Assembly (NCBI GenBank): GCA_011033025.1
Contig: WFMF01000049.1
Location: 682,001 to 746,000 of the forward strand
DNA length: 64,000 bases
Origin: Beroe forskalii
Taxonomy: Eukaryota; Ctenophora; Nuda; Beroida; Beroidae
Direction of reading: 5' to 3'
Made by a program: the position numbers and the translations under genes
Shown: positions 1 through 64,000 of the stretch, piece by piece
Position numbering within the stretch: position 1 is the first letter of the stretch
How the letters are laid out: each line of letters opens with the position of its first letter
Notes under the pieces: generated by a model
Database searches by the model: none
What the model saw: only the letters and a program-made list of their open reading frames with translations
Told to the model about the DNA's origin: nothing

Positions 1-264
1 CCTTGCATGCTAGGCATATGGGTCACGTGACCAGGTCTCAAAAGGGGTCAAGACCCATCCTATCTGTAGACATCATTTCCTTGATGCTGCTATTCGATCC
101 TTTGTTTGCTCTGACTCTCTTTGCCTTGACACTGGTTGTTGCCTTTACTCAGCTTTATTCACGTATTCAAATTTAAATGATTGATAAATTCACCTATGTA
201 GTCGATAGCACATTGACGTTTGATTCAGATTTCTATTTGCGATTTTAGCACTAGTTCCGCCTTT

Positions 265-419
265 AGGTAGTGCTCCAAGAATCTTCCGACCACGATTCCG
301 TGGTAAAATTCCGCGCAGAGTTTGCCACCCTTGATTCCCCTGTCGATTCCGCGCGGAATTCCGCGCGGAATTTTACCACGGAATTCCGCGATGGTGGTCG
401 GGCTTCTTGGATACTGCCT
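265..419. repeat. Short hairpin (MITE-like) element
   Basis: Two arms of roughly 50-60 bases are inverted copies of each other: the left arm reads through CCAAGAA, CCGACCAC and GTGGTAAAATTCCGCGC, and the right arm carries the complements in reverse order. The loop has a further GGAATTCCGCGCGGAATT palindrome. I cannot see a convincing target-site duplication, so the boundaries are where the arm match fades. A 65-codon minus frame across it is only hairpin read-through. Confidence 0.6.
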
Positions 420-1437
420 CATTTTATCCTCTAATGGAAGTTTACAAGGGCCCTAGGCACTAATTTAAAGCCATCTAGACTCAAGATTGGAATATATCGT
501 AAGATCATATGTCGTAGTGTCCTGAAGTTGCATGCTTCTAAATCCCAGAATTCATATTGTAGTGCAGTCATTATTTACTCATTTATCGACTTATCAACTA
601 TGGATAATCAATATAGCCGATAATAACCGATATAATGTTGCTATAGATTGCTTATAAAGTGAACTATAATTTAACTAAAATCAGCCTATATGTAACATGA
701 TAATACACGCTGGTGTTGGCAACTCTGTTGTGTCAGAATGTGTGTATCACTGTGTTACTAATAGCTACCTTTTAGAGTTGAAATTTGTATCTTGCAAATT
801 AATCTAGCAAGATAGAACTGAAAAATTAGAATTAAATCAATTATTTTCAACTCTAAAATCTGAAAAATAAAAAGCAGCAGGTACAAGAAGAGTTTGGTAC
901 ACCTCCTTTTCTAATTGCAGAGTGAAATTGGTTTAACATAATTTTGCTTAAAAGACGTGTCAGGAACTATACCAGTGTCCCTTTATGAAACATAAAATAA
1001 CTTACATACCATTTACAAAACGTCCACAGAGGAGAATTGACAGAGAAGCGAGGATGAATTCCATCAAGGATTCCAGATCAGGAGTATTGCAATTAGTCAA
1101 GTCACCTGAAAATGGCCGATAGTGTGAATGCATCATTTTTATCAAAACCTCATGATCACGTAGTCGTACCAGTTAGAAATAATTATAATATGATAATTTA
1201 ATGTCTTAAATTATAGTGGCATCAACTTAAATTAAATTGCACAGCTGAAAACATTGGAATAGATTAATATCAAAGTAGAACACTCACGGTATAACAAGAT
1301 ATAGAAGTAATATCATCAGTCCATAGCTCTGATATATCCTGCTTGAAATCCTGGATGAAAAGTATCTTCTTTCTTTGAAATAAGTCGTCTGCAATGTATG
1401 GGCCCAATGCACCCATGTCTACATGAAGAATTTAATT
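420..1437. other. Intergenic, AT-rich, nothing recognised
   Basis: No long frame, RNA gene or repeat that I can recognise. The right part may be the decayed 5' region of the LINE that becomes recognisable at 1442. Confidence 0.5.
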
Positions 1438-1441
1438 AGGG

Positions 1442-1576
1442 GAACAAGTAGAAAACAGAGAACAATGTAACCATTGTGTGAAGAACATAAACGTTGGTCA
1501 AAATGTATATGAATGCTTCCACTGCAATAAAATCTTTCATCAAAACTGCTTCAGAAAATCCAAAGGGAAATTGTAA
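1442..1576 (+). pseudogene. PHD/C1-like zinc finger of the LINE
   Basis: A 44-codon open stretch ending in TAA reads CNHC, then after 12 residues CFHC, then FHQNC. This CxxC...CxxC...HxxC spacing is that of a PHD/RING-type treble-clef finger, as found in ORF1-type regions of CR1/L2 elements. In another frame just downstream (about 1581-1692) there is an acidic linker with KYNPF and DDDNDEFE, so a frameshift separates the two. No starting methionine is visible. Confidence 0.6.
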
Positions 1577-1757
1577 ACAGAAACTCGGCACTGTGTGTAG
1601 ATACAAAGGCAGATATTGAGACCAAGTATAATCCCTTTAAATCTACTCAGGAGCCTGATGACGATAATGATGAGTTTGAGGGAAAGGCTTAATATACTAG
1701 AACTGCACAGCATATGATATCGATAAATTCAACTCTATCTACAATAAAAACCTTGAG

Positions 1758-2490
1758 TTGAATGGTAGCATGCTTTTTCAAAACATAGATGGCAATAAAA
1801 CCAACTTCGATTTATTTTCTACCCAGATCCATCGTATGAAACTTAAATTTTCTGTTATAGGGTTAGCAGAAACTAACACTAGTGTAGATGAAAGTGCTGT
1901 GTACAATTTACCTGGATATACACCATACTATCAGAAGTCATTGAAGGTAAGTCGAAGGGAATTTGGTGTTTGTCTCTATGTTAGTAACTCTCAATGCTGT
2001 AATTAATCAGACAGTTTCATCAACTAGTGAAACCTGAAACTCTTTTTTGTAACCATAAACAAGGGTAATGAGCTGTCCATAGGTGTAGTTTACCGTCCCC
2101 TAGTGGTGTTCTAGGTGACGCTATAAGTGAACTAAATGAAATAATTACATTTGCCCAAAAGTCAGTACATATTGTGGTGATTTCAATATAGATTTGCACA
2201 GGGACAACTCGAGAGAAACTCAACTCCTTGAGGACTGCACCCTTGCCCTAGAATGTATCCTCTTATATATCTACACACCACCATGAAAACCAGGCTGTAA
2301 GAAATCATGGCTGACAACATCTTCACCAACAGTCCCAGGAACATACTACATTATCAGGTACTCTTAGACTTCATATCTCTCACCACATGGCATTGTTTCA
2401 AATCTGTGAAGGGATACTACCACATTGTATGCCAAAATGTACGCATGTGCAATATTATGATTACTGTACTTCTAACGTTGAGAATTTGGA
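1758..2490 (+). pseudogene. AP-endonuclease domain remnant of the LINE
   Basis: The frame 1758-2006 encodes LFQNIDGNKTNFDLF followed about 25 residues later by FSVIGLAETNT, the first conserved blocks of the LINE apurinic endonuclease; the E of AETN is the metal-binding glutamate. After 2006 the homology continues only as short broken pieces in other frames. The domain would nick target DNA to prime reverse transcription, but here it is interrupted and not functional. Confidence 0.75.
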
Positions 2491-2899
2491 AATGAACTGA
2501 AGAAGAACTAAATGACAAACACTCCCGAATAATTTTACCGAATTTGCTCATCTTCCAAACCAAATTAGACCAATCATGTAAACTTGATAAACCTAAGCAA
2601 TTAAGGGTACCATATTTAACAATCCATGATTACACAGGATTGGTTGCTTCTATAAGAAACAAAGACAAATTATTCAATTTATGGAATCTGCAAATAAGAA
2701 AGTTTGTGTTAACAGATTTATCAAAAGACTGATCGTAATAATTTTGTGTCTGTTATTGTGCAGATACAAATGCAAAAATATCTTAAATTTTCTGAATACA
2801 GAAAGAAGCTAAAGTTCTTAATTAATCAACGGGAAAGCCATATTTGGGCTCCAAAGTAGATGAATGTAGGGAGATAGTCGGAAGCTGTGGAAAATTATT

Positions 2900-4263
2900 A
2901 ACAGTGTGCAGGAGGTAGATAAATCTCATGTTAAGGCAAACTTTCTTATAAACAATAAACGTATTACAGATAGAAGAGTAATTGCCAATGAATTCAATAA
3001 ATACTTCGTTTCATTAGCTCCTCACTAAATAAAGCTTATATTGACGATAATGGCATCAGAATAAATAATCTATTAAGTTATAAAAGACTTCCTACATCAT
3101 AAAACTGACTGATAAATTAACCTAAAAGGGGAGTGTAATGAAGAGGAAATAGAATATAATTGACGAACTTAAACTAGGAAAATCCAGCGATATACCGATC
3201 CATGTGATCAAATTAACTTCTAAAATAACTGCACCAACTCTATCAATCTTGTACAACAAATGTATGGTTGAAGGATACTTTCCAGCTGAACTTAAAACCA
3301 GCAGAATTACACCTATCTACAAAAAGATAATGAAGAACTATTTGAAAACTATAGACCTGTTTTCTACCTTACCAATTTTTGGGAAAATTTTGAGAAGGTA
3401 ATCTTCAACAGAATGTACCAATTTTTGAGGACAATGAAATTATTTATAATAACCAGTACGGTTTCAGGAAGGACACTCAACAAACCATGCTCTTAAAACT
3501 ACTCAGTAACCTATATAGGAAAGCAAATTAAGTCAAAAGTATACTCTGGGGATCTTCATTGACCTGAGTAAAGCATTTGATACTATAGATCACGAAATAC
3601 TGGCCTGTAAGCTGAATCACTACGGCGTTTGTGGAAAGGCATTGAGCCTTATTAGAAGTTACCTTTCTGGTAGAAGCCAACTAGTTAATGTACTAGATGA
3701 AAAGTCTGAAACTCTCAATGTGCGATTTGGGGTGCCTCAGGGCTCAGTACTGGGTCCACTGCTTTTTATATTATACATTAATGACATCTGTAACTGTTCT
3801 GAAAATGGCCTATTTATTTTATTCGCTGATGATACTAACATTTTTGTTACTGGGAACAACATAGAAGAGGCCTACTCAAATGCTAACTTAGTTCTGTCAA
3901 AAGTATCAGAGTATATGGAATCTAACCTTTTACATATAAATACTAAGAAATGTTGTTACATGCTTTTTGGGCCTGGTAAGAAAAATTTGCGTAGTTCCAT
4001 TCCTGACAACCTTCAACTATCTGTTTATGGAAAAATAATTAAGAAAGTTAATGAGGCTAAATTCCTAGGAGTGTTACTAGATGAAGATTTGTCATGGAAA
4101 CCACATTGCAAAGCTGAACAAGACTCTAAAAAGTGCATGTGGCAGACTATACCGGATTGTGAACTGTCTACCAGCTAAACTGCATAAACAAATTTATCAT
4201 TCACTCTTCGAATCGCATCTAAGCTATGCTATCTCTGTATGGGGTGGGGTTGCTATAACTTAG
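2900..4263 (+). pseudogene. Reverse transcriptase domain remnant of the LINE
   Basis: Frames 3204-3401 and 3642-4178, with neighbouring pieces, carry RT blocks in the right order: a FIDLSKAFDTIDHE-type motif A near 3555-3597, FGVPQGSVLGPLLF (template-grip block B) at about 3727-3768, and FADDTN (motif C; the usual YADD tyrosine replaced by phenylalanine) at about 3823-3840. The 4081-4263 frame adds the thumb with FESHLSYAISVWGG. At least three frameshifts and several stops separate the blocks. Homologous tail sequence continues to 4739. Confidence 0.85.
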
Positions 4264-4739
4264 ACCCTGTTTTCCGTACCCAAAAAGAAATGCATACGAA
4301 TAATGTTCGGTGATACTAACTCGTTTCTAGAGAAATTCGCACCTGTGTAAGAGCTCGTCAATCGATAAGCAAAAACTTGGCAAAGAATTTTTCTGTAGAG
4401 AATCGTCTAAGCCCCTCTTTTCACCCATGAAAACTTATTAACAGTACAAAATTTATATCGACTAAGAAGTATCATGGAACTTGTGAAAAAATAGTTCAGT
4501 CTAAGGAGCCCAAGCCTATCTATCAGACCCTCAACATATCAAAGCGCAGTGGCAACAGGTTCCTGACACCAGAGCCATCTATCTATTTTTCATATAGGGC
4601 ACCATGGCTCTGGAATTGTTTTAGGAAACTTCCAAGACTTGAGAATTTTGGCCTTGATAGTGATGAAAATTTGATAAAATCTGTCCTTAAGAAATCTCTC
4701 CTAGAAACACAAAAGTCAGGTTCAAGAAAACTGGCTTAA

Positions 4740-6180
4740 TAGCAATTTTACAGAATTTTGCACAGTGGAACCATGATGAAAGTATATAGTGGAAAATGAT
4801 AACAGGACCAATGGTTGTGTTCACACTTTAACGATGGGAATTTTCCCATTACCGAAATTATAAAATGGAAACGGTTAACCACGACTCGGGTTGTGAGTGT
4901 GTTCAATATTCATATTTTGTTCGTTTGTCTGTTTGTCCACTTCAGTCCAGTCAATCTTAGAGAGACATCCTTGAGCCGAGACCCATGGGTGAAATGAAGT
5001 AGGTTGTTAAGTTAGTGAAAAACTTGTCTTGTACATAATAAAATGCGACACACCAATTCTATTTGGCGACTTTTGGATGTCACTGACTTATATGTTCTAA
5101 TGTAAGTCTATGCATGATGCATCAGGCCTTAGTCCCAAATCCTTAAACCTTTGTATGACAATAAATCCTCAGACCATTGATTTCCAAGTGATGTTACCAA
5201 ATTATCATGTCATACAAGTTACAATTCTATATATTATGTTGTTGGTATTTACCATCATATTTTTCTCGAGGAATATTTGACCTAAGTGGTGGACCAGGTG
5301 GTCCCAAGGGGTGCTATGAAGCGAATAGCCACTGCATCCTTTCTCCCAGCCACGATAACTGGTCTGCCACTCAGGGTGCATCTGTATTTGAAACTGACTA
5401 GCTCTGCAGGTAATAATGTAGGTATCATTAGAACATTACAAACAGATGCAGCAAAGGATGCTAGAGTTACTAGTCAGTTTCACAAAGGCCTGAATTGCCT
5501 CTAAGGCTCCAAACTACATATAGAAAACTCTTAAACAGCTGTGTAACTCATACTGTATGATACTCACTCAGTATGCTGAAATGATGGTATTAATGGTAAC
5601 ATTTATGCCTCGTAGATCACAACTGCTTTGAAGAGAATTCTATACCATTTTGTTTATTGGCTTGCTTTTTCTGACCCAGTAACATGGGTCAACAAATGAT
5701 TACGTCTGATGTTATGAACTACTATAAAGTTAATGAGACCACTGTTTAACACAATAAACTAATAATTGATAGAATCTTATTTTTTCCTGCAAAAATGGTC
5801 AGCAAAAAGTGCTACATGAGTATATAATGAATGGTCTCTAATATCAATATAGTGATGACTATAATAGTACTGTAATGATTTTGCATACTAGGTATTCAAT
5901 GCAGATGATAAAATATAATGAACTGTAATTAAAATCTTAGTTCAAATTACAAGTATTTTGATTCGGACGTCAAAAATCATTTGTGTTTGTGTGTGTGTTT
6001 GAAATGTGATTTGTATTAATGGAGATCAAAATAAACTCTTTGTTTTCATAAAACTCTTTGTTTTCATAAATTTTTCCTTAACTTCATCGGAATTTTTCCC
6101 TTTTTGGTCTCAACTGATAATGTCCATTTAAATGGACATATCACTTGACACCAATTGATATGTCTATTATGCAGTATGCA
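4740..6180. other. Intergenic, nothing recognised
   Basis: Only short open frames without recognisable domains. A 15-20 base direct repeat (AAACTCTTTGTTTTCATAAA type) occurs at about 6032-6070. No RNA gene or mobile element ends seen. Confidence 0.5.
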
Positions 6181-6189
6181 CACTTACAA

Positions 6190-6480
6190 ACACCCTAACC
6201 CAGAACCCAAACTCAAACCCTGACCCTAAGTTTTTCATAACTTCCTCGACTTGGGATTTTCTATTGGTTGGGGTTTATCCTGTCAGAGTGTCAGGATATG
6301 TGTCAGGATATGTGTAATAAATAGTGTGCAAAAAGCTTGTAACTTTGTAAGTTCGTCAGGACATGTGTGTGTGTGTGTGAGTGTGTATTTTGTCAGCGCC
6401 TCAGTGTAAGTGTTTAAAAAATGTGTAAGTGTGTAAGAAAAGTGTGTAAAAGTGTAAAAGTGTAAAATTAAGAACACACA
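6190..6480. repeat. Telomere-like words and TG-rich simple repeat
   Basis: At 6190-6230 there is a short run of degenerate CCCTAA-like words (CACCCTAACCC, ACCCTGACCCTAAG). At about 6355-6475 the sequence is dominated by GTGTGTGTGAGTG and GTGTAAGTGTGTAAG words. The 64-codon minus frame here is simple-repeat read-through. Confidence 0.5.
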
Positions 6481-6504
6481 ACACTATATGAAAATTCCAG
6501 CTAA

Positions 6505-7610
6505 AACTAGATTGATAACATAGATAACAAAAACAGTAACAATTTACAATCAACTAAGTTTAATTAGATTGAAAAATGAAATTTTCATATAGCGAAAATA
6601 AAGTGGACAATATCTAGCCTCAGATAGACGAAAACTAGACTATATTCTCTGAAAAAGTTGCTTTTTAAACTAACAATAAACTAGATTGAAATTCCCATCA
6701 AATGGCTGTTCATATTGTGAATGAAAATTAGGCAATTGGTGCCTCAAGCAATCATCAATTGGCACAAAATTTGGTCCAGTTTTCAGTGAAAACTTACAAT
6801 TATAAACTAAATTGAAAATAAATAGATACCTGTTCATAGAGTGGAAAAATAAAGTGGACAATATTTTGCTATTTTTCCCAAATAAAGACAAAGACTAGAG
6901 ATGGAATCTTCTGTGAAACTTGTCAGTGAAATCTTACAAAAATCCTAGATTGAAATTGACATAAATACCTGTTCATACCAGTTACTCAGTTAAGTTTTGC
7001 CTGACAAAAGGGTTGCCTGAGCAAAGTTTTGCCTGATATCAATCTGCACCAAAATCTAGGTGAAATTTTCAATGAAAACTAATACTGTGCTATAAGAAAA
7101 AATGTAAATAGCATAGATAGATGTTCATATTGTGGAGTAAAAAGTGGGCAATTTGTCTTCCATAATAGACATAAGTGGACAACAAAAACAAGTGATGAAA
7201 TATTCCAAATTATTAGATTGAAAAATGACATGAATACATTTTCATAATGGGAATGAAATTTGGGCATTGTTTTGCCTAAAATAGACACATCAATTGGTAC
7301 TGAAATTGTACGAAACTGTCAGTGAAAACTTACAAAAAAGATTAAAATCATGAATGCATGATCATATTAAGGGGGGGGGGGGGTTTATAAGTGGAAACTA
7401 TTTTGCTTCAAATAGACAACAAAAAAAATAGATTAAATTTTGAATTTGAATTTGAATAACAAGTTTACAGTACTATGACAATGTATATATTTTCTCTAGT
7501 TTACATGATCAGTGAAAAATATACAATAAACAAAATTGAAAATCAAGTAAACACATGTCCATTTGTTCCTCAAATAAAGTTGAACAATTGTCTGTTCTAT
7601 GATTGAGGGT
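6505..7610. repeat. Ancient diverged tandem array, units of about 135 bp
   Basis: A recurring order of words, TAGATTGAAA, then CCTGTTCATA, then GTGGAaaAATAAAGTGG, then CAATATTTTGCC, then AAATAGAC, then CAGTGAAAACTTACAA, can be followed through about eight units. Recognisable unit starts lie near 6509, 6565, 6671, 6810, 6948, 7085, 7213 and 7335, a spacing of about 120-140 bases. Units are strongly diverged, so the array is old. A poly-G run sits at about 7371-7383. Confidence 0.5.
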
Positions 7611-10258
7611 TATTGAGACTGCCCTGGAAAAGTGATGACTCGTGGAGACTTACCTATATTTAATTACCAATGTGAAATTGCTGCATTTCCATAATATGTG
7701 CAGTGCCTCGACGTGTATGCGACAGCAGCACTGAGATCGCATGTTTATATTCGCGCATCTCAACCTCACAGGATCATTCAAAGGAACGCTGAAGAAAGGT
7801 CGATCTCTATTTTAATTCCTAAACAGCTAATAAGACTTCGTCAGAGTCATCTCCTTTCAGCAAGCACTTAACTCGTGTAACTGGAATAAGTTAATTGGTC
7901 TTATTCCTCTGGACCTTCTTTCCTGGATCCATCGATCACAAAAACTGTCCCATCGAGATGGGAAACACTATGGTACTTCCTTTTGAAGTTAAGAAGTTCT
8001 CAAAAACCAACGTTTTCCTTCCAAACTAGAGGAATAAGTTTGGTGCCACCTCTCATGACATTAGCAAGAGCACCGTCAATGTCAACATCGGAAAAGACTT
8101 GTCCCTTTTATTCGCCTTGTTATCAAAAGTTCTTTGATAAGATTGAGCGCACACTCAATGTAGCTCACTCAGCATGGATGTCGTAGATGTTGATGTAGAT
8201 GTAGGACGTTGTTATCAAAGGACGTAACGTAGTACGTTATGTAGAATCCAAAACACAGGATAGAAAACACAGGATCAAAAACAGCATCTAGTTTTATGTA
8301 TAGTGCACCAGGTCTGATGAAACCTATGAATTTTTCCTTGCCTGCACCAAGGTCCCACGACACCACGATCAACGGTTTGTTTATATGTATTGCCTCTATA
8401 TCAATTCAAGTGGCTGACAAAGTTCGTCAGCGTGGGTGTCGATTTTACCTGATTTTTAATGTATATCTTATTGCCTCTCAGCCTTCACAGTTGACACGTG
8501 AGGTGATGTCAAGTGTATTGATTTGGCTGAATGAAAGTGGCAAGCTTATTACCGCCTGAGTTTCAGAATCACCGTTCAGACTATGTTTATAGTCAATTAA
8601 TCCTCTATTTCGTCCCAAAAGCGCATCCTAGTCGGGATATTCTCATTTCGGTTTATATTCGTTTATCATATCAAATAAAAGTGCAGTGACTGCAAGTTAA
8701 CTTTTGCGTTCAATGTGGCACTGCTCTGCCTGATGTGGGGCTATGGAGCTCACATTGTTATTGAAACATGTGGTACAGTTGTATGGACTGGTCCGACGAT
8801 CACGGAAAATTCAGTTGACCACTCCCAAACTCAGATTAATCTAATTCCAAACGAACAATGGAAATCACCCTGAAACTTTAGACTTGATTGCATCGTGGGA
8901 GCAACTAATATTTGGATATGAGATGAAGGGCTCCCGGTAGGGCGCTGTAAACGTTAAGCTATATTCCCTGCTAGTTTCTCACTCCTCGAGTTTCTTGCTT
9001 AGTGTTGTCAATGTTGCAAGCGTTTTGGAGATGTTCTCTTAATTTGCTATAATATGTTCTCTAAGTTCTCTAAGTTCTCATAGACTTACCATATCATTAT
9101 AAGATTAAACTCAAGTTGCGCTATTTTTTGAGTTCCTTGAATTTCCTACTCTCAACATTTTTACTGCCACATTATAATAAATCTGTCATCTCATATATTT
9201 TTCCAATCTATCCTATTCTGCAATTCAGTTTGCGTTTATGTAAACGCCTGGGGCGAACTAAGTTGTTGTTTTCATATTTAGTTGACTAGTAAAGCTTGCG
9301 TTCCTAAACTCGTGTGTAAGCGAGAAGAAGGTAACATAATAATTCAACGGTCCAAATCACAGCACTGTCACGTGAATGTATGTCCGAAGGAAAATAATTG
9401 TGATCATATGTGTCAAGTATAGAATAAAAATTAAGCCCATGAAAAAGAGAGACCAGCAAAATGCTTTTTTGCTTTGAAGGCCCACATGACCACATCTTTC
9501 AGTCCTTAGATTTGCGCCGAAACGATCAAGTTTTTTGATGTTTGCGTCAGTTGTGCTAACTATAATGATATTGTGGTCGAATCTTCATAGTTTCGTGATG
9601 GAGATTGTGACCGTTCAAACTTCATCGCAACTCATGCAGGTAGAAGAAACCGTCGGTTCTTGTCAATAGATCTAAGTTCATTCTAGTTCATTCTTAGCTC
9701 ATTGTAATGTCACGTGATCTAGACGTGTCAGCTTTTCAAGGTCCTCTCAGAAACATGATCTTATTTAAATGTGCTTTTCCGTTTGAAATATTCGTCTCGT
9801 GACACAAACTATCCCCCACCCCGGAGGGAGGGGGTGTGGGATCCGATCCTATTTTAATGAATAAAGTACAAATTGAACAGCTCTAATCAAGGCAGGTCCT
9901 GCTATTCTAATTCCACGTCTACCGCCTGCTGTACCAATGCATATCCTCTTGAGTCCCCTTCTTCCCTGCGGCTCTTGGTCCTCCTCAGTGTTTCTCCCCT
10001 TTCTCAACATTAACCACACACAGAATATTGCGACGTGCTCTGTCCTACAGTTCGCGCCACTTATGTTGATACGACTTATAAGTCGTAATGGCTTATAGTT
10101 TTGGAAGAGAGATTTATTGACTAGGAAGACTCAGCGGTTATCTAAACAGAATGACTTTACTTTGTGAATACTTAACTTTGTAATTAAACTTTACTATTCA
10201 CAGAACTTACTTCTTCTCATGCAAGAATAGATGTCTCATTAAATCACGCCTTGCAGAC
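7611..10258. other. Intergenic, nothing recognised
   Basis: The region has several frames of 60-90 codons but none shows a domain, good splice context or repeat-protein pattern that I recognise. A short GC-rich hairpin (CCCCACCCC / GGGGTGTGGG type) lies at about 9811-9841. Confidence 0.45.
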
Positions 10259-10416
10259 CTATATTAATTTCTCCACAACACGCACGATCTCCGATATAAC
10301 AAAAGCTGCTGTCCCGGTAACTACCAGGGAGCAAATAGACCCATCTACGACTGGTTCTTTCTTCTTCATCTCTTCTAGAATCCGTCGTTGTCCCTTGATA
10401 TCATCTTTCATTTGTG
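10259..10416 (-). CDS. Candidate last exon: coiled-coil plus C-terminal membrane anchor
   Basis: On the minus strand an AG at 10417-10418 precedes an open stretch encoding a charged helix (QMKDDIKGQRRILEEMKKK), then EPVVDGSICS, then a hydrophobic segment LVVTGTAAFVISEIV, ending in VEKLI and a TAG at 10259-10261. It looks like a tail-anchored protein end. Upstream in the same strand, across the segment that now holds a large transposon, lies another coiled-coil exon-like stretch (16835-17300). The phases of the visible donor and acceptor do not match directly, so a missing exon, another acceptor or decay must be assumed. I do not recognise the protein. Confidence 0.3.
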
Positions 10417-10490
10417 CTATTTGACAAGTGAGTCATTTATTTCCCTCATGATTTTCCTGACAATTTTTGTCAATTTAATTTATTTCTCAT

Positions 10491-11320
10491 AATAAAATTT
10501 AAAATTTTTTATCTCCCTGATGATTTTCATTTCTGCTAAAATTTCGGGAATATATTGTGATTGTTGTTTATCGGGTGGTCTATGTTGTCTGAAAATATGA
10601 ATTTATGATACTAAAATGCGTTTAAAAATTTCAAATTATTAAAGAAAAGATTTGGAAGGTATAATATGGTGATAAAGATAATCAAAATTATCAAATTCAA
10701 TTGTAGTTTGTTAATGAGATAGACAAAATGTCAATAGTAATAAGATTAAATGAAATATGTCAATTATAATGGTTTGGAAATATGTCACGAATAGTTACTG
10801 ATTTTTACATAGAATTTCCCGTTGATTTCTTTGACCAGAAACGTATCGGTACGACTCATGACAGTTTCCTAATAGAGATATTGGTTATAACGTTGAAAAT
10901 TTATAACATCAATGTACATTATGCAAGAGGATTCAGCCTATAGTCATCCTATTTAGGGGCCAGTAGTATGAATATGATCCTCAGTCTTTTCCCAATACCC
11001 GTGTTTGAACCAAGATGATCTGCTCAGGTAGACTCTTTCTGGTTACTTCAGTTCCATATACTTATCTTGTTGAATTCCCGTTTGGAACGTGTCAAATAGG
11101 GGGTTTATTATATGTCTTAGGTTTGGAGGTATTAAAATCTTCACTCCCTCCCTGATAACTTGACAAGAATTCTTTTATGGTACGACCATAATTCTCCCTT
11201 ACCCTGATTTGGGAGTTTTGAAATTCAGATAATATAACTATATTATAATGCTTGCAGTGGTAATATTTAAACATTCACATTCAAATTTTACAAAAATATC
11301 ATAACATGTTATCTACATTA
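10491..11320 (-). repeat. Duplicated segment copy A, part 1
   Basis: This stretch is a diverged copy of 17321-18104, sharing the words GGGTGGTCTA, AATGCGTT, GTCAATAGTAATAAGATT, ACCCGTTTGGAACGTGTC-type blocks and TTATGGTACGACCATAATTC in the same order. It is interrupted at 11320 by the fold-back transposon and resumes at 16373. Strand is given for the presumed host gene, in which it would be intronic. Confidence 0.85.
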
Positions 11321-12386
11321 TAGTCCAACGCATTTTTGCTCTGACCCCTGAAATCGAAAATAACAAGCTGATTTCACATGGATTAGTTCATATTGAGTCC
11401 CATGAGGTCACAGAAAAAAGTTTACCAAAATCTGAGTGGGGCAAATATGATTTTTTTCGATTTTCCCTCAGGCGCGTAGGCGCGTATGTTCAAAATATGA
11501 TATCTCAGCTTCTGAATGAGATACAGAGCTCCATGAATACCTCAAAATGACCGCAATGGTCGAATTATGTTGGGCGGATGAGGTTTCCAAGGCTCTCAGA
11601 CCCTTATTTTTCGAGATATCATCGATAAACCTATACACGAGTAGCTTATTTGAGCATACGCAGGTAATATGTGTATAATTCCAACAAATTTCGACAATAG
11701 CCACCAAAAATTGAAAATATTAAGCTGATTATGCATGGATCAGAGGTAAGTGGATCAGTTGATGTCACAAAATAGTCTTAATCTAAGATCTGAGAGGATT
11801 GAATCCTGATTTTATGCCATTTCCCTCAAGTTAAAAAGTTAAAAGTCCACATTATCGGAAATTATGATTATGTTTGTAAGGTTTGGACTTTGTATTGACT
11901 TCATTGTGAGCATTCTGCTTAAATGAGTTTAAATCATTCAATGGCCATTCTACCAGGCTTGAATTGTTAGTAAAGATATGCTCTTAACTCTCAGGAAATG
12001 ATTGACAGGCTAAAAATCTACCAACTGCTTGAGTACACCAGTGCTAATTATATGATTGGTATCTCAGGTAAAGCGTCACAAAATACCAGCAAGGCTAAAT
12101 TTAATTGAATTTTGGCTCACACACATTCGTCCAGTAGCGACAAATTGATGCAATTCAAGAGGCAGATGTAATAGAACTGCCCATAAAAGCCCATGATGGC
12201 ATGATGATGCAACAACACATGGTTAATTGGTTACTTTGAGTGAAACCCCTTGGTAGTTAGATTTTGGAATTAGGTTCAAGGGATATACCTATCCTAAAAC
12301 CCAACTTTCTTACCATCTTGGAGTGCTTCCAAGACCATTACTTAAACTATTAGACATTCTTTTGGAACCTGGATGATGACAATGGA
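11321..12386 (+). repeat. FB1 left arm
   Basis: Inverted partner of 15296-16372. The inner part (about 11838-12100) is repeated directly at about 12388-12625, as shown by the shared AAAAGTCCACATTATCGG, TGAGCATTCTGCTTAAATG and AATTGTTAGTAAAGATATGC blocks. Confidence 0.9.
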
Positions 12387-13555
12387 AAAGTTAAAAGTCC
12401 ACATTATCGGAAATTATGATTATGTTTGTAAGGTTTGGAATTTGTATTGACTTCATTGTGAGCATTCTGCTTAAATGAGTTTAAATCATTCCAATGGCCA
12501 TTCCTACCAGGCTTGAATTGTTAGTAAAGATATGCTCTTAACTCTCAGGAAATAATTGACGGGCTAAAAATCTACCAACTACTTGAGTACTCCAGTGCTA
12601 ATTATATGATACCAGCAAAGGCTATATTGAATTGAATTTTGGCTCATATTTGATCAGTGGCAACAAAGTGTTGCAATTCGAGAGGCATATGTTATAGAAC
12701 TGCCCATCAAAGCAATAGATATCAGTTCAAATGCAAAGAAGACATCCAAAAATCCAAATTATCGGAGCATTGGAGTGACTTTTGACTCGAAACTGGATAG
12801 TGGATACATTTCAATGATGTTATTGTTTATAGCCTTAGAGTTAGAATCACAGTTCTAGATAAGAGTTCAAATTAAACCACATCCAAAAACACACATGATT
12901 AAGAAAGTAAGAAGCACTCGACCCACAGAGATGCGATCAATATGTTCAGCTATTCTTATTTCTTCAGTGAAGATAATAGAAATACTCACAAAGCATGGGT
13001 CTTGGGACCCACATTCGTTTGCAAAGTTGATGTCATGTTTATTATCAGGATATGCATCATTTCTATGATGTTATTGTTTATGTAAAGTGGTCCTTTTGAA
13101 TGAAATGTATTCTTTTCGATGAACAATTGTGGTTTCAAAACCTCACTCAGGAACTTCCAAGATTTAGGAGTCTTGAATTGGCCATGGTGGTATTTCCTAT
13201 CTACTATCTGGGATTCTAGTTTTCTGTGCTCAAATTTCAGAAGTCAACTGGTATTATAATAGAGTCACAAGTCCTCAGTAGCAATCTTTAATATTTCTAT
13301 GGAGTATGGAACTGTAGAAAATCTCATCACATACAAAACTCAAGCAGAGATAGGGATTGAAATTTTCCATAGAATGTCTAATTTCTTGAGCTCAAAATTG
13401 AAGTTGGTAGTCCGGGTAGTCGTGACTACCGGGAAATTTTTTTGATTTACCGGGAAATTTTTCAAAAATCGAGATTTTTCGAAAATTTTCATTGGAATCT
13501 TCCCAGGATTAAGTCTGGTACTTTTCAGTTATTTTCCAGTAGTTTTATTTTAAGA
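12387..13555. repeat. FB1 inner region with degenerate repeats of the arm
   Basis: The first about 240 bases repeat part of the left arm in direct orientation with small indels. The rest is AT-rich, without a frame of interest. Confidence 0.6.
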
Positions 13556-14012
13556 TTTTCCAGTGGTAGGAAATCTTCCTAGTGGTAGAAAATCTTCCCA
13601 GTGGTAGGAAATATTCCCAGTGGAAGGAAATCTTCCCAGTGGTAGGAAATCTTCCCAGTGGTAGAAATCTTCCCAGTGGTTGGAAATCTTTCCAGTGGTA
13701 GGAAATCTTCCCAGTGGGTAAAACAACTTCCCAGTGCTACTAAATCTTCCCAAGTTCCCAGTGGTACTTGGTAGGAAATATTCCTAGTGGTAGGAAATCT
13801 TCCTAGTGGTTGGAAATCTTCCCAGTGGTAGGAAATCTTCCCAGTGGTAAGAAATCTTCCCAGTGGTAGGAAATCTTCCCAGTGGTTAGAAATCTTCCCA
13901 GTGGTAGGAAATCTTGAACCCAAGTTCCCAGTGGTGGAAATCTTCCCAGTGGTGGAAATCTTCCCAGTGGTAGGAAATCTTCCCAGTGGTAGGAAATCTT
14001 CCCAGTAGAGTA
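13556..14012. repeat. 19-bp minisatellite inside FB1
   Basis: About 24 copies of AGGAAATCTTCCCAGTGGT with few substitutions. Because 19 is not a multiple of 3, three units give a 19-residue peptide period, seen on the minus strand as repeats of KISYHWEDFLPLGRFPTTG in overlapping frames (13550-14033). These frames are satellite read-through, not genes. Confidence 0.9.
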
Positions 14013-14029
14013 GAAAGCATTGAAAATAT

Positions 14030-14940
14030 TCACCTGTGGCAGACTGTTAAATTAAACAGTCCACCGCAAATTATCAATACCGAATTGAATTTAGAGGCAG
14101 ATTCAGATATAAAGAAACCTGAAAATTTTCGCCTGCGGCAGGCTGTTGTGATCAAATTTTGTTGATAAATTTGTCTTAGACACAGCCACAGGTGTGAAAA
14201 ATTGGAAATGTTGTAATCAAATTATCCATACCGAAATAACTTAAGAGGCGGATTCAGATGCAAAAACCCAAAAATTTTCGCCTACAGCGAGCTTTTGTGA
14301 TCAATAATGTATTACCAAATTGATCTTGGAGGCAGATTTAGATGCAAAAAAACCTAAAAATTTCGCCTGCGGCAGGCTGTTTTGATCAAATTTTGTTGAT
14401 AAATTGGTCTTAGATACAGCCACAGGTGTGAAACATTGAAAATTTTGTAATCAAATTATCAATACCGAATTGACTTTAGAAGCAGATTCAGATGCAAAAC
14501 CCAAAAATTTTCGCCTGCAGCGGGCTTTTGTGATCAAATTGTGTTACACAACTGCTCTAGACACAGTCAGGGATGTGAGACATTAAAAATTTTCGCCTGC
14601 AGCAGGCTATTGTAATCAATAATGTATTACCGAATTGAACTTGGAGGCAGATTTAGATGCAAAAAACCTAAAAATTTTCGCCTGCGGCGGGCTGTTTTGA
14701 TCAAATTTTGTTGATAAATTGGTCTTAGACACAGCCACAGGTGTGGAACATTAAAAATTTTCTCCTGCGACGGACTGTTGTTATCAAATTATCAATACGG
14801 AATTGACTTTAAAGGCAGATTCAGATGTAAAAAACCAAAAATTTTCGCCTGCGGCGGGCTGTTGTGATTCATTATGTGGCTTAATTGGTCCTAGACAGTC
14901 TTCAATGTGAAACTTTGAAAAAATTTCGCCTGCGGCGCTC
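14030..14940. repeat. Tandem array of about 83-bp units inside FB1
   Basis: The marker word CGCCTGCGGCgGGCTGT recurs near 14130, 14280, 14366, 14512, 14597, 14680, 14764, 14847 and 14927, that is about every 83 bases with two double-length gaps. Each unit also has GACACAGCCACAGGTGTG or AATTGACTTTAGAGGCAG words. Directly after it, two copies of GCGAGCGAAGCGAGCGGGCC-type sequence lie near 14990 and 15082. Confidence 0.8.
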
Positions 14941-15295
14941 AGAAAGATCAGTTAAGACTTAGGATTACCATTTATATGTGGTATTTTTGCGAGCGAAGTG
15001 AGCAGGCCACAGAAATCATAAAAACGGGTCTCAGAGGAAATTAAAGAATTTCTGGATGCGCGCACATGGGTACTTTTTTGCGAGCGAAGCGAGCGGGCCA
15101 CAGAAAACCAAAAAATTGGATTTAGTGGGAAACATTTTGGCCACTACCGGGAAGAAAAATGCTTTTGAAAGGTAAGCATACATGATATATATTATTCAAT
15201 CAATCTTCAATATTGTGTTCCAATCATCATCATTCTGTCGCTAAATCAGAGAGTCCTCCTCAAGCATGTTAACCACAACTCAAGAATTTCACTCT

Positions 15296-16372
15296 GAATC
15301 TTTCCATTGTCATCATCCAGGTTCCAAAAGAATGTCTAATAGTTTAAGTAATGGTCTTGGAAGCACTCCAAGATGGTAAGAAAGTTGGGTTTTAGGATAG
15401 GTATATCCCTTGAACCTAATTCCAAAATCTAACTACCAAGGGGGTTTCACTCCAAAGTAACCAATTAACCATGTGTTGTTGCATCATCATGCCATCATGG
15501 GCTTTTATGGGCAGTTCTATAACATCTGCCTCTTGAATTGCATCAATTTGTCGCTACTGGACGAATGTGAGCCAAAATTCAATTAAATTTAGCCTTTGCT
15601 GGTATTTTAGACGCTTACCTGAGATACCAATCATATAATTAGCACTGGTGTACTCAAGCAGTTGGTAGATTTTTAGCCTGTCAATCATTTCCTGAGAGTT
15701 AAGAGCATATCTTTACTAACAATTCAAGCCTGGTAGGAATGGCCATTGGAATGATTTAAACTCATTTAAGCAGAATGCTCACAATGAAGTCAATACAAAG
15801 TCCAAACCTTACAAACATAATCATAATTTCCGATAATGTGGACTTTTAACTTTTTAACTTGAGGGAAATGGCATAAAATCAGGATTCAATCCTCTCAGAT
15901 CTTAGATTAAGACTATTTTGTGACATCAACTGATCCACTTACCTCTGATCCATGCATAATCAGCTTAATATTTTCAATTTTTGGTGGCTATTGTCGAAAT
16001 TTGTTGGAATTATACACATATTACCTGCGTATGCTCAAATAAGCTACTCGTGTATAGGTTTATCGATGATATCTCGAAAAATAAGGGTCTGAGAGCCTTG
16101 GAAACCTCATCCGCCCAACATAATTCGACCATTGCGGTCATTTTGAGGTATTCATGGAGCTCTGTATCTCATTCAGAAGCTGAGATATCCTATTTTGAAC
16201 ATACGCCTACAGCCTGAGGGAAAATCGAAAAAATCATATTTGCCCCACTCAGATTTTGGTAAACTTTTTCTGTGACCTCATGGGACTCAATATGAACTGA
16301 TCCATGTGAAATCAGCTTGTTATTTTCGATTTCGGGGGTCAGCCCTTTTTTATGCAAAAATGCGTTGGGCTA
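15296..16372 (-). repeat. FB1 right arm
   Basis: Inverted copy of 11321-12386; matches run through the whole arm, including the outermost 19 bases. One arm reads AGTCC and the other AGCCC at the tip. Confidence 0.9.
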
Positions 16373-16835
16373 TTACAACGAAATAAATACATACAATTAT
16401 ACCCTAATAAATATGTAAATAACTACCCATAAACATGATAAATAATACCTAAATAAATAATTATTAATATAGTCCTCTTATTCGCCCATGTAGCTGTATC
16501 AAACAGCCTGTATGGCAGCCTGGGAACTACACTTACAGCGGCAGTGGGCTGCTGCCCTCAACTTCCTCCCTCTCTAGTCCGTTTTCTTTACACGCTTTCA
16601 CTCTATCCTGTCATCCATCTCCTCTACCTGTATATACATCTTTCTCTTCTTGCACCCACTCTCGAATCGACCTTTGTTTGCACGCTAGAACTATGGTAAT
16701 TTCGTCAAATTCGTCTCGTACTCAGAGGAGTTCAGCAACCTCATCGAAACTCGTCCTGGAATTTGTTCATTGAATTATAAGTTAGAAAACTAATGACGTA
16801 GAATGATGAGTCGCAAACTGATATCTGTCATTACC
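16373..16835 (-). repeat. Duplicated segment copy A, part 2
   Basis: Continues copy A after the transposon and matches 18102-18559 closely, including GCAGCCTGGGAACTACAC, GGCAGTGGGCTGCTGCCC and GTCGCAAACTGATATCTGTC. The match stops exactly at a minus-strand G|GTAATGACAG splice-donor-like sequence. Confidence 0.85.
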
Positions 16836-17300
16836 TTAAGCATAGTAATCTTTATGCGGTCCACCTCATTGTGTAACTTTTGTACTTCCTCAAACTTCCC
16901 CAAGCGGACTGCTATCTCATCGGAAATCCATTTTCGCAAATCAAACCGTTGGTGAGACTCGACTGCATTTGTTGGACCTTTAAAGATAAGTGTGGTCCAG
17001 CGTGTTAAGGCCGTATGAAGTTGTGATTTGTTTCTCAACAGCTCTTCATAGTATTATGTGCTATTTTCCAAGTCTTTCTGGGAGCCGTCAAACTTTTCTT
17101 CAAGTGTCTCCACCACTCGTGGGGACCTATGTACCCGACCGAGGGGTGGTCTGGTTTCAGGGCTTCCTGGGTGCTCTCAGCTGTCTCATCACCTAGTTGG
17201 AGCTGTGCATGGGGTTAAAGTCCACTTTCTGCGGTTTCTACAGTATCGTGGTCTCTCTTGGTTTTCACTGTCAGCAGGTTGTTTTGCACTTTTGCAGGGT
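16835..17300 (-). pseudogene. Decayed coiled-coil exon(s), minus strand
   Basis: The minus strand encodes, with one in-frame TAA and at least one frameshift, VETLEEKFDGSQKDLENS, then YYEELLRNKSQLHTALTRW, then a heptad-rich stretch through KWISDEIAVRLGKFEEVQ and LHNEVDRIKITMLK. It ends at AAG|GTAATG, a strong splice donor (exon end 16835). A possible acceptor (TGCTGTACAAG) lies near 17304. The composition and low shadow-frame content suggest true former coding sequence. The stop and frameshift argue that it is a pseudogene or that the exon limits differ. I do not recognise the family. Confidence 0.4.
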
Positions 17301-17320
17301 TCTTGTACAGCAACAGTAAT

Positions 17321-18559
17321 AATAAAATTTAAAATCTTTGTTTATCTCTCTGATTTTTTCTTATTTCTGCTTAAATCTCGGAGATTTTGTGATGATTGTT
17401 GATCGGGTGGTCTACGTTATCTGACAATATGAATTGATGATACTAAAATGCGTTGAAATATTTCAAATTATGAAATAAAAGGTTTGAAGGTGTAATATGG
17501 CAATAAAATAGACAAAATGTCAATAGTAATAAGATTAAATGAAATATGTCAATTATAATGGTTTGGAAATATGCCAGTTGCCACGAATAGTTACTGATTC
17601 TAATATAGAATTTTCCGTTGATTTTTTTGACCAAAAACGTATCGCAAAGACTAATAATAGCTGTCGAATAGAGAAATTGGTTATAAAGTTGAAAATTTAT
17701 AATATCATCATACATAATGCAAGAGGATTTAGCTTATAATCATCCTATTTAGGGGCCAGTGGTATGAATACGCTCCTCAGTCGTTTCCAATACCCGTGTT
17801 CGAACCAAGATGATCTGCTCAGGTAGACTCTGTCTGGTTACTACAGTTCCATATACTTATCTTGTTGAATTCCCGTTTGGAACGTGTCAAATAGGGGGTT
17901 TATTATATATCTTAGGTATTAAAATCTTCACTCCCTCCCTGATAACTTGACAAGAATTCTTTTATGGTACGACCATAATTCTCCCTTACCCTGATGTGGG
18001 ACACACTTGAAATTCTGATAACTATATTATAATGCTTGCAACGGTAACATTTAAACATTTATAACATCCAAATTTTACTAAAATACCATAAAATATTTAC
18101 ATTACAACGAAATAAATACATACAATTATACCCTAATAAATATGTAAATAATTTGCCATAAACATGATTAATAATACCTAAATAATAATTAATAAAGTCC
18201 TCTTATTCGCCCATGTAGCTGTATCATACAGCCTGTATGGCAGCCTGGGAACTACACTTACAGCGGCAGTGGGCTGCTGCCCTCAACTTCCTCCCTCTCT
18301 AGTCCGTTTTCTATCCTTTCACTCTATCCTGTCATCCATCTCCTCTATGCATCTCTCTCTCTTCTTGCACCCACTCGCCAATTGACCTTTGTTTGCACGC
18401 CAGAACTCTGGTAATTTCAATAGGCTCGTCGAATTCGTCTCGTACTCAGAGGAGTTCAGCAACCTCATCGGAACTCGTCCTGGAATTTGTTCATTGAATT
18501 ATAAGTTAGAAAACTAATGACGTAGAATGAGGAGTCGCAAACTGATATCTGTCATTACC
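17321..18559 (-). repeat. Duplicated segment copy B, carrying the FB1 empty site
   Basis: Direct-orientation paralogue of copy A (10491-11320 plus 16373-16835), about 1.24 kb long and without the transposon. The single TTA at 18102-18104 is the pre-insertion site. Its right end also finishes at a minus-strand GGTAATGACAG donor-like sequence, as in copy A, so the duplicated unit may have been an intron. Confidence 0.85.
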
Positions 18560-19969
18560 CGTCCAACGAATTGTAAATCTAATCTAGGCTGTGTAATCAC
18601 AATTAGGTAATAATTATTCACTATGAAATTTCAATAAAATATATTCAATTTAACTGTTTAAACAATATGCGAATCTTTAAAGGAAACGAAAAATTAAGGA
18701 AACGAAAAATTTTATTTCACTCAAACAATATACAATAATAATATCAAATATATCATGAATCTTCTGAATTCAATTACAATTTTCCTGATTATTACTTCAT
18801 TATGGTATTGGAATTCCTTCAGTGGCATTTCATGTAAAAATTAATCAATATCAGATTTCAAACAAATACTTCATCTAGTTGGACATGTTCTGCTGTGGCT
18901 ATTGAAATGTTTTATTGGGCTCCATATCATGGAGTTAGTAAGATGGCAGAAAATACCCATTTCACTATTAGATTCTATACTTCTATAGTACAGATCATAA
19001 AATGTTATTAGCATTTTATTTATTATACTATACCTAATTATTTATTAATAAGTTTGAAAACTATGCAACTTTACACAGATGGAGGAGCCAAAATATTTTA
19101 ATCCAGTGGAAGCCTAATAGCCAATAGAACTTTATTCGAGATATTAGTTCATGGGGTTGTGAAATCATTTGCACATTGCCAATTCCTCGTAGAATGAGAT
19201 TTATGTTCAGTGCTGGAAGAACAGTCTGTCATCTTGAAAGTTCACATGATCTACCACTAGATTAGTTTGCTCATGATTTATGTAAAATATTAAGTGGTAG
19301 GGGAAAAAGTTATAATTACATGCTTTGCCAATCAAAGTGTTGAGTATGGAGAATACGGGTAATTTCTTACCTTCTGTACCCACCAGTGCACCTTGCAATT
19401 GGTTACTTAGCTCATGGCTTCAAGTTTCATTTGTACATATAAGACTATACAATATTAACGAGTCCAGGAATTATGGTGAGATGACTAAATATATTTTGGT
19501 ATATTAAATTCTTCACAGGTTCAACCAGCACTGGCAAGTCTATTGTTGTTTTTGTTTTTCATGTTTTTATAAAATAATTTAAAAGAAATAATCATCATGA
19601 TAATAAAACTCACTGGTAAACAATGAGTAAGTTCATCATGATATCAAAACTCACTGGTAAACAATGAGTAAGCATATAATTAGAATTAATATAATGCAAA
19701 AAATGTTATCAATCAATAAATAAATTAATCAATTAATTGGATGATTGACCAACTAATTGATATGTTTATTGGAGAGAAAGAAAGAAAAACACACAAAATA
19801 CTTACCACATAAATACGTTACAACAGTGTTCTGTTTTGTACTTCTTTTTGAGTAACTTCTTCTGAAATTGTTTTGTTGCTTGCCCTATGGTGGTTTGATT
19901 TCCACAGGTCTAGCAGCTTTTGAAAGTTTTGCAAGGAGAGGTTTGGTATTTGGTAGTTATCAGAAGCTC
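18560..19969. other. AT-rich intergenic, nothing recognised
   Basis: Contains a 37-base direct duplication (ATCATGATAATAAAACTCAC / ATCATGATATCAAAACTCAC and following GGTAAACAATGAGTAAG) at about 19592-19675, but no gene. Confidence 0.5.
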
Positions 19970-20131
19970 TCATGGTTTTATATGGTGAAAATCGAAATTC
20001 ATGGGATACCATTCCAAGTTGTGGTGGTTATTTTGAACAGTTTGTAGTGAGGTTTTCAATTTCTCTTTCATTGAATCAATCTCTAAATCATCAATTGACT
20101 TATCATGAAAGAGTGATTTTAAGACTTTATT

Positions 20132-22420
20132 CTAAATTGGTGCTGCACGACATATAAAGCCTTTATCTGCAGAATTTTGCAAGAGTAGAAGTGTTTTATT
20201 ATTTCTATTACTAAAATTGGTCTTTTGGGACAATGCAAGTGGCAGTTTAAATTTTATTATCTTGGCCAACTCCAAACCCAGGTTGTAGTGATAACTATTT
20301 TTGAATGCAAGTATTTGGTTTTTGTTAAATATTGGTTTGGAATGTTCTTTTACATATAATTCATGACCAGGTTTTTGGTAATCAATTTCTCTAACCCTTG
20401 CACAAGTCTTAGATTTCTCCAGGAAGGCCTCCCTGTCTCCAAATAAGACCCTGACACAGTGTTTTTGGATGCGAAAAAGCTTTTCAGTGAGGCTCTTATT
20501 TGCTCCTCCAAATACTGTAATACCATAATTCATGTGGCTTTCAAAGAGAGCATGATATAAAGCCTTGTAATTTTCTGGAGGAATGTATTGTCTGATGTGG
20601 TTAATGATACCAGTAGCAGATTTCAGCTTTTTACTCAGGAATTCAATATGTTCTGCCCATGACAACTTATTATCAATTATAATACCCAGAAACTTAGCTG
20701 ATTCGACTTCAGGGATCTTAATTTCGTCTATAAGAACTGGACTAAGGTCGGCCTTCCTGGAGTAGGTTCTGTTACGAGCACATGTACCTCTGATTTGACT
20801 TAAGCTGATAGACTTTGGAATGAAATGAACAAAGCAGCACTTAGAAAGGTTTATATGTAATAAGTTACTTTTCATATATGTCACTATAGAATTAAGGACT
20901 TTGTTGGCAACTGACACAGTAGATTCACGATTTTCACCTTTCACAAATAGATTAGTATCATCAGCATAGAGTATAAATTTGCAGTTAGTTTCATTACAGC
21001 AGTTAGCGATATCATTTATGTAGAGAAGGAACAGTAGAGGGCCCAGTACTGATCCCTGTGGTACACCATATCTTACTTTCATATCTGTAGAGCCCTCGCC
21101 CATAAAGTTGGTATACTGCACCCTATCAGTAAGATAGCTGCTTACAAGTTTTAGAGGTGTTCCACGAATACCAGCATTTTCAAGCTTACTTATAAGTATT
21201 TCATGATCTAAGGTGTCAAATGCCTTGCTCAAGTCAATAAATATGCCAATCATATGTTCCTTATTTCTATGTGCTTCGTTAATAATGTCTATGGAGTGAT
21301 GGAGAGCATGTGTAGTGGAGTGTTTTTTCCGGAATCCAAACTGTGAGTTAGAGAGTGTGTCATTATCAGTAAAGAAATTATAGAGCCTATCATATATGAT
21401 TTTTTCAAATATTTTACCAAAGATTGGGAGAGTTGATATAGGCCTATAATTCTCTAGGCAATCTTTGTTATCCTTTTTGTGGATAGGTGTTATTTTGCCA
21501 ACTTTGAGAATAGACGGGAAGTCTCCAAGATCCATATATTTGTTATAAATTTCACATAAATATGGGGATATAACAGTAGAGCATTTTTTTACAAGGATTG
21601 TGGGAATATCACTGGCCTTTTTAGTATCAAGTCCATCGATAATATTTTCAATTTCTTCAGTAGATGTTTCTGTGAGTATTATGGACATGTTGCATGGTCT
21701 ATCAAGGAATGTTCTGAAAGATGGCAATGAAGACAGAGGACATTTCCCGTATACATCATTGTTAAGGTTCTGTGCAAGAGAATTGAAATATTCATTAAAT
21801 TTATTTACAATTAAACGCCTACATAGAATGCGCTCATTGTCAATCACAAATGATGTGTTTCCAACAGACACATTCTTGCCACGTAGTTTATTTATTACTT
21901 GCCATGTTATTACTGGAGGAATGTATTGTCTGATGTGGTTAATGATACCAGTAGCAGATTTCAGCTTTTTACTCAGGAATTCAATATGTTCTGCCCATGA
22001 CAACTTATTATCAATTATAATACCCAGAAACTTAGCTGATTCGACTTCAGGGATCTTAATTTCGTCTATAAGAACTGGACTAAGGTCGGCCTTCCTGGAG
22101 TAGGTTCTGTTACGAGCACATGTACCTCTGATTTGACTTAAGCTGATAGACTTTGGAATGAAATGAACAAAGCAGCACTTAGAAAGGTTTATATGTAATA
22201 AGTTACTTTTCATATATGTCACTATAGAATTAAGGACTTTGTTGGCAACTGACACAGTAGATTCACGATTTTCACCTTTCACAAATAGATTAGTATCATC
22301 AGCATAGAGTATAAATTTGCAGTTAGTTTCATTACAGCAGTTAGCGATATCATTTATGTAGAGAAGGAACAGTAGAGGGCCCAGTACTGATCCCTGTGGT
22401 ACACCATATCTTACTTTCAT
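20132..22420 (-). CDS. Fused reverse transcriptase frame with two YADD motifs
   Basis: This 762-residue open frame starts inside one RT domain and runs in frame into a second complete one. Residues 1-169 hold block B (GVPQGSVLGPLLF) and a first YADD at 39-42. At about residue 169-170 the sequence jumps from HIRQYIPP to VITWQVINKLRGKN, the 5' side of the next copy. The second copy supplies KAFDTLDHE, a second GVPQGSVLG and a YADD at about 485-488, then the thumb (FESHMNYGITVFGG) and tail. The duplicated unit is 1338 bases, exactly 446 codons, which keeps the frame open. The start methionine lies within a conserved RT block and is unlikely to be a natural start. It is probably not expressed as such; retrotransposition would need the missing endonuclease. 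Confidence 0.75.
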   Translation of the reverse strand: MKVRYGVPQGSVLGPLLFLLYINDIANCCNETNCKFILYADDTNLFVKGENRESTVSVANKVLNSIVTYMKSNLLHINLSKCCFVHFIPKSISLSQIRGTCARNRTYSRKADLSPVLIDEIKIPEVESAKFLGIIIDNKLSWAEHIEFLSKKLKSATGIINHIRQYIPPVITWQVINKLRGKNVSVGNTSFVIDNERILCRRLIVNKFNEYFNSLAQNLNNDVYGKCPLSSLPSFRTFLDRPCNMSIILTETSTEEIENIIDGLDTKKASDIPTILVKKCSTVISPYLCEIYNKYMDLGDFPSILKVGKITPIHKKDNKDCLENYRPISTLPIFGKIFEKIIYDRLYNFFTDNDTLSNSQFGFRKKHSTTHALHHSIDIINEAHRNKEHMIGIFIDLSKAFDTLDHEILISKLENAGIRGTPLKLVSSYLTDRVQYTNFMGEGSTDMKVRYGVPQGSVLGPLLFLLYINDIANCCNETNCKFILYADDTNLFVKGENRESTVSVANKVLNSIVTYMKSNLLHINLSKCCFVHFIPKSISLSQIRGTCARNRTYSRKADLSPVLIDEIKIPEVESAKFLGIIIDNKLSWAEHIEFLSKKLKSATGIINHIRQYIPPENYKALYHALFESHMNYGITVFGGANKSLTEKLFRIQKHCVRVLFGDREAFLEKSKTCARVREIDYQKPGHELYVKEHSKPIFNKNQILAFKNSYHYNLGLELAKIIKFKLPLALSQKTNFSNRNNKTLLLLQNSADKGFICRAAPI
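20575..21912 (-). repeat. LINE RT tandem duplication, unit 1
   Basis: Unit of 1338 bases, with an uninterrupted reading frame. Both units start with CTGGAGGAATGTATTG on the plus strand (20575 and 21913). Confidence 0.95.
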
Positions 22421-23245
22421 ATCTGTAGAGCCCCTCGCCCATAAAGTTGGTATACTGCACCCTATCAGTAAGATAGCTGCTTACAAGTTTTAGAGGTGTT
22501 CCACGAATACCAGCATTTTCAAGCTTACTTATAAGTATTTCATGATCTAAGGTGTCAAATGCCTTGCTCAAGTCAATAAATATGCCAATCATATGTTTCC
22601 TTATTTCTATGTGCTTCGTTAATAATGTCTATGGGTGATGGAAGCATGTGGTGGAGTGTTCTTTCCGGAATCCAAACTGTGAGTTAGAGAGTGTGTCATT
22701 ATCAGTAAAAAGAAATTATAGAGCCTATCATATATGATTTTTTTCAAATATTTTACCAAAGATTGGGAGAGTTGATATAGGCCTATAATTCTCTAGGCAA
22801 TCTTTGTTATCCTTTTTGTGGATAGGTGTTATTTTGCCAACTTTGAGAATAGACAGGAAGTCTCCAAGATCCATATATTTGTTATAAATTTCACATAAAT
22901 ATGGGGATATAACAGTAGAGCATTTTTTACAAGGATTGTGGGAATATCACTGGCCTTTTTAGTATCAAGTCCATCGATAATATTTTCAATTTCTTCAGTA
23001 GATGTTTCTGTGAGTATTATGGACATGTTGCATGGTCTATCAAGGAATGTTCTGAAAGATGGCAATGAAGACAGAGGACATTTCCGCATACATCATTGTT
23101 AAGGTTCTGTGCAAGAGAATTGAAATATTCATTAAATTTATTTACAATTAAACGCCTACATAGAATGCGCTCATTGTCAATCACAAATGATGTGTTTCCA
23201 ACAGACACATTCTTGCCACGTAGTTTATTTATTACTTGCCATGTT
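21913..23245 (-). repeat. LINE RT tandem duplication, unit 2
   Basis: Near-identical to unit 1 but with many single-base indels, mostly in homopolymers (extra C near 22433, extra T near 22597, changed A and T runs near 22707-22742 and 22925) and short deletions near 22632-22655. They break the frame into the 22350-22592, 22829-23089 and 23017-23208 pieces. The homopolymer bias could be true decay or uncorrected long-read error. Confidence 0.9.
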
Positions 23246-23525
23246 TTTTTGCTATCATTTTGATATTGACAAAATACGTTTTGATGTGGTTCTTCTTAGC
23301 CAGGTCTATAGTTTTCCTTAGATTTTAAGATAACAGTTGTATGTTTCATATATTTCAGAAATATTTGAGGCATTTTTCTTTTTAACTTTTGCGGTATTCT
23401 GAGTACAACTGATCCTTTTGTTTATTGAGATAATGATTCCATGTGTAATCCATGGATTGTTAATTGTGTTTCTTTTAGTAGTTTTTTGAGTCGCGAGTTT
23501 GCATGTTCTATCAAAAACTTGAATT

Positions 23526-23858
23526 TCAATCATCAGCATCACAAAAAATGCGAAAAACGAACAATTTCCATTGGCTGTTGAGTAGATGGTCGGATGGGGC
23601 GATTTGGAGATTTGGGGTATAATCTAAATTCACTATTGAAGGAGCAAATGCAATCAGCAACGCAATAAAACAAGGGAAAACGAACCATTTCCGTTGGCAG
23701 TTGAGTAGATGGTCGGTTAACAGCTGCCCCTCAAGGTTCACATGTTCCTGGCAAATTGGGCAGAAACGGCCTTCACCACCACAGGTTTCAAGATGTTTTC
23801 TGTAGTTTCTATAGGCCATAACACGATCGCAACGAGTGCAAGTTATGTTTCGAACCAT
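23526..23858 (-). CDS. Small two-zinc-finger protein
   Basis: The 110-residue frame opens MVRNITCTRCDRVMAYRNYR. It shows two C2HC fingers: C7-x2-C10-x10-H21-x4-C26, and C33-x2-C36-x13-H50-x3-C54 (CPICQEHVNLEGQLLTDHLL then NC). The second half contains an imperfect duplication: DHLLNCQRKWFVFPCF near 49-64 and DHLLNSQWKLFVFRIF about 40 residues on, matching a 46-base DNA repeat at about 23554 and 23675. A TATAAATA box lies about 80 bases upstream, so transcription is plausible. The stop falls right at the 5' junction of the LINE, so the natural C-terminus may have been lost or replaced. Zinc binding and nucleic-acid or protein contact are inferred from the fingers; I do not recognise the family. 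Confidence 0.55.
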   Translation of the reverse strand: MVRNITCTRCDRVMAYRNYRKHLETCGGEGRFCPICQEHVNLEGQLLTDHLLNCQRKWFVFPCFIALLIAFAPSIVNLDYTPNLQIAPSDHLLNSQWKLFVFRIFCDADD

Positions 23859-23937
23859 GATGAAAAAGTGGAAGAGCTCTGCAAAGAGTAAGAGAAACTG
23901 TGAAATGAATTTTATGAATTCAGTCCTCGCTCAGCCG

Positions 23938-23945
23938 TATTTATA
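23938..23945 (-). promoter_or_regulatory. TATA box of the zinc-finger gene
   Basis: Minus-strand TATAAATA within CACTATAAATACGGCTGAG, about 80 bases upstream of the ATG at 23858. A start site about 30 bases on would give a leader of about 50 bases without an upstream ATG in good context. No other strong TATA lies between it and the ATG. Confidence 0.5.
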
Positions 23946-24089
23946 GTGAGAAAGCACGGTTTGATGTGGTTAAGACAGTTTACGAAAATATATTTGGTTT
24001 CATCATAGATGCTCTTTGTTGACGTCTAATAATGACAAAAGGATAATTCATATTGTAACAAGTGTGACTTTGGGCATGTTCGGGCAAGT

Positions 24090-24600
24090 TTGAAGCTCAA
24101 CACCTGGCGTTCTTCTCCTCAAGTTTTGTGTCTCAAGAGACAACTTTCTAAGAGGAATTGAGTTTACACCTTCATGATCACCTGGAGCATTGCATTATTC
24201 AAAAATTCAAATTTGGCGGGCACATTTTTTCAAAAATTCAAAATTGCCATGATGTGTATGAAATGATTTCATAATAAACACCCTTCATTTACATATAGTA
24301 ATGACGATAATATATACCAAAAGTTGATGACGTAATAGTTCCCACACCCCGCATTTGAAGCTCAGCATCCAGCGTTCTTCTCCTCAAGTTATGTGTCAAA
24401 ATTGACATCTTTCTAAGAGGAGTTTACACAATCATGATCACCTGGAGCATTGCATTATTCAAAAATTCAAATTTGGCGGGTACGTTTTCAAAATACAAAT
24501 TGGTATGATGTATGAAATGATTTCATAATAAACACCTTCATTTACATATAGTAATGACGATAACATATACCAAAAGTTGATGACGTAATAGTTCGCGCCC
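24090..24600. repeat. Two-copy tandem duplication, unit about 255 bp
   Basis: Copies at about 24090-24355 and 24358-24598 share AAGCTCAaCAcC..GCGTTCTTCTCC, ATCACCTGGAGCATTGCATT, TTCAAATTTGGCGGG, ATGAAATGATTTCATAATAA and AAAAGTTGATGACGTAATAG in order. The second copy has several short deletions. Confidence 0.85.
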
Positions 24601-25377
24601 GCCTGGCACCCCGGTGCCGGGGTGGGTTCATGTGATCATGTTTGACAGTCATGATTGGAAAAGTCACGTGACTTGATTGGGGCTGCTAATAGTAAATGTG
24701 GGTCACGTGATCAAAATTGGGGCTAGAATGGTTAATGTGTCACGTGATCAATATGCTAATTATGCACATAAATATGCGTCATTAAGCCACTTGGTGAGGT
24801 ATATTCACCGGTTTATATTTTCTATAGACGAGGGGGGATGATTGCAGGTTTTTGGATTTTCACTATAATAGTGGGGGACAGTTAGAACCCACCCCCTTGA
24901 AAGAATTTTGAAAATTTTGAAAAATAAAGAAATGAATCAAATGAAAATGCATATCTTTTGTTATAATTTTACATTTATCAAGCAGAAATCTGTTTTCCCA
25001 GAATCACGCTCTTTTTGTCAGATCTATGTTAATAAATAATAATAATGTCTTTTATCAGCAAACCATTGAGGCCAGGCATTCTCACAGCTTTCTTATTTTG
25101 AACCTTTCGATTCAAATTCAACCCCCCCCCCCCTCTTGTATATAAGCCCCAATATTTCTTACGACATTGCACAGGAGGACAGGAATTACAGCCCCCCCGT
25201 CTTTTCGAGACGTACACTGAGTGTTGGGTATCGAGTGCGTATTGATAGAGATAAATAAATCTTTATAAATTGCTTTCGATTGTACTGTATGATTCAGTAC
25301 TGTATGATGTATGATTGCAGTTGTACTATATGATTCAGTACTAAGTCATACAGTTTCGCACTAAAAAAATTTATAGC
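24601..25377. other. Intergenic, nothing recognised
   Basis: Contains several TCACGTGA-type words (near 24665, 24706, 24739), a C run at 25123-25132 and short AGTACTG repeats near 25290-25345. No gene. Confidence 0.5.
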
Positions 25378-25380
25378 TCA

Positions 25381-25500
25381 AAAATGGCTAAAAAATGGGT
25401 GGACTTAACTCCGCTGCGGACCAGCTGCGGACCCGCTGGACCCGCTGCGGGTCCGCTGCGGAGTTACTGGTAAGTCCACCCATTTTTTAGCCCAAAAATG
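25381..25500. repeat. GC-rich fold-back element
   Basis: Left arm AAAATGGCTAAAAAATGGGT then GGACTTAACTCCGCTGCGGACC; right arm carries the inverted equivalents ending GGTAAGTCCACCCATTTTTT then AGCCCAAAAATG. The centre is made of CGCTGCGGAC/CGCTGGACC words. The GC-rich core stands out from the AT-rich surroundings. Confidence 0.7.
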
Positions 25501-26435
25501 GCAGAATTATGCACATTGCACATATCCCCGTTCCTGAAATTCAAAAATGTTAGCTACTCCAGGATCAAATTATTCATATGTTGCCCGTAATATCCTGAAA
25601 GTTTTATCAAGATTGCTCAAAAAACAGCGCAGTTATACTCTTTTTTGTAATGTGTAAACAAGCATTTTGCTTATTACCATATAAGGTAATGTGTGCTTGT
25701 TTTGTACAGGGTGTGTCTTGTGCAAACTGTTCGACTATAACTATCACATCAGTATATATAATTATATAATACTTATAAGCAGCTCAAACTCACCGCAAAA
25801 ATGATTACCGAACCGTACCCCATTCTTTGCCCGAATAATATCTTTAATAAGACCTGTCAGAAACCCGTATAAAACCTGTCTAAAAACCCGTTGTTAACCG
25901 ATGTCAAAAGGTAAAACCCGTCGTGAGCATGTTCAGCATAGCACAAACCGGCGCTGAGTAGCTGCCACCCAATTTTATTGTCGAGGCACCGATTCTCTGG
26001 TTATTTTTTGCCTGCAAATATCATTAAAATGGGACAGAACTGCAACAACACCTTTTTACTAGCAAATTTGAGACAAAAAAGTAATAGAGAGTATTTAATG
26101 TCAACATTTAGCAGAGCAGCGCATGTGTACTTTTATGTGTAAGAGTGTATTAGCTTATTAGTGTATACTATGCTTTATGTATACGTTTTGGTTTGTATAC
26201 TGTGATGAGAATTGATGAGAGGACGTGGTGAATTAAGGTGTGGTCAATTCTGATCAATTATTCTGATCAATCGGTGGATCTGATTGGTGATCGTGTGCTA
26301 TAGCATTTGCCGTGCGTGTTTTTCTGTACAATAGTATAATATCTATAGGTACCAATTACCAAATATACACTCTCTGGTACATGCATATAACAACTCTTGA
26401 TGCAATATATGTTTCTCATTATCTTATTCAGTTAT
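25501..26435. other. Intergenic, nothing recognised
   Basis: Only short open frames; AAACCCGT repeats near 25867-25920. No gene or element recognised. Confidence 0.45.
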
Positions 26436-27128
26436 TCCTCAGGTACACCCGAGTTTGTGGAATAAGCTGTTGCCCTGTCTGGGACCCTCATCTGATAAAG
26501 GACATTCAAGCAACGTAGAATCAATCCAGCGACACTTTACCAAACGCATTGCGGGGACCAAGGATATGGATCACTGGGATCGTCTGAAGAAACTAAAGCT
26601 CAGGGGCGGCTCGTGGGGGTGGCTGGAATGGGGGCTTGGGTACCGAGGTTCGAGGGACTCAGGGGGTTTGGGGGTCGGGCCCCCAACTGCCGGAGGCCTA
26701 CTCTGTAGGCGGACCCGACGATTTTCTTTAGTAAAGCTGATGTCTCCTCTCTCCAACGCAGAAGAGAAAGATAATCCATACTTGGAACTGGAATATTCTG
26801 CAGGTGTCGCAACTGCATATGACAATTCATTTGCTCGTCTCTTGAACTTGCTCGTCTCTTGAACTTGCTCCCTTAGCAAGTCAACACGGTGAAGGAGCTA
26901 GAAGCATTCAAGATTATAGCCCTGGGAGAATTCCTCGCCCAATACCCGGATAAGCCACCGGTTCCGGGTTACACACCTCCAACCAGCAACTCATTACTCG
27001 ACTGGGCTGTGAACGAGGAGATGCAGTACGTGAACATCACTGATCCCAACTTCGATCCCTGCCAGTACACCCTTCAAAATGTGTGTATGGGAAACAAATG
27101 CTTCGGGAGTTCGGGAAGTAAGTTATGA
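26436..27128 (+). pseudogene. Fragment of a second LINE type (RT C-terminus)
   Basis: Two overlapping frames at 26436-26600 give VWDPHLIKDIQA and then VESIQRHFTKRIAGTKDMDH and WDRLKKLKL, the conserved thumb/connection block of many LINE RTs. After about 280 bases of unrelated GC-rich sequence, 26889-27128 encodes LEAFKIIALGEFLAQYPDKP then PVPGYTPPTSNSLLDW, the tail region that ends such proteins. A related tail lies on the minus strand at 33935-34100. The frames are broken, so this is a relic. The inserted piece (about 26601-26880) is rich in GGGGGTTTGGGGGTCGGGCC-type sequence of unknown origin. Confidence 0.6.
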
Positions 27129-27755
27129 TGAGCCGGAACTGATTCCAATTGATTCCCGTCAGACAATCCTATGACTCCTAGAGGAACGGGCCATGAGTCT
27201 CGATAACACTGATCAAGGGATATGCAGATTGCAGAATTACCTTTCTGTTACGCTGACTGTTGTAAAGAATCTCCTGCTGACTCAAAGTCAAAAAGGGCCG
27301 TGGCATCGATCAGACTCAGAGCAATTACAAAACCGACATTAAGTGGTGGTGCACTGTGCCGTTTATGAGATGATTTCGAGACCAATTTCGGCTCAATCCC
27401 AAAATTTCAATTTCTGGCACGGCATTTTTCAGCTAATTTTAGTTGTATCCTTTGGAGTTTGGTTAACCTCAATGGTTTGTTTCGATAAATTAATTTAAAA
27501 AGTTACATTGATTGGAATAACGTATCTAGATCTTTCAATTAAGCAATTACATGTAGCACTTGTCTTGTTAATCATTATGTTATTTTTTTTGCTTTTTTTA
27601 AATAATACCAATAGAATTAGAAGCATTTCAAATTCGTGCCGTCGGCAAAGTTGATTGATTGTTACCCGTTGAGAGCAGTGTGAATTGATGATTTCATTTT
27701 TACACATGTTTTGAGAAGGTCGTGTTTTTAAGTTTACTCTCTAGCTCAAATTGTC
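27129..27755. other. Intergenic, nothing recognised
   Basis: No convincing frame or repeat. Confidence 0.45.
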
Positions 27756-28150
27756 TATAGCGGCTCGCGCTATACTAACACGAAAGGTAAAGTACACACG
27801 CTGTTAGTATAGCGCGAGCCGCGCCGTCGCGAGCAGCATCGTGTCGTATTTTGCCCATCCCTAGTCTGCAACACGACCCTCCAAATTTCCGAGTGTTGCG
27901 CGCTAGGGATGGGTGAAATCCATCTAGGGGTCGGAATAATGCAACATATTAATCTGTTTCCTATTTGCCATCTTAAAGCCTGCTCAAATTGATCCTTTTA
28001 TCTTTATACTTTTCCAATAAAAAAGACTTAAGCAGAATTACTATCATCCATCATCTGGAGTTTCTAAGCAATTGATTGATGGATTTCTCCCATCCCTGCG
28101 CGCAACACTCGGAGGTTTGGAGGGTCGCGGAAAACGTTGTGTGCGCGGCG
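27756..28150. repeat. Nested inverted repeats
   Basis: A perfect 20-base inverted pair GCGGCTCGCGCTATACTAAC (27760-27779) and its complement (27803-27822) forms one hairpin. A second pair links about 27849-27920 (CCCATCCCTAG, ACACGACCCTCCAAA, GTGTTGCGCGC) with the inverted equivalents at 28083-28145 (CCCATCCCTGCGCGCAACAC, GGTTTGGAGGGTCG). GC content is well above the surroundings. Confidence 0.65.
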
Positions 28151-28304
28151 GAGGGTAGGGTAACATCCTACAAAGCAATTGAATTCTATCATCTGCAATG
28201 TGACCAGGTAAATTTCTTATTATTTTCTTTTGTGCCTAAAATTTTGGGTATCTCTCCCATATAAACGGCTCTGAGTGACGTCACAGATCTAAACGTCAAT
28301 TTTT

Positions 28305-28412
28305 CTGTATCCTAAACCTCACCATAGCCCTAACCAAAACCGTAACCTTAATCCTAACCCTAACCCTAACAAATCCTGACCCTAATCCTGATCCTAACCC
28401 TAGTCCTTAAAG
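28305..28412. repeat. Interstitial telomere-like repeats
   Basis: A run of about 100 bases made largely of CCCTAA-type hexamers with frequent substitutions: CCTAACCCTAACCCTAAC occurs intact near 28351-28371, flanked by variants such as CCGTAACCTTAAT and CCTGATCCTAACCC. This is the TTAGGG telomere unit of most animals. Confidence 0.75.
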
Positions 28413-28792
28413 CGCTAGGTGCGCTTAATTATATTTTTCTGAGTGACGTCATTGTCATAGATAATGAAGGCTCCCGTTTATATGGGAGACGTACCAAATT
28501 TTGCAGCAGTAGGTACTTGTAATGTCAAAGCTGCTTGTTATTCTACTATTCTACTATTCAGAGATCCTGAAGATGATTCATAAAGTCAATCTTAAAGTTA
28601 TGTTTCGAAACTGTTAGTTGATATTGTGGAGTAGTTATTTGGCTTGAATCATAATTGTTACTTTCAATGAAAGACAGCAGGTTTATTAAATACTATTCTA
28701 CTGTGATTTTATTTCTATTGGATAATTACTGTAACTTCTGCCTCTACTGAACTCTTTCTCTTTCCTCTCCCTCCCCTCTAAACTGTGATGCT
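28413..28792. other. Intergenic, nothing recognised
   Basis: AT-rich; a short CTACTATTCTACTATTC duplication near 28540. No gene. Confidence 0.45.
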
Positions 28793-29247
28793 CAGGATTC
28801 AGCAGACAGGAGGTTCACCGACTTCTCTTAGAGGACCACTATAATAGAGGACCAATAGAGGACCAATAGAGGACCAATAGAGGACCAATATAGGACCACT
28901 AGAGGACACTAGAGGACCACTGGAGAATCACTAGAGGACCAATGGGACAAATCTAGGACAAACATTTTATTTTGCTCAATTCAGGCGCAATTTCAAAATA
29001 GCTGATTGAATAAAATAAGAAAATAGTATAACTGAACACCAAATATAGCATCAACAAAATCACTGAAGGAGGTATCCTTTCTTCTGAAGGTCAGTGAGCT
29101 TCTGCTTCCAAGGAAACTGACTGAGGCGATCTTTGCAGGCTGTGTTGAGCTTTGTGAGGGAAGCCTTTGGGTTCTGCTCCAGGACTCTCAAAAATTCCTC
29201 CTCATCAACCACCTTCAGCTCCGTCAGTGCACGCTGCTTGTAGAGAT
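28793..29247 (-). repeat. Inverted copy of a gene 3' end plus its minisatellite
   Basis: Inverted partner of 30202-30652. The minus strand (frame 29060-29320) encodes VVDEEEFLRVLEQNPKASLT and continues through KLNTACKDRL, PWKQKLTDLQKKGYLLQ and a stop. Beyond the stop lies a degenerate array of TAGAGGACCAA units (28845-28940). The copy is cut at about 29247, where the match to the right arm ends. Confidence 0.85.
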
Positions 29248-29498
29248 TGTAGAAAAATGCAACCTTAGAAAAATGCAACCTTATTTTTGTAAATACGTTT
29301 TTATTTAAATTTTCATACATCTTAATTTAAATGGTATGTACTAGTTTTAAAGAGTACACTTTTAGTTACATTTATTCAAATTTATTTCCAATATAATTAA
29401 CCATATAACTATTATTAGTCCTTAGTGGGTGACTCTATTAACAGTTTTCATAATTGACTTGATGTCTGCCCTCAGCACATGGAATTTGCCTCTTTTAT

Positions 29499-30388
29499 AT
29501 GGGAAGAAAGGATATTTTTAGAATGAGTGCTGTAAAAAAAAAAAAAAAAAAGTGGGTGACCCTGGCAGCATCGCATGCCTCAGAAGATAAAAAATTATCA
29601 TTCATTCAATTCATCTCTAACGAGAAGTGGATAATGGACTGTGTCAAGACAATCCTGAAGAAGAAGGAGCTCTGTGCCTACCACACTCCTCCTGCCCCGC
29701 CTGCTGCTGACACCGTCCACACCCCCTCTTCCCATCCACTTCCCAGCCGTCCTCCACTTCCTAGCCCTGCTGCCACATCGAGCCCTACATCTCTACCTAC
29801 TCCCAGCCCTCCTCCTCCTACAAGCCCTCCTTCTATTCCTTCCATCCCGGCGGCATCAGACTCAGCCCTTGATCTCCTGCTCCACTCATCCCTCTATGAT
29901 GGCAACCTCCTGACAGATGCGGACTTGACAGCAGCAACGGCGCAGTTTGACACTCCTGCACCTCCAGCCACTGCTTCGCCTACACCTGCTGTCATTCTAC
30001 CCCACCTTTACCATCACCATCTAACCCCCAACCTGCAGAACCTCAACCTGCTGACCCTACACCTGCTCCAGCTTCTAAAAAAGGAAGAGGACAACTACTC
30101 ATGGTGGTGTGGAGGAGAAGTACATGGTGGTGTTGGAGTTGTATCAGGGAGGGCTGTCACTGAGAGAGGCATGAGATGCTGCCAGGGTCATCCGCTCCAA
30201 TCACTACAAGCAGCATGCACTGACGGATCTGAAGGTGGTTGATGAGGAGGAGTTTTTGAGAGTCCTGGAGCAGAACCCAAAGGCTTCCCTCACAAAGCTC
30301 AACACAGCCTGCAAAGATACTCTCAGTCAGTCTCCTTGGAAGCAGAAGCTCACTGACCTTCAGAAGAAAGGATACCTCCTTCAGTGAT
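29499..30388 (+). pseudogene. Broken proline-rich protein with C-terminal helical region
   Basis: From 29499 the plus strand encodes a lysine run, then FISNEKWIMDCVKTILKKKE, then a long low-complexity proline/serine region, then a short acidic hydrophobic stretch (SALDLLLHSSLYDGNLLTDA), then more proline. The in-track frame closes at 30242. In shifted frames the sequence continues as YMVVLELYQGGLSLREA, stop, then AARVIRSNHYKQHALTDLK (helix-turn-helix-like) and the VVDEEEFLRVLEQNPKASLT tail ending with a stop at about 30388. At least two frameshifts and one stop break it. The tail is duplicated in inverted orientation at 28793-29247. The W-x3-C segment vaguely recalls BRCT domains, but I do not assign a family. 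Confidence 0.5.
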
Positions 30389-30652
30389 TTTGTTGATGCT
30401 ATATTTGGTGTTCAGTTATACTATTTACTTATTTTATTTAGTCAGTTATTTTAAAATTGCGCCTGAATTAAGCTAATGAATTGTTTGTCCTAGATTTGTC
30501 CCATTGGTCCTCTAGTGGTCCTCTAGTGTCCTCTAGTGGTCCTCTAGTGGACCTCTATATTGGTCCTCTACTGGTCCTCTATTGGTCCTCTACTGGTCTT
30601 CTATAGTGGTCCTCTAAGAGAAGTAGGTGAACCTCCAGTCTGCCCAGGATTC
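30202..30652 (+). repeat. Right arm of the palindromic gene-end duplication
   Basis: Matches the inverse of 28793-29247 from ACAAGCAGC...GCACTGACGGA through the stop codon, the AT-rich 3' flank and the TTGGTCCTCTA minisatellite (30508-30622), to GAGAAGT.GGTGAACCTCC. Divergence is low except for unit number in the minisatellite. Confidence 0.85.
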
Positions 30653-30963
30653 TGGAGTCTTGGGTGGCCAAGCCTTGCAGTTTTAAGCTCTGAAGGGGTA
30701 CAGTGGGCTTAAACCCCTCTGTTTCCTTTGCCACCTGCTGATGGGACATATACATCACAGATGACAGGGAAACTTACAACTGTAGGGTAACCACTGATGA
30801 TTCACATTTTAGCCTATTCCACCTCTGATGCCAATCAGTCAATTATAAAATCAATATGCAGTATTTCGTTTTGTTTGTAGTATACCCATACACCTTGGAT
30901 TAATTGACATTGGATTAATATCATTGTGGAACATGCTATTATTGCCTCACAGTTATTCAATTA
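30653..30963. other. Intergenic, nothing recognised
   Basis: No frame, hairpin or repeat recognised between the palindrome and the Helitron end. Confidence 0.45.
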
Positions 30964-31759
30964 CTAGCAGGCCCGTTGGGCCTACAAATACACAGATTAC
31001 TTGGCGTTGTTACGCAGCACCTCGTTCGAAATTTTTGACCTATGAAATTCAAATTGATTTAATACTTTTTGTCGCATCCAAAATTCCAATCAGGTCAATA
31101 GTTATGAAATCAAAACAGTATCACCTAAACATTCAATTTTATGAAGGAGCAGAGTGGAATAATAGTTCGTCGGTTAGTCGTGCTAAACCATGTGAATTTG
31201 TTCCGTTTTTATTGCAAGATGATGCTAATTCTGACAACCGATTTTCATACTGACATTGGACAATCTTGCTTTGCTCGCATTAATCCAGACCAGGAACTGT
31301 GTTCGTAATCTACCACTCCTATATTTGAAGGGATTAAATTGTACAATTTAGTGAACCTTGAATTGCAAGACTATAACTTTACTACTGCAATCACTGACAC
31401 AGCATTGATTAGCGACCGACCTCTGCCACAGTTTTATGAAAACAAACCATCTGAAATATCTTCCGTTGTTAAAGTTATGACCAGTCTCCATCTTGAGATC
31501 TTGACTTCGAAGTATTAAGAAAACGTCAAATTTTGAAAAACAACAGCACAGCATTCAACAGTAGTAGCGTAATAGAAAGCACTCGCATAGAACTGATCAT
31601 AATCTGCACGTGCACCAAAATCAGTCTCCATAGCAACGGCGCCTCATTTCTCCCTTTTGCATTCGTTTCTCTTGATATTTTCTTGGCAAGCTCAAATTTA
31701 ATTGTGGACGGCGGCTCATACAAACATTATTCACGTGTGACTTTACTTTATATATAAGA
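30964..31759 (-). mobile_element. Helitron-like non-autonomous element H1
   Basis: On the minus strand the element begins TCTTATATATAAAGTAAAGT and ends with a hairpin (GTAGGCCC-AAC-GGGCCTGC) followed by CTAG. The flanking bases are A before TC and T after CTAG, the usual Helitron insertion between A and T. The 5' TC, 3' CTRR and subterminal hairpin are the family hallmarks. It has no terminal inverted repeat, no target duplication and no Rep/helicase frame. Inside lies a CACGTG at 31607-31612, 11 bases from an RFX X-box match at 31624-31637. The short frames inside are not genes. Confidence 0.8.
31624..31637 (+). promoter_or_regulatory. RFX X-box match in H1
   Basis: GTCTCCATAGCAAC fits the X-box consensus GTHNYYATRRNAAC at all positions. 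Function is inferred only from the motif. Confidence 0.5.
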
Positions 31760-31785
31760 TCCCAACAAGTCAAAGTACCTACTTA

Positions 31786-32239
31786 GGGATTGTTCACATA
31801 TTACGTAATCACCTAGGGGGAGGGGGTGTTTTCAAATGATTATGTTTGATTATGGGGAGGGGGAGGGGGTTTGGTGGTTGATTACCTAATCAAAATATCC
31901 AATTCTTGACACAATTTTTGAATTTTTTGCCACAAATTCTTGGTATTTTTTGCAAAATTTTCTGAAAACCAACTCTGCAACATTTTTTAAAACTTACCTC
32001 AATATTTTCCAAATTATTAATTTTTCCAAAGTTGAAACATAATCGATTTTAAAGTATTTACACTGTCCATTTTCTTCACTTTCTACTCAAAAAGTTGGGG
32101 GGGGGGGGAGGTTAAGCCATGATTATGTAATATTCTCCTCAAGAGAGGGGGGTTGGGCTTTGATTATGTTTGATTATGAGGGGGGGGGGAGGGGGTTGAA
32201 AATGGCCAACAATTGATTACGTAATATGTGAACGATCCC
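31786..32239. mobile_element. MITE, 454 bp, TTA target duplication
   Basis: Terminal inverted repeats start GGGATTGTTCACATATTACG on the left and the complement of GGGATCGTTCACATATTACG on the right, with one mismatch in about 26 bases. TTA flanks it at 31783-31785 and 32240-32242. The interior has G-rich runs (near 31816, 31856, 32097, 32181) and TGATTATG words. A TWA target and GGG start fit PIF/Harbinger-type MITEs. No transposase frame. Confidence 0.85.
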
Positions 32240-32584
32240 TTATGATCATTCTCACAGTCAAAGGCCTGTGGCAGTGGATCTTGAGGAGCTTACACCAGTA
32301 CTTGTCTGATGTTGACAGACCCTCTCAAGATTCAGCGGCTGGCGTCAGTGGGTCATACATCATACGACAAATCAGTACTTACCCTCACTCTTTTCTTCAT
32401 ACATTCAAGTTCCAAGATATTGGTAAGTGAATAAAATAACTAATTTGTGTTCTCTTGAACTTGTTTTTTCCTTTTGAATTCATAGGTAAGACATGTGTAG
32501 GAATAGAATGACTGAAGGGGTAGCAGGTCAGTACTTCAATATCTATTTGCTCTAACCAATTAATTTAATGTTAATTGGTTAATA

Positions 32585-32769
32585 TACGCTAATCTAACGA
32601 CGCATAGTGGTATTGTTGCACTTATTGCACAAGGCGAAGCCGAGTGCCAATAAGTGTACTAATCACACGAGGTGAAGCCGAGTGTTGATTAGTACACTAA
32701 TGTGCACGAGGCGTCAGCCGAGTGCATATTAGTGCAACAATATCACTTCTGGGGAGTTAGATTAGCGTA
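32585..32769. mobile_element. TA-flanked fold-back element (185 bp)
   Basis: Ends TACGCTAATCTAAC and its complement, flanked by TA at 32583-32584 and 32770-32771. The interior repeats GGCGAAGCCGAGTG-like words (near 32633, 32660, 32707). Confidence 0.7.
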
Positions 32770-32884
32770 TAATACCACGACCAGTGCAATATGCCCTGAT
32801 ATTGCACTGTGGTTATTTGCACTGGAGTGGTATTATATAAAAACTGTACCTACTAAAGTAAATTAAAACAGATGCTGTACAGTA
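32770..32884. repeat. Short inverted repeat between two fold-back elements
   Basis: ATAATACCAC(GA)CCAGTGCAA near 32770 is inverted as TTGCACTGGAGTGGTATTAT near 32817-32836, forming a further hairpin adjacent to the flanking ones. Confidence 0.5.
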
Positions 32885-33366
32885 TACGCTTAGAGCATGG
32901 CTGGGAATGCGCTAATAGAAATTATTGCACGAGGTGGCCATTGTGAACTATTGTCGAACAGGCCAGGCAGACAATAGCCAATGTGCACGAGGCAGAGCCG
33001 AGTACAATATTCCCAATAACGTCATGACCATTTGCCATGCTCTTAGTATATTAGCCAATGTGAGTGCAATATTACTTATTGCGCCTACAAGTACCCTCAA
33101 AATTGGCTAATATGTATTAGCCAATTTTGAGGGTACTTGTAGGCGTGCAATAATAAGTAATATTGCACTCCTCACATTGGCTAATACACTTAGAGCATGG
33201 CAAATGGTCATGACGCTAATAAAATTATTGCACTCGGCTTCGCCTCGTGCAATAATTTGGTATTGTCGCACTCGGCCTGCTCCTCGGTCGCGACAATACA
33301 GAATATTACTGTCTACGCTCGTGCAATAATTTATATTAGCGCATTCCCAGCCATGCTCTAAGCGTA
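32885..33366. mobile_element. TA-flanked long palindrome (482 bp)
   Basis: The element begins TACGCTTAGAGCATGGCTGG and ends with its inverted copy, flanked by TA at 32883-32884 and 33367-33368. The whole interior folds back on a centre at 33113-33114 (AATTGGCTAATA-TG-TATTAGCCAATT), with a few short indels between arms. It shares the terminal TACGCT and the internal CGAAGCCGAGTGCAATA-type words with the 32585-32769 element, so they are one family. A TA duplication is typical of Tc1/mariner-type MITEs. Confidence 0.8.
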
Positions 33367-33368
33367 TA

Positions 33369-33934
33369 TTAATTGTTCAGGTTTTTTTGCAGTTCTATTG
33401 TTTCAAGTTCTATTGTTTCAAGACATAAACCTGTGAAGCTTTAAGAGTGTTCAAACTGTTGAGGGATTGAAATGTAATTGAATTAATGCTCTGCAAGTAC
33501 CTATCACACTCAGTCATATATATTTGCTCATCACTTTCAGTAATATACACAATTAATCAGTGCCTGGGTGAAATCACTGTAAATAATCCTAGAAATACCT
33601 GAAACTGATTCAAAACACGAAATAAAATAATACACACATATTCTGGGAACAGACACTTTAATTTGATCCATAACCACAATATGGCGAGGAGCCATGGGTG
33701 CAGGGCGATTCTTCAATACAAATGAGTAACAAATGGAATGCCCCCTGATCCATACTTACCTAAGTACTGTTCTATTTGTAGATTTGAAGTAGTGTTAGCT
33801 AAAAATACCATAAATTTATTAAGGTCTGTCCAGATCCAATGATAATAGGTACCTATTCTTTGATTTGATAATTAGCTTCGAGTTGGTGAGTTTTAATCAA
33901 GAACATACATACATTTTGATACATTTTGAAGGGT
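33369..33934. other. Intergenic, nothing recognised
   Basis: AT-rich; no gene seen. Confidence 0.45.
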
Positions 33935-34100
33935 TCAGCAGGGATCGCAGTTGGGATCAGTGTAGTCCACGTACTCCAGCCCCTCGTTCAGTACTCCAGT
34001 CGAGTAGGGAGTTGCTGTTGGAGGGTGTGTAACCCGGAACCGGTGGCTTATCCGGGAATTGAGCCAGGAATTCTCCCAGTGCTATTTTGAAGGCCTCGAG
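33935..34100 (-). pseudogene. LINE C-terminal tail fragment
   Basis: Minus strand encodes LEAFKIALGEFLAQFPDKP then PVPGYTPSNSNSLLDWS, then after a one-base shift VLNEGLEYVDYTDPNCDPC and a stop. It is the paralogue of 26889-27128. Only the tail is left. Confidence 0.6.
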
Positions 34101-34424
34101 TCATTCAAATGACGCCACAACTTCTAGATTATCATGCAAACACATGCATACTGTGGCATGTGCATAGTGCACGGGTTTGAATCTGAGGTTTGGTAAGAAA
34201 ATTCAAAGTGGCGTCATGTATATTTTGTACTGGCACAATACTTGCAAAAGACCTTTATAAGACCAGTGCCAGGGCCAGCCCATAATTTAGTCTTGTCTCA
34301 TGGCCCATGAGGGGTGTCACTGTCCGTTTTGTCAAAAAAAAACGGACACACAAATAGGACAAATCAGACATGTCCGTTTTTCTTATTTGTCCATTCTCTC
34401 CGTTTTTTCTGCTTTTGAAAAGCA
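34101..34424. other. Flank of FB2 with diverged palindromic words
   Basis: ACGGACAcacAAATAGGACA, GACATGTCCG and GTGTCACTGTCCG words here have loose inverted counterparts beyond the other end of FB2 (39150-39265), so the true element may reach about 34314. The core boundary used here is set by a 6-base flank match. Confidence 0.4.
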
Positions 34425-34589
34425 GGGGGGGGGCCAACCTCGAAAAACCCCGGGTGGATATAAAAATTGGCAAATGGGGGTTTAATTTTTCGGGGTTTAT
34501 GAGGGTTTAAGGAGGCTAAACTGATAAAAATAGCCGTTTTTCGGTCGGAAAATTCGATTTTCTCTCAAAATGGTACTACTTTAGTTGGG

Positions 34590-34990
34590 AATTTTCGGCT
34601 CTTCACTCAAATGGTACCATATTTGTTGAGGATTTTTGGCACTTTTCTGAAATGGTACCTTTTTTGTTGAGGATATTCGACCCTTTTCTGAAATGGTACC
34701 ATTTTGTTGACGATTTTCGACTCTCATCTGAAATGGTACCATATTTGTTGACGATTTTCAACCCTTTTCTGAAATGGTACCATTTTTGCTGAAGATTTTT
34801 GGCACTTTTCGGAAATGGTACCATTTTTGTTGACGATTTTCGACCCTTTTCTGAAATGGTACCATTTTTGTTGACGATTTTCGACCCTAATCTGAAATGG
34901 TACCATTTTTGTTGACGATTTTCAATCCTTTTCTGAAATGGTACCATTTTTGCTAGAAATTTTTTCTGGGCACTTTTCTGAAATGGTACC
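34590..34990 (-). repeat. 41-bp GGTACC satellite, left arm of FB2
   Basis: About ten units of AAATGGTACCATTTTTGTTG plus AcGATTTTCGACCCTTTTCTG. GGTACC recurs at 34613, 34655, 34695, 34735 and so on. The minus-strand peptide repeats (KIVNKNGTISE / MVPFQKR) are read-through. Confidence 0.9.
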
Positions 34991-35174
34991 TAGTACAGTC
35001 AAATCCTAATTTTTTCAGGAACAAATTCTACACCAAGCGATTTTGACTGTTTTCTATAGTTTTTTGCCCAAAAAATCGATCTAGCAACTTTCCAAGACTT
35101 TCCAGGGTGGGGAAAGTGCCGAAAAATCGATTTTTAGCTGAGGCGCAGCCGACTGACCTGTGAAAAATCATAAC

Positions 35175-35960
35175 TTGACCCAGGAAGGTCGTAGAGACTT
35201 CGTTTTAGGCTTAAAAGAAGCGCAATGGCCATGTTTATATACGACTTGTTCATAAACATATGCCCTAAAATGCTGAGGAACCGAGTTATGGGCGAAAAAA
35301 TGATTTTTTGGGCACCCGCGAGACATTGTGGAAGCGATTTTTGTATCTCGGCCCAGAAAGGTCGTAAAGACTTCGATTTGGGCTTCAAAGAAGCGCAATG
35401 ACCATGTTTATATACAACTTGTTAATGAACATATGCTCTAAAATGCCGAGGAACCGAGTTATGGGCGAAAAACTGATTTTTGGGGCACCCGCGAGACATT
35501 GTGGGAGCAATTTTGTATCTCGGCCTAGGAAGGTCGTTAGAGACTTTGTTTAGGGCTGAAAAGAAGAGCAATGGCCATGTTGATATAGAACTTGTTAATA
35601 AAAATGTGCCCTAAAATGCTCAGAAACAGAGTTATGAGCGAAAAACTGTTTTTGGGCACATGTAAGACATTGTGGAAGCGATTTTTGTATCTCAATTCTC
35701 AGCCCATGAAAGACGTAGAGACTTTGCTTTGGGCTTAAAAGAAGCGCAATGTCATTGTTTATATACGCCCTAGACATATGCCCTAGAATGATGAGGAACC
35801 GAGTTATGGGCGAAAAACTGAATTTTTGGGCACCTGTGAGATATTGCTGAAGCGATTTAGGTATCTTGGCCCAAGAGTCTTGAGTAAAGATTTCATTGTG
35901 GGCTGTAAATACGTGCAATGGGCATGTGTTACTTGTTATCAAAGGTATGTACTAAAATGC
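35175..35960 (-). repeat. 175-bp satellite, left arm of FB2
   Basis: About four and a half units sharing CCTAAAATGCtgAGGAACCG, GTTATGGGCGAAAAA, GACATTGTGGAAGCGATTTT and AAGAAGCGCAATGgCCATGT; the unit start moves from about 35281 to 35455 and onward by about 175 bases. Divergence increases toward the centre of the element. Confidence 0.9.
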
Positions 35961-36460
35961 TCTAGAACAAAGTCATGTAATTTTAGTTTTCTTCTGAGTT
36001 GAGGCAATTTTCCTGGGCTCAGCCTAGGAAGGTCATTGAAACTTATCAAAATAATACAATAGCCATGTTTATATACAGACTTGTATAGATTTGATAAACT
36101 GATATGGGGCTCCCTACTAAGGCAAGCACAATTTTCTAATCACAGCTTTGCCCCAAGAAGGGCTTAAAACTTAAAAAGAACGGCAACTGTGTAGACTATT
36201 AGGGGCTAATGTAAAGATGATGATTGATGATTCATTGATGACACCTAGCTCTACGACCTGTATGTGTGGCAATACCTAAAACTTAGTCCATATACTGCTT
36301 TGGTGAACTAGGATATAAAATTGCTTCAGCCATGTCTATTGTCTGATGAGTCATGGCCGATATTGCCAAAACATCAGGTTTTTGCTAATAATCTGAGGTC
36401 TACAATGAAATCTACAAGCCTCTTGGGCAGAGATGCAGAAATAGCATTGGCCATCTTACT

Positions 36461-36990
36461 ATTCTTCATCATATATATATTTATCTATGTAATTATGTTT
36501 GTCTGGCGTCTGTCCGGTCTGACACCACTCCGTAATGTATCAGAAGACGTGAAATTAGACGCTTGACACCGGTTAACTAGACTATATGGATAGTATAGAA
36601 CTGCCTCATCAGCAAATTCACAGTAGGTTATAAATATTTTGAAATAAGGTCTTAGGTACTGCTTTCTAGCAGGATCCAGGCTGTCCGGTCTGACATCACT
36701 TGCACAGAGCAGGATGTATATCATATGACTATATATAATTCTTCATCATATATATATATTTATCTATGTAATTATGTTTGTCTGGCGTCTGTCCGGTCTG
36801 ACACCACTCCGTAATGTATCAGAAGACATGAAATTAGACCCTTGACACCGGTTAAACTAGACTATATATGCTTATATGGATAGTATAGCACTGCCTCATC
36901 AGCAAATTCACAGTAGGTTATAAATATTTTGAAATAAGGTACTGCTTTCTAGCAGGACCCAGGCTGTCCGGTCTGACATCACTCGCAACC
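36461..36990. repeat. Two-copy direct duplication in the centre of FB2
   Basis: Copies at about 36461-36705 and 36738-36985 share CTTCATCATATATATATTTA, GTCTGGCGTCTGTCCGGTCT, GTATCAGAAGAC, GACACCGGTTAA and TCTAGCAGGAtCCAGGCTG blocks. Confidence 0.85.
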
Positions 36991-37054
36991 CAATCGAATA
37001 CTCGACCGGAGGTCGCGGGTTTTGCTAGTGTCTTATAATGCACAAAACATCAGT

Positions 37055-37140
37055 TTTTCGCCAATAACTTTGTTCTGGAGCATTTGAGGACATATGTTTA
37101 TAAACATATGTCCTCAAATGCTCCAGAAGAAAGTTATGGG
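37055..37140. repeat. Perfect palindrome at the FB2 arm turn
   Basis: TCTGGAGCATTTGAGGACAT followed by ATGTTTATAAACAT and the exact inverse, centred near 37097; part of the 175-bp unit in two orientations. Confidence 0.85.
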
Positions 37141-38270
37141 CGAAAAACTGATGTTTTGGGCATAAATTCACATTTCGTACAAATCCAAAATCAAGCTTCA
37201 ATGACCTTCCTGGGCCAAGATTGCTTCCACAATGCCTTGCAGGTGCCTAAAACACAGTTTTTTGCCCATAACTCGGTTCCTCAGCATTTTAGGGCATATG
37301 TTTGTTAACAAGTCGTCTATAAACATGGCCATTGCGCTTCTTTTAAGCCCTAAACGAAGTCTCTACGACCTTCCTGGGCCGAGATACAAAAATCGCTTCC
37401 ACAATGTCTCGTGGGTGCCCCAAAAATCAGTTTTTCGCCCATAACTCGGTTCCTCGGCATTTTAGAGCATATGTTCATTAACAAGTTGTATATCAACATG
37501 GTCATTGCGCTTCTTTTAAGCCCAAATAGAAGTCTTTACGACCTTCTTAGGCCTAGGCCGAGATACAAAAATCGCTTCCACAATGTCTCATGGTTGCCCG
37601 AAAAATCAGTTTTTCGCCCATAACTCGGTTCCTGAGCATTTTAGGGTATATGTTTATTAGCAAGTCGGCTATAAACATGGCCATTGCGCTTCTTTTAAGC
37701 CCTAAATGAAGTCTCTATGACCTTCCTGGGCTGAGATACAAGAATCGCTTCCACAATGTCTCGTGGGTGCCCCAAAAATCAGTTTTTCGCCCATAACTCG
37801 GTTCCTCGGCATTTTAGAGCATATGTTCATTAACAAGTTGTATATAAACATGGTCATTGCGCTTCTTTTAAGCCCAAATCGAAGTCTTTACGACCTTCCT
37901 AGGCCTAGGCCGAGATACAAAAATCGCTCCCACAATGTCTCGCAGGTGCCCAAAAAATCAGTTTTCCGCCCATAACTCGGTTCCTCGGCATTTTAGAGCA
38001 TATGTTCATTAACAAGTCGTAAATAAACATGGCCATTGCGCTTCTTTTAAGCCCAATTCGAAGTCTTTACGACCTTCCTGGATCTAGATACAAAAATCGC
38101 TTCCACAATGTCTCGCGGGTGCCCAAAAAACAGTTTTTTGCCCATAACTCTGTTCCTGAGCATTTTAGGCCATATGTTTATTGACAAGTCGTATATAAAC
38201 ATGGCCATTGCGCTTCTTTTAAGCCTAAAACGAAGTCTCTAAGACCTTCCTGGGCCAAGTTATGATTTTT
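37141..38270 (+). repeat. 175-bp satellite, right arm of FB2
   Basis: About six units, inverted relative to 35175-35960; GCCCATAACTCGGTTCCT recurs near 37262, 37437, 37617, 37790, 37970 and 38141. Confidence 0.9.
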
Positions 38271-38459
38271 CATAGGTCAGTCGGCTGCGCCTCAATTAAA
38301 AATTGATTTTTCGGCACTTTCCCCACCCTGGAAAGTCTTGGAAAGTTGCTAGATCGATTTTTTGGGCAAAAAACTATAGAAAACAGTCAAAATCGCTTGG
38401 TGTAGAATTTGTTCCGATTTTGGGCTATTTTCGGCCAGATTTGACTGTACTAACCATTT

Positions 38460-39040
38460 TTGTTTAGGATTTTCAACCCTTTTCTGAAATGGTACCATTT
38501 TTGCCGGAGATTTTTTCTGGGCACTTTTCTGAAATGGTACCATTTTTGTTGAGGATTTTCGACCCTTTTCTTAAATGGTACCATGTTTGTTGACGATTTT
38601 CGACCCTTATCTGAAATGGTACCATTTTTGTTGACGATTTTCAGCCCTTTTCTGAAATGGTACCATTTTTGCTGAAGATTTTTTGGCACTTTTCGGAAAT
38701 GGTACCATTTTTTGTTGACAATTTTCGACCCTTTTCTGAAATGGTACCTACCATTTTTGTTGAGGATTTTCAACCCTTTTCTGAAATGGTACCATTTTTG
38801 CTGAAAATTTTTGGCACTTTTCTGAAATGGTACCATTTTTGTTGAGGATTTTCGAACCTTTTCTTAAATGGTACCACTTTTTGTTGAGAAATTTTAAAAT
38901 TCAATCAGAAACAGTACCATTTTTTAGAAAATTTTCCGATTTTTTTTCAAATGGTACCACTTTTGATGATTATTTTCGACCCTTTTCTGAAATGGTACCA
39001 TTTTAGTTGTGGATTTTTGGCCCTATTTTGAAATGGTACC
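38460..39040 (+). repeat. 41-bp GGTACC satellite, right arm of FB2
   Basis: About fourteen units inverted with respect to the left array overall order; the sequence of each unit (AAATGGTACCATTTTTGTTG) reads much the same in both arrays because GGTACC sits in a partly palindromic AAATGGTACCATTT context. Confidence 0.85.
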
Positions 39041-39148
39041 CATTCAAACCCCCAAAAACCCCGAAGTGGATATAAAAAAAGCCAAATAGGGGTTTAATTT
39101 TTCGGGGTTTATGGGGGTTTTTCGAGGTTGGCCCCCCCCCCCAAAGCA

Positions 39149-40800
39149 AACAAAGTCAAAAAGGACAACACGGAAAACACAATCATGTCCGATTTGTGAC
39201 AAATCGGACATGTCCGTGATGTCCTTTTCTTTCGTTTTCTCTCATTGTCAATATTCTCAGCTAAGTGACACTTAGGTAAGTACTAAAGTAGGAAATTGTC
39301 TAGACTTCCTTAATTATAGGTAGGTAATATACATTTAAATATCATTCATTGTTCAGTCTTTGAAACTGAGTTGGCAAGTAACCTTACTGTTAACTGGTAG
39401 ACAGGTAGAAACCACAGAATCGTTTTGGAATCATTGTCTGGACGATTAAATTAAGGAATCAATGGGAATTGTATGATTTATAATGCCACTGCACAGTCGC
39501 ATTTCATAATCTCAATTTCTTCAGAATCTCACGCATTTAACATGGCTACAGTACTTGAATTAACTATAACTAACCTGCAGAATTAATCAAGATCATACTT
39601 CCCATTGAAAATGACTTCTAAGCTGACTGATGTTATATCCACTCGCGTGCGCTTTTTGAAGACATTTTAGGTAGCGGGCGCGCGCGGCCCGGTAAAATAT
39701 CTGCACGCTAAATTTGATATACCCAGCGGATATAGCCCGGCCCGCGAGAGCAGTTCTGCGTCGGTTGCCTCTTGGAAGAAAATATTTTTTGGTGCTAAAC
39801 TGGCTGAGATCATTGAAAGTGTCCACAACAACAATTTTAGCAGCAAAATATCGATCATGAGGCAAAAAACTGGCAAATAGAAGGATTTTTGTGGAGTTGA
39901 TTATCGACAAAAACATCGAGGCGATGGAAAGTTAAGAGTCAAAACACTGAAACTGATATTCATCATTGTTCAGCAGTTTACTGAATCATGAAATTATGAG
40001 AAGTAGTTCAACTTCGAAATAGAATTAATAAATATTCAGTAAATTATGTGGCCAACAGTAGACAAAAGTCGAGTCAAATAGCAGAGAAAACAGTGAACTG
40101 CAGTGATAGCAGTGAAAGCAGTGATAGCAGTGAAAGCAGTGATAGCAGCAGTTCTGTAAAATTCTGTAAAAGCAACCATTCCGAGAAAGAGAAGTAAAAA
40201 GATACAAAATCAAAAACGAGAGAATGAAATACAATATCATGAAATAAAGTTAGAATTTGCATTTGTGTTGATCATTAATTGCATTGCCATGTTGTCATAC
40301 ACATTCTTCGGAAATAGCAAGAGGTGAGTGAGAGCAATACGTCATTATCATTAGTAACAATGGTGCATTATTTTTTCTCACACACAGCGGATACGATGTA
40401 AAATAAATGCCGCCTAATTACCGCGACACTCTGATACATTGTGCAACTTCCCGTGAGAAAAATTTTGAGGGACACTTTATTCTATTGACTTACCATATTC
40501 AACCATGGTTATTACGTCATTCTCATTTGTCTATTATAACAGTGCTGCAGAGTTTCACCAAATGTAAATACGCTTATTTTAACCCATTTTCTTTCATCGT
40601 TTTGTATCTCTTTTCAAGTTCTGCTGTAACTAATGCGTTTCACAAAGTGACATGCTACCATTTTCCCCTTTGTTTGTTTTTTCCAATTATTGTTTGTTTT
40701 TCCAAGATTGCTAGTGTTTTAAGTTTAATTAACAGCATCTAACCACATTTTTAGCCAATTATCCTTCGATTGCAAGACCTTTGAGATTGATCCATGCTTT
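39149..40800. other. Intergenic; small AGTGAAAGC/AGTGATAGC repeat
   Basis: The only structure I see is an 18-base repeat (GTGATAGCAGTGAAAGCA) at about 40099-40149 and a GC-rich patch GCGGGCGCGCGCGGCCCGG at 39674. The 107-codon minus frame 39593-39916 and the 111-codon frame 40407-40742 show no recognisable domain. Confidence 0.45.
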
Positions 40801-41290
40801 GATTCGATTCGCCTTTAAAATTTTCGCCCTCGGGCCCTTCGGGCCCTCGGGCTCATAACTTCTACATAAGCTTTGCCAACCCCTTCGATCAAATACTTAC
40901 GGTGCTTAATCGTGTTTGTATTGCATTTGTGAAAAATTAAATTTTTGTTAATTTGAGAAAAAACTCAATGTTATTATTGCAAAACCTTCCTATGTGTGTT
41001 CAAATCTTCGAGGATTTACTTGAACATTCAACTTTTTTCATCTTAGATGTGCCATTCTCCCAAAAAGCTCACGCGAGTGGATATATACCATATACTCCTC
41101 GCCTCATGGGCTGAATTTCGTATAGCACTCGGGCTCTTCGAGCCCTGCGTGCTATACGATATATATCCCACTCGGGCTAGCGCCCTCGAGGGATATATTT
41201 TCATATCGCACGCGCATGCGCGTGCGATATGAAATTCAGCCCTAGAGGCTGCGGGTATATGTATATATATCTTCCAAAGAACCACACCAT
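40801..41290. repeat. Hairpin-rich GC patches
   Basis: GCCCTCGGGCCCTTCGGGCC at about 40826 folds on itself. At 41041-41285 an imperfect inverted repeat links GGGCTGAATTTCGTATAGCAC to GTGCGATATGAAATTCAGCCC, with inner CACTCGGGCT / AGCCCGAG words and GCGCATGCGC. It looks like a degenerate fold-back element. Confidence 0.5.
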
Positions 41291-42931
41291 TCTATAATAT
41301 TATGTTAATATGTGTCCTTTCCCAGCTTCCCCTCGGTGTCTCCGTAGTGAGGATTAATTTTAACTATCTATCCCACGGCTTGATTACTATCATGATGTGT
41401 CACATATATTAGTGGATGTCACTATAAGACCCTATCTAATTGAGATGTAATCGGCCACGTTACTATCAATAGCCTGGTCGAGCTAACGCCATTGTACCTT
41501 CGCTAATAAATACAGATCTTCTAATTACCGGATTGTTGTTAAAATGAGTTATGTATGAGTTGCAATTAATAGAGCTATAAAGCATTAGTGCAGTGACTTT
41601 GTTACCTGAGTTATAATATCATCGCGTGTCAGTGTCACTTGGACACTTGCTACTTTTCCCTACTTATAAGATAGGTAGATATAGGTAGACAATATATAGG
41701 GATACTTTCCGAGGGATGCTTTCCGAGGGCGCAGCTCGAGGGGTGTATACTGTATCCGGTTTGGATTGACAGCAGCCGAAACGGCGAGGGTCTTAACCCG
41801 CTTAATACCCGATCAGGTGAGTGTCTATGAGTCTATGTATCGTGGAAGCATAGACACCAATGAAAACGTCTAAAGCCATTGCAGTTGAGTATCAGTTGCC
41901 AGTATCAGGAATGATGCTGTTAGTTTATTTAATTAAGTGTGTGTATGGTTATAACTGTGTGGGGGTTCCCCAAATTGTGTGTTGGCGTGTTGCAATAGGT
42001 ACTAACAAATCATCTTATAACAAGTTGGATTTTAAAAGTTTTATTAGTTTATTGTGAATTTATCATTGCAACACCTATATAATTTGAACTTTTATTAATG
42101 GATTAAACTCACACAAATTAACTACTACTTAATTTCAATTGAGAATACATCTAGTTAACAGAGTTGTGTTAAGTGCCGCACCATATAATTACATAATTAC
42201 CAATTACCCCACTACCCTGTTAAACTCTATCAAAAGAACCATTTCCCGGGGTCCCTGCCAAGTTGCTTTGTGCGGGAACACCTCTTTATTAAAATATGAC
42301 CTTGAGATGCTCAATTATCGCGAAATCAGATATCTTCTTACCCCGGTCTGCTCTCATTGGTACACAATGAGCAATGGGTGTCACAGATGGGCCAGATAGC
42401 TCCGGAGTTCCCTAACACTGGCCGTACATGAGCTATCATTATTGTCGGTAATCTGCACGCCTCATTGCTCCTTCACAAAGATACCCAACTCCCATAATTT
42501 CCTATAATTTCACTAGACTTAGTCCCAGCTGCTGCCGGTGAACATGATACTTGTACACTCGATCAGCTAGGTACTAAGATGCCTTCTGTTGCTTGGTCGT
42601 GGCCCCCAGGAATGAATTTCGTTCAAATAATTGTAAGTGGTGAAATCAAGCCGAGGTTTGAAAGTTCTTGTTACAGTAAGTAGATTCCTGTTATGTCTCG
42701 CTGTTATCAAGTTATTGCCACTGCTGAAGGTTTACAACGCCAGTTTTATCCCTCAGAATCCCGATTCCAATCTCGCCTAATTCTAAGTAAGTTTGCAAAT
42801 GCACACTTCCTGCAAGTTCATAGTTTTTATTTCTAGAATAATCCCTGTGCATACCTATTAAAGTTATTTCTTTATTTGTTATTTCGTTGCATCCCCTCTA
42901 GAATAATGTGTCACGTCTCTACCTCTAGTGT
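41291..42931. other. Intergenic; one small dispersed repeat
   Basis: At about 41695-41800 the words GGAtACTTTCCGAGGG, GCAGCTCGAGGGG and GGCGAGGGTCTTAA form a piece that recurs inverted at about 52965-53035 (AGACCCTCGCCC, TTGAGCTGCTCCC, GGAAAGTATCC). Frames at 41860-42399 have no recognisable domain; part of this region could be 3' untranslated sequence of the minus-strand glycosyltransferase. Confidence 0.45.
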
Positions 42932-44577
42932 CTACACTTTGCGTTTGTAAAAGCCCCACCGCCATGAAAACAGCTGTATATACCGCATGTCCCAGGATCG
43001 TTTTTTGTCTCGGAAAACCGGCTCCTCCCTTAAGTAATGGAATCGTTTCTTATTGTGAATCACTTTGAATTCCGGACATAAAGCGACCTTCATCCCTTCA
43101 GCTCGAAACCTCAGGAATATGTCCTTGTGCTCCTTCTTCTTAAGTTCTGCGCTCCACCCACCCACCCTCTGCATATCCTTGGTTTTGGCAACGAAGAAAT
43201 TATGCGTCATGTCACATCGTAGACACTTGGGGAAATTAACAATGGGTTCTGGGCTTGCCTCACACGATCCACTGTGGACCCAATTGCAACCTCTTGTGTA
43301 TATGCGAGCATCTTGACACAGCGTAGTATTAAAGATGAAATTTCCGATGAAGTTTTCATGTCCATGTGTTGTGGACCTGCCACCAGCAACTGAAGCATCA
43401 GTGGTATCCAGTAACTCAACCAGACCTGCAATGTCAGTGTGAAGGTCAAATATAGCATCATCATCGAAGAGGCCAGTGTAGGTGGTTTGTACCATTCTGA
43501 CCCCTATGTTCCTGCCTTCTGCTATCCCGACATTGCTCTCCTCACCCACCACGTAAGTGAGAAGTGGGGTGCTTAGTAGCTGGTCCAACACCCCATCCGC
43601 ATACTCCACCTCAGCATCGTCCACTACAATCATAGGCAGGTGGTAGCCCAACACCCGCTTGATGCTCTGTGCCAGGTCCAGCACTAGAGGCACCCGGCCA
43701 CCTGTCTTCAGTACTATTGTTACACAGTCTGCCAGGTGCACGCACCGAGTGATTTCCTCGGGAGGCAGGGGAAGGACGGGCGGGGCTCTGTTAAAGGCGA
43801 GTGCTGGCATGTCACAGCCATCAGCAGTCTCAGGGGGTGGGTGGAGCAGCGCTTTGCGGTCCTGAAACGAAAAGTTCACTTGAAAATGGAAAGTTGGTGT
43901 CATTGAACATGAATTTTATAATTTAGTTCTCTCAATGAAAATTTCCAAATGCAAATATGAGATAGCTGATTTGTACGTACCTCCAAGAAAGCATTTTCGT
44001 CTTGCAAAATCATCTGAGATAGTACTTTGTGGCAGTCTGTCAGAGCTACTCTGTCCGACCTTGCCTTCGCACCCATCAATTTAAGAGACTCGACATTGCC
44101 TTTGAAGGTGTCAGGGACGGGCGTCAGACAATGCCCAGTCACTGTTTGAAGAGTGGTGGTGTTTAGTACGAGGAAGGTGAGAGAAAGTGGGCTGCATTCC
44201 CCCACCACGACAAACCACTCGTGTGAGGGGTCTGACATGACACACATACCACTGGCAGCGTGTTTCAGCCATCCCTGTCGTGTGAACCTGAAGCTGTGAG
44301 CTGCACGAGGGTTGCACCACCCAGGAACCAGCTGGTGCTCCTTGTCCAGCACCAGACAGAAACCCACCCACTCGTTAATGATTCGGAATGAACTGTCTTC
44401 TGTCTCTGTTTGGGAGGCTGATCCTGTACTCCGGAATGGGGACGTGACGAGATTCAGGGGAGCAAAGTCCATACCCACTTTGTTATGAAAGTATACAAGA
44501 AGTTGTGCGGAGATAACAAGGCATGTCAGAACAACCAAAATCTTTTTCAGCAATAATTTGACATTGCTCAGAAACAT
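42932..44577 (-). CDS. Lectin-like + GT-A glycosyltransferase, copy A (beta-1,4-GalNAc transferase-like)
   Basis: Two exons, 44577-43981 and 43861-42932, joined across a 119-bp intron (GAG|GTACGT donor, TTTCAG|GAC acceptor, phase 0), give about 508 residues. The methionine at 44575-44577 is chosen by alignment with copy B; the frame is open to 44652. A basic start (LLLKK) and one hydrophobic segment (ILVVLTCLVISAQLLVYF) predict a type II Golgi anchor. Residues about 64-192 look like a beta-trefoil R-type lectin domain (GWCNPRAAHSFRF, LKHAASGMCV, GHCLTPV). From about 244 a GT-A domain follows: VTIVLKTGG, MIVVDDAE, SNVGIAEGRNIGV, LFDDDA (metal-binding DxD-like) and NFFVAKTKDM...GGWSAEL, as in GT12 B4GALNT enzymes. 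The likely catalytic loop reads EHKD rather than EHED in copy B, so activity may be altered. Sugar specificity cannot be told. Confidence 0.85.
43862..43980 (-). other. Intron of glycosyltransferase copy A
   Basis: 119 bases, GTACGTAC... to ...CGTTTCAG. The 3' half is nearly identical to that of copy B, while the 5' half has about 21 extra bases. Confidence 0.85.
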
Positions 44578-45582
44578 CTCTCCTTGGAAAGCCTTGGAAG
44601 ACCTCAAATTGGTGTGCGGTATAATTATCATAAAACTATGATACATTATCAAAGATTTGTGGAAATAATACGTTTCAACTATTGAATCTAACGTCTGAAG
44701 ATGGTGTTATAAGTGGAAAATACTTAATATTTTACTGAAAAATGATCTGCTTTTGATCTGAGAATAAAGAAAAGCTAAATTGTATAAAACTGGTTGATTG
44801 AACGAGTAGAGTCGGTTAATGTAGCAAAAAATTCAAGAAAACGTCAATAAAAGGTAAATGAGAACGATGTATACGAATGAACAACCATCCAATCGACGAT
44901 AATGTCAATGTTATAACTTCCTTGTTGCATGTTTTGAATGTTTGTAAACATGAAAGTATAGCTATCAAATTATTTCATATTTTATTATTGACTTCATTAT
45001 TGTAAGTAATGCCCCTGGAATGAATGTTATTGCCCAATTATCGGCAAAAAATTCTGCACACACCAATTTTAAACCACCCACACTCTCCCAAATGTTTACC
45101 CAACCTCACTCCCCTAACCAATGGTTTACAAATCCAACTGGTTTATATCCCATTACTATAACATTGTTCTCAGAATTCTGTTGTTTTATTATTCAGTTTA
45201 GGTTTATATCCCAAGCTGAAACCAGCAACTTTTAACTTGAATTTAAACGTTCCAGCCAATTTTCAAAAAATTTTCAAATGGCCTAGTAGTGTGGGTGGGT
45301 GAACTGGTGGTGAAGTTTGGTGTGCTTAAAACCACGGGGGGTTCGTTGCCAATGGGTAGGCGGTAACATTCTTACATTCTTTCAGGGGGTATTACTTATC
45401 ATCAAGAATTCAAAAGTAAGATATTTGATAATAAAGAACTTGATAGCTGCACTTCCATGTTTACAAACATTCCACACATGCAACTATGAAATTGTAGCAT
45501 TGAACTTATCATGAATTGGGTGGTTGTTTATACTTATAAACCATTACATTGACTGTTTTTAATTTTTTTTGCTACAAGGGGT
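44578..45582. other. Bidirectional spacer between the two glycosyltransferases
   Basis: About 1 kb with no obvious inverted symmetry, so the duplicated arms stop close to the two start codons and the two upstream regions differ. A shared promoter is possible but no TATA pair or motif stands out. Repeated words such as CACCCACACTCTCCCAAATG and GTGGGTGGGTGAACTGGTGG occur at 45067 and 45291. Confidence 0.6.
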
Positions 45583-47201
45583 ATGTTTCGCACCAAATTT
45601 TTGCTGAAAAAGATTTTGGTTGTTCTGACATGCCTTGTTTTCTCCGCACAACTCCTTGTATACTTTCATAACAAAGTGGGTATAGACTTTGCTCCCCTGA
45701 ATCTCGTCACGTCCCCATTCCGGAGTACAGGATCAGCTCCCCAAACAGTGACAGAGGACAGTTCATTCCGTATCATTAACAAGTGGGTGGGTTTCTGTCT
45801 GGTGCCGGACAAGGAGCACCAGCTGGTTCCTGGGTGGTGCAACCCTCGTGCAGCTCACAGCTTCAGGTTCACACGACAGGGATGGCTGAAACACGCTGCC
45901 AGTGGTATGTGTGTCATGTCAGACCCCTCACACGAGTGGTTTGTCGTGGTGGGGGAATGCAGCCCACTTTCTCTCACCTTCCTCGTACTAAACACCACCA
46001 CTCTTCAAACAGTGACTGGGCATTGTCTGACGCCCGTCCCTGACACCTTCAAAGGCAATGTCGAGTCTCCTAAATTGATGGGTTTGAAGGCTAGATCGGA
46101 CAGGGTAGCTCTGACAGACTGCCACATGGTACTATCTCAGATGATTTTGCAAGACGAAAATGCTTTCTTTGAGGTACGTAAAAATTAGACATTTTCATGG
46201 AGAGAACTAAATTATAAAATTCATGTTCAATGACACCAACTTTCCATTTTCAAGTGAACTTTTCGTTTCAGGACCGCAAAGCGCTGCTCCACCCACCCCC
46301 TGAGACTGCTGATGGCTGTGACATGCCAGCACTCGCTTTTAACAGAGCCCCGCCCGTCCTTCCCCTGCCTCCCGAGGAAATCACTCGGTGCGTGCACCTG
46401 GCAGACTGTGTAACAATAGTCCTGAAGACAGGTGGCCGGGTGCCTCTAGTGCTGGACCTGGCACAGAGCATCAAGCGGGTGCTGGGCTACCACCTGCCTA
46501 TGATTGTAGTGGACGATGCTGAGGTGGAGTATGCGGATGGGGTGTTGGATCAGCTACTCAGCACCCCACTTCTCACTTACGTGGTGGGTGAGGAGAGCAA
46601 TGTCGGGATAGCAGAAGGCAGGAACATAGGGGTCAGAATGGTACAAACCACATACACTGGCCTCTTCGATGATGATGCTAAATTTGACCATCACACTGAC
46701 ATTGCAGGTCTGGTTGAGTTACTGGATACCACTGATGCTTCAGTTGCTGGTGGTAGGTCGACAACTCATGGAAATGAAAACTTCATCGGAAATTTCATCT
46801 TTAATACTACACTTTGTCAAGATGCTCACGAATACGTACGAGATATCAAATGGCGCCACAGTGGATCGTGTGAAGAAAGCCCAGAACCCGTTGTTAATTT
46901 CCCCAAGTGTCTACGATGTGACATGACGCACAATTTCTTCGTTGCCAAAACCAAGGATATGCAGAGGGTGGGTGGGTGGAGCGCAGAACTCAAGAAGAGG
47001 GAGCACGAGGACATTTTCCTGAGGTTCCGAGCTGAAGGGATGAAGGTCGTTTTATGTCCGGAATTCAAAGTGATTCACAATAACAAACGAGCTCATTACC
47101 AAACTAAAGGGTCGGTTTTCCGCAATAAAAAACGATACTGGAAAAAGCGGTATATACAGCTGTTTTTGTGGCGGTGGGGTTTTTACAAACGCAAGGTATA
47201 G
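45583..47201 (+). CDS. Lectin-like + GT-A glycosyltransferase, copy B (beta-1,4-GalNAc transferase-like)
   Basis: Exons 45583-46173 and 46272-47201 with a 98-bp intron (GAG|GTACGT, TTTCAG|GAC) encode about 506 residues. The start MFRTKFLLKKILVVLT gives a type II signal anchor (about residues 9-28). Residues about 62-190 form the beta-trefoil-like region. The GT-A domain runs from about 244 (VTIVLKTGG) through VVDDAE, GIAEGRNIGV and FDDDA (DDD at about 330-332), to GGWSAELKKREHEDIFLRF, where E-H-E-D (about 441-444) is the expected acidic catalytic loop, and VIHN. It ends in GFYKRKV. Copies A and B have identical protein from residue 198 to the DDD motif, then about 27 differences in the last 173. 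Expected to sit in the Golgi and transfer a sugar, perhaps GalNAc, onto glycan or glycolipid. Confidence 0.87.
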
Positions 47202-47690
47202 ATGCTATAGAGGTATAGTGACGACAGATTTCACAATATCCATTATTCCAAATGGATACAACGACATAAAAAATTGTTCACATTAAAAAATTGTTTTGTT
47301 GTTCCACTTTCGGAAGTTTGACTGCCCAGAATTGATGTTAGACACTCACTTTTCCAGCTTGTCGAACTTGCAGTCGCCAACTGACTGAAATCCTCACACA
47401 GTCTTAATAATGCTCAACATATTTACTCCTGTCGAACTTTGTGACTTTAGCAAACTGAGTTTTGAAACCCAGAAGTTCGACAGCTTTTATTGGCTTACTT
47501 TTACCAGGAAAAGCTCCTTTTAAAATTTAAAGTTTACCTTTTGGCACTCCTACTTGTTTACCCACCCACGTCTCACACTCTGCAATTAATTAATTACTCA
47601 CCCAAACTCCCGCCATTGTTAAGTCACCCACAACGCATTTGATAACCCTCCTAGCTCCTGCACGCCAACAAATGGGCAAAATGAGCGATC
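47202..47690. other. Downstream of copy B, nothing recognised
   Basis: Sequence similarity to the copy A downstream region lasts only about 20 bases past the stop (TAGANGCTA..AGAGGTA). A GTCGAACTT word recurs (47359, 47430, 47482). No gene. Confidence 0.5.
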
Positions 47691-47773
47691 CGTCTAGGCT
47701 AGTATCACCCAGTATCGCGCCAGTAGCATGCCAGTAGCACGCCAGTATCACCCAGTATCGCGCCAGTAGCATG
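47691..47773. repeat. 11-bp minisatellite, left block
   Basis: Units of GCCAGTAGCAC/T and GCCAGTATCAC. The same array continues at 48886 after an inserted element. Confidence 0.85.
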
Positions 47774-48885
47774 CCCAGTGGCATAATGTAGGGAATGGGG
47801 GAATGGCAAGCCCAGCTAAATTTTGGGACAGAATCTGTGAAATCGGACTCAAAAAGCCAAATTCACGGAAAATTGAGTTAAATATTTTTATTAAAGTGGT
47901 TGTTCGATTTTACGCCGCACACTGTGACTCATCGACTTCGAAAAAAAAAATTTTATAAAGAAGCAGCCTTTTGCGCAAATTTCCAATTAGCGGAACGCCG
48001 CGCTTCCCGAACCAGCCATTAAATTCCCAGCCCAGCCGGCGGTTCGGGAATGTAAGTGGCTGGTTGGGGAATCTACAGATTCCTCAAAATCCTGACATAT
48101 GATAAACTTACCGTCTGTTTTAACGATTTCGAAGGTGTGGGCTGACTAGTTTTGTGATCTTTTTGTGCTTTTTTTATATGCCAGTCTGAAATTTAGGCAG
48201 TTCAAGGAAATTGGAAGTTTTTTTGCGATGGATCGAAGACCCTGCTTACTAAGTAGCTTCAAATAAACGCTTTCCCAACCTAGCTGCCACACTCCAAAAG
48301 TAGCCAGACACTCCTAAAATCCGCTGAAGAGCTACCATTGCTTGTTTATACCGCCAGGAACTGATCGTATCATTTTTTCGTCATTGAAGTTAAACTCAAC
48401 ATTTTGGAAGTTATAGCTCAAACGAGCAGTGCAACATGATTGAGTAGATCCCACAATATATTTCGAAAATGTAGGTCGTAGGATCATTATTTGCTGTGAG
48501 AAAACTGAAGATGAGCTACGAAAATGAAAATTTTAAATTTGACTATAGTGGGGCATGAACCACGGACCTCACGTGCGAGATCGATGTGATAGAGAATGGC
48601 GTCTTACCCGGCTGAGCTACGTAGCCATGATACACCATGTAAATATTGCGTAACTATACGGGTAAAATTCGTTACTTTTAAATTCTTTCAGTGTTTTATT
48701 GTGATATTGATTGAATTTCCTACATTATTTCTCAAATAATAGTCAAATTTGGCAAGCCTTCTTCACATTTCAATGATTTCGAGACATGGCAAGTAGTCTT
48801 AGATTTTAGAGACGCCACTAGACAGAAAAAGCCATTTCCCTCTTAATCCTCATTCCCAGCCACTTTTAAAAATTATTCCACTGGG
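47774..48885. mobile_element. hAT-like non-autonomous element inserted in the minisatellite (1.11 kb)
   Basis: Terminal inverted repeats CCCAGTGGCATAAT (47774-47787) and the complement of CCCAGTGGAATAAT (48872-48885) match 13 of 14. An 8-base GTAGCATG flanks both ends (47766-47773, 48886-48893). The CAGTGG start and 8-base duplication fit the hAT superfamily. Because the flank is itself an 11-bp repeat, the duplication alone is weak evidence; the terminal repeats carry the case. No transposase. Internal GGTTCGGGAA / TTCCCGAACC words form a hairpin near 48004-48057. Confidence 0.7.
48541..48626 (-). other. tRNA-like sequence inside the hAT-like element
   Basis: The minus strand begins GGCTACGTAGCTCAGCCGGG, with TAGCTCAGCCGG (48608-48619) fitting the A box perfectly and GGTTCATGCCC (48551-48561) fitting the B box with one mismatch. 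The first seven bases can pair with the last seven (one mismatch, two G-U), but the anticodon arm is not convincing and the middle is about 12 bases too long. I read it as a tRNA pseudogene or SINE head rather than a working tRNA. Confidence 0.5.
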
Positions 48886-49045
48886 GTAGCATGCCAGTAG
48901 CACGCCAGTATCAAGCCAGTAGCATGCCAGTAGCACGCCAGTATCAAGCCAGTATCACCCAGTATCGCGCCAGTATCACAACAGTTTACCCACTCGCCAG
49001 CAGCACGCCAGTATCAAGCCAGTAGCACGCCAGTTTACCCACTCG
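48886..49045. repeat. 11-bp minisatellite, right block
   Basis: About fourteen units of GCCAGTAGCAC, GCCAGTATCAA and variants, in the same orientation as 47691-47773. Confidence 0.85.
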
Positions 49046-49532
49046 CCTTCCCCATTTGCTTGTCCCAGCTACTCGTCTACTTCATCATTTTCTATTTAAT
49101 GTTACCTCGCGTAAACAGAACGGACAGTTCGCAGTTAGTATTCTGACTGTGTCATGGTTACTAATCAAGTCTCTTGGAGCGTCACTTAGGTTATTACGCT
49201 GAACACGCAGGAGCCATGGTAAACATGTCCAGTGATTTCCATTGTATCTCAATGACCAATGACCAAGTGAGCTAGTGGCGTCAATAATTCATGACATTTA
49301 AATCGTAAGCCGGACGAGCAATTATGCACCCCATATGATGTCGTCTCATATAGAATGCTATCATTATACAGTACAGCTGGTCTGACTATTCTTTGTTGCT
49401 TTGTGGTTATGCTACGATCTGATGACCGATTTTAGTGGGTCGGATGTTTTGAATCTTATCAATCGGAAATTCAGAATAAGATTTGGATGGTTTCAATGGA
49501 AAATTTCTGCTTTATTTTGCATTATTAAGTTA
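49046..49532. other. Intergenic, nothing recognised
   Basis: No gene or repeat seen between the minisatellite and the Helitron array. Confidence 0.45.
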
Positions 49533-50267
49533 CTAGCAGGCCCGTTGGGCCTGCAAGCACACAGCTCACTCGGCGCTGCTATGCAGCACATCGTTCGCAA
49601 ATGTATGACTTTATGAGCACGAAATTAAATATTCACTTTAATGAAGGAGCAGAGTGAAAAATAGTTCGTCGGTCAATCTTAGTCGTGCTTAACCATACGT
49701 GACATTTGTTCCGTTTGGCGTTTTGATTCCAAGATGATGTTATTCTGACAAATAATTCTCATTCTGACATCGGACAATTTTGTTTTGTTCCAGGCCAGGA
49801 ACTGTCATCGTAATATGCTTCACTTATATTCGACTCGATTAAATTGTACACTTTCGTATACCTTAAATTGCTCTTACAACTGCCAATTTCAAACATACAG
49901 TTCCTACCATTATAACCGATACATCATTAATTATCGACCGACTTCTACCACAGTTTTATGAAAACAATCCATCTGGAATAACCTCTGTTATTCAATTTAT
50001 GCCCATTCTCCATCTCGAAATCTTGAATTTGAAATTAAGAGAACGTCAAATTTTCAAAAACTACAGCACAGCACTTAACATTAGATGCGTAATAAACAGT
50101 ACTATCAAAGAACTGACCATAAGCTGCACGTGCACAAAATTTATTTTCCATAGCAACGGCACCAATATGCGCCATTTAGCCTTCATTTCTCTTGATAATC
50201 TCTTGGCAAGGTCAAAAAAATTTACAGCGATGGGGAAAAAACGCGAAACTTCACTTTATATATAAGA
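49533..50267 (-). mobile_element. Helitron-like element H2 (735 bp), start of a four-copy chain
   Basis: Minus strand begins TCTTATATATAAAGTGAAGT and ends hairpin GCAGGCCC-AAC-GGGCCTGC then CTAG, with T following. It is the closest relative of H1, with shared interior blocks. CACGTG lies at 50127-50132, 11 bases from a near X-box (TTTTCCATAGCAAC, 50144-50157; first base off). Confidence 0.8.
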
Positions 50268-50562
50268 CTAGCAGGCCCGTTAGGCCATCTAATACACAGC
50301 TCACCCAGAGCTCGCAAATTTCAGCCAATGCGATTCAAATTTAATAAAAAAATTTACCGCGTCAAAAAACTCCGATCCGTTCAAAAGTTGTTAGACATCG
50401 CAACGTAATCAAAACACCATTAACAGAAATAAGCGCGCGCGCAATTCTCCGTGCACGTGTCACCATGGTTACCCGCACAAATCGTAATGCGCGCGCGTTC
50501 CGAAGATGTTTCCGCCGTTACGTACAAACAGAAAAACAGAGAATGCGAAATTATATTAGAGA
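50268..50562 (-). mobile_element. Helitron-like element H3 (295 bp)
   Basis: Directly abuts H2: its 3' CTAG (plus 50268-50271) touches the 5' TC of H2. Starts TCTCTAATATAATTTCGC on the minus strand. The hairpin at the CTAG end is degraded (GGCCT/AACGGGCCTGC). It carries CACGTG (50454-50459) overlapping a near X-box (50459-50472). Confidence 0.75.
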
Positions 50563-50871
50563 CTAGCGGGCCCGTAGGGCCTGCAAATACACAGCTCACT
50601 CGGCGCTGCTACGCAGCACCTCGTTCGCAAAATTCAAATCCACCAAATGCTTTTTACCGCATCAAAAAATTCCAATCACATCAAAAGTTACGCAGCAACA
50701 TACTCAAAACAGCATTAAACAGAAATGATCACGCTCGCGCAATATGTAACCATAGCAACGCGCGCGCCTATATCCATATTGCACGTGGGCGCTCCAAAAT
50801 GTGTCTACAAAAGGACAAAAAACGTGACGGAGGTACATAATAATACAGAGGTTGCGAAATTATATTAGAGA
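50563..50871 (-). mobile_element. Helitron-like element H4 (309 bp)
   Basis: Abuts H3. Minus strand starts TCTCTAATATAATTTCGC and ends GCAGGCCC-TAC-GGGCCCGC then CTAG. Next to the 3' hairpin it has the family block GAGGTGCTGCGTAGCAGCGC. A perfect X-box lies at 50746-50759 with CACGTG at 50782-50787. Confidence 0.8.
50746..50759 (+). promoter_or_regulatory. RFX X-box match in H4
   Basis: GTAACCATAGCAAC fits GTHNYYATRRNAAC at every position. Confidence 0.5.
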
Positions 50872-51182
50872 CTAGCAGGCCCGTTGGGCCTGCTAATACA
50901 CAGCTCACTCGGTGCTGCTACGCAGCACCTCGTTCGCAAATTTCAAATCAACTAAATACTTTTTACCGCATCAAAAAATTCCAATCAGGTCAAAAGTTAC
51001 GGAGCAGCGTATTCAAAACATCATTAAACAGAAATGAACGCGCGCGCAATATGTAACCATAGCAACGCGCGTTTATACCAAAAACTGCACATGGGCGCTC
51101 CAAAATGTGTCTACAAAAGGACAAAAGACGTTACGACGTACATAATAATAATATTACAGAGGTTGCGAAATTATATTAGAGA
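50872..51182 (-). mobile_element. Helitron-like element H5 (311 bp), end of the chain
   Basis: Minus strand starts TCTCTAATATAATTTCGC after an A and ends GCAGGCCC-AAC-GGGCCTGC then CTAG, abutting H4. It is very close to H4 in sequence, so the chain is fairly young. A perfect X-box is at 51053-51066; the neighbouring E-box is CACATG. Confidence 0.8.
51053..51066 (+). promoter_or_regulatory. RFX X-box match in H5
   Basis: GTAACCATAGCAAC, identical to that in H4. Confidence 0.5.
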
Positions 51183-54100
51183 TTGCGTGTAAGTAAAGTT
51201 TCGGAATTTTTATTTGGCCATTTTCAAAGAATCATTTAACCGAAGTTGAAATTCACTTATTGATGCAGAATTATGACCCAAAAACCGGTTTTTCGTTGAA
51301 CCAGACACTTCAAAGTTTTGGTACAAAAACTTACCATCCATACCTATACTGTAATGTCTAACAGTCTAAGAGTCTATTGTATTACCTATATTGTAAAAGT
51401 TTAAGGTGTTTGTATAAAAATATAAAATAGGTGTTATAAATTTTACATCTGGTCCCAATATCACGGTTTGCACTTTTCACCCGAAGCAAAGCCATTCAAT
51501 ACAAAAGTACTTCTGAATCGAGTAGGTTAGTAGTTATGAATTTGACAGCGAATATGTTTAAAGGTTTAACTTATGTGGCCTTCATAAACTGCAGCAATTA
51601 AGAAAGCGACGTGTTAGTTGAGTAGTTGGTTATTGGTATTCTGGTTAGGTAGCTAGGTAGGAAAGTACCACTGCGGAAGTCTATCGTAATGTTACTACTG
51701 CGACATGTAGGACATCTGATTTTATGAAACTACCCTATCGGACAGCAGGCGAATTCTATAACAATAATATTATTATTATTACTGTGATGGTGAAATGGCA
51801 TATATGTGTTATATGTACAAATACTTGATCCCTTGCCGCAATATTGTATAGTCAAATTCGGTACTGAAATTGTTATTTACTTCTCAAATTAATCAGCGAT
51901 ATTGGTTGCAATATGGCTCGATTTTGACACTTTACATGGCCTGTTCGACGTTTGTCAAGACGTGTTGATTGACAAGGGATTGACAAACTCGGTATCATTC
52001 TAGCATAATAACTCCGCATCCAAAGGGAGGGAATTTAGCGGCAAATAATTACTCTGCCGATGGAGGGCCCCGGACCCTTGACACAAGACGCCTTTGCACA
52101 ACTCACATTATTTCGCGCCGAAAGTTTTTTACGTTTGAATGTGATTCATTTTCTCAAACACAAGGATATACTTGGGTGGGTCCCAGTGGAACTCTCTGTG
52201 ATTGAGAGTTGCCATCCATCCCTGATGATCAGCTGGATATTGCACCAAAAAAGGATACACTTCAATCTGAATTAGAATCGAAGAGGATTTTAGTACACTT
52301 TGCAATCAGCCACTGCATAGGTACTTTGGCAGTATCCAAGTAGCCCGACACACGTGTTGTTGTTGCGTGATTATTTTCCATTATGTTACATTTCTCACGA
52401 TCCTTTTAGTAACCACTTCGAAGAAATACTGAATAATGTGCGACAGCAGTGCTTAGCGCTTTAGCGAATGTTGGATCTGAATACCCTACTATCACGTTCC
52501 TATCAGCTGACAGCTCCTCATCCACCTTGGATTTAAGAGAAATAGGCGGTTCAACGTCATCAACTCACTTCATTGAGCTATGAATATGACGTCATCCTAT
52601 CCGCCTATTTATCGTGCGCGGTGTTCAATCAATGTGAGAAGATAAAGTGCTGGAGACTCAATATATTATCATCTGAAAACTTGAGTGTTCCCCATGCACT
52701 TGCGTGAATAATAACTTGATAACCTACCGCGTTGGAAATTAATAGCACATCATATTCATTTTGATAGGTTTTGATTTAATCATTGTGATAGCAGACATTT
52801 TATGATAGGTTCGTTAACTCGTTAAACAGCAGCTTTAGGTTACTTATTGTGATGAATTCTGTTGAGGTATTATTCAGCCTCCTGACATTTTCATTCATGT
52901 CTATAATACACTAATACATGGACACTTGCCTGACCGGGTCCATACTCCATATTAGTTTAGACTTTAGACCCTCGCCCTTCGGGATGCTGGACTCAACCGG
53001 ATCCATCCCTTGAGCTGCTCCCTTGGAAAGTATCCCAAAATAGATCCCAAAATAGATCATATTCGTTTTGATAGACTTTGATTAATCACTGTGATTGTCG
53101 ATATCTATAAGTTCGTTATTAACTCGTTATTATTAACAGTGCAGCTTTAAGTTACTGTTCTCTACAGCTGATAATGCGATCTGTTAGTACTCTGCTCAAC
53201 AATGGTCCCACCACTTCACAGATTTCTCGCTATGTGGATCAAATCCGTTAGAGCGTGTTTGGTGGTTACCTATTCCGCACTATCAACGAACTCTGTGACC
53301 CAAAAAAACTTAACAAAAGTAAGAATTCGGGTGTGGATGAGGTCTCTAAAAGATATTTCGAGATGTGATAGGTATGGATTATAAGTTTTCTTACCAAGTT
53401 TTCTTGCTCAAAAATGTTAAAGGTGATTTAAATCAATGAAAAACGGTTATTTTCGGCCATAAATCCACTCTTGGGACCAAAAATGTAATTCCAATATCAG
53501 TGTCACAATGCTTTAATAGTTCCAAAAGATCCTGAAACTTTTATTAAGTTTGCTCAAAAATACTTGGAGATATTATGTCTATTTTGTGACACATCTAATA
53601 ATGCAAGGTCATTATTATCATGGGAATTTTCAGAAAAGAATCCATTTACAAGCCCTAGATGACGTTCCAAAATCTCATCAAGAAACTTCAAGCACAGCCA
53701 AAGTTATTAAGGTTTGCTTTCGTTAATAACTTTTTTAAGCCACCCGGTATAAACATGACGCGTTTCCTAGGCAAAAATATGGGATGTCCTATATATACTT
53801 AGGTATATATAGAGATACCTCTCTCGTTGAAATACACTTCCGAAACCTTCGATAATTTGATTGGAAATTCAGCGAATCAGTATATTGGGATAATTGTCAG
53901 GCTTTTAGGAAGTTGAGACAACAATTTATCGGTTTATAGGTTTATAACTCAACTGAGCACATCGCACGGTCACTTCTACGTCGAGACAAGATCTGTTTGT
54001 GCACCAAGTAAATTGGCCCATTTTATCAACTATTTCACTTAACGAAGTTTACAAATTGAATTTTCAACTTGTAAACTTAATGAACTTTGTAAACTTTATA

Positions 54101-56175
54101 AACGTACTCCACATGAAAAACACACGGTTCCAATTGCTGGCACGTGTGGCTCGAATTGCTACTCGTGTTGTTAGATATAATATGTGCATACCTATACTAA
54201 ACGCAGTTTATTATATTCTGTGCAATTCATATATTATTTGACAAGAACCACCACTTTTGTCAAATAATGTCGATATATTGGTCCTATACCTATTCATTTA
54301 TTAAAACCAACTGAGGCATTATACATAGAACTATGTCAACTATGTTAAGACTCAAGGGTACACGGGTACATAAGTTGTTTGACGCAAAATGTCCACAGCG
54401 GACGGCAAAACCATCTAAATATGGAAACATTTAGAGTTCAAGCAATATCGAGAATTTGCAATTTTTTGCTTCACAGTTCGTTTTGTAAGACCCAGTCCCA
54501 TGATAGCGTTTGATGTTGAAGTACTAGGTACGCTTTATCAAGAAAGCTTTCATATCCATACTTAAACTAATCAGTTCTTATTGTTTAGTGCTTTAGACAG
54601 CTTCATAGCTCGCCGCTTCACTGGCCCAATCTGCTTGTTAAAGTATGATAACTCCTTTAGAATTGATGCCATGGTTTATCAAAGAACTCGCAGGGGTTAA
54701 TATTTCTTGAACAAATTCATTTTAACCCAGATATTTTAAAGGGGTGTAGAATAGACGGAGGGGCAGAAAAACTTATTATTTACTGAGTTACAGTATTAGA
54801 AATCGCTTTAATGTATAATTTTTAATTCATTTCTTCCATAGCTACTGATATCAATTTTCAGACGTAAGCTGACATTCGTCGATGTTAAGCTGTTGATAAA
54901 TTGACAATTTTTTACAAAAAATATCATTTTACCTATTATTTTACCTATAATATTATTCCTAGAATTTTCATTCGCTAATTTGAAAACTTCGGAGGTTTCT
55001 GGTTTATTAGAATTCCGGCAGAATTCAGACATTGAAATTATGTTTTTCTATTAAGTTGAACAGCCATCATATTTTTAACTTGAATGAAACCAGTTTCATA
55101 ATTCTTTCTCATGTTAGAGTTGCTAGGAGACTCGACTGCATGACGAATTTACACCAGTTTTATGACGAATTTACGCCACTTTTATGACGAATTTACGCCA
55201 CTTCCATTTTCCGGGCACTTTCCAGAAATTACAGTAGTTGTATTGCAAACCTGGACCTGATATACACATATCGTATTTCTCACCTTCCCAAACCACGATC
55301 TCTGCCAACCCTCTCATTTGCCTTTTTGTATTGACAAAAAGGTCAATGGGGAGGGAAAAATATGTTTTTCTCACAATAAATAGTCTAAAAACAGAGACAT
55401 GAGTTGACCGAATTAGAGCAATTTTTTACTGTTTTGTGTTTTGTGTTTTGTAGCTTAAAATAAGAGTTAAACACACATTAAAAAATCTTAAACTTCTGAA
55501 GAATCAAAGCAGACATTTTTCTGAAACTTCCTACCGACTGGTTACGTGTTTCCACCGCCATATTACCGCTGACTAGACGAATGCGGCCTGGGTAACTTGA
55601 AAACCCTGTGGTGAGCAGTCACCGAGTTGTGGCAGTGTGTCGTAGGAAGTAGGGCCGAGACATGTGATTTAAGGGGGAATATATGTGCGACAATTCCGTT
55701 TTGTGAGTAATTACTTTATTCTCTTTTGTGAGTGCTCTTAGCATTTGTGAGACGTTATCAAAGCATTATTAAAGCATTAAATATTCTATCTGTTGGGACT
55801 TGGTATTGACTGCAAATGTGTTCACTGTCCACTCACTATAATTTGTTGTAGGTATGTACATCAAAACAGATTGAGTAAGTTAGTAGAGTAGCCGAATATA
55901 AAATAAAATGCAATAGAATAGACCGATGAACTCAAGTATTAACTCTTTGAATCTTTGAATTCTGATACCAAGAATATACGCTAAGAATCGATAAAAATTG
56001 CAGCTTTGTAAGCTTGTAGAGTTGTAGGTGAATCGCGATGATTCACCTACTTCAACTTTGACTTTGATTTCCTGACACACCTTCATTTTTTCAACATATC
56101 AATACTTCAAAAGCGTTGCTTGCTTTACGTTGGTTATTTTAGATATTAAAACTGCATGATTTCGGTTATATAATA
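51183..56175. other. 5 kb without recognisable genes
   Basis: Open frames are short (60-80 codons) and show no domains. Notable items: an inverted copy of the small 41695-41800 repeat at about 52965-53035; a repeated TAGCACATCATATTCATTTT / TAGATCATATTCGTTTTGAT block near 52744 and 53052; three GACGAATTTACGCCACTTTT-like units at 55141-55200. Confidence 0.45.
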
Positions 56176-57332
56176 CTAGAAGGCCCGTTGGGACTTGGGC
56201 CTTCTGGGTCAAAGGACAACCGACCCTTTCAATGCTGACCACAGGGCAACACCATGCCAGCATATAAGTATATAATTACCCTAGTCAGGAACTTTGTTTC
56301 TAAGACGTGAAAAGTTGAAAAAAGTTGACATTAAAGTACGCAGTATTTTCCAAATTCGTGAGCCACAACGCAGATAATTCATAAATATTGAATTATGAAA
56401 CTTTATGACAAAAACAAGTGAAACAACATGATTGAAATAACATGATCAATTGCGGTTTTTCAACGTTTGGAAGTGTCAAATGTGATATTTAACACTAAGT
56501 AAGTCATTGATGCAATTTTTTGCTACTGGGGGTGGGGTGCAACGTAACGAAATTAAGAAAATTCACATGAAGGCTTTGAAAATAGATAAAAATATAGACC
56601 AAATTTTACGATTGCATATTAACCTCGAACAGCTGTTAAATGAGAAGAACTCAAGAATAATGTTTTCTAAACTAAAGTTCAGATAAGGAGAATAGATGGG
56701 CAACAAATTTGAATTCGAGCTCATTAATAAAATCAAAATTGTTTGCATTTTTATCTGTTCATAACCCACTTCTAGCTTCAGTAAATATGAACTGCTCATT
56801 CCGTCGAATTCTCGCAGCAAACCATCGAATTTCTTTCTTGAAAGAATTATCGCTAATTTTCACAATAAAACAACTCTTACCAATATCATTTCTCCTAAGC
56901 TCCAACAACAGTGATAGAAGTAAGTCTTCTGTCAAAAACTTTTTACCGGACTCGACAATTCCATTGGGAGCGTAAATTATGAATTTCAACGGTGAAAACG
57001 TTTCCAAAATACAAATTAACGAAATGGAAGATTCTTCGTTTAAATGCACGTGCAGTTTTGCGCGCGCTAGCCCATGTTTCCATAGCAACGCGCGCAACTG
57101 GTGAATCAAATATATAACTCGTTCTTGTTTTTCGCGACCCTTTTTCCAACTTTGAGCATTAATTACGGAAAATATAAAGCCTTTACGCAAAAAAGAAGAA
57201 TGTAGCAATACGAAGACACCTTTTTTCTTCCACCCTGCAAAAAATCGCGGGTTTTCAACTCCTAGTGTGTCAGATTTTCTGGGAGAGCGAAGGCTCCTAC
57301 CTTGAACTACCTCTCTCGATTATAATAATAGA
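56176..57332 (-). mobile_element. Helitron-like element H6 (1157 bp)
   Basis: Minus strand begins A|TCTATTATTATAATCGAG and ends with a hairpin (AGAAGGCCC...GGGCCTTCT) then CTAG followed by T. The hairpin stem matches the other copies but the loop is longer. Shared interior blocks include TGCACGTGCA (57045-57054) and the X-box with GCAACGCGCGC. The 149-codon minus frame at 56759-57208 overlaps the E-box/X-box module and is not supported as a gene. Confidence 0.65.
57076..57089 (+). promoter_or_regulatory. RFX X-box match in H6
   Basis: GTTTCCATAGCAAC fits GTHNYYATRRNAAC at every position; CACGTG lies 23 bases upstream. Confidence 0.5.
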
Positions 57333-58762
57333 TTTCTATCCGGTTGTAACACATTTCATAATGTCAAAATTTCAAGTTTACTAACTCTATAACTCTATCT
57401 TTCTATGTAACAAGTCAGCCGGGTGCAGCAGTATTTGTCATCCTGACAGGATCTATATCGAGTGAGTTGATTGCTTTCCCCCAGAACCTGATAGAGCTAT
57501 GGCTCTAATATCGTAATATGGGACATTTGGTGCAAATTTTCATGTTGCCATGATGATGATTATTTATTGGTTTATATGGAGTGACATTTCTACTGCCATA
57601 TAACGGCTCCTGCTGCGTGGTGATCCGTGTTGTAAGATGTCTAGAGAGGGATGTAACGTAAAACGTTATGCTAACCAGATTTTCAGTATAGTATCATATT
57701 CTGGATATTCAAACGTTATATATTCACGGAAATGCGAAATATCCGTTTAAATAGTACTGTATTTGCAAATTATTGCTTGAAACCACAGAAAGTTGCGGTA
57801 GAAAGTTTCAATGTTTCAATGTTTCCATTTTATAGACCCCCCAAATGGATCTAGTTCGTTTTGCAACGTATGAAATCATGCCCTCCATCACACTTCTAAT
57901 AGAGGAGGTAATAGCCCACATACCGTTCTCGGTTTAGAAATCAAGCTTTCCTAATGGTCTAACGTGTCTAATTTACCTAGATTACCCGCCTGTGCGTGAT
58001 CGTGCCTGCAGAGTGCAGAGAGACGTATTTTACTTTTATAGGTGCAATGTGCACTTTTATAGGTGCAATGTGCACTGCGATATCGCCATATCGAGCAGGT
58101 TGCACTCTCCACACTTCCCTAATCCCTCCTTTTCCTATTTAATCTTTATTCGAAGAACTGGGGTGTTTTATGACTGTCAACAGAATTTAGCTCTTACGTT
58201 TTCCGATGTAGGGGGCTCTGTTTCCGTGTTAAACGATGTGCATTCCTAAAAAATTTACAGTTTTCACCCATGTCTCAAAGGATTAGACGATATCTTTTCA
58301 CGTAGAAACTTAGTAACTTAGAATGTAAAAGTCATGTAAAATAAAGAAATGTGAGCGCTAAGAACACCCTCTAGATACAGGTCTATAAAAAGACCAGGTG
58401 AGTATGATCCTCTTACGTAACCCCCTCTATCTAAGAATCTTGTGCAGCTCTGTACCTTCACCTAACTAGCTGTAGAGAGGGTGGTGCAATGCACACCACT
58501 CTTCTGAAAATCACTTCCTCGCCCCTTCACCGTTGCCTGAGTAATTCTTTAATGATTCCATGATTGGAGATCAGCGTGAGGGAATGAGACCTGCGTTATT
58601 TGCTAATTGTTTCTCAGAAACTCAGATAAGGTATGTGATGAGTATGTCAATTGTCATAAGCGTGCCTCTAACATGTGACTTGTAATCTATTGTCTGTGAT
58701 TCGTTGCATATCAGCCGCAGAGGGTCTGCTTGTTCGTCTTGTGGATCTGCTTATTCGTCAAC
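57333..58762. other. Intergenic, nothing recognised
   Basis: Contains a direct repeat ACTTTTATAGGTGCAATGTGC at about 58030-58072. No gene. Confidence 0.45.
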
Positions 58763-59065
58763 TTGTTGCTCACCTAGCTGTTCACCTAGTTGCTCAGCTA
58801 GTTGCTCAGCTAGTTGTGCACCTAGTTGCTCATCTAGTTGCTCAGCTAGTTGTTCACCTAGTTGTTCACCTAGTTGCTCGGCTAGTTGTTCACCTAGTTG
58901 CTCAGCTAGTTGCTCAGCTAGTTGTTCACCTAGTTGTTCACCTAGTTGCTCGGCTAGTTGTTCACCTAGTTGCTCAGCTAGTTGCTCAGCTAGTTGTTCA
59001 CCTAGTTGTTCACCTAGTTGTTCACCAAGTTGCTGCTCAGCTAGCTGCTCAGCTAGTTGCTTTGT
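58763..59065. repeat. 12-bp minisatellite with all frames open
   Basis: About 25 units of CTAGTTGYTCRS, arranged in a repeating higher-order pattern (CAG, CAC, CAC, CGG, CAC...). Since 12 is a multiple of 3, all frames stay open, giving tetrapeptide repeats such as SCSA/SCSP (58704-59075) or LVAQ/LVVH (58675-59079). No signal peptide or flanking exon supports a real protein. Confidence 0.9.
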
Positions 59066-60460
59066 TGATCGTTAGATGAAGTTCTTTATGATTTTATGAA
59101 AATTACCCAAAATTAGCTAAATTAATTGAATGGGACATAATACGCATTAATTCTAATTCTGACAGCATTACTTCCAATAACACAATAAAAGCATAAAGCT
59201 TTAACTTTTATTGATCTCTCAAAATTTTGGCAGACATTGTAACATTTTATTGCATTTTGTGGTACCGTATTTATATTTGAAATGATATAAAACACAAGTC
59301 CAGACTCCAGACATTGAAGTATTTAGGATACAAAAGCTACATCTTTCTAATATTACTAAGTATATTATATTCATAATTTTAATTACTTAATCGTTGAACA
59401 GCTGTTATAGTTTGATGCCTTGATGGCATTTACCAAACTACTCCCTTTATTCTTTGTTATCAATCATACCATACAAATAAGAGGATGAAGAGAGTCAATT
59501 GTATAGCATCGACAGCGCTAAATTAAGCCCTAAAATGATTATCCTTTTATCTTATCACAGGTCATATGTAAGTAACTGATTGTTATGAATCGTAATAAGT
59601 TACTCATGTGGGCTTCTTGAGTTGGCCCTAACACTGCATATTGCATAAAGTGTTACAATTGTAGAATTGTTTCGTGAAGCTTTATTCAGTCTACTATTTG
59701 AGCTTTCACGAGTCACACTGCTTTAAAATTTGGAAATTTATCTCAATTATTTAATAATTGTTTTAAATTTATCTCAATTATCTCAATTATCTAATAATTG
59801 TTTTAAATTTATCTTCCTTGCTTTAATTATGATGCGATCAAAAATTTCTTTCGCATCTTTTTCGTCAGAGTGTGCTGGTGCCGGGCAAATCTCTTCGCAA
59901 TTGCGAAATTTGGATTTCAGAGTTTTCGTTCAAATCCATCCCAGGTGAGTTGAAATAGGATATTACTTTTTCTTAATTTTTATCCATTTCTATATCCGAT
60001 ATTTCAGCCTTCTTTCTATGCCTTCTTTCATTCAGCGGATATACAATCGGAATTTGTCCCCCTTCTTCTGTGTTTGAGGTTTCTCTCGTTCCCTCCTTTT
60101 GAACCTTGCTCCTTTTTTTTGGGTTTTGTCAAAATTTACCTATAATATCACTGTCCTAGAAATTTCTAGAAAATTTACCCAACAAGCTCCGTCTCAGATT
60201 ACATTTTTCAGGTACTGACTTACTGAAGCGACAAAAAAGGGTTGACACTCTCTCGGATCAGTTTCGAGAATCTACCTATCGAGTATAGGTCACCACCTCG
60301 GATCAAATTTGAAAATTTACATAAAATTTACCCACAACTACGGTACCGTAAATTGGCCCAAATTTACTTACAGTGACAAGCTCTATTTTATTTATTTAGA
60401 GTATTTAGAGCCCTCCGAATCAATTTTCAAGAGTCAGCAGCTATGCATGTTACATTTTTC
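59066..60460. other. Intergenic, nothing recognised
   Basis: A repeated AATTTATCTCAATTATcTAAT block at about 59734-59812. No gene. Confidence 0.45.
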
Positions 60461-61475
60461 CTCGGTGGTAGGAGTAGGAGATCAGAGATGCTGGTTATCA
60501 CTCGCCAAGGAAGGCGTGGTAGGAGTAGGAGATGGATTCATTATACAGACAGCATTGTGGCAACACCTTTCAAGCGCGCATTTAAGTGTCGCGCTAGTGA
60601 TCGAACACAAAAGGCACAGCAAACGCCTTCCTCGGCTAGTGATGACCAACCCCTCCTACTGTGGCTAGATAGACACGGAATGACCTACACTCGAATCTGG
60701 TCGAGGTCTTCAGACTGTTAAGGTGAAACATTTAAGAGCACCCAACGCTGTCACTGTATATCTTACTCGTGGGACAGAAGATTAGGTTAGGTCCTTCTGA
60801 CAGACCCTAGATATACAGCATCAAAAATGTTTCAAATAGTCTGAAGGCCCCGATGAGATTCGAGTGTTGGTCAATCCTTGTTCATCAGTAGCCCCAGTTG
60901 CAGGGGCTGGTCATCACTCGTCAAGGAAGACGTTGTAAGAGTAGAAGGTGCTGGTCATCACTCGTCAAGGAAGGCGTGGTAGGCTTAGTAGAGGCTGTTT
61001 ATCACTCGTCAAGGAGGGCGTGGTAGGAGTAGCAGGGGTTGGTCATCACTCGTCAAGAAAAACGTGGTAGGAGTAGGAGGGGCTGGTCATCACTCGTCAA
61101 GGAATGCGTTCTAGGAGTAGGAGAGGCCGATCATCACTCGTCAAGGAAGGCGTGGTAGGAGTAGGAGAGGCTAGTCATCACTCGTTAAGGAAGGCGTGGT
61201 AGGAGTAGGAGGGGCTGGTCACCACTCGTCAAGGAAGGCATGGTAGGAGTAGGAGGGGCTGGTCATCACTCGTTAAGGAAGGCGTGGTAGGAGTAGGAGA
61301 GGCTGGTCATCACTCTTCAAGGAGGGTGTGCTAGGATAAGGAGGTGCTGGTCGTCACTCGTCAAGGAAGGCGTGGTAGGAGTAGGAGAGGCGGGTCATCA
61401 CTCATCGAGGAAGGTGTGGTAGGAGAAGGAGGGGCTGGTCATCACTCGTTAAGGAAGGCGTAGTTGGAGTAGGAG
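60461..61475. repeat. 44-bp minisatellite
   Basis: Units of GGTCATCACTCGTCAAGGAA plus GGCGTGGTAGGAGTAGGAGGGGCT, continuous from about 60900 with some thirteen copies, and isolated older units at 60461-60540. Frames 60309-60721 that read GRRGRSRR-like peptide are partly satellite read-through. Confidence 0.9.
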
Positions 61476-63692
61476 TGGTCAACAACTATAATTAATAATG
61501 ACTCCACCCGCAGTGGGGGGCTTTATATATGTGTTTGTTGACACCCAATCAAACATGACGAATGCGCGCATTCCACATTCCATCCTTATGACGTTGACAC
61601 CATTCGTATGCTATGACGTATGACGTACCTATTTTGATTCGTACGCATTCCACATTCCAGTCCTTATGGCGTTGACACCATTGGTATCCAATGACGTATG
61701 AAGAATATCGATTTGCGCTACTAAACTAGAAACTAAACATCCAACTTTGCAGGGAAACGCTGGTTACATTGTGTGACGGTTTGACAATTTAAATTTAGGC
61801 AAAACGTTTTATGATCGATGGAACGCGCGATCCTCCTTTCACCATATTAAGTATTCAAGTACTTAATCGTAATAAACTTTTGGCGGTTTCGCGCGCGCGC
61901 TGCCGCGCACGGTCCGGTAGCTGCGCTGCGAAAAGTATTTTATAGGTTTTAGTATTTATAGGTTTAGTATTTATAGGTTTTCCAACTTGCTCGGTTTTCA
62001 AATTTTGATCGGAATCGTCAATCGACTATCAATTTTGTAACATCTTTTTAAAAAATCGCTATCTTTTTCAAAAATCAAAGCATGTTAGTATCGAACATAA
62101 TATGTTCGCTATTATCAATATTAATTGCTAATGTGTAATGAGGTTGGAACACGATAGCAACAATAAACAACTGAAATTCATTTCTTTGGCGTTGTCCTAG
62201 TTCAGGCTATCTTCATTCTTTTATTGGCGCTAAGTCGAGCTGAGGGATGTTATTTGTCTATCGGAAAGCTTGCTATTTGCTCCAAAGTAAAATCTAAAAC
62301 GGCACCGTGTAACGCAGTTAGATAGGTAGCATCGCACTTTTCTATTCATAGTTTTCAGGAAAAACGCATTGGCATTGCACCTGGATTCGCCAGTTGTAAC
62401 TTTGTTTTAGTCATCGTTTCTCCGTACCTGCTGCGTTTTGATTTTAAACGATGACGTCGGTCATTATGTCCTGGTCACGGATTGAAGTCACGTCTTTTGG
62501 AGATATGAGGCCATGCACTCCTCATATCTTCATTTTATTTCTCAGACTGTTTCCCATTTGGTCGATAACGTTATGTTTCATCGATAAGACGTTACGCATT
62601 CATCAAAATGAGTCTGAGTTCAAACAAAGTATCCTATTGTTGTTGTCTAGGCCTTTCAGGGTAGAAAGGTACTTCATCATCATTCATCAGCTGCTAAATA
62701 TAAAATGACTTAGCATGATTACCGTGAAAATTAGCAGTTCCATTTGACTTATCGCTGGACATTGGACACACTGTACTCAGTAGACCGTCTTCTCCTTCTC
62801 TTCCAAATTCGGCGTCTTTGACTTAATTATCTCTATTGCTTTCAACTGATGCAAATGTAATTTGAAAGGCGTATTGTGTGCTCATAGCTTCGTAATTCAA
62901 AACTCGAAAGCAACACGTCTTTACGTAAGTCGAATGGACTAGTATAAAGAACCAAGTATTGCCCATTGCTCCATTTTGAACCGGTCTTTCTTTAGAAAAT
63001 ATCTCTAACTACCGGATTTCTCTCCGAGAATAGGACTGTGTATAAAACATAACATAAGGAAGAGTATGATAAGGAAGCCGTTGATAATCTTAGCTAGACC
63101 CTTCTTAGGTCTGTCCTTTTCACCTACTTTTCACCTGCATTTATTTCGCCCTATCAGCCGCTTATCAGCTATTCGGTCATGAACACGAATCTAATTGGTC
63201 CAAAAATTTATTCCAAACTTTTAAACATGATGCAAGAAATTGAATCTTGCTTTTTGAATTATTCCCGTGTTCCTTTTGATTTTTTTAAAATTCACGTCAT
63301 AAATCGTGAGAAGTTATCGCAATTGTCATTTTAGACAAGAAATTACAATCGGCTACAGTATATGAAAACGAGTGTACACGATATTTAGAGAACAAATTAC
63401 TGGCAGCATTGTAATACCGATAAGACTGCCCTGAAAGAAAAGGAAAGATTCCAGAAATAATATCATTAGAAAATACTGATTATGGTATTTAATAAATTCA
63501 ATGTATTTTCAGGATTACTAATAAAGTAGGTAGTAACGAGAAGTCGTTGTGTCGCATACACGCATATTTTGACAACTTTTTGTGTTTATATATTGAGGGA
63601 TGACGACATTTAGGGCTGTTAAGTACAAAACTCGTTCATGTTGCCATGCACAATCTTGAGTTTTGCAACCTCGATTACTTCTGCGTGATAAT
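61476..63692. other. Intergenic; one small tandem duplication
   Basis: GCATTCCACATTCCANTCCT, TTATG.CGTTGACACCATT and ATGACGTATGA occur twice at about 61568-61627 and 61645-61703. A TATAGGTTTTAGTATT repeat lies near 61942-61978. The frame 62451-62708 has no domain I recognise. Confidence 0.45.
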
Positions 63693-63747
63693 AAAATCAT
63701 GCCACAAAATGACATATCACTGATATGTCATTTTGTGGCATGATTTT
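63693..63747. repeat. 55-bp perfect palindrome
   Basis: AAAATCATGCCACAAAATGA followed by CATATCA (63693-63719), one central C, and the exact inverse (63721-63747). Arms of 27 bases with no mismatch. Confidence 0.95.
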
Positions 63748-64000
63748 CTCCATAAGAGCATATTAGGTTAGTTCCCAAGACTCAAAAATAGGCGATTCAA
63801 CATTCTAATTAGATAATGACCCTGGAAAATTTTTTTAGGAAGCTCGGCCATTTAGTTCAGATTTCAAAGAGCGATGCGTTTTTGCTTAAGCCGGTTGAAT
63901 GGCCGGTTGAATGAGGGCCAATAAGGTGTTTGAATTTTGAAACACTGAAACATCAAAATATGAAATGAATATGGGCTGTCATGTTGCATTAATTCAGACA
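63748..64000. other. Window end, nothing recognised
   Basis: Contains GCCGGTTGAATG twice in tandem near 63891-63914; no gene. Confidence 0.4.

Follow-up and report, generated by a model that had tools for sequence, protein, structure and literature searches.

X-box and E-box motif pairs near the 5' ends of Helitrons in the ctenophore Beroe forskalii

The analysed window, a 64-kb stretch (64,000 nucleotides) of Beroe forskalii contig WFMF01000049.1, contained six pairs of an RFX X-box and an E-box, all of them located inside non-autonomous Helitrons on the minus strand. Read on that strand, the elements started with TC at the 5' end and finished with a GGCCC..GGGCC-type hairpin followed by CTAG at the 3' end; an A preceded each free 5' end and a T followed each free 3' end. 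The elements and their motif pairs were as follows (positions within the window, with recounted ends):

30964-31759, minus strand: A1, non-autonomous Helitron of the A1 type, 796 nt; 5' end A followed by TCTTATATATAAAG at 31759; hairpin plus CTAG of the 3' end at 30964
31624-31637, minus strand: A1 X-box, GTTGCTATGGAGAC on the element strand, 123 nt from the 5' end
31607-31612, no strand assigned: A1 E-box CACGTG; additional CACGTG at 31732, close to the 5' end
49533-50267, minus strand: A2, Helitron of the A1 type, 735 nt; last unit of the array, head to tail
50144-50157, minus strand: A2 X-box, one mismatch; E-box at 50127-50132
50268-50562, minus strand: A3, short Helitron, 295 nt; 86% identity over 209 nt with the leader of the Rep-Helicase copy H51
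50454-50472, minus strand: A3 X-box (50459-50472, one mismatch) overlapping the E-box (50454-50459)
50563-50871, minus strand: A4, A-short Helitron, 309 nt
50746-50787, minus strand: A4 X-box (50746-50759) and E-box (50782-50787), the E-box closer to the 5' end
50872-51182, minus strand: A5, A-short Helitron of 311 nt that opens the array; 5' end A followed by TCTCTAATATAATTTCGCAACC
51053-51093, minus strand: A5 X-box (51053-51066) and CACATG (51088-51093), the X-box within a (CG)n inverted repeat
56176-57332, minus strand: B, non-autonomous Helitron family, 1157 nt; 5' end A followed by TCTATTATTATAAT, 3' end GAAGGCCC..GGGCCTTCTAG followed by T
57047-57089, minus strand: B E-box (57047-57052) and X-box (57076-57089), the X-box 244 nt from the 5' end

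The X-box consensus GTHNYYATRRNAAC was used as supplied by the first-pass annotation. Four of the six sites matched it perfectly (31624, 50746, 51053 and 57076, where both strands match) and two with a single mismatch (50144 and 50459); all six positions claimed in that annotation were recovered where it had placed them. The partner motif was CACGTG at 31607, 50127, 50454, 50782 and 57047, and CACATG at 51088 in the case of the X-box at 51053. The gaps did not exceed 23 nt, and the motifs at 50454 and 50459 shared one base. Counting 57076 on both strands, the window held five perfect X-boxes versus a shuffle mean of 0.38, and at least five were reached in none of 100 shuffles. There was no excess when up to one mismatch was allowed (20 matches versus a shuffle mean of 14.4; 17 of 100 shuffles gave at least as many). 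Counted from the 5' end of the element, the X-box preceded the E-box in A1, A2, A3 and B and followed it in A4 and A5. Thus, the elements share a motif set rather than one fixed block.

The Helitron-like identity proposed for the copies was borne out by their TC 5' ends and by the 3' hairpin with CTAG. The canonical arrangement of a TC 5' end, A/T insertion and no target-site duplication was present in A1, A5, B and a further type, C (TC..CTAG between a flanking A and T), while the 3' hairpin with CTRR took the form GGCCC..GGGCC plus CTAG in A1-A5 and B (GGCCTAACGGGCC in A3). A1-A5 belonged to one superfamily, with A2-A5 arranged head to tail at 49533-51182. The matches of B to the A elements at E<=0.1 were confined to the X-box region and the 3' hairpin, and its match to C consisted of one 14-nt stretch. 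By sequence comparison, B is a Helitron family separate from the A elements, whereas the copy at 57076 had earlier been grouped with the other copies in one family. Type C, 449 nt long and found at another locus (L079), had its own 5' sequence, an E-box followed by an X-box, and a 3' end of the same kind. Joining its flanks restored a continuous reverse-transcriptase reading frame, which fixed the boundaries of C, and the left flank had 11 additional matches in the genome.

The motif counts were extended to the 216-Mb assembly, with the reversed motif as the control for GTTGCTATGGNNAC. This X-box form occurred at 2780 places versus seven for the control, and the form GTTGCCATGGNNAC at 1198 places versus 60, palindromic sites being counted on both strands. 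An X-box followed by CACGTG within 4-30 nt was found at 1127 places and the opposite order at 351, each versus a control of 0; the two counts may include the same place twice. The exact Helitron 3'-end pattern GGCCCNACGGGCCTNCTAG was found at 1470 places, versus none for its control. On one contig (C1), 14 of the 22 GTTGCTATGGNNAC sites were in elements matching the Helitrons of the window, and CACGTG was 4-30 nt away at 15 of the 22, including all 14 Helitron-matched sites. Of the eight remaining sites, one belonged to a tandem X-box-like array (L084), a 196-bp duplication (L081) held two, and another was the one at L078. Among the first 100 listed GTTGCTATGGNNAC places, 67 had CACGTG 4-30 nt away. 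A same-strand Helitron 3' end (exact pattern, up to 1300 nt away) accompanied 33 of them, 19 downstream and 14 only upstream, as in arrays; none had an opposite-strand 3' end only, and 67 had none by the exact pattern. Based on the two tallies, a good part of the X-box excess, but not all of it, was tied to Helitrons. When copies were chosen by their 3' end alone, a perfect X-box was present within 900 nt upstream at six of eight main places (one of the eight being A5 itself) and at 11 of 15 overall. The earlier suggestion that the transposon spreads ready-made cis-regulatory modules is thus upheld as far as dispersal goes, with motif pairs far above control, and this concerns the sequences alone.

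Two observations made by eye belong here. The two main places that had no X-box, L001 and L007, appeared to be truncated at the 5' end. At L078, which had no Helitron match, an X-box and two E-boxes were located directly upstream of an apparent ORF start, a possible host promoter.

A PF14214 profile search identified 20 places in the genome that may encode Rep, and the 4.5 kb upstream were examined at ten of them. Three of these ten loci (H50, H51 and H52) had leaders related to the A elements; the leaders aligned with A3/A4/A5 and were located upstream of the Rep ORF. H51 was approximately 8.8 kb long with both ends present, H50 measured approximately 9.8 kb from the 5' end to the 3' CTAG, and a search for the 3' end of H52 did not find it. 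In H51, the Helitron_like_N and PIF1 domains were encoded in one ORF (PF14214, 2e-50; PF05970, 2.3e-42), the Rep plus PIF1-type helicase combination of a canonical helper; H50 and H52, scanned for PF14214, matched it at 178.6 and 171.8 bits. AP endonuclease marks Helentrons; none was among the Pfam hits of four scanned H51 stretches. The first 300 nt of H51 carried an X-box at nt 39 and one CACGTG at nt 98. Those of H50 and H52 each carried CACGTG twice and had no consensus X-box, the best matches covering 8/12 and 9/12 positions and being equalled by 241/500 and 30/500 shuffles; H52 had the 10-base core CCATGGCAAC near nt 46. No perfect X-box was present in the 4.5 kb upstream at the seven other Rep loci, one of which (L059) had a bare GTTGCTATGG, and the motif is therefore not general to Helitrons in this genome. 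The identity between A3 and the H51 leader noted above makes the short elements look like a leader joined to a 3' end. Stretches in the H50, H51 and H52 leaders that looked tRNA-like by eye received no ARAGORN call (bacterial setting). A search of L093-L095 against Rfam gave no match at E<=0.01 and, for L095 at E<=10, one snoRNA match at chance level. The tRNA-like identity was supported by neither program and was dropped.

With regard to the host factor, the RFX_DNA_binding profile matched four exons on two contigs, and a 55-residue stretch of one of these exons aligned (E 2.5e-22) with 1dp7, the DNA-binding domain of human RFX1. The genome thus encodes an RFX1-like DNA-binding domain.

Taken together, these data favour the view, to which we assign a probability of roughly 0.58, that the motif pair is part of the leader in canonical Rep-encoding Helitrons and most likely serves there as a promoter or enhancer of the helper gene through host RFX and CACGTG-binding bHLH factors. 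These host factors would act on the X-box and E-box in the 5' leader, and the Rep gene would be transcribed from there. The non-autonomous copies, consisting mostly of the 5' leader and the 3' hairpin, would be deletion derivatives in which the pair was carried along, and every new copy would scatter another X-box and E-box. The direct observations behind this scheme comprise the element boundaries, the position in the leader, the coherence of strand and the genome-wide excess, together with the RFX1-like domain. It fits the place, strand and dispersal of the motifs and is the simplest account. The first-pass annotation had offered the use of host factors for the element's own transcription as one of its explanations; the leader position of the motifs in three Rep-encoding copies speaks for it, and the consensus X-box in only one of the three against it. 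A promoter role does not fully explain the two helpers that have no good X-box. In addition, the Rep ORF of H51 starts approximately 3.9 kb from the 5' end of the element, so a promoter role must assume a long or spliced leader. Why the non-autonomous families keep the motifs is likewise not fully explained, since they need no transcript of their own and a pure promoter role does not predict X-box retention in them.

Retention was evaluated in three samples of copies. The A1-type sample was not picked by motif: 14 places passed, 13 of them long enough, and adding A1 and A2 and removing L009, which is A2, gave 14 copies. It replaced a biased set of 12 X-box-picked copies plus A1 and A2. In this older group, the X core was intact in 12/14 copies versus five in the median window, and only 7/319 windows, the motif's own included, were as good; each of the two E-boxes was also intact in 12/14, versus a median of six, with 41/323 windows as good. 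The younger A-short sample of 46 comprised A5 and 45 copies from 30 loci, chosen by similarity to A5; only near-full-length matches were kept, shorter ones being dropped, and copies within one array are not independent. Here the X core was intact in 42 copies (median window 31; 35/301 windows as good), and the same number retained the E-box (median 36; 78/305 windows as good). The nine B copies, from ten loci, were approximately 95% alike throughout, with 185/689 windows as good as the X-box and 259/697 as good as the E-box, and this family is too young to tell whether the motifs are conserved. In these small samples, the X-box is thus kept in excess, with its core better retained than most stretches of the elements, most clearly in the older A1-type elements, while the excess for the E-box is weak. 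Conservation of the motifs relative to their flanks had been set beforehand as one test that could refute a dispersed module, and it came out for the X-box (7/319 A1-type and 35/301 A-short windows as good) and only weakly for the E-box. When the leaders were compared with their own dinucleotide shuffles, seven of nine had an unusual X-box match (0-5/500 as good), six of these seven being copies with an already known X-box site; the match was not unusual in H50 (241) or H52 (30).

This retention is what would be expected if the pair were a cis signal for mobility, with host factors near the 5' end keeping the site open or helping Rep to start, a requirement that non-autonomous copies would share. 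No alignment at E<=1e-4 was obtained among the first 300 nt of four groups, namely A1/A2, A3/A5 plus the H leaders, B, and C (the A1 and A2 sequences in this comparison and in the search for relatives start 1-2 bases inside the element), yet all these groups kept X-box-like sites in that region. The restriction of the B matches to the X-box region and the 3' hairpin for the A elements, and to one 14-nt stretch for C, points the same way, as do the intact X cores of the A1-type and A-short copies. The order of the motifs and their distance from the 5' end varied (best site at nt 39-249), as for bound factors and not for a strand-cleavage site. However, the consensus X-box was missing in two of the three Rep-encoding copies, which must have moved, and we know of no canonical Helitron that has been shown to need such host-factor sites. 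On balance, we consider a mobility signal unlikely. Its most far-reaching version is likewise improbable. In it, host RFX and bHLH factors bound near the 5' end would be required for mobility by several diverged families of canonical Helitrons; non-autonomous lineages would hold the X-box with much the same firmness as the 3' hairpin, whereas the order and spacing of the motifs would turn over, and more than 1000 X-box/E-box pairs would thereby have been seeded in the genome.

The motifs might also be inert look-alikes that became frequent only through the amplification of a few carrier families. The absence of special conservation in B agrees with such hitchhiking, as do the A-short windows that match the X core or the E-box, the A1-type windows that match either E-box, and other blocks of the elements that are equally conserved. 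The X-box was nevertheless kept across families whose remaining leader sequence had diverged, and few A1-type windows were kept as well as its core, which makes mere hitchhiking distinctly unlikely. Even less probable is a takeover of the copies by the host as regulatory modules, e.g., at ciliary genes. The Helitron-free motif group at L078 suggests that host promoters may use a similar combination, and the HSF-1 sites in Caenorhabditis Helitrons set a precedent (PMC6927752, accessible text), but L078 is a single example with a candidate gene seen by eye only. Finally, a single-strand hairpin that (CG)n repeats on both sides of the X-box would form, for use in rolling-circle transfer, is scarcely credible as the conserved feature: it was pronounced in A5 (z -2.37, 5/200 shuffles as good) and A3 (z -2.54, 2/200) and less so in B (z -1.61, 15/200), but A1 (z 0.21, 117/200) and C (z -1.16, 32/200) lacked it and kept both motifs, which rules it out as a principle common to all copies.

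The dispersal of these motif pairs by Helitrons can be set beside known systems. ISX of Drosophila is a Helitron-type element. According to the accessible text of PMC4384637, it spread 77 sites to which a host chromatin complex binds; these sites are called functional for dosage compensation. The accessible part of Garrigues et al. 2019 (PMC6927752) describes heat shock elements for host HSF-1 on Caenorhabditis Helitrons, and its authors also speculate on selfish co-option. Common to that case and ours are host-factor sites on autonomous and non-autonomous Helitrons; here, in contrast to the Caenorhabditis report, the sites are an RFX X-box and CACGTG in a different host, and, in contrast to both reports, they are known as motif sequences alone. 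RFX-family factor sites have been reported as amplified in pig SINEs (PMC10471783), which are similar in bearing RFX sites within a transposable element but are mammalian SINEs and not Helitrons, and the accessible text mentions no E-box partner. No report of a Helitron-borne X-box, or of Helitron, X-box and RFX together, was found in the accessible open-access literature. The dispersal of host-factor sites by Helitrons is therefore already known from HSF-1 in Caenorhabditis, and the X-box and E-box pair is the new part. If host RFX binds the copies, they would join the HSF-1 case in Caenorhabditis as another example of Helitrons that link their life cycle to a host regulator and scatter sites for it, the regulator here being one associated with ciliary genes. 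Natural insertions of different ages would then be available in large number for asking at what point a dispersed site turns into a working enhancer, and X-box retention in non-autonomous families raises the question of whether a host factor at the 5' end is needed by some canonical Helitrons. In line with the Caenorhabditis case, a large share of the motif copies was located in Helitrons (14/22 GTTGCTATGGNNAC sites, for one contig and one motif form).

Eight of the 22 X-boxes (RFX-type motifs) on contig C1 of the Beroe forskalii assembly (G000) lie apart from matches to the window's elements; among them are those at three loci, L078, L081 and L084. The duplicated stretch at L081 (G000:C1:1334463-1335372) carries two X-boxes spaced 196 bp apart, with no CACGTG found within 30 nt of either. 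Since a similar X-box spacing recurs on two other contigs (C2:816380/816575 and C3:244037/244233), the sequence arrangement suggests a second X-box-bearing repeat family. At L084 (G000:C1:1756618-1757331), units of approximately 16 bases (GTGTTGCCATAGTAAC) are arrayed in tandem, each of them a near-X-box, and no match was found between this array and the window's Helitrons. At L078 (G000:C1:1232293-1233006), one X-box and two E-boxes were observed immediately upstream of an apparent minus-strand ORF start; this locus is a possible host promoter with the same X-box/E-box combination as in the Helitrons.

The following other repeats were recorded in the window:
34510-39101, large repeats of both the tandem and the inverted kind, with units of 41 bp and approximately 173 bp
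42923-47210, large inverted repeat holding two ORFs that have a family-2 glycosyltransferase domain

The arms of the latter repeat were 94-96% complementary.

Antisense tRNA-like stretches were discerned by eye in the leaders of three Rep-encoding Helitrons (L093, L094 and L095), for which neither ARAGORN, run in its bacterial setting, nor Rfam returned a call. In L095, the H52 leader, a segment containing GGTGCTGCGAAGCAGCGCC is present three times ahead of the Rep ORF, at a spacing of approximately 600 bases.
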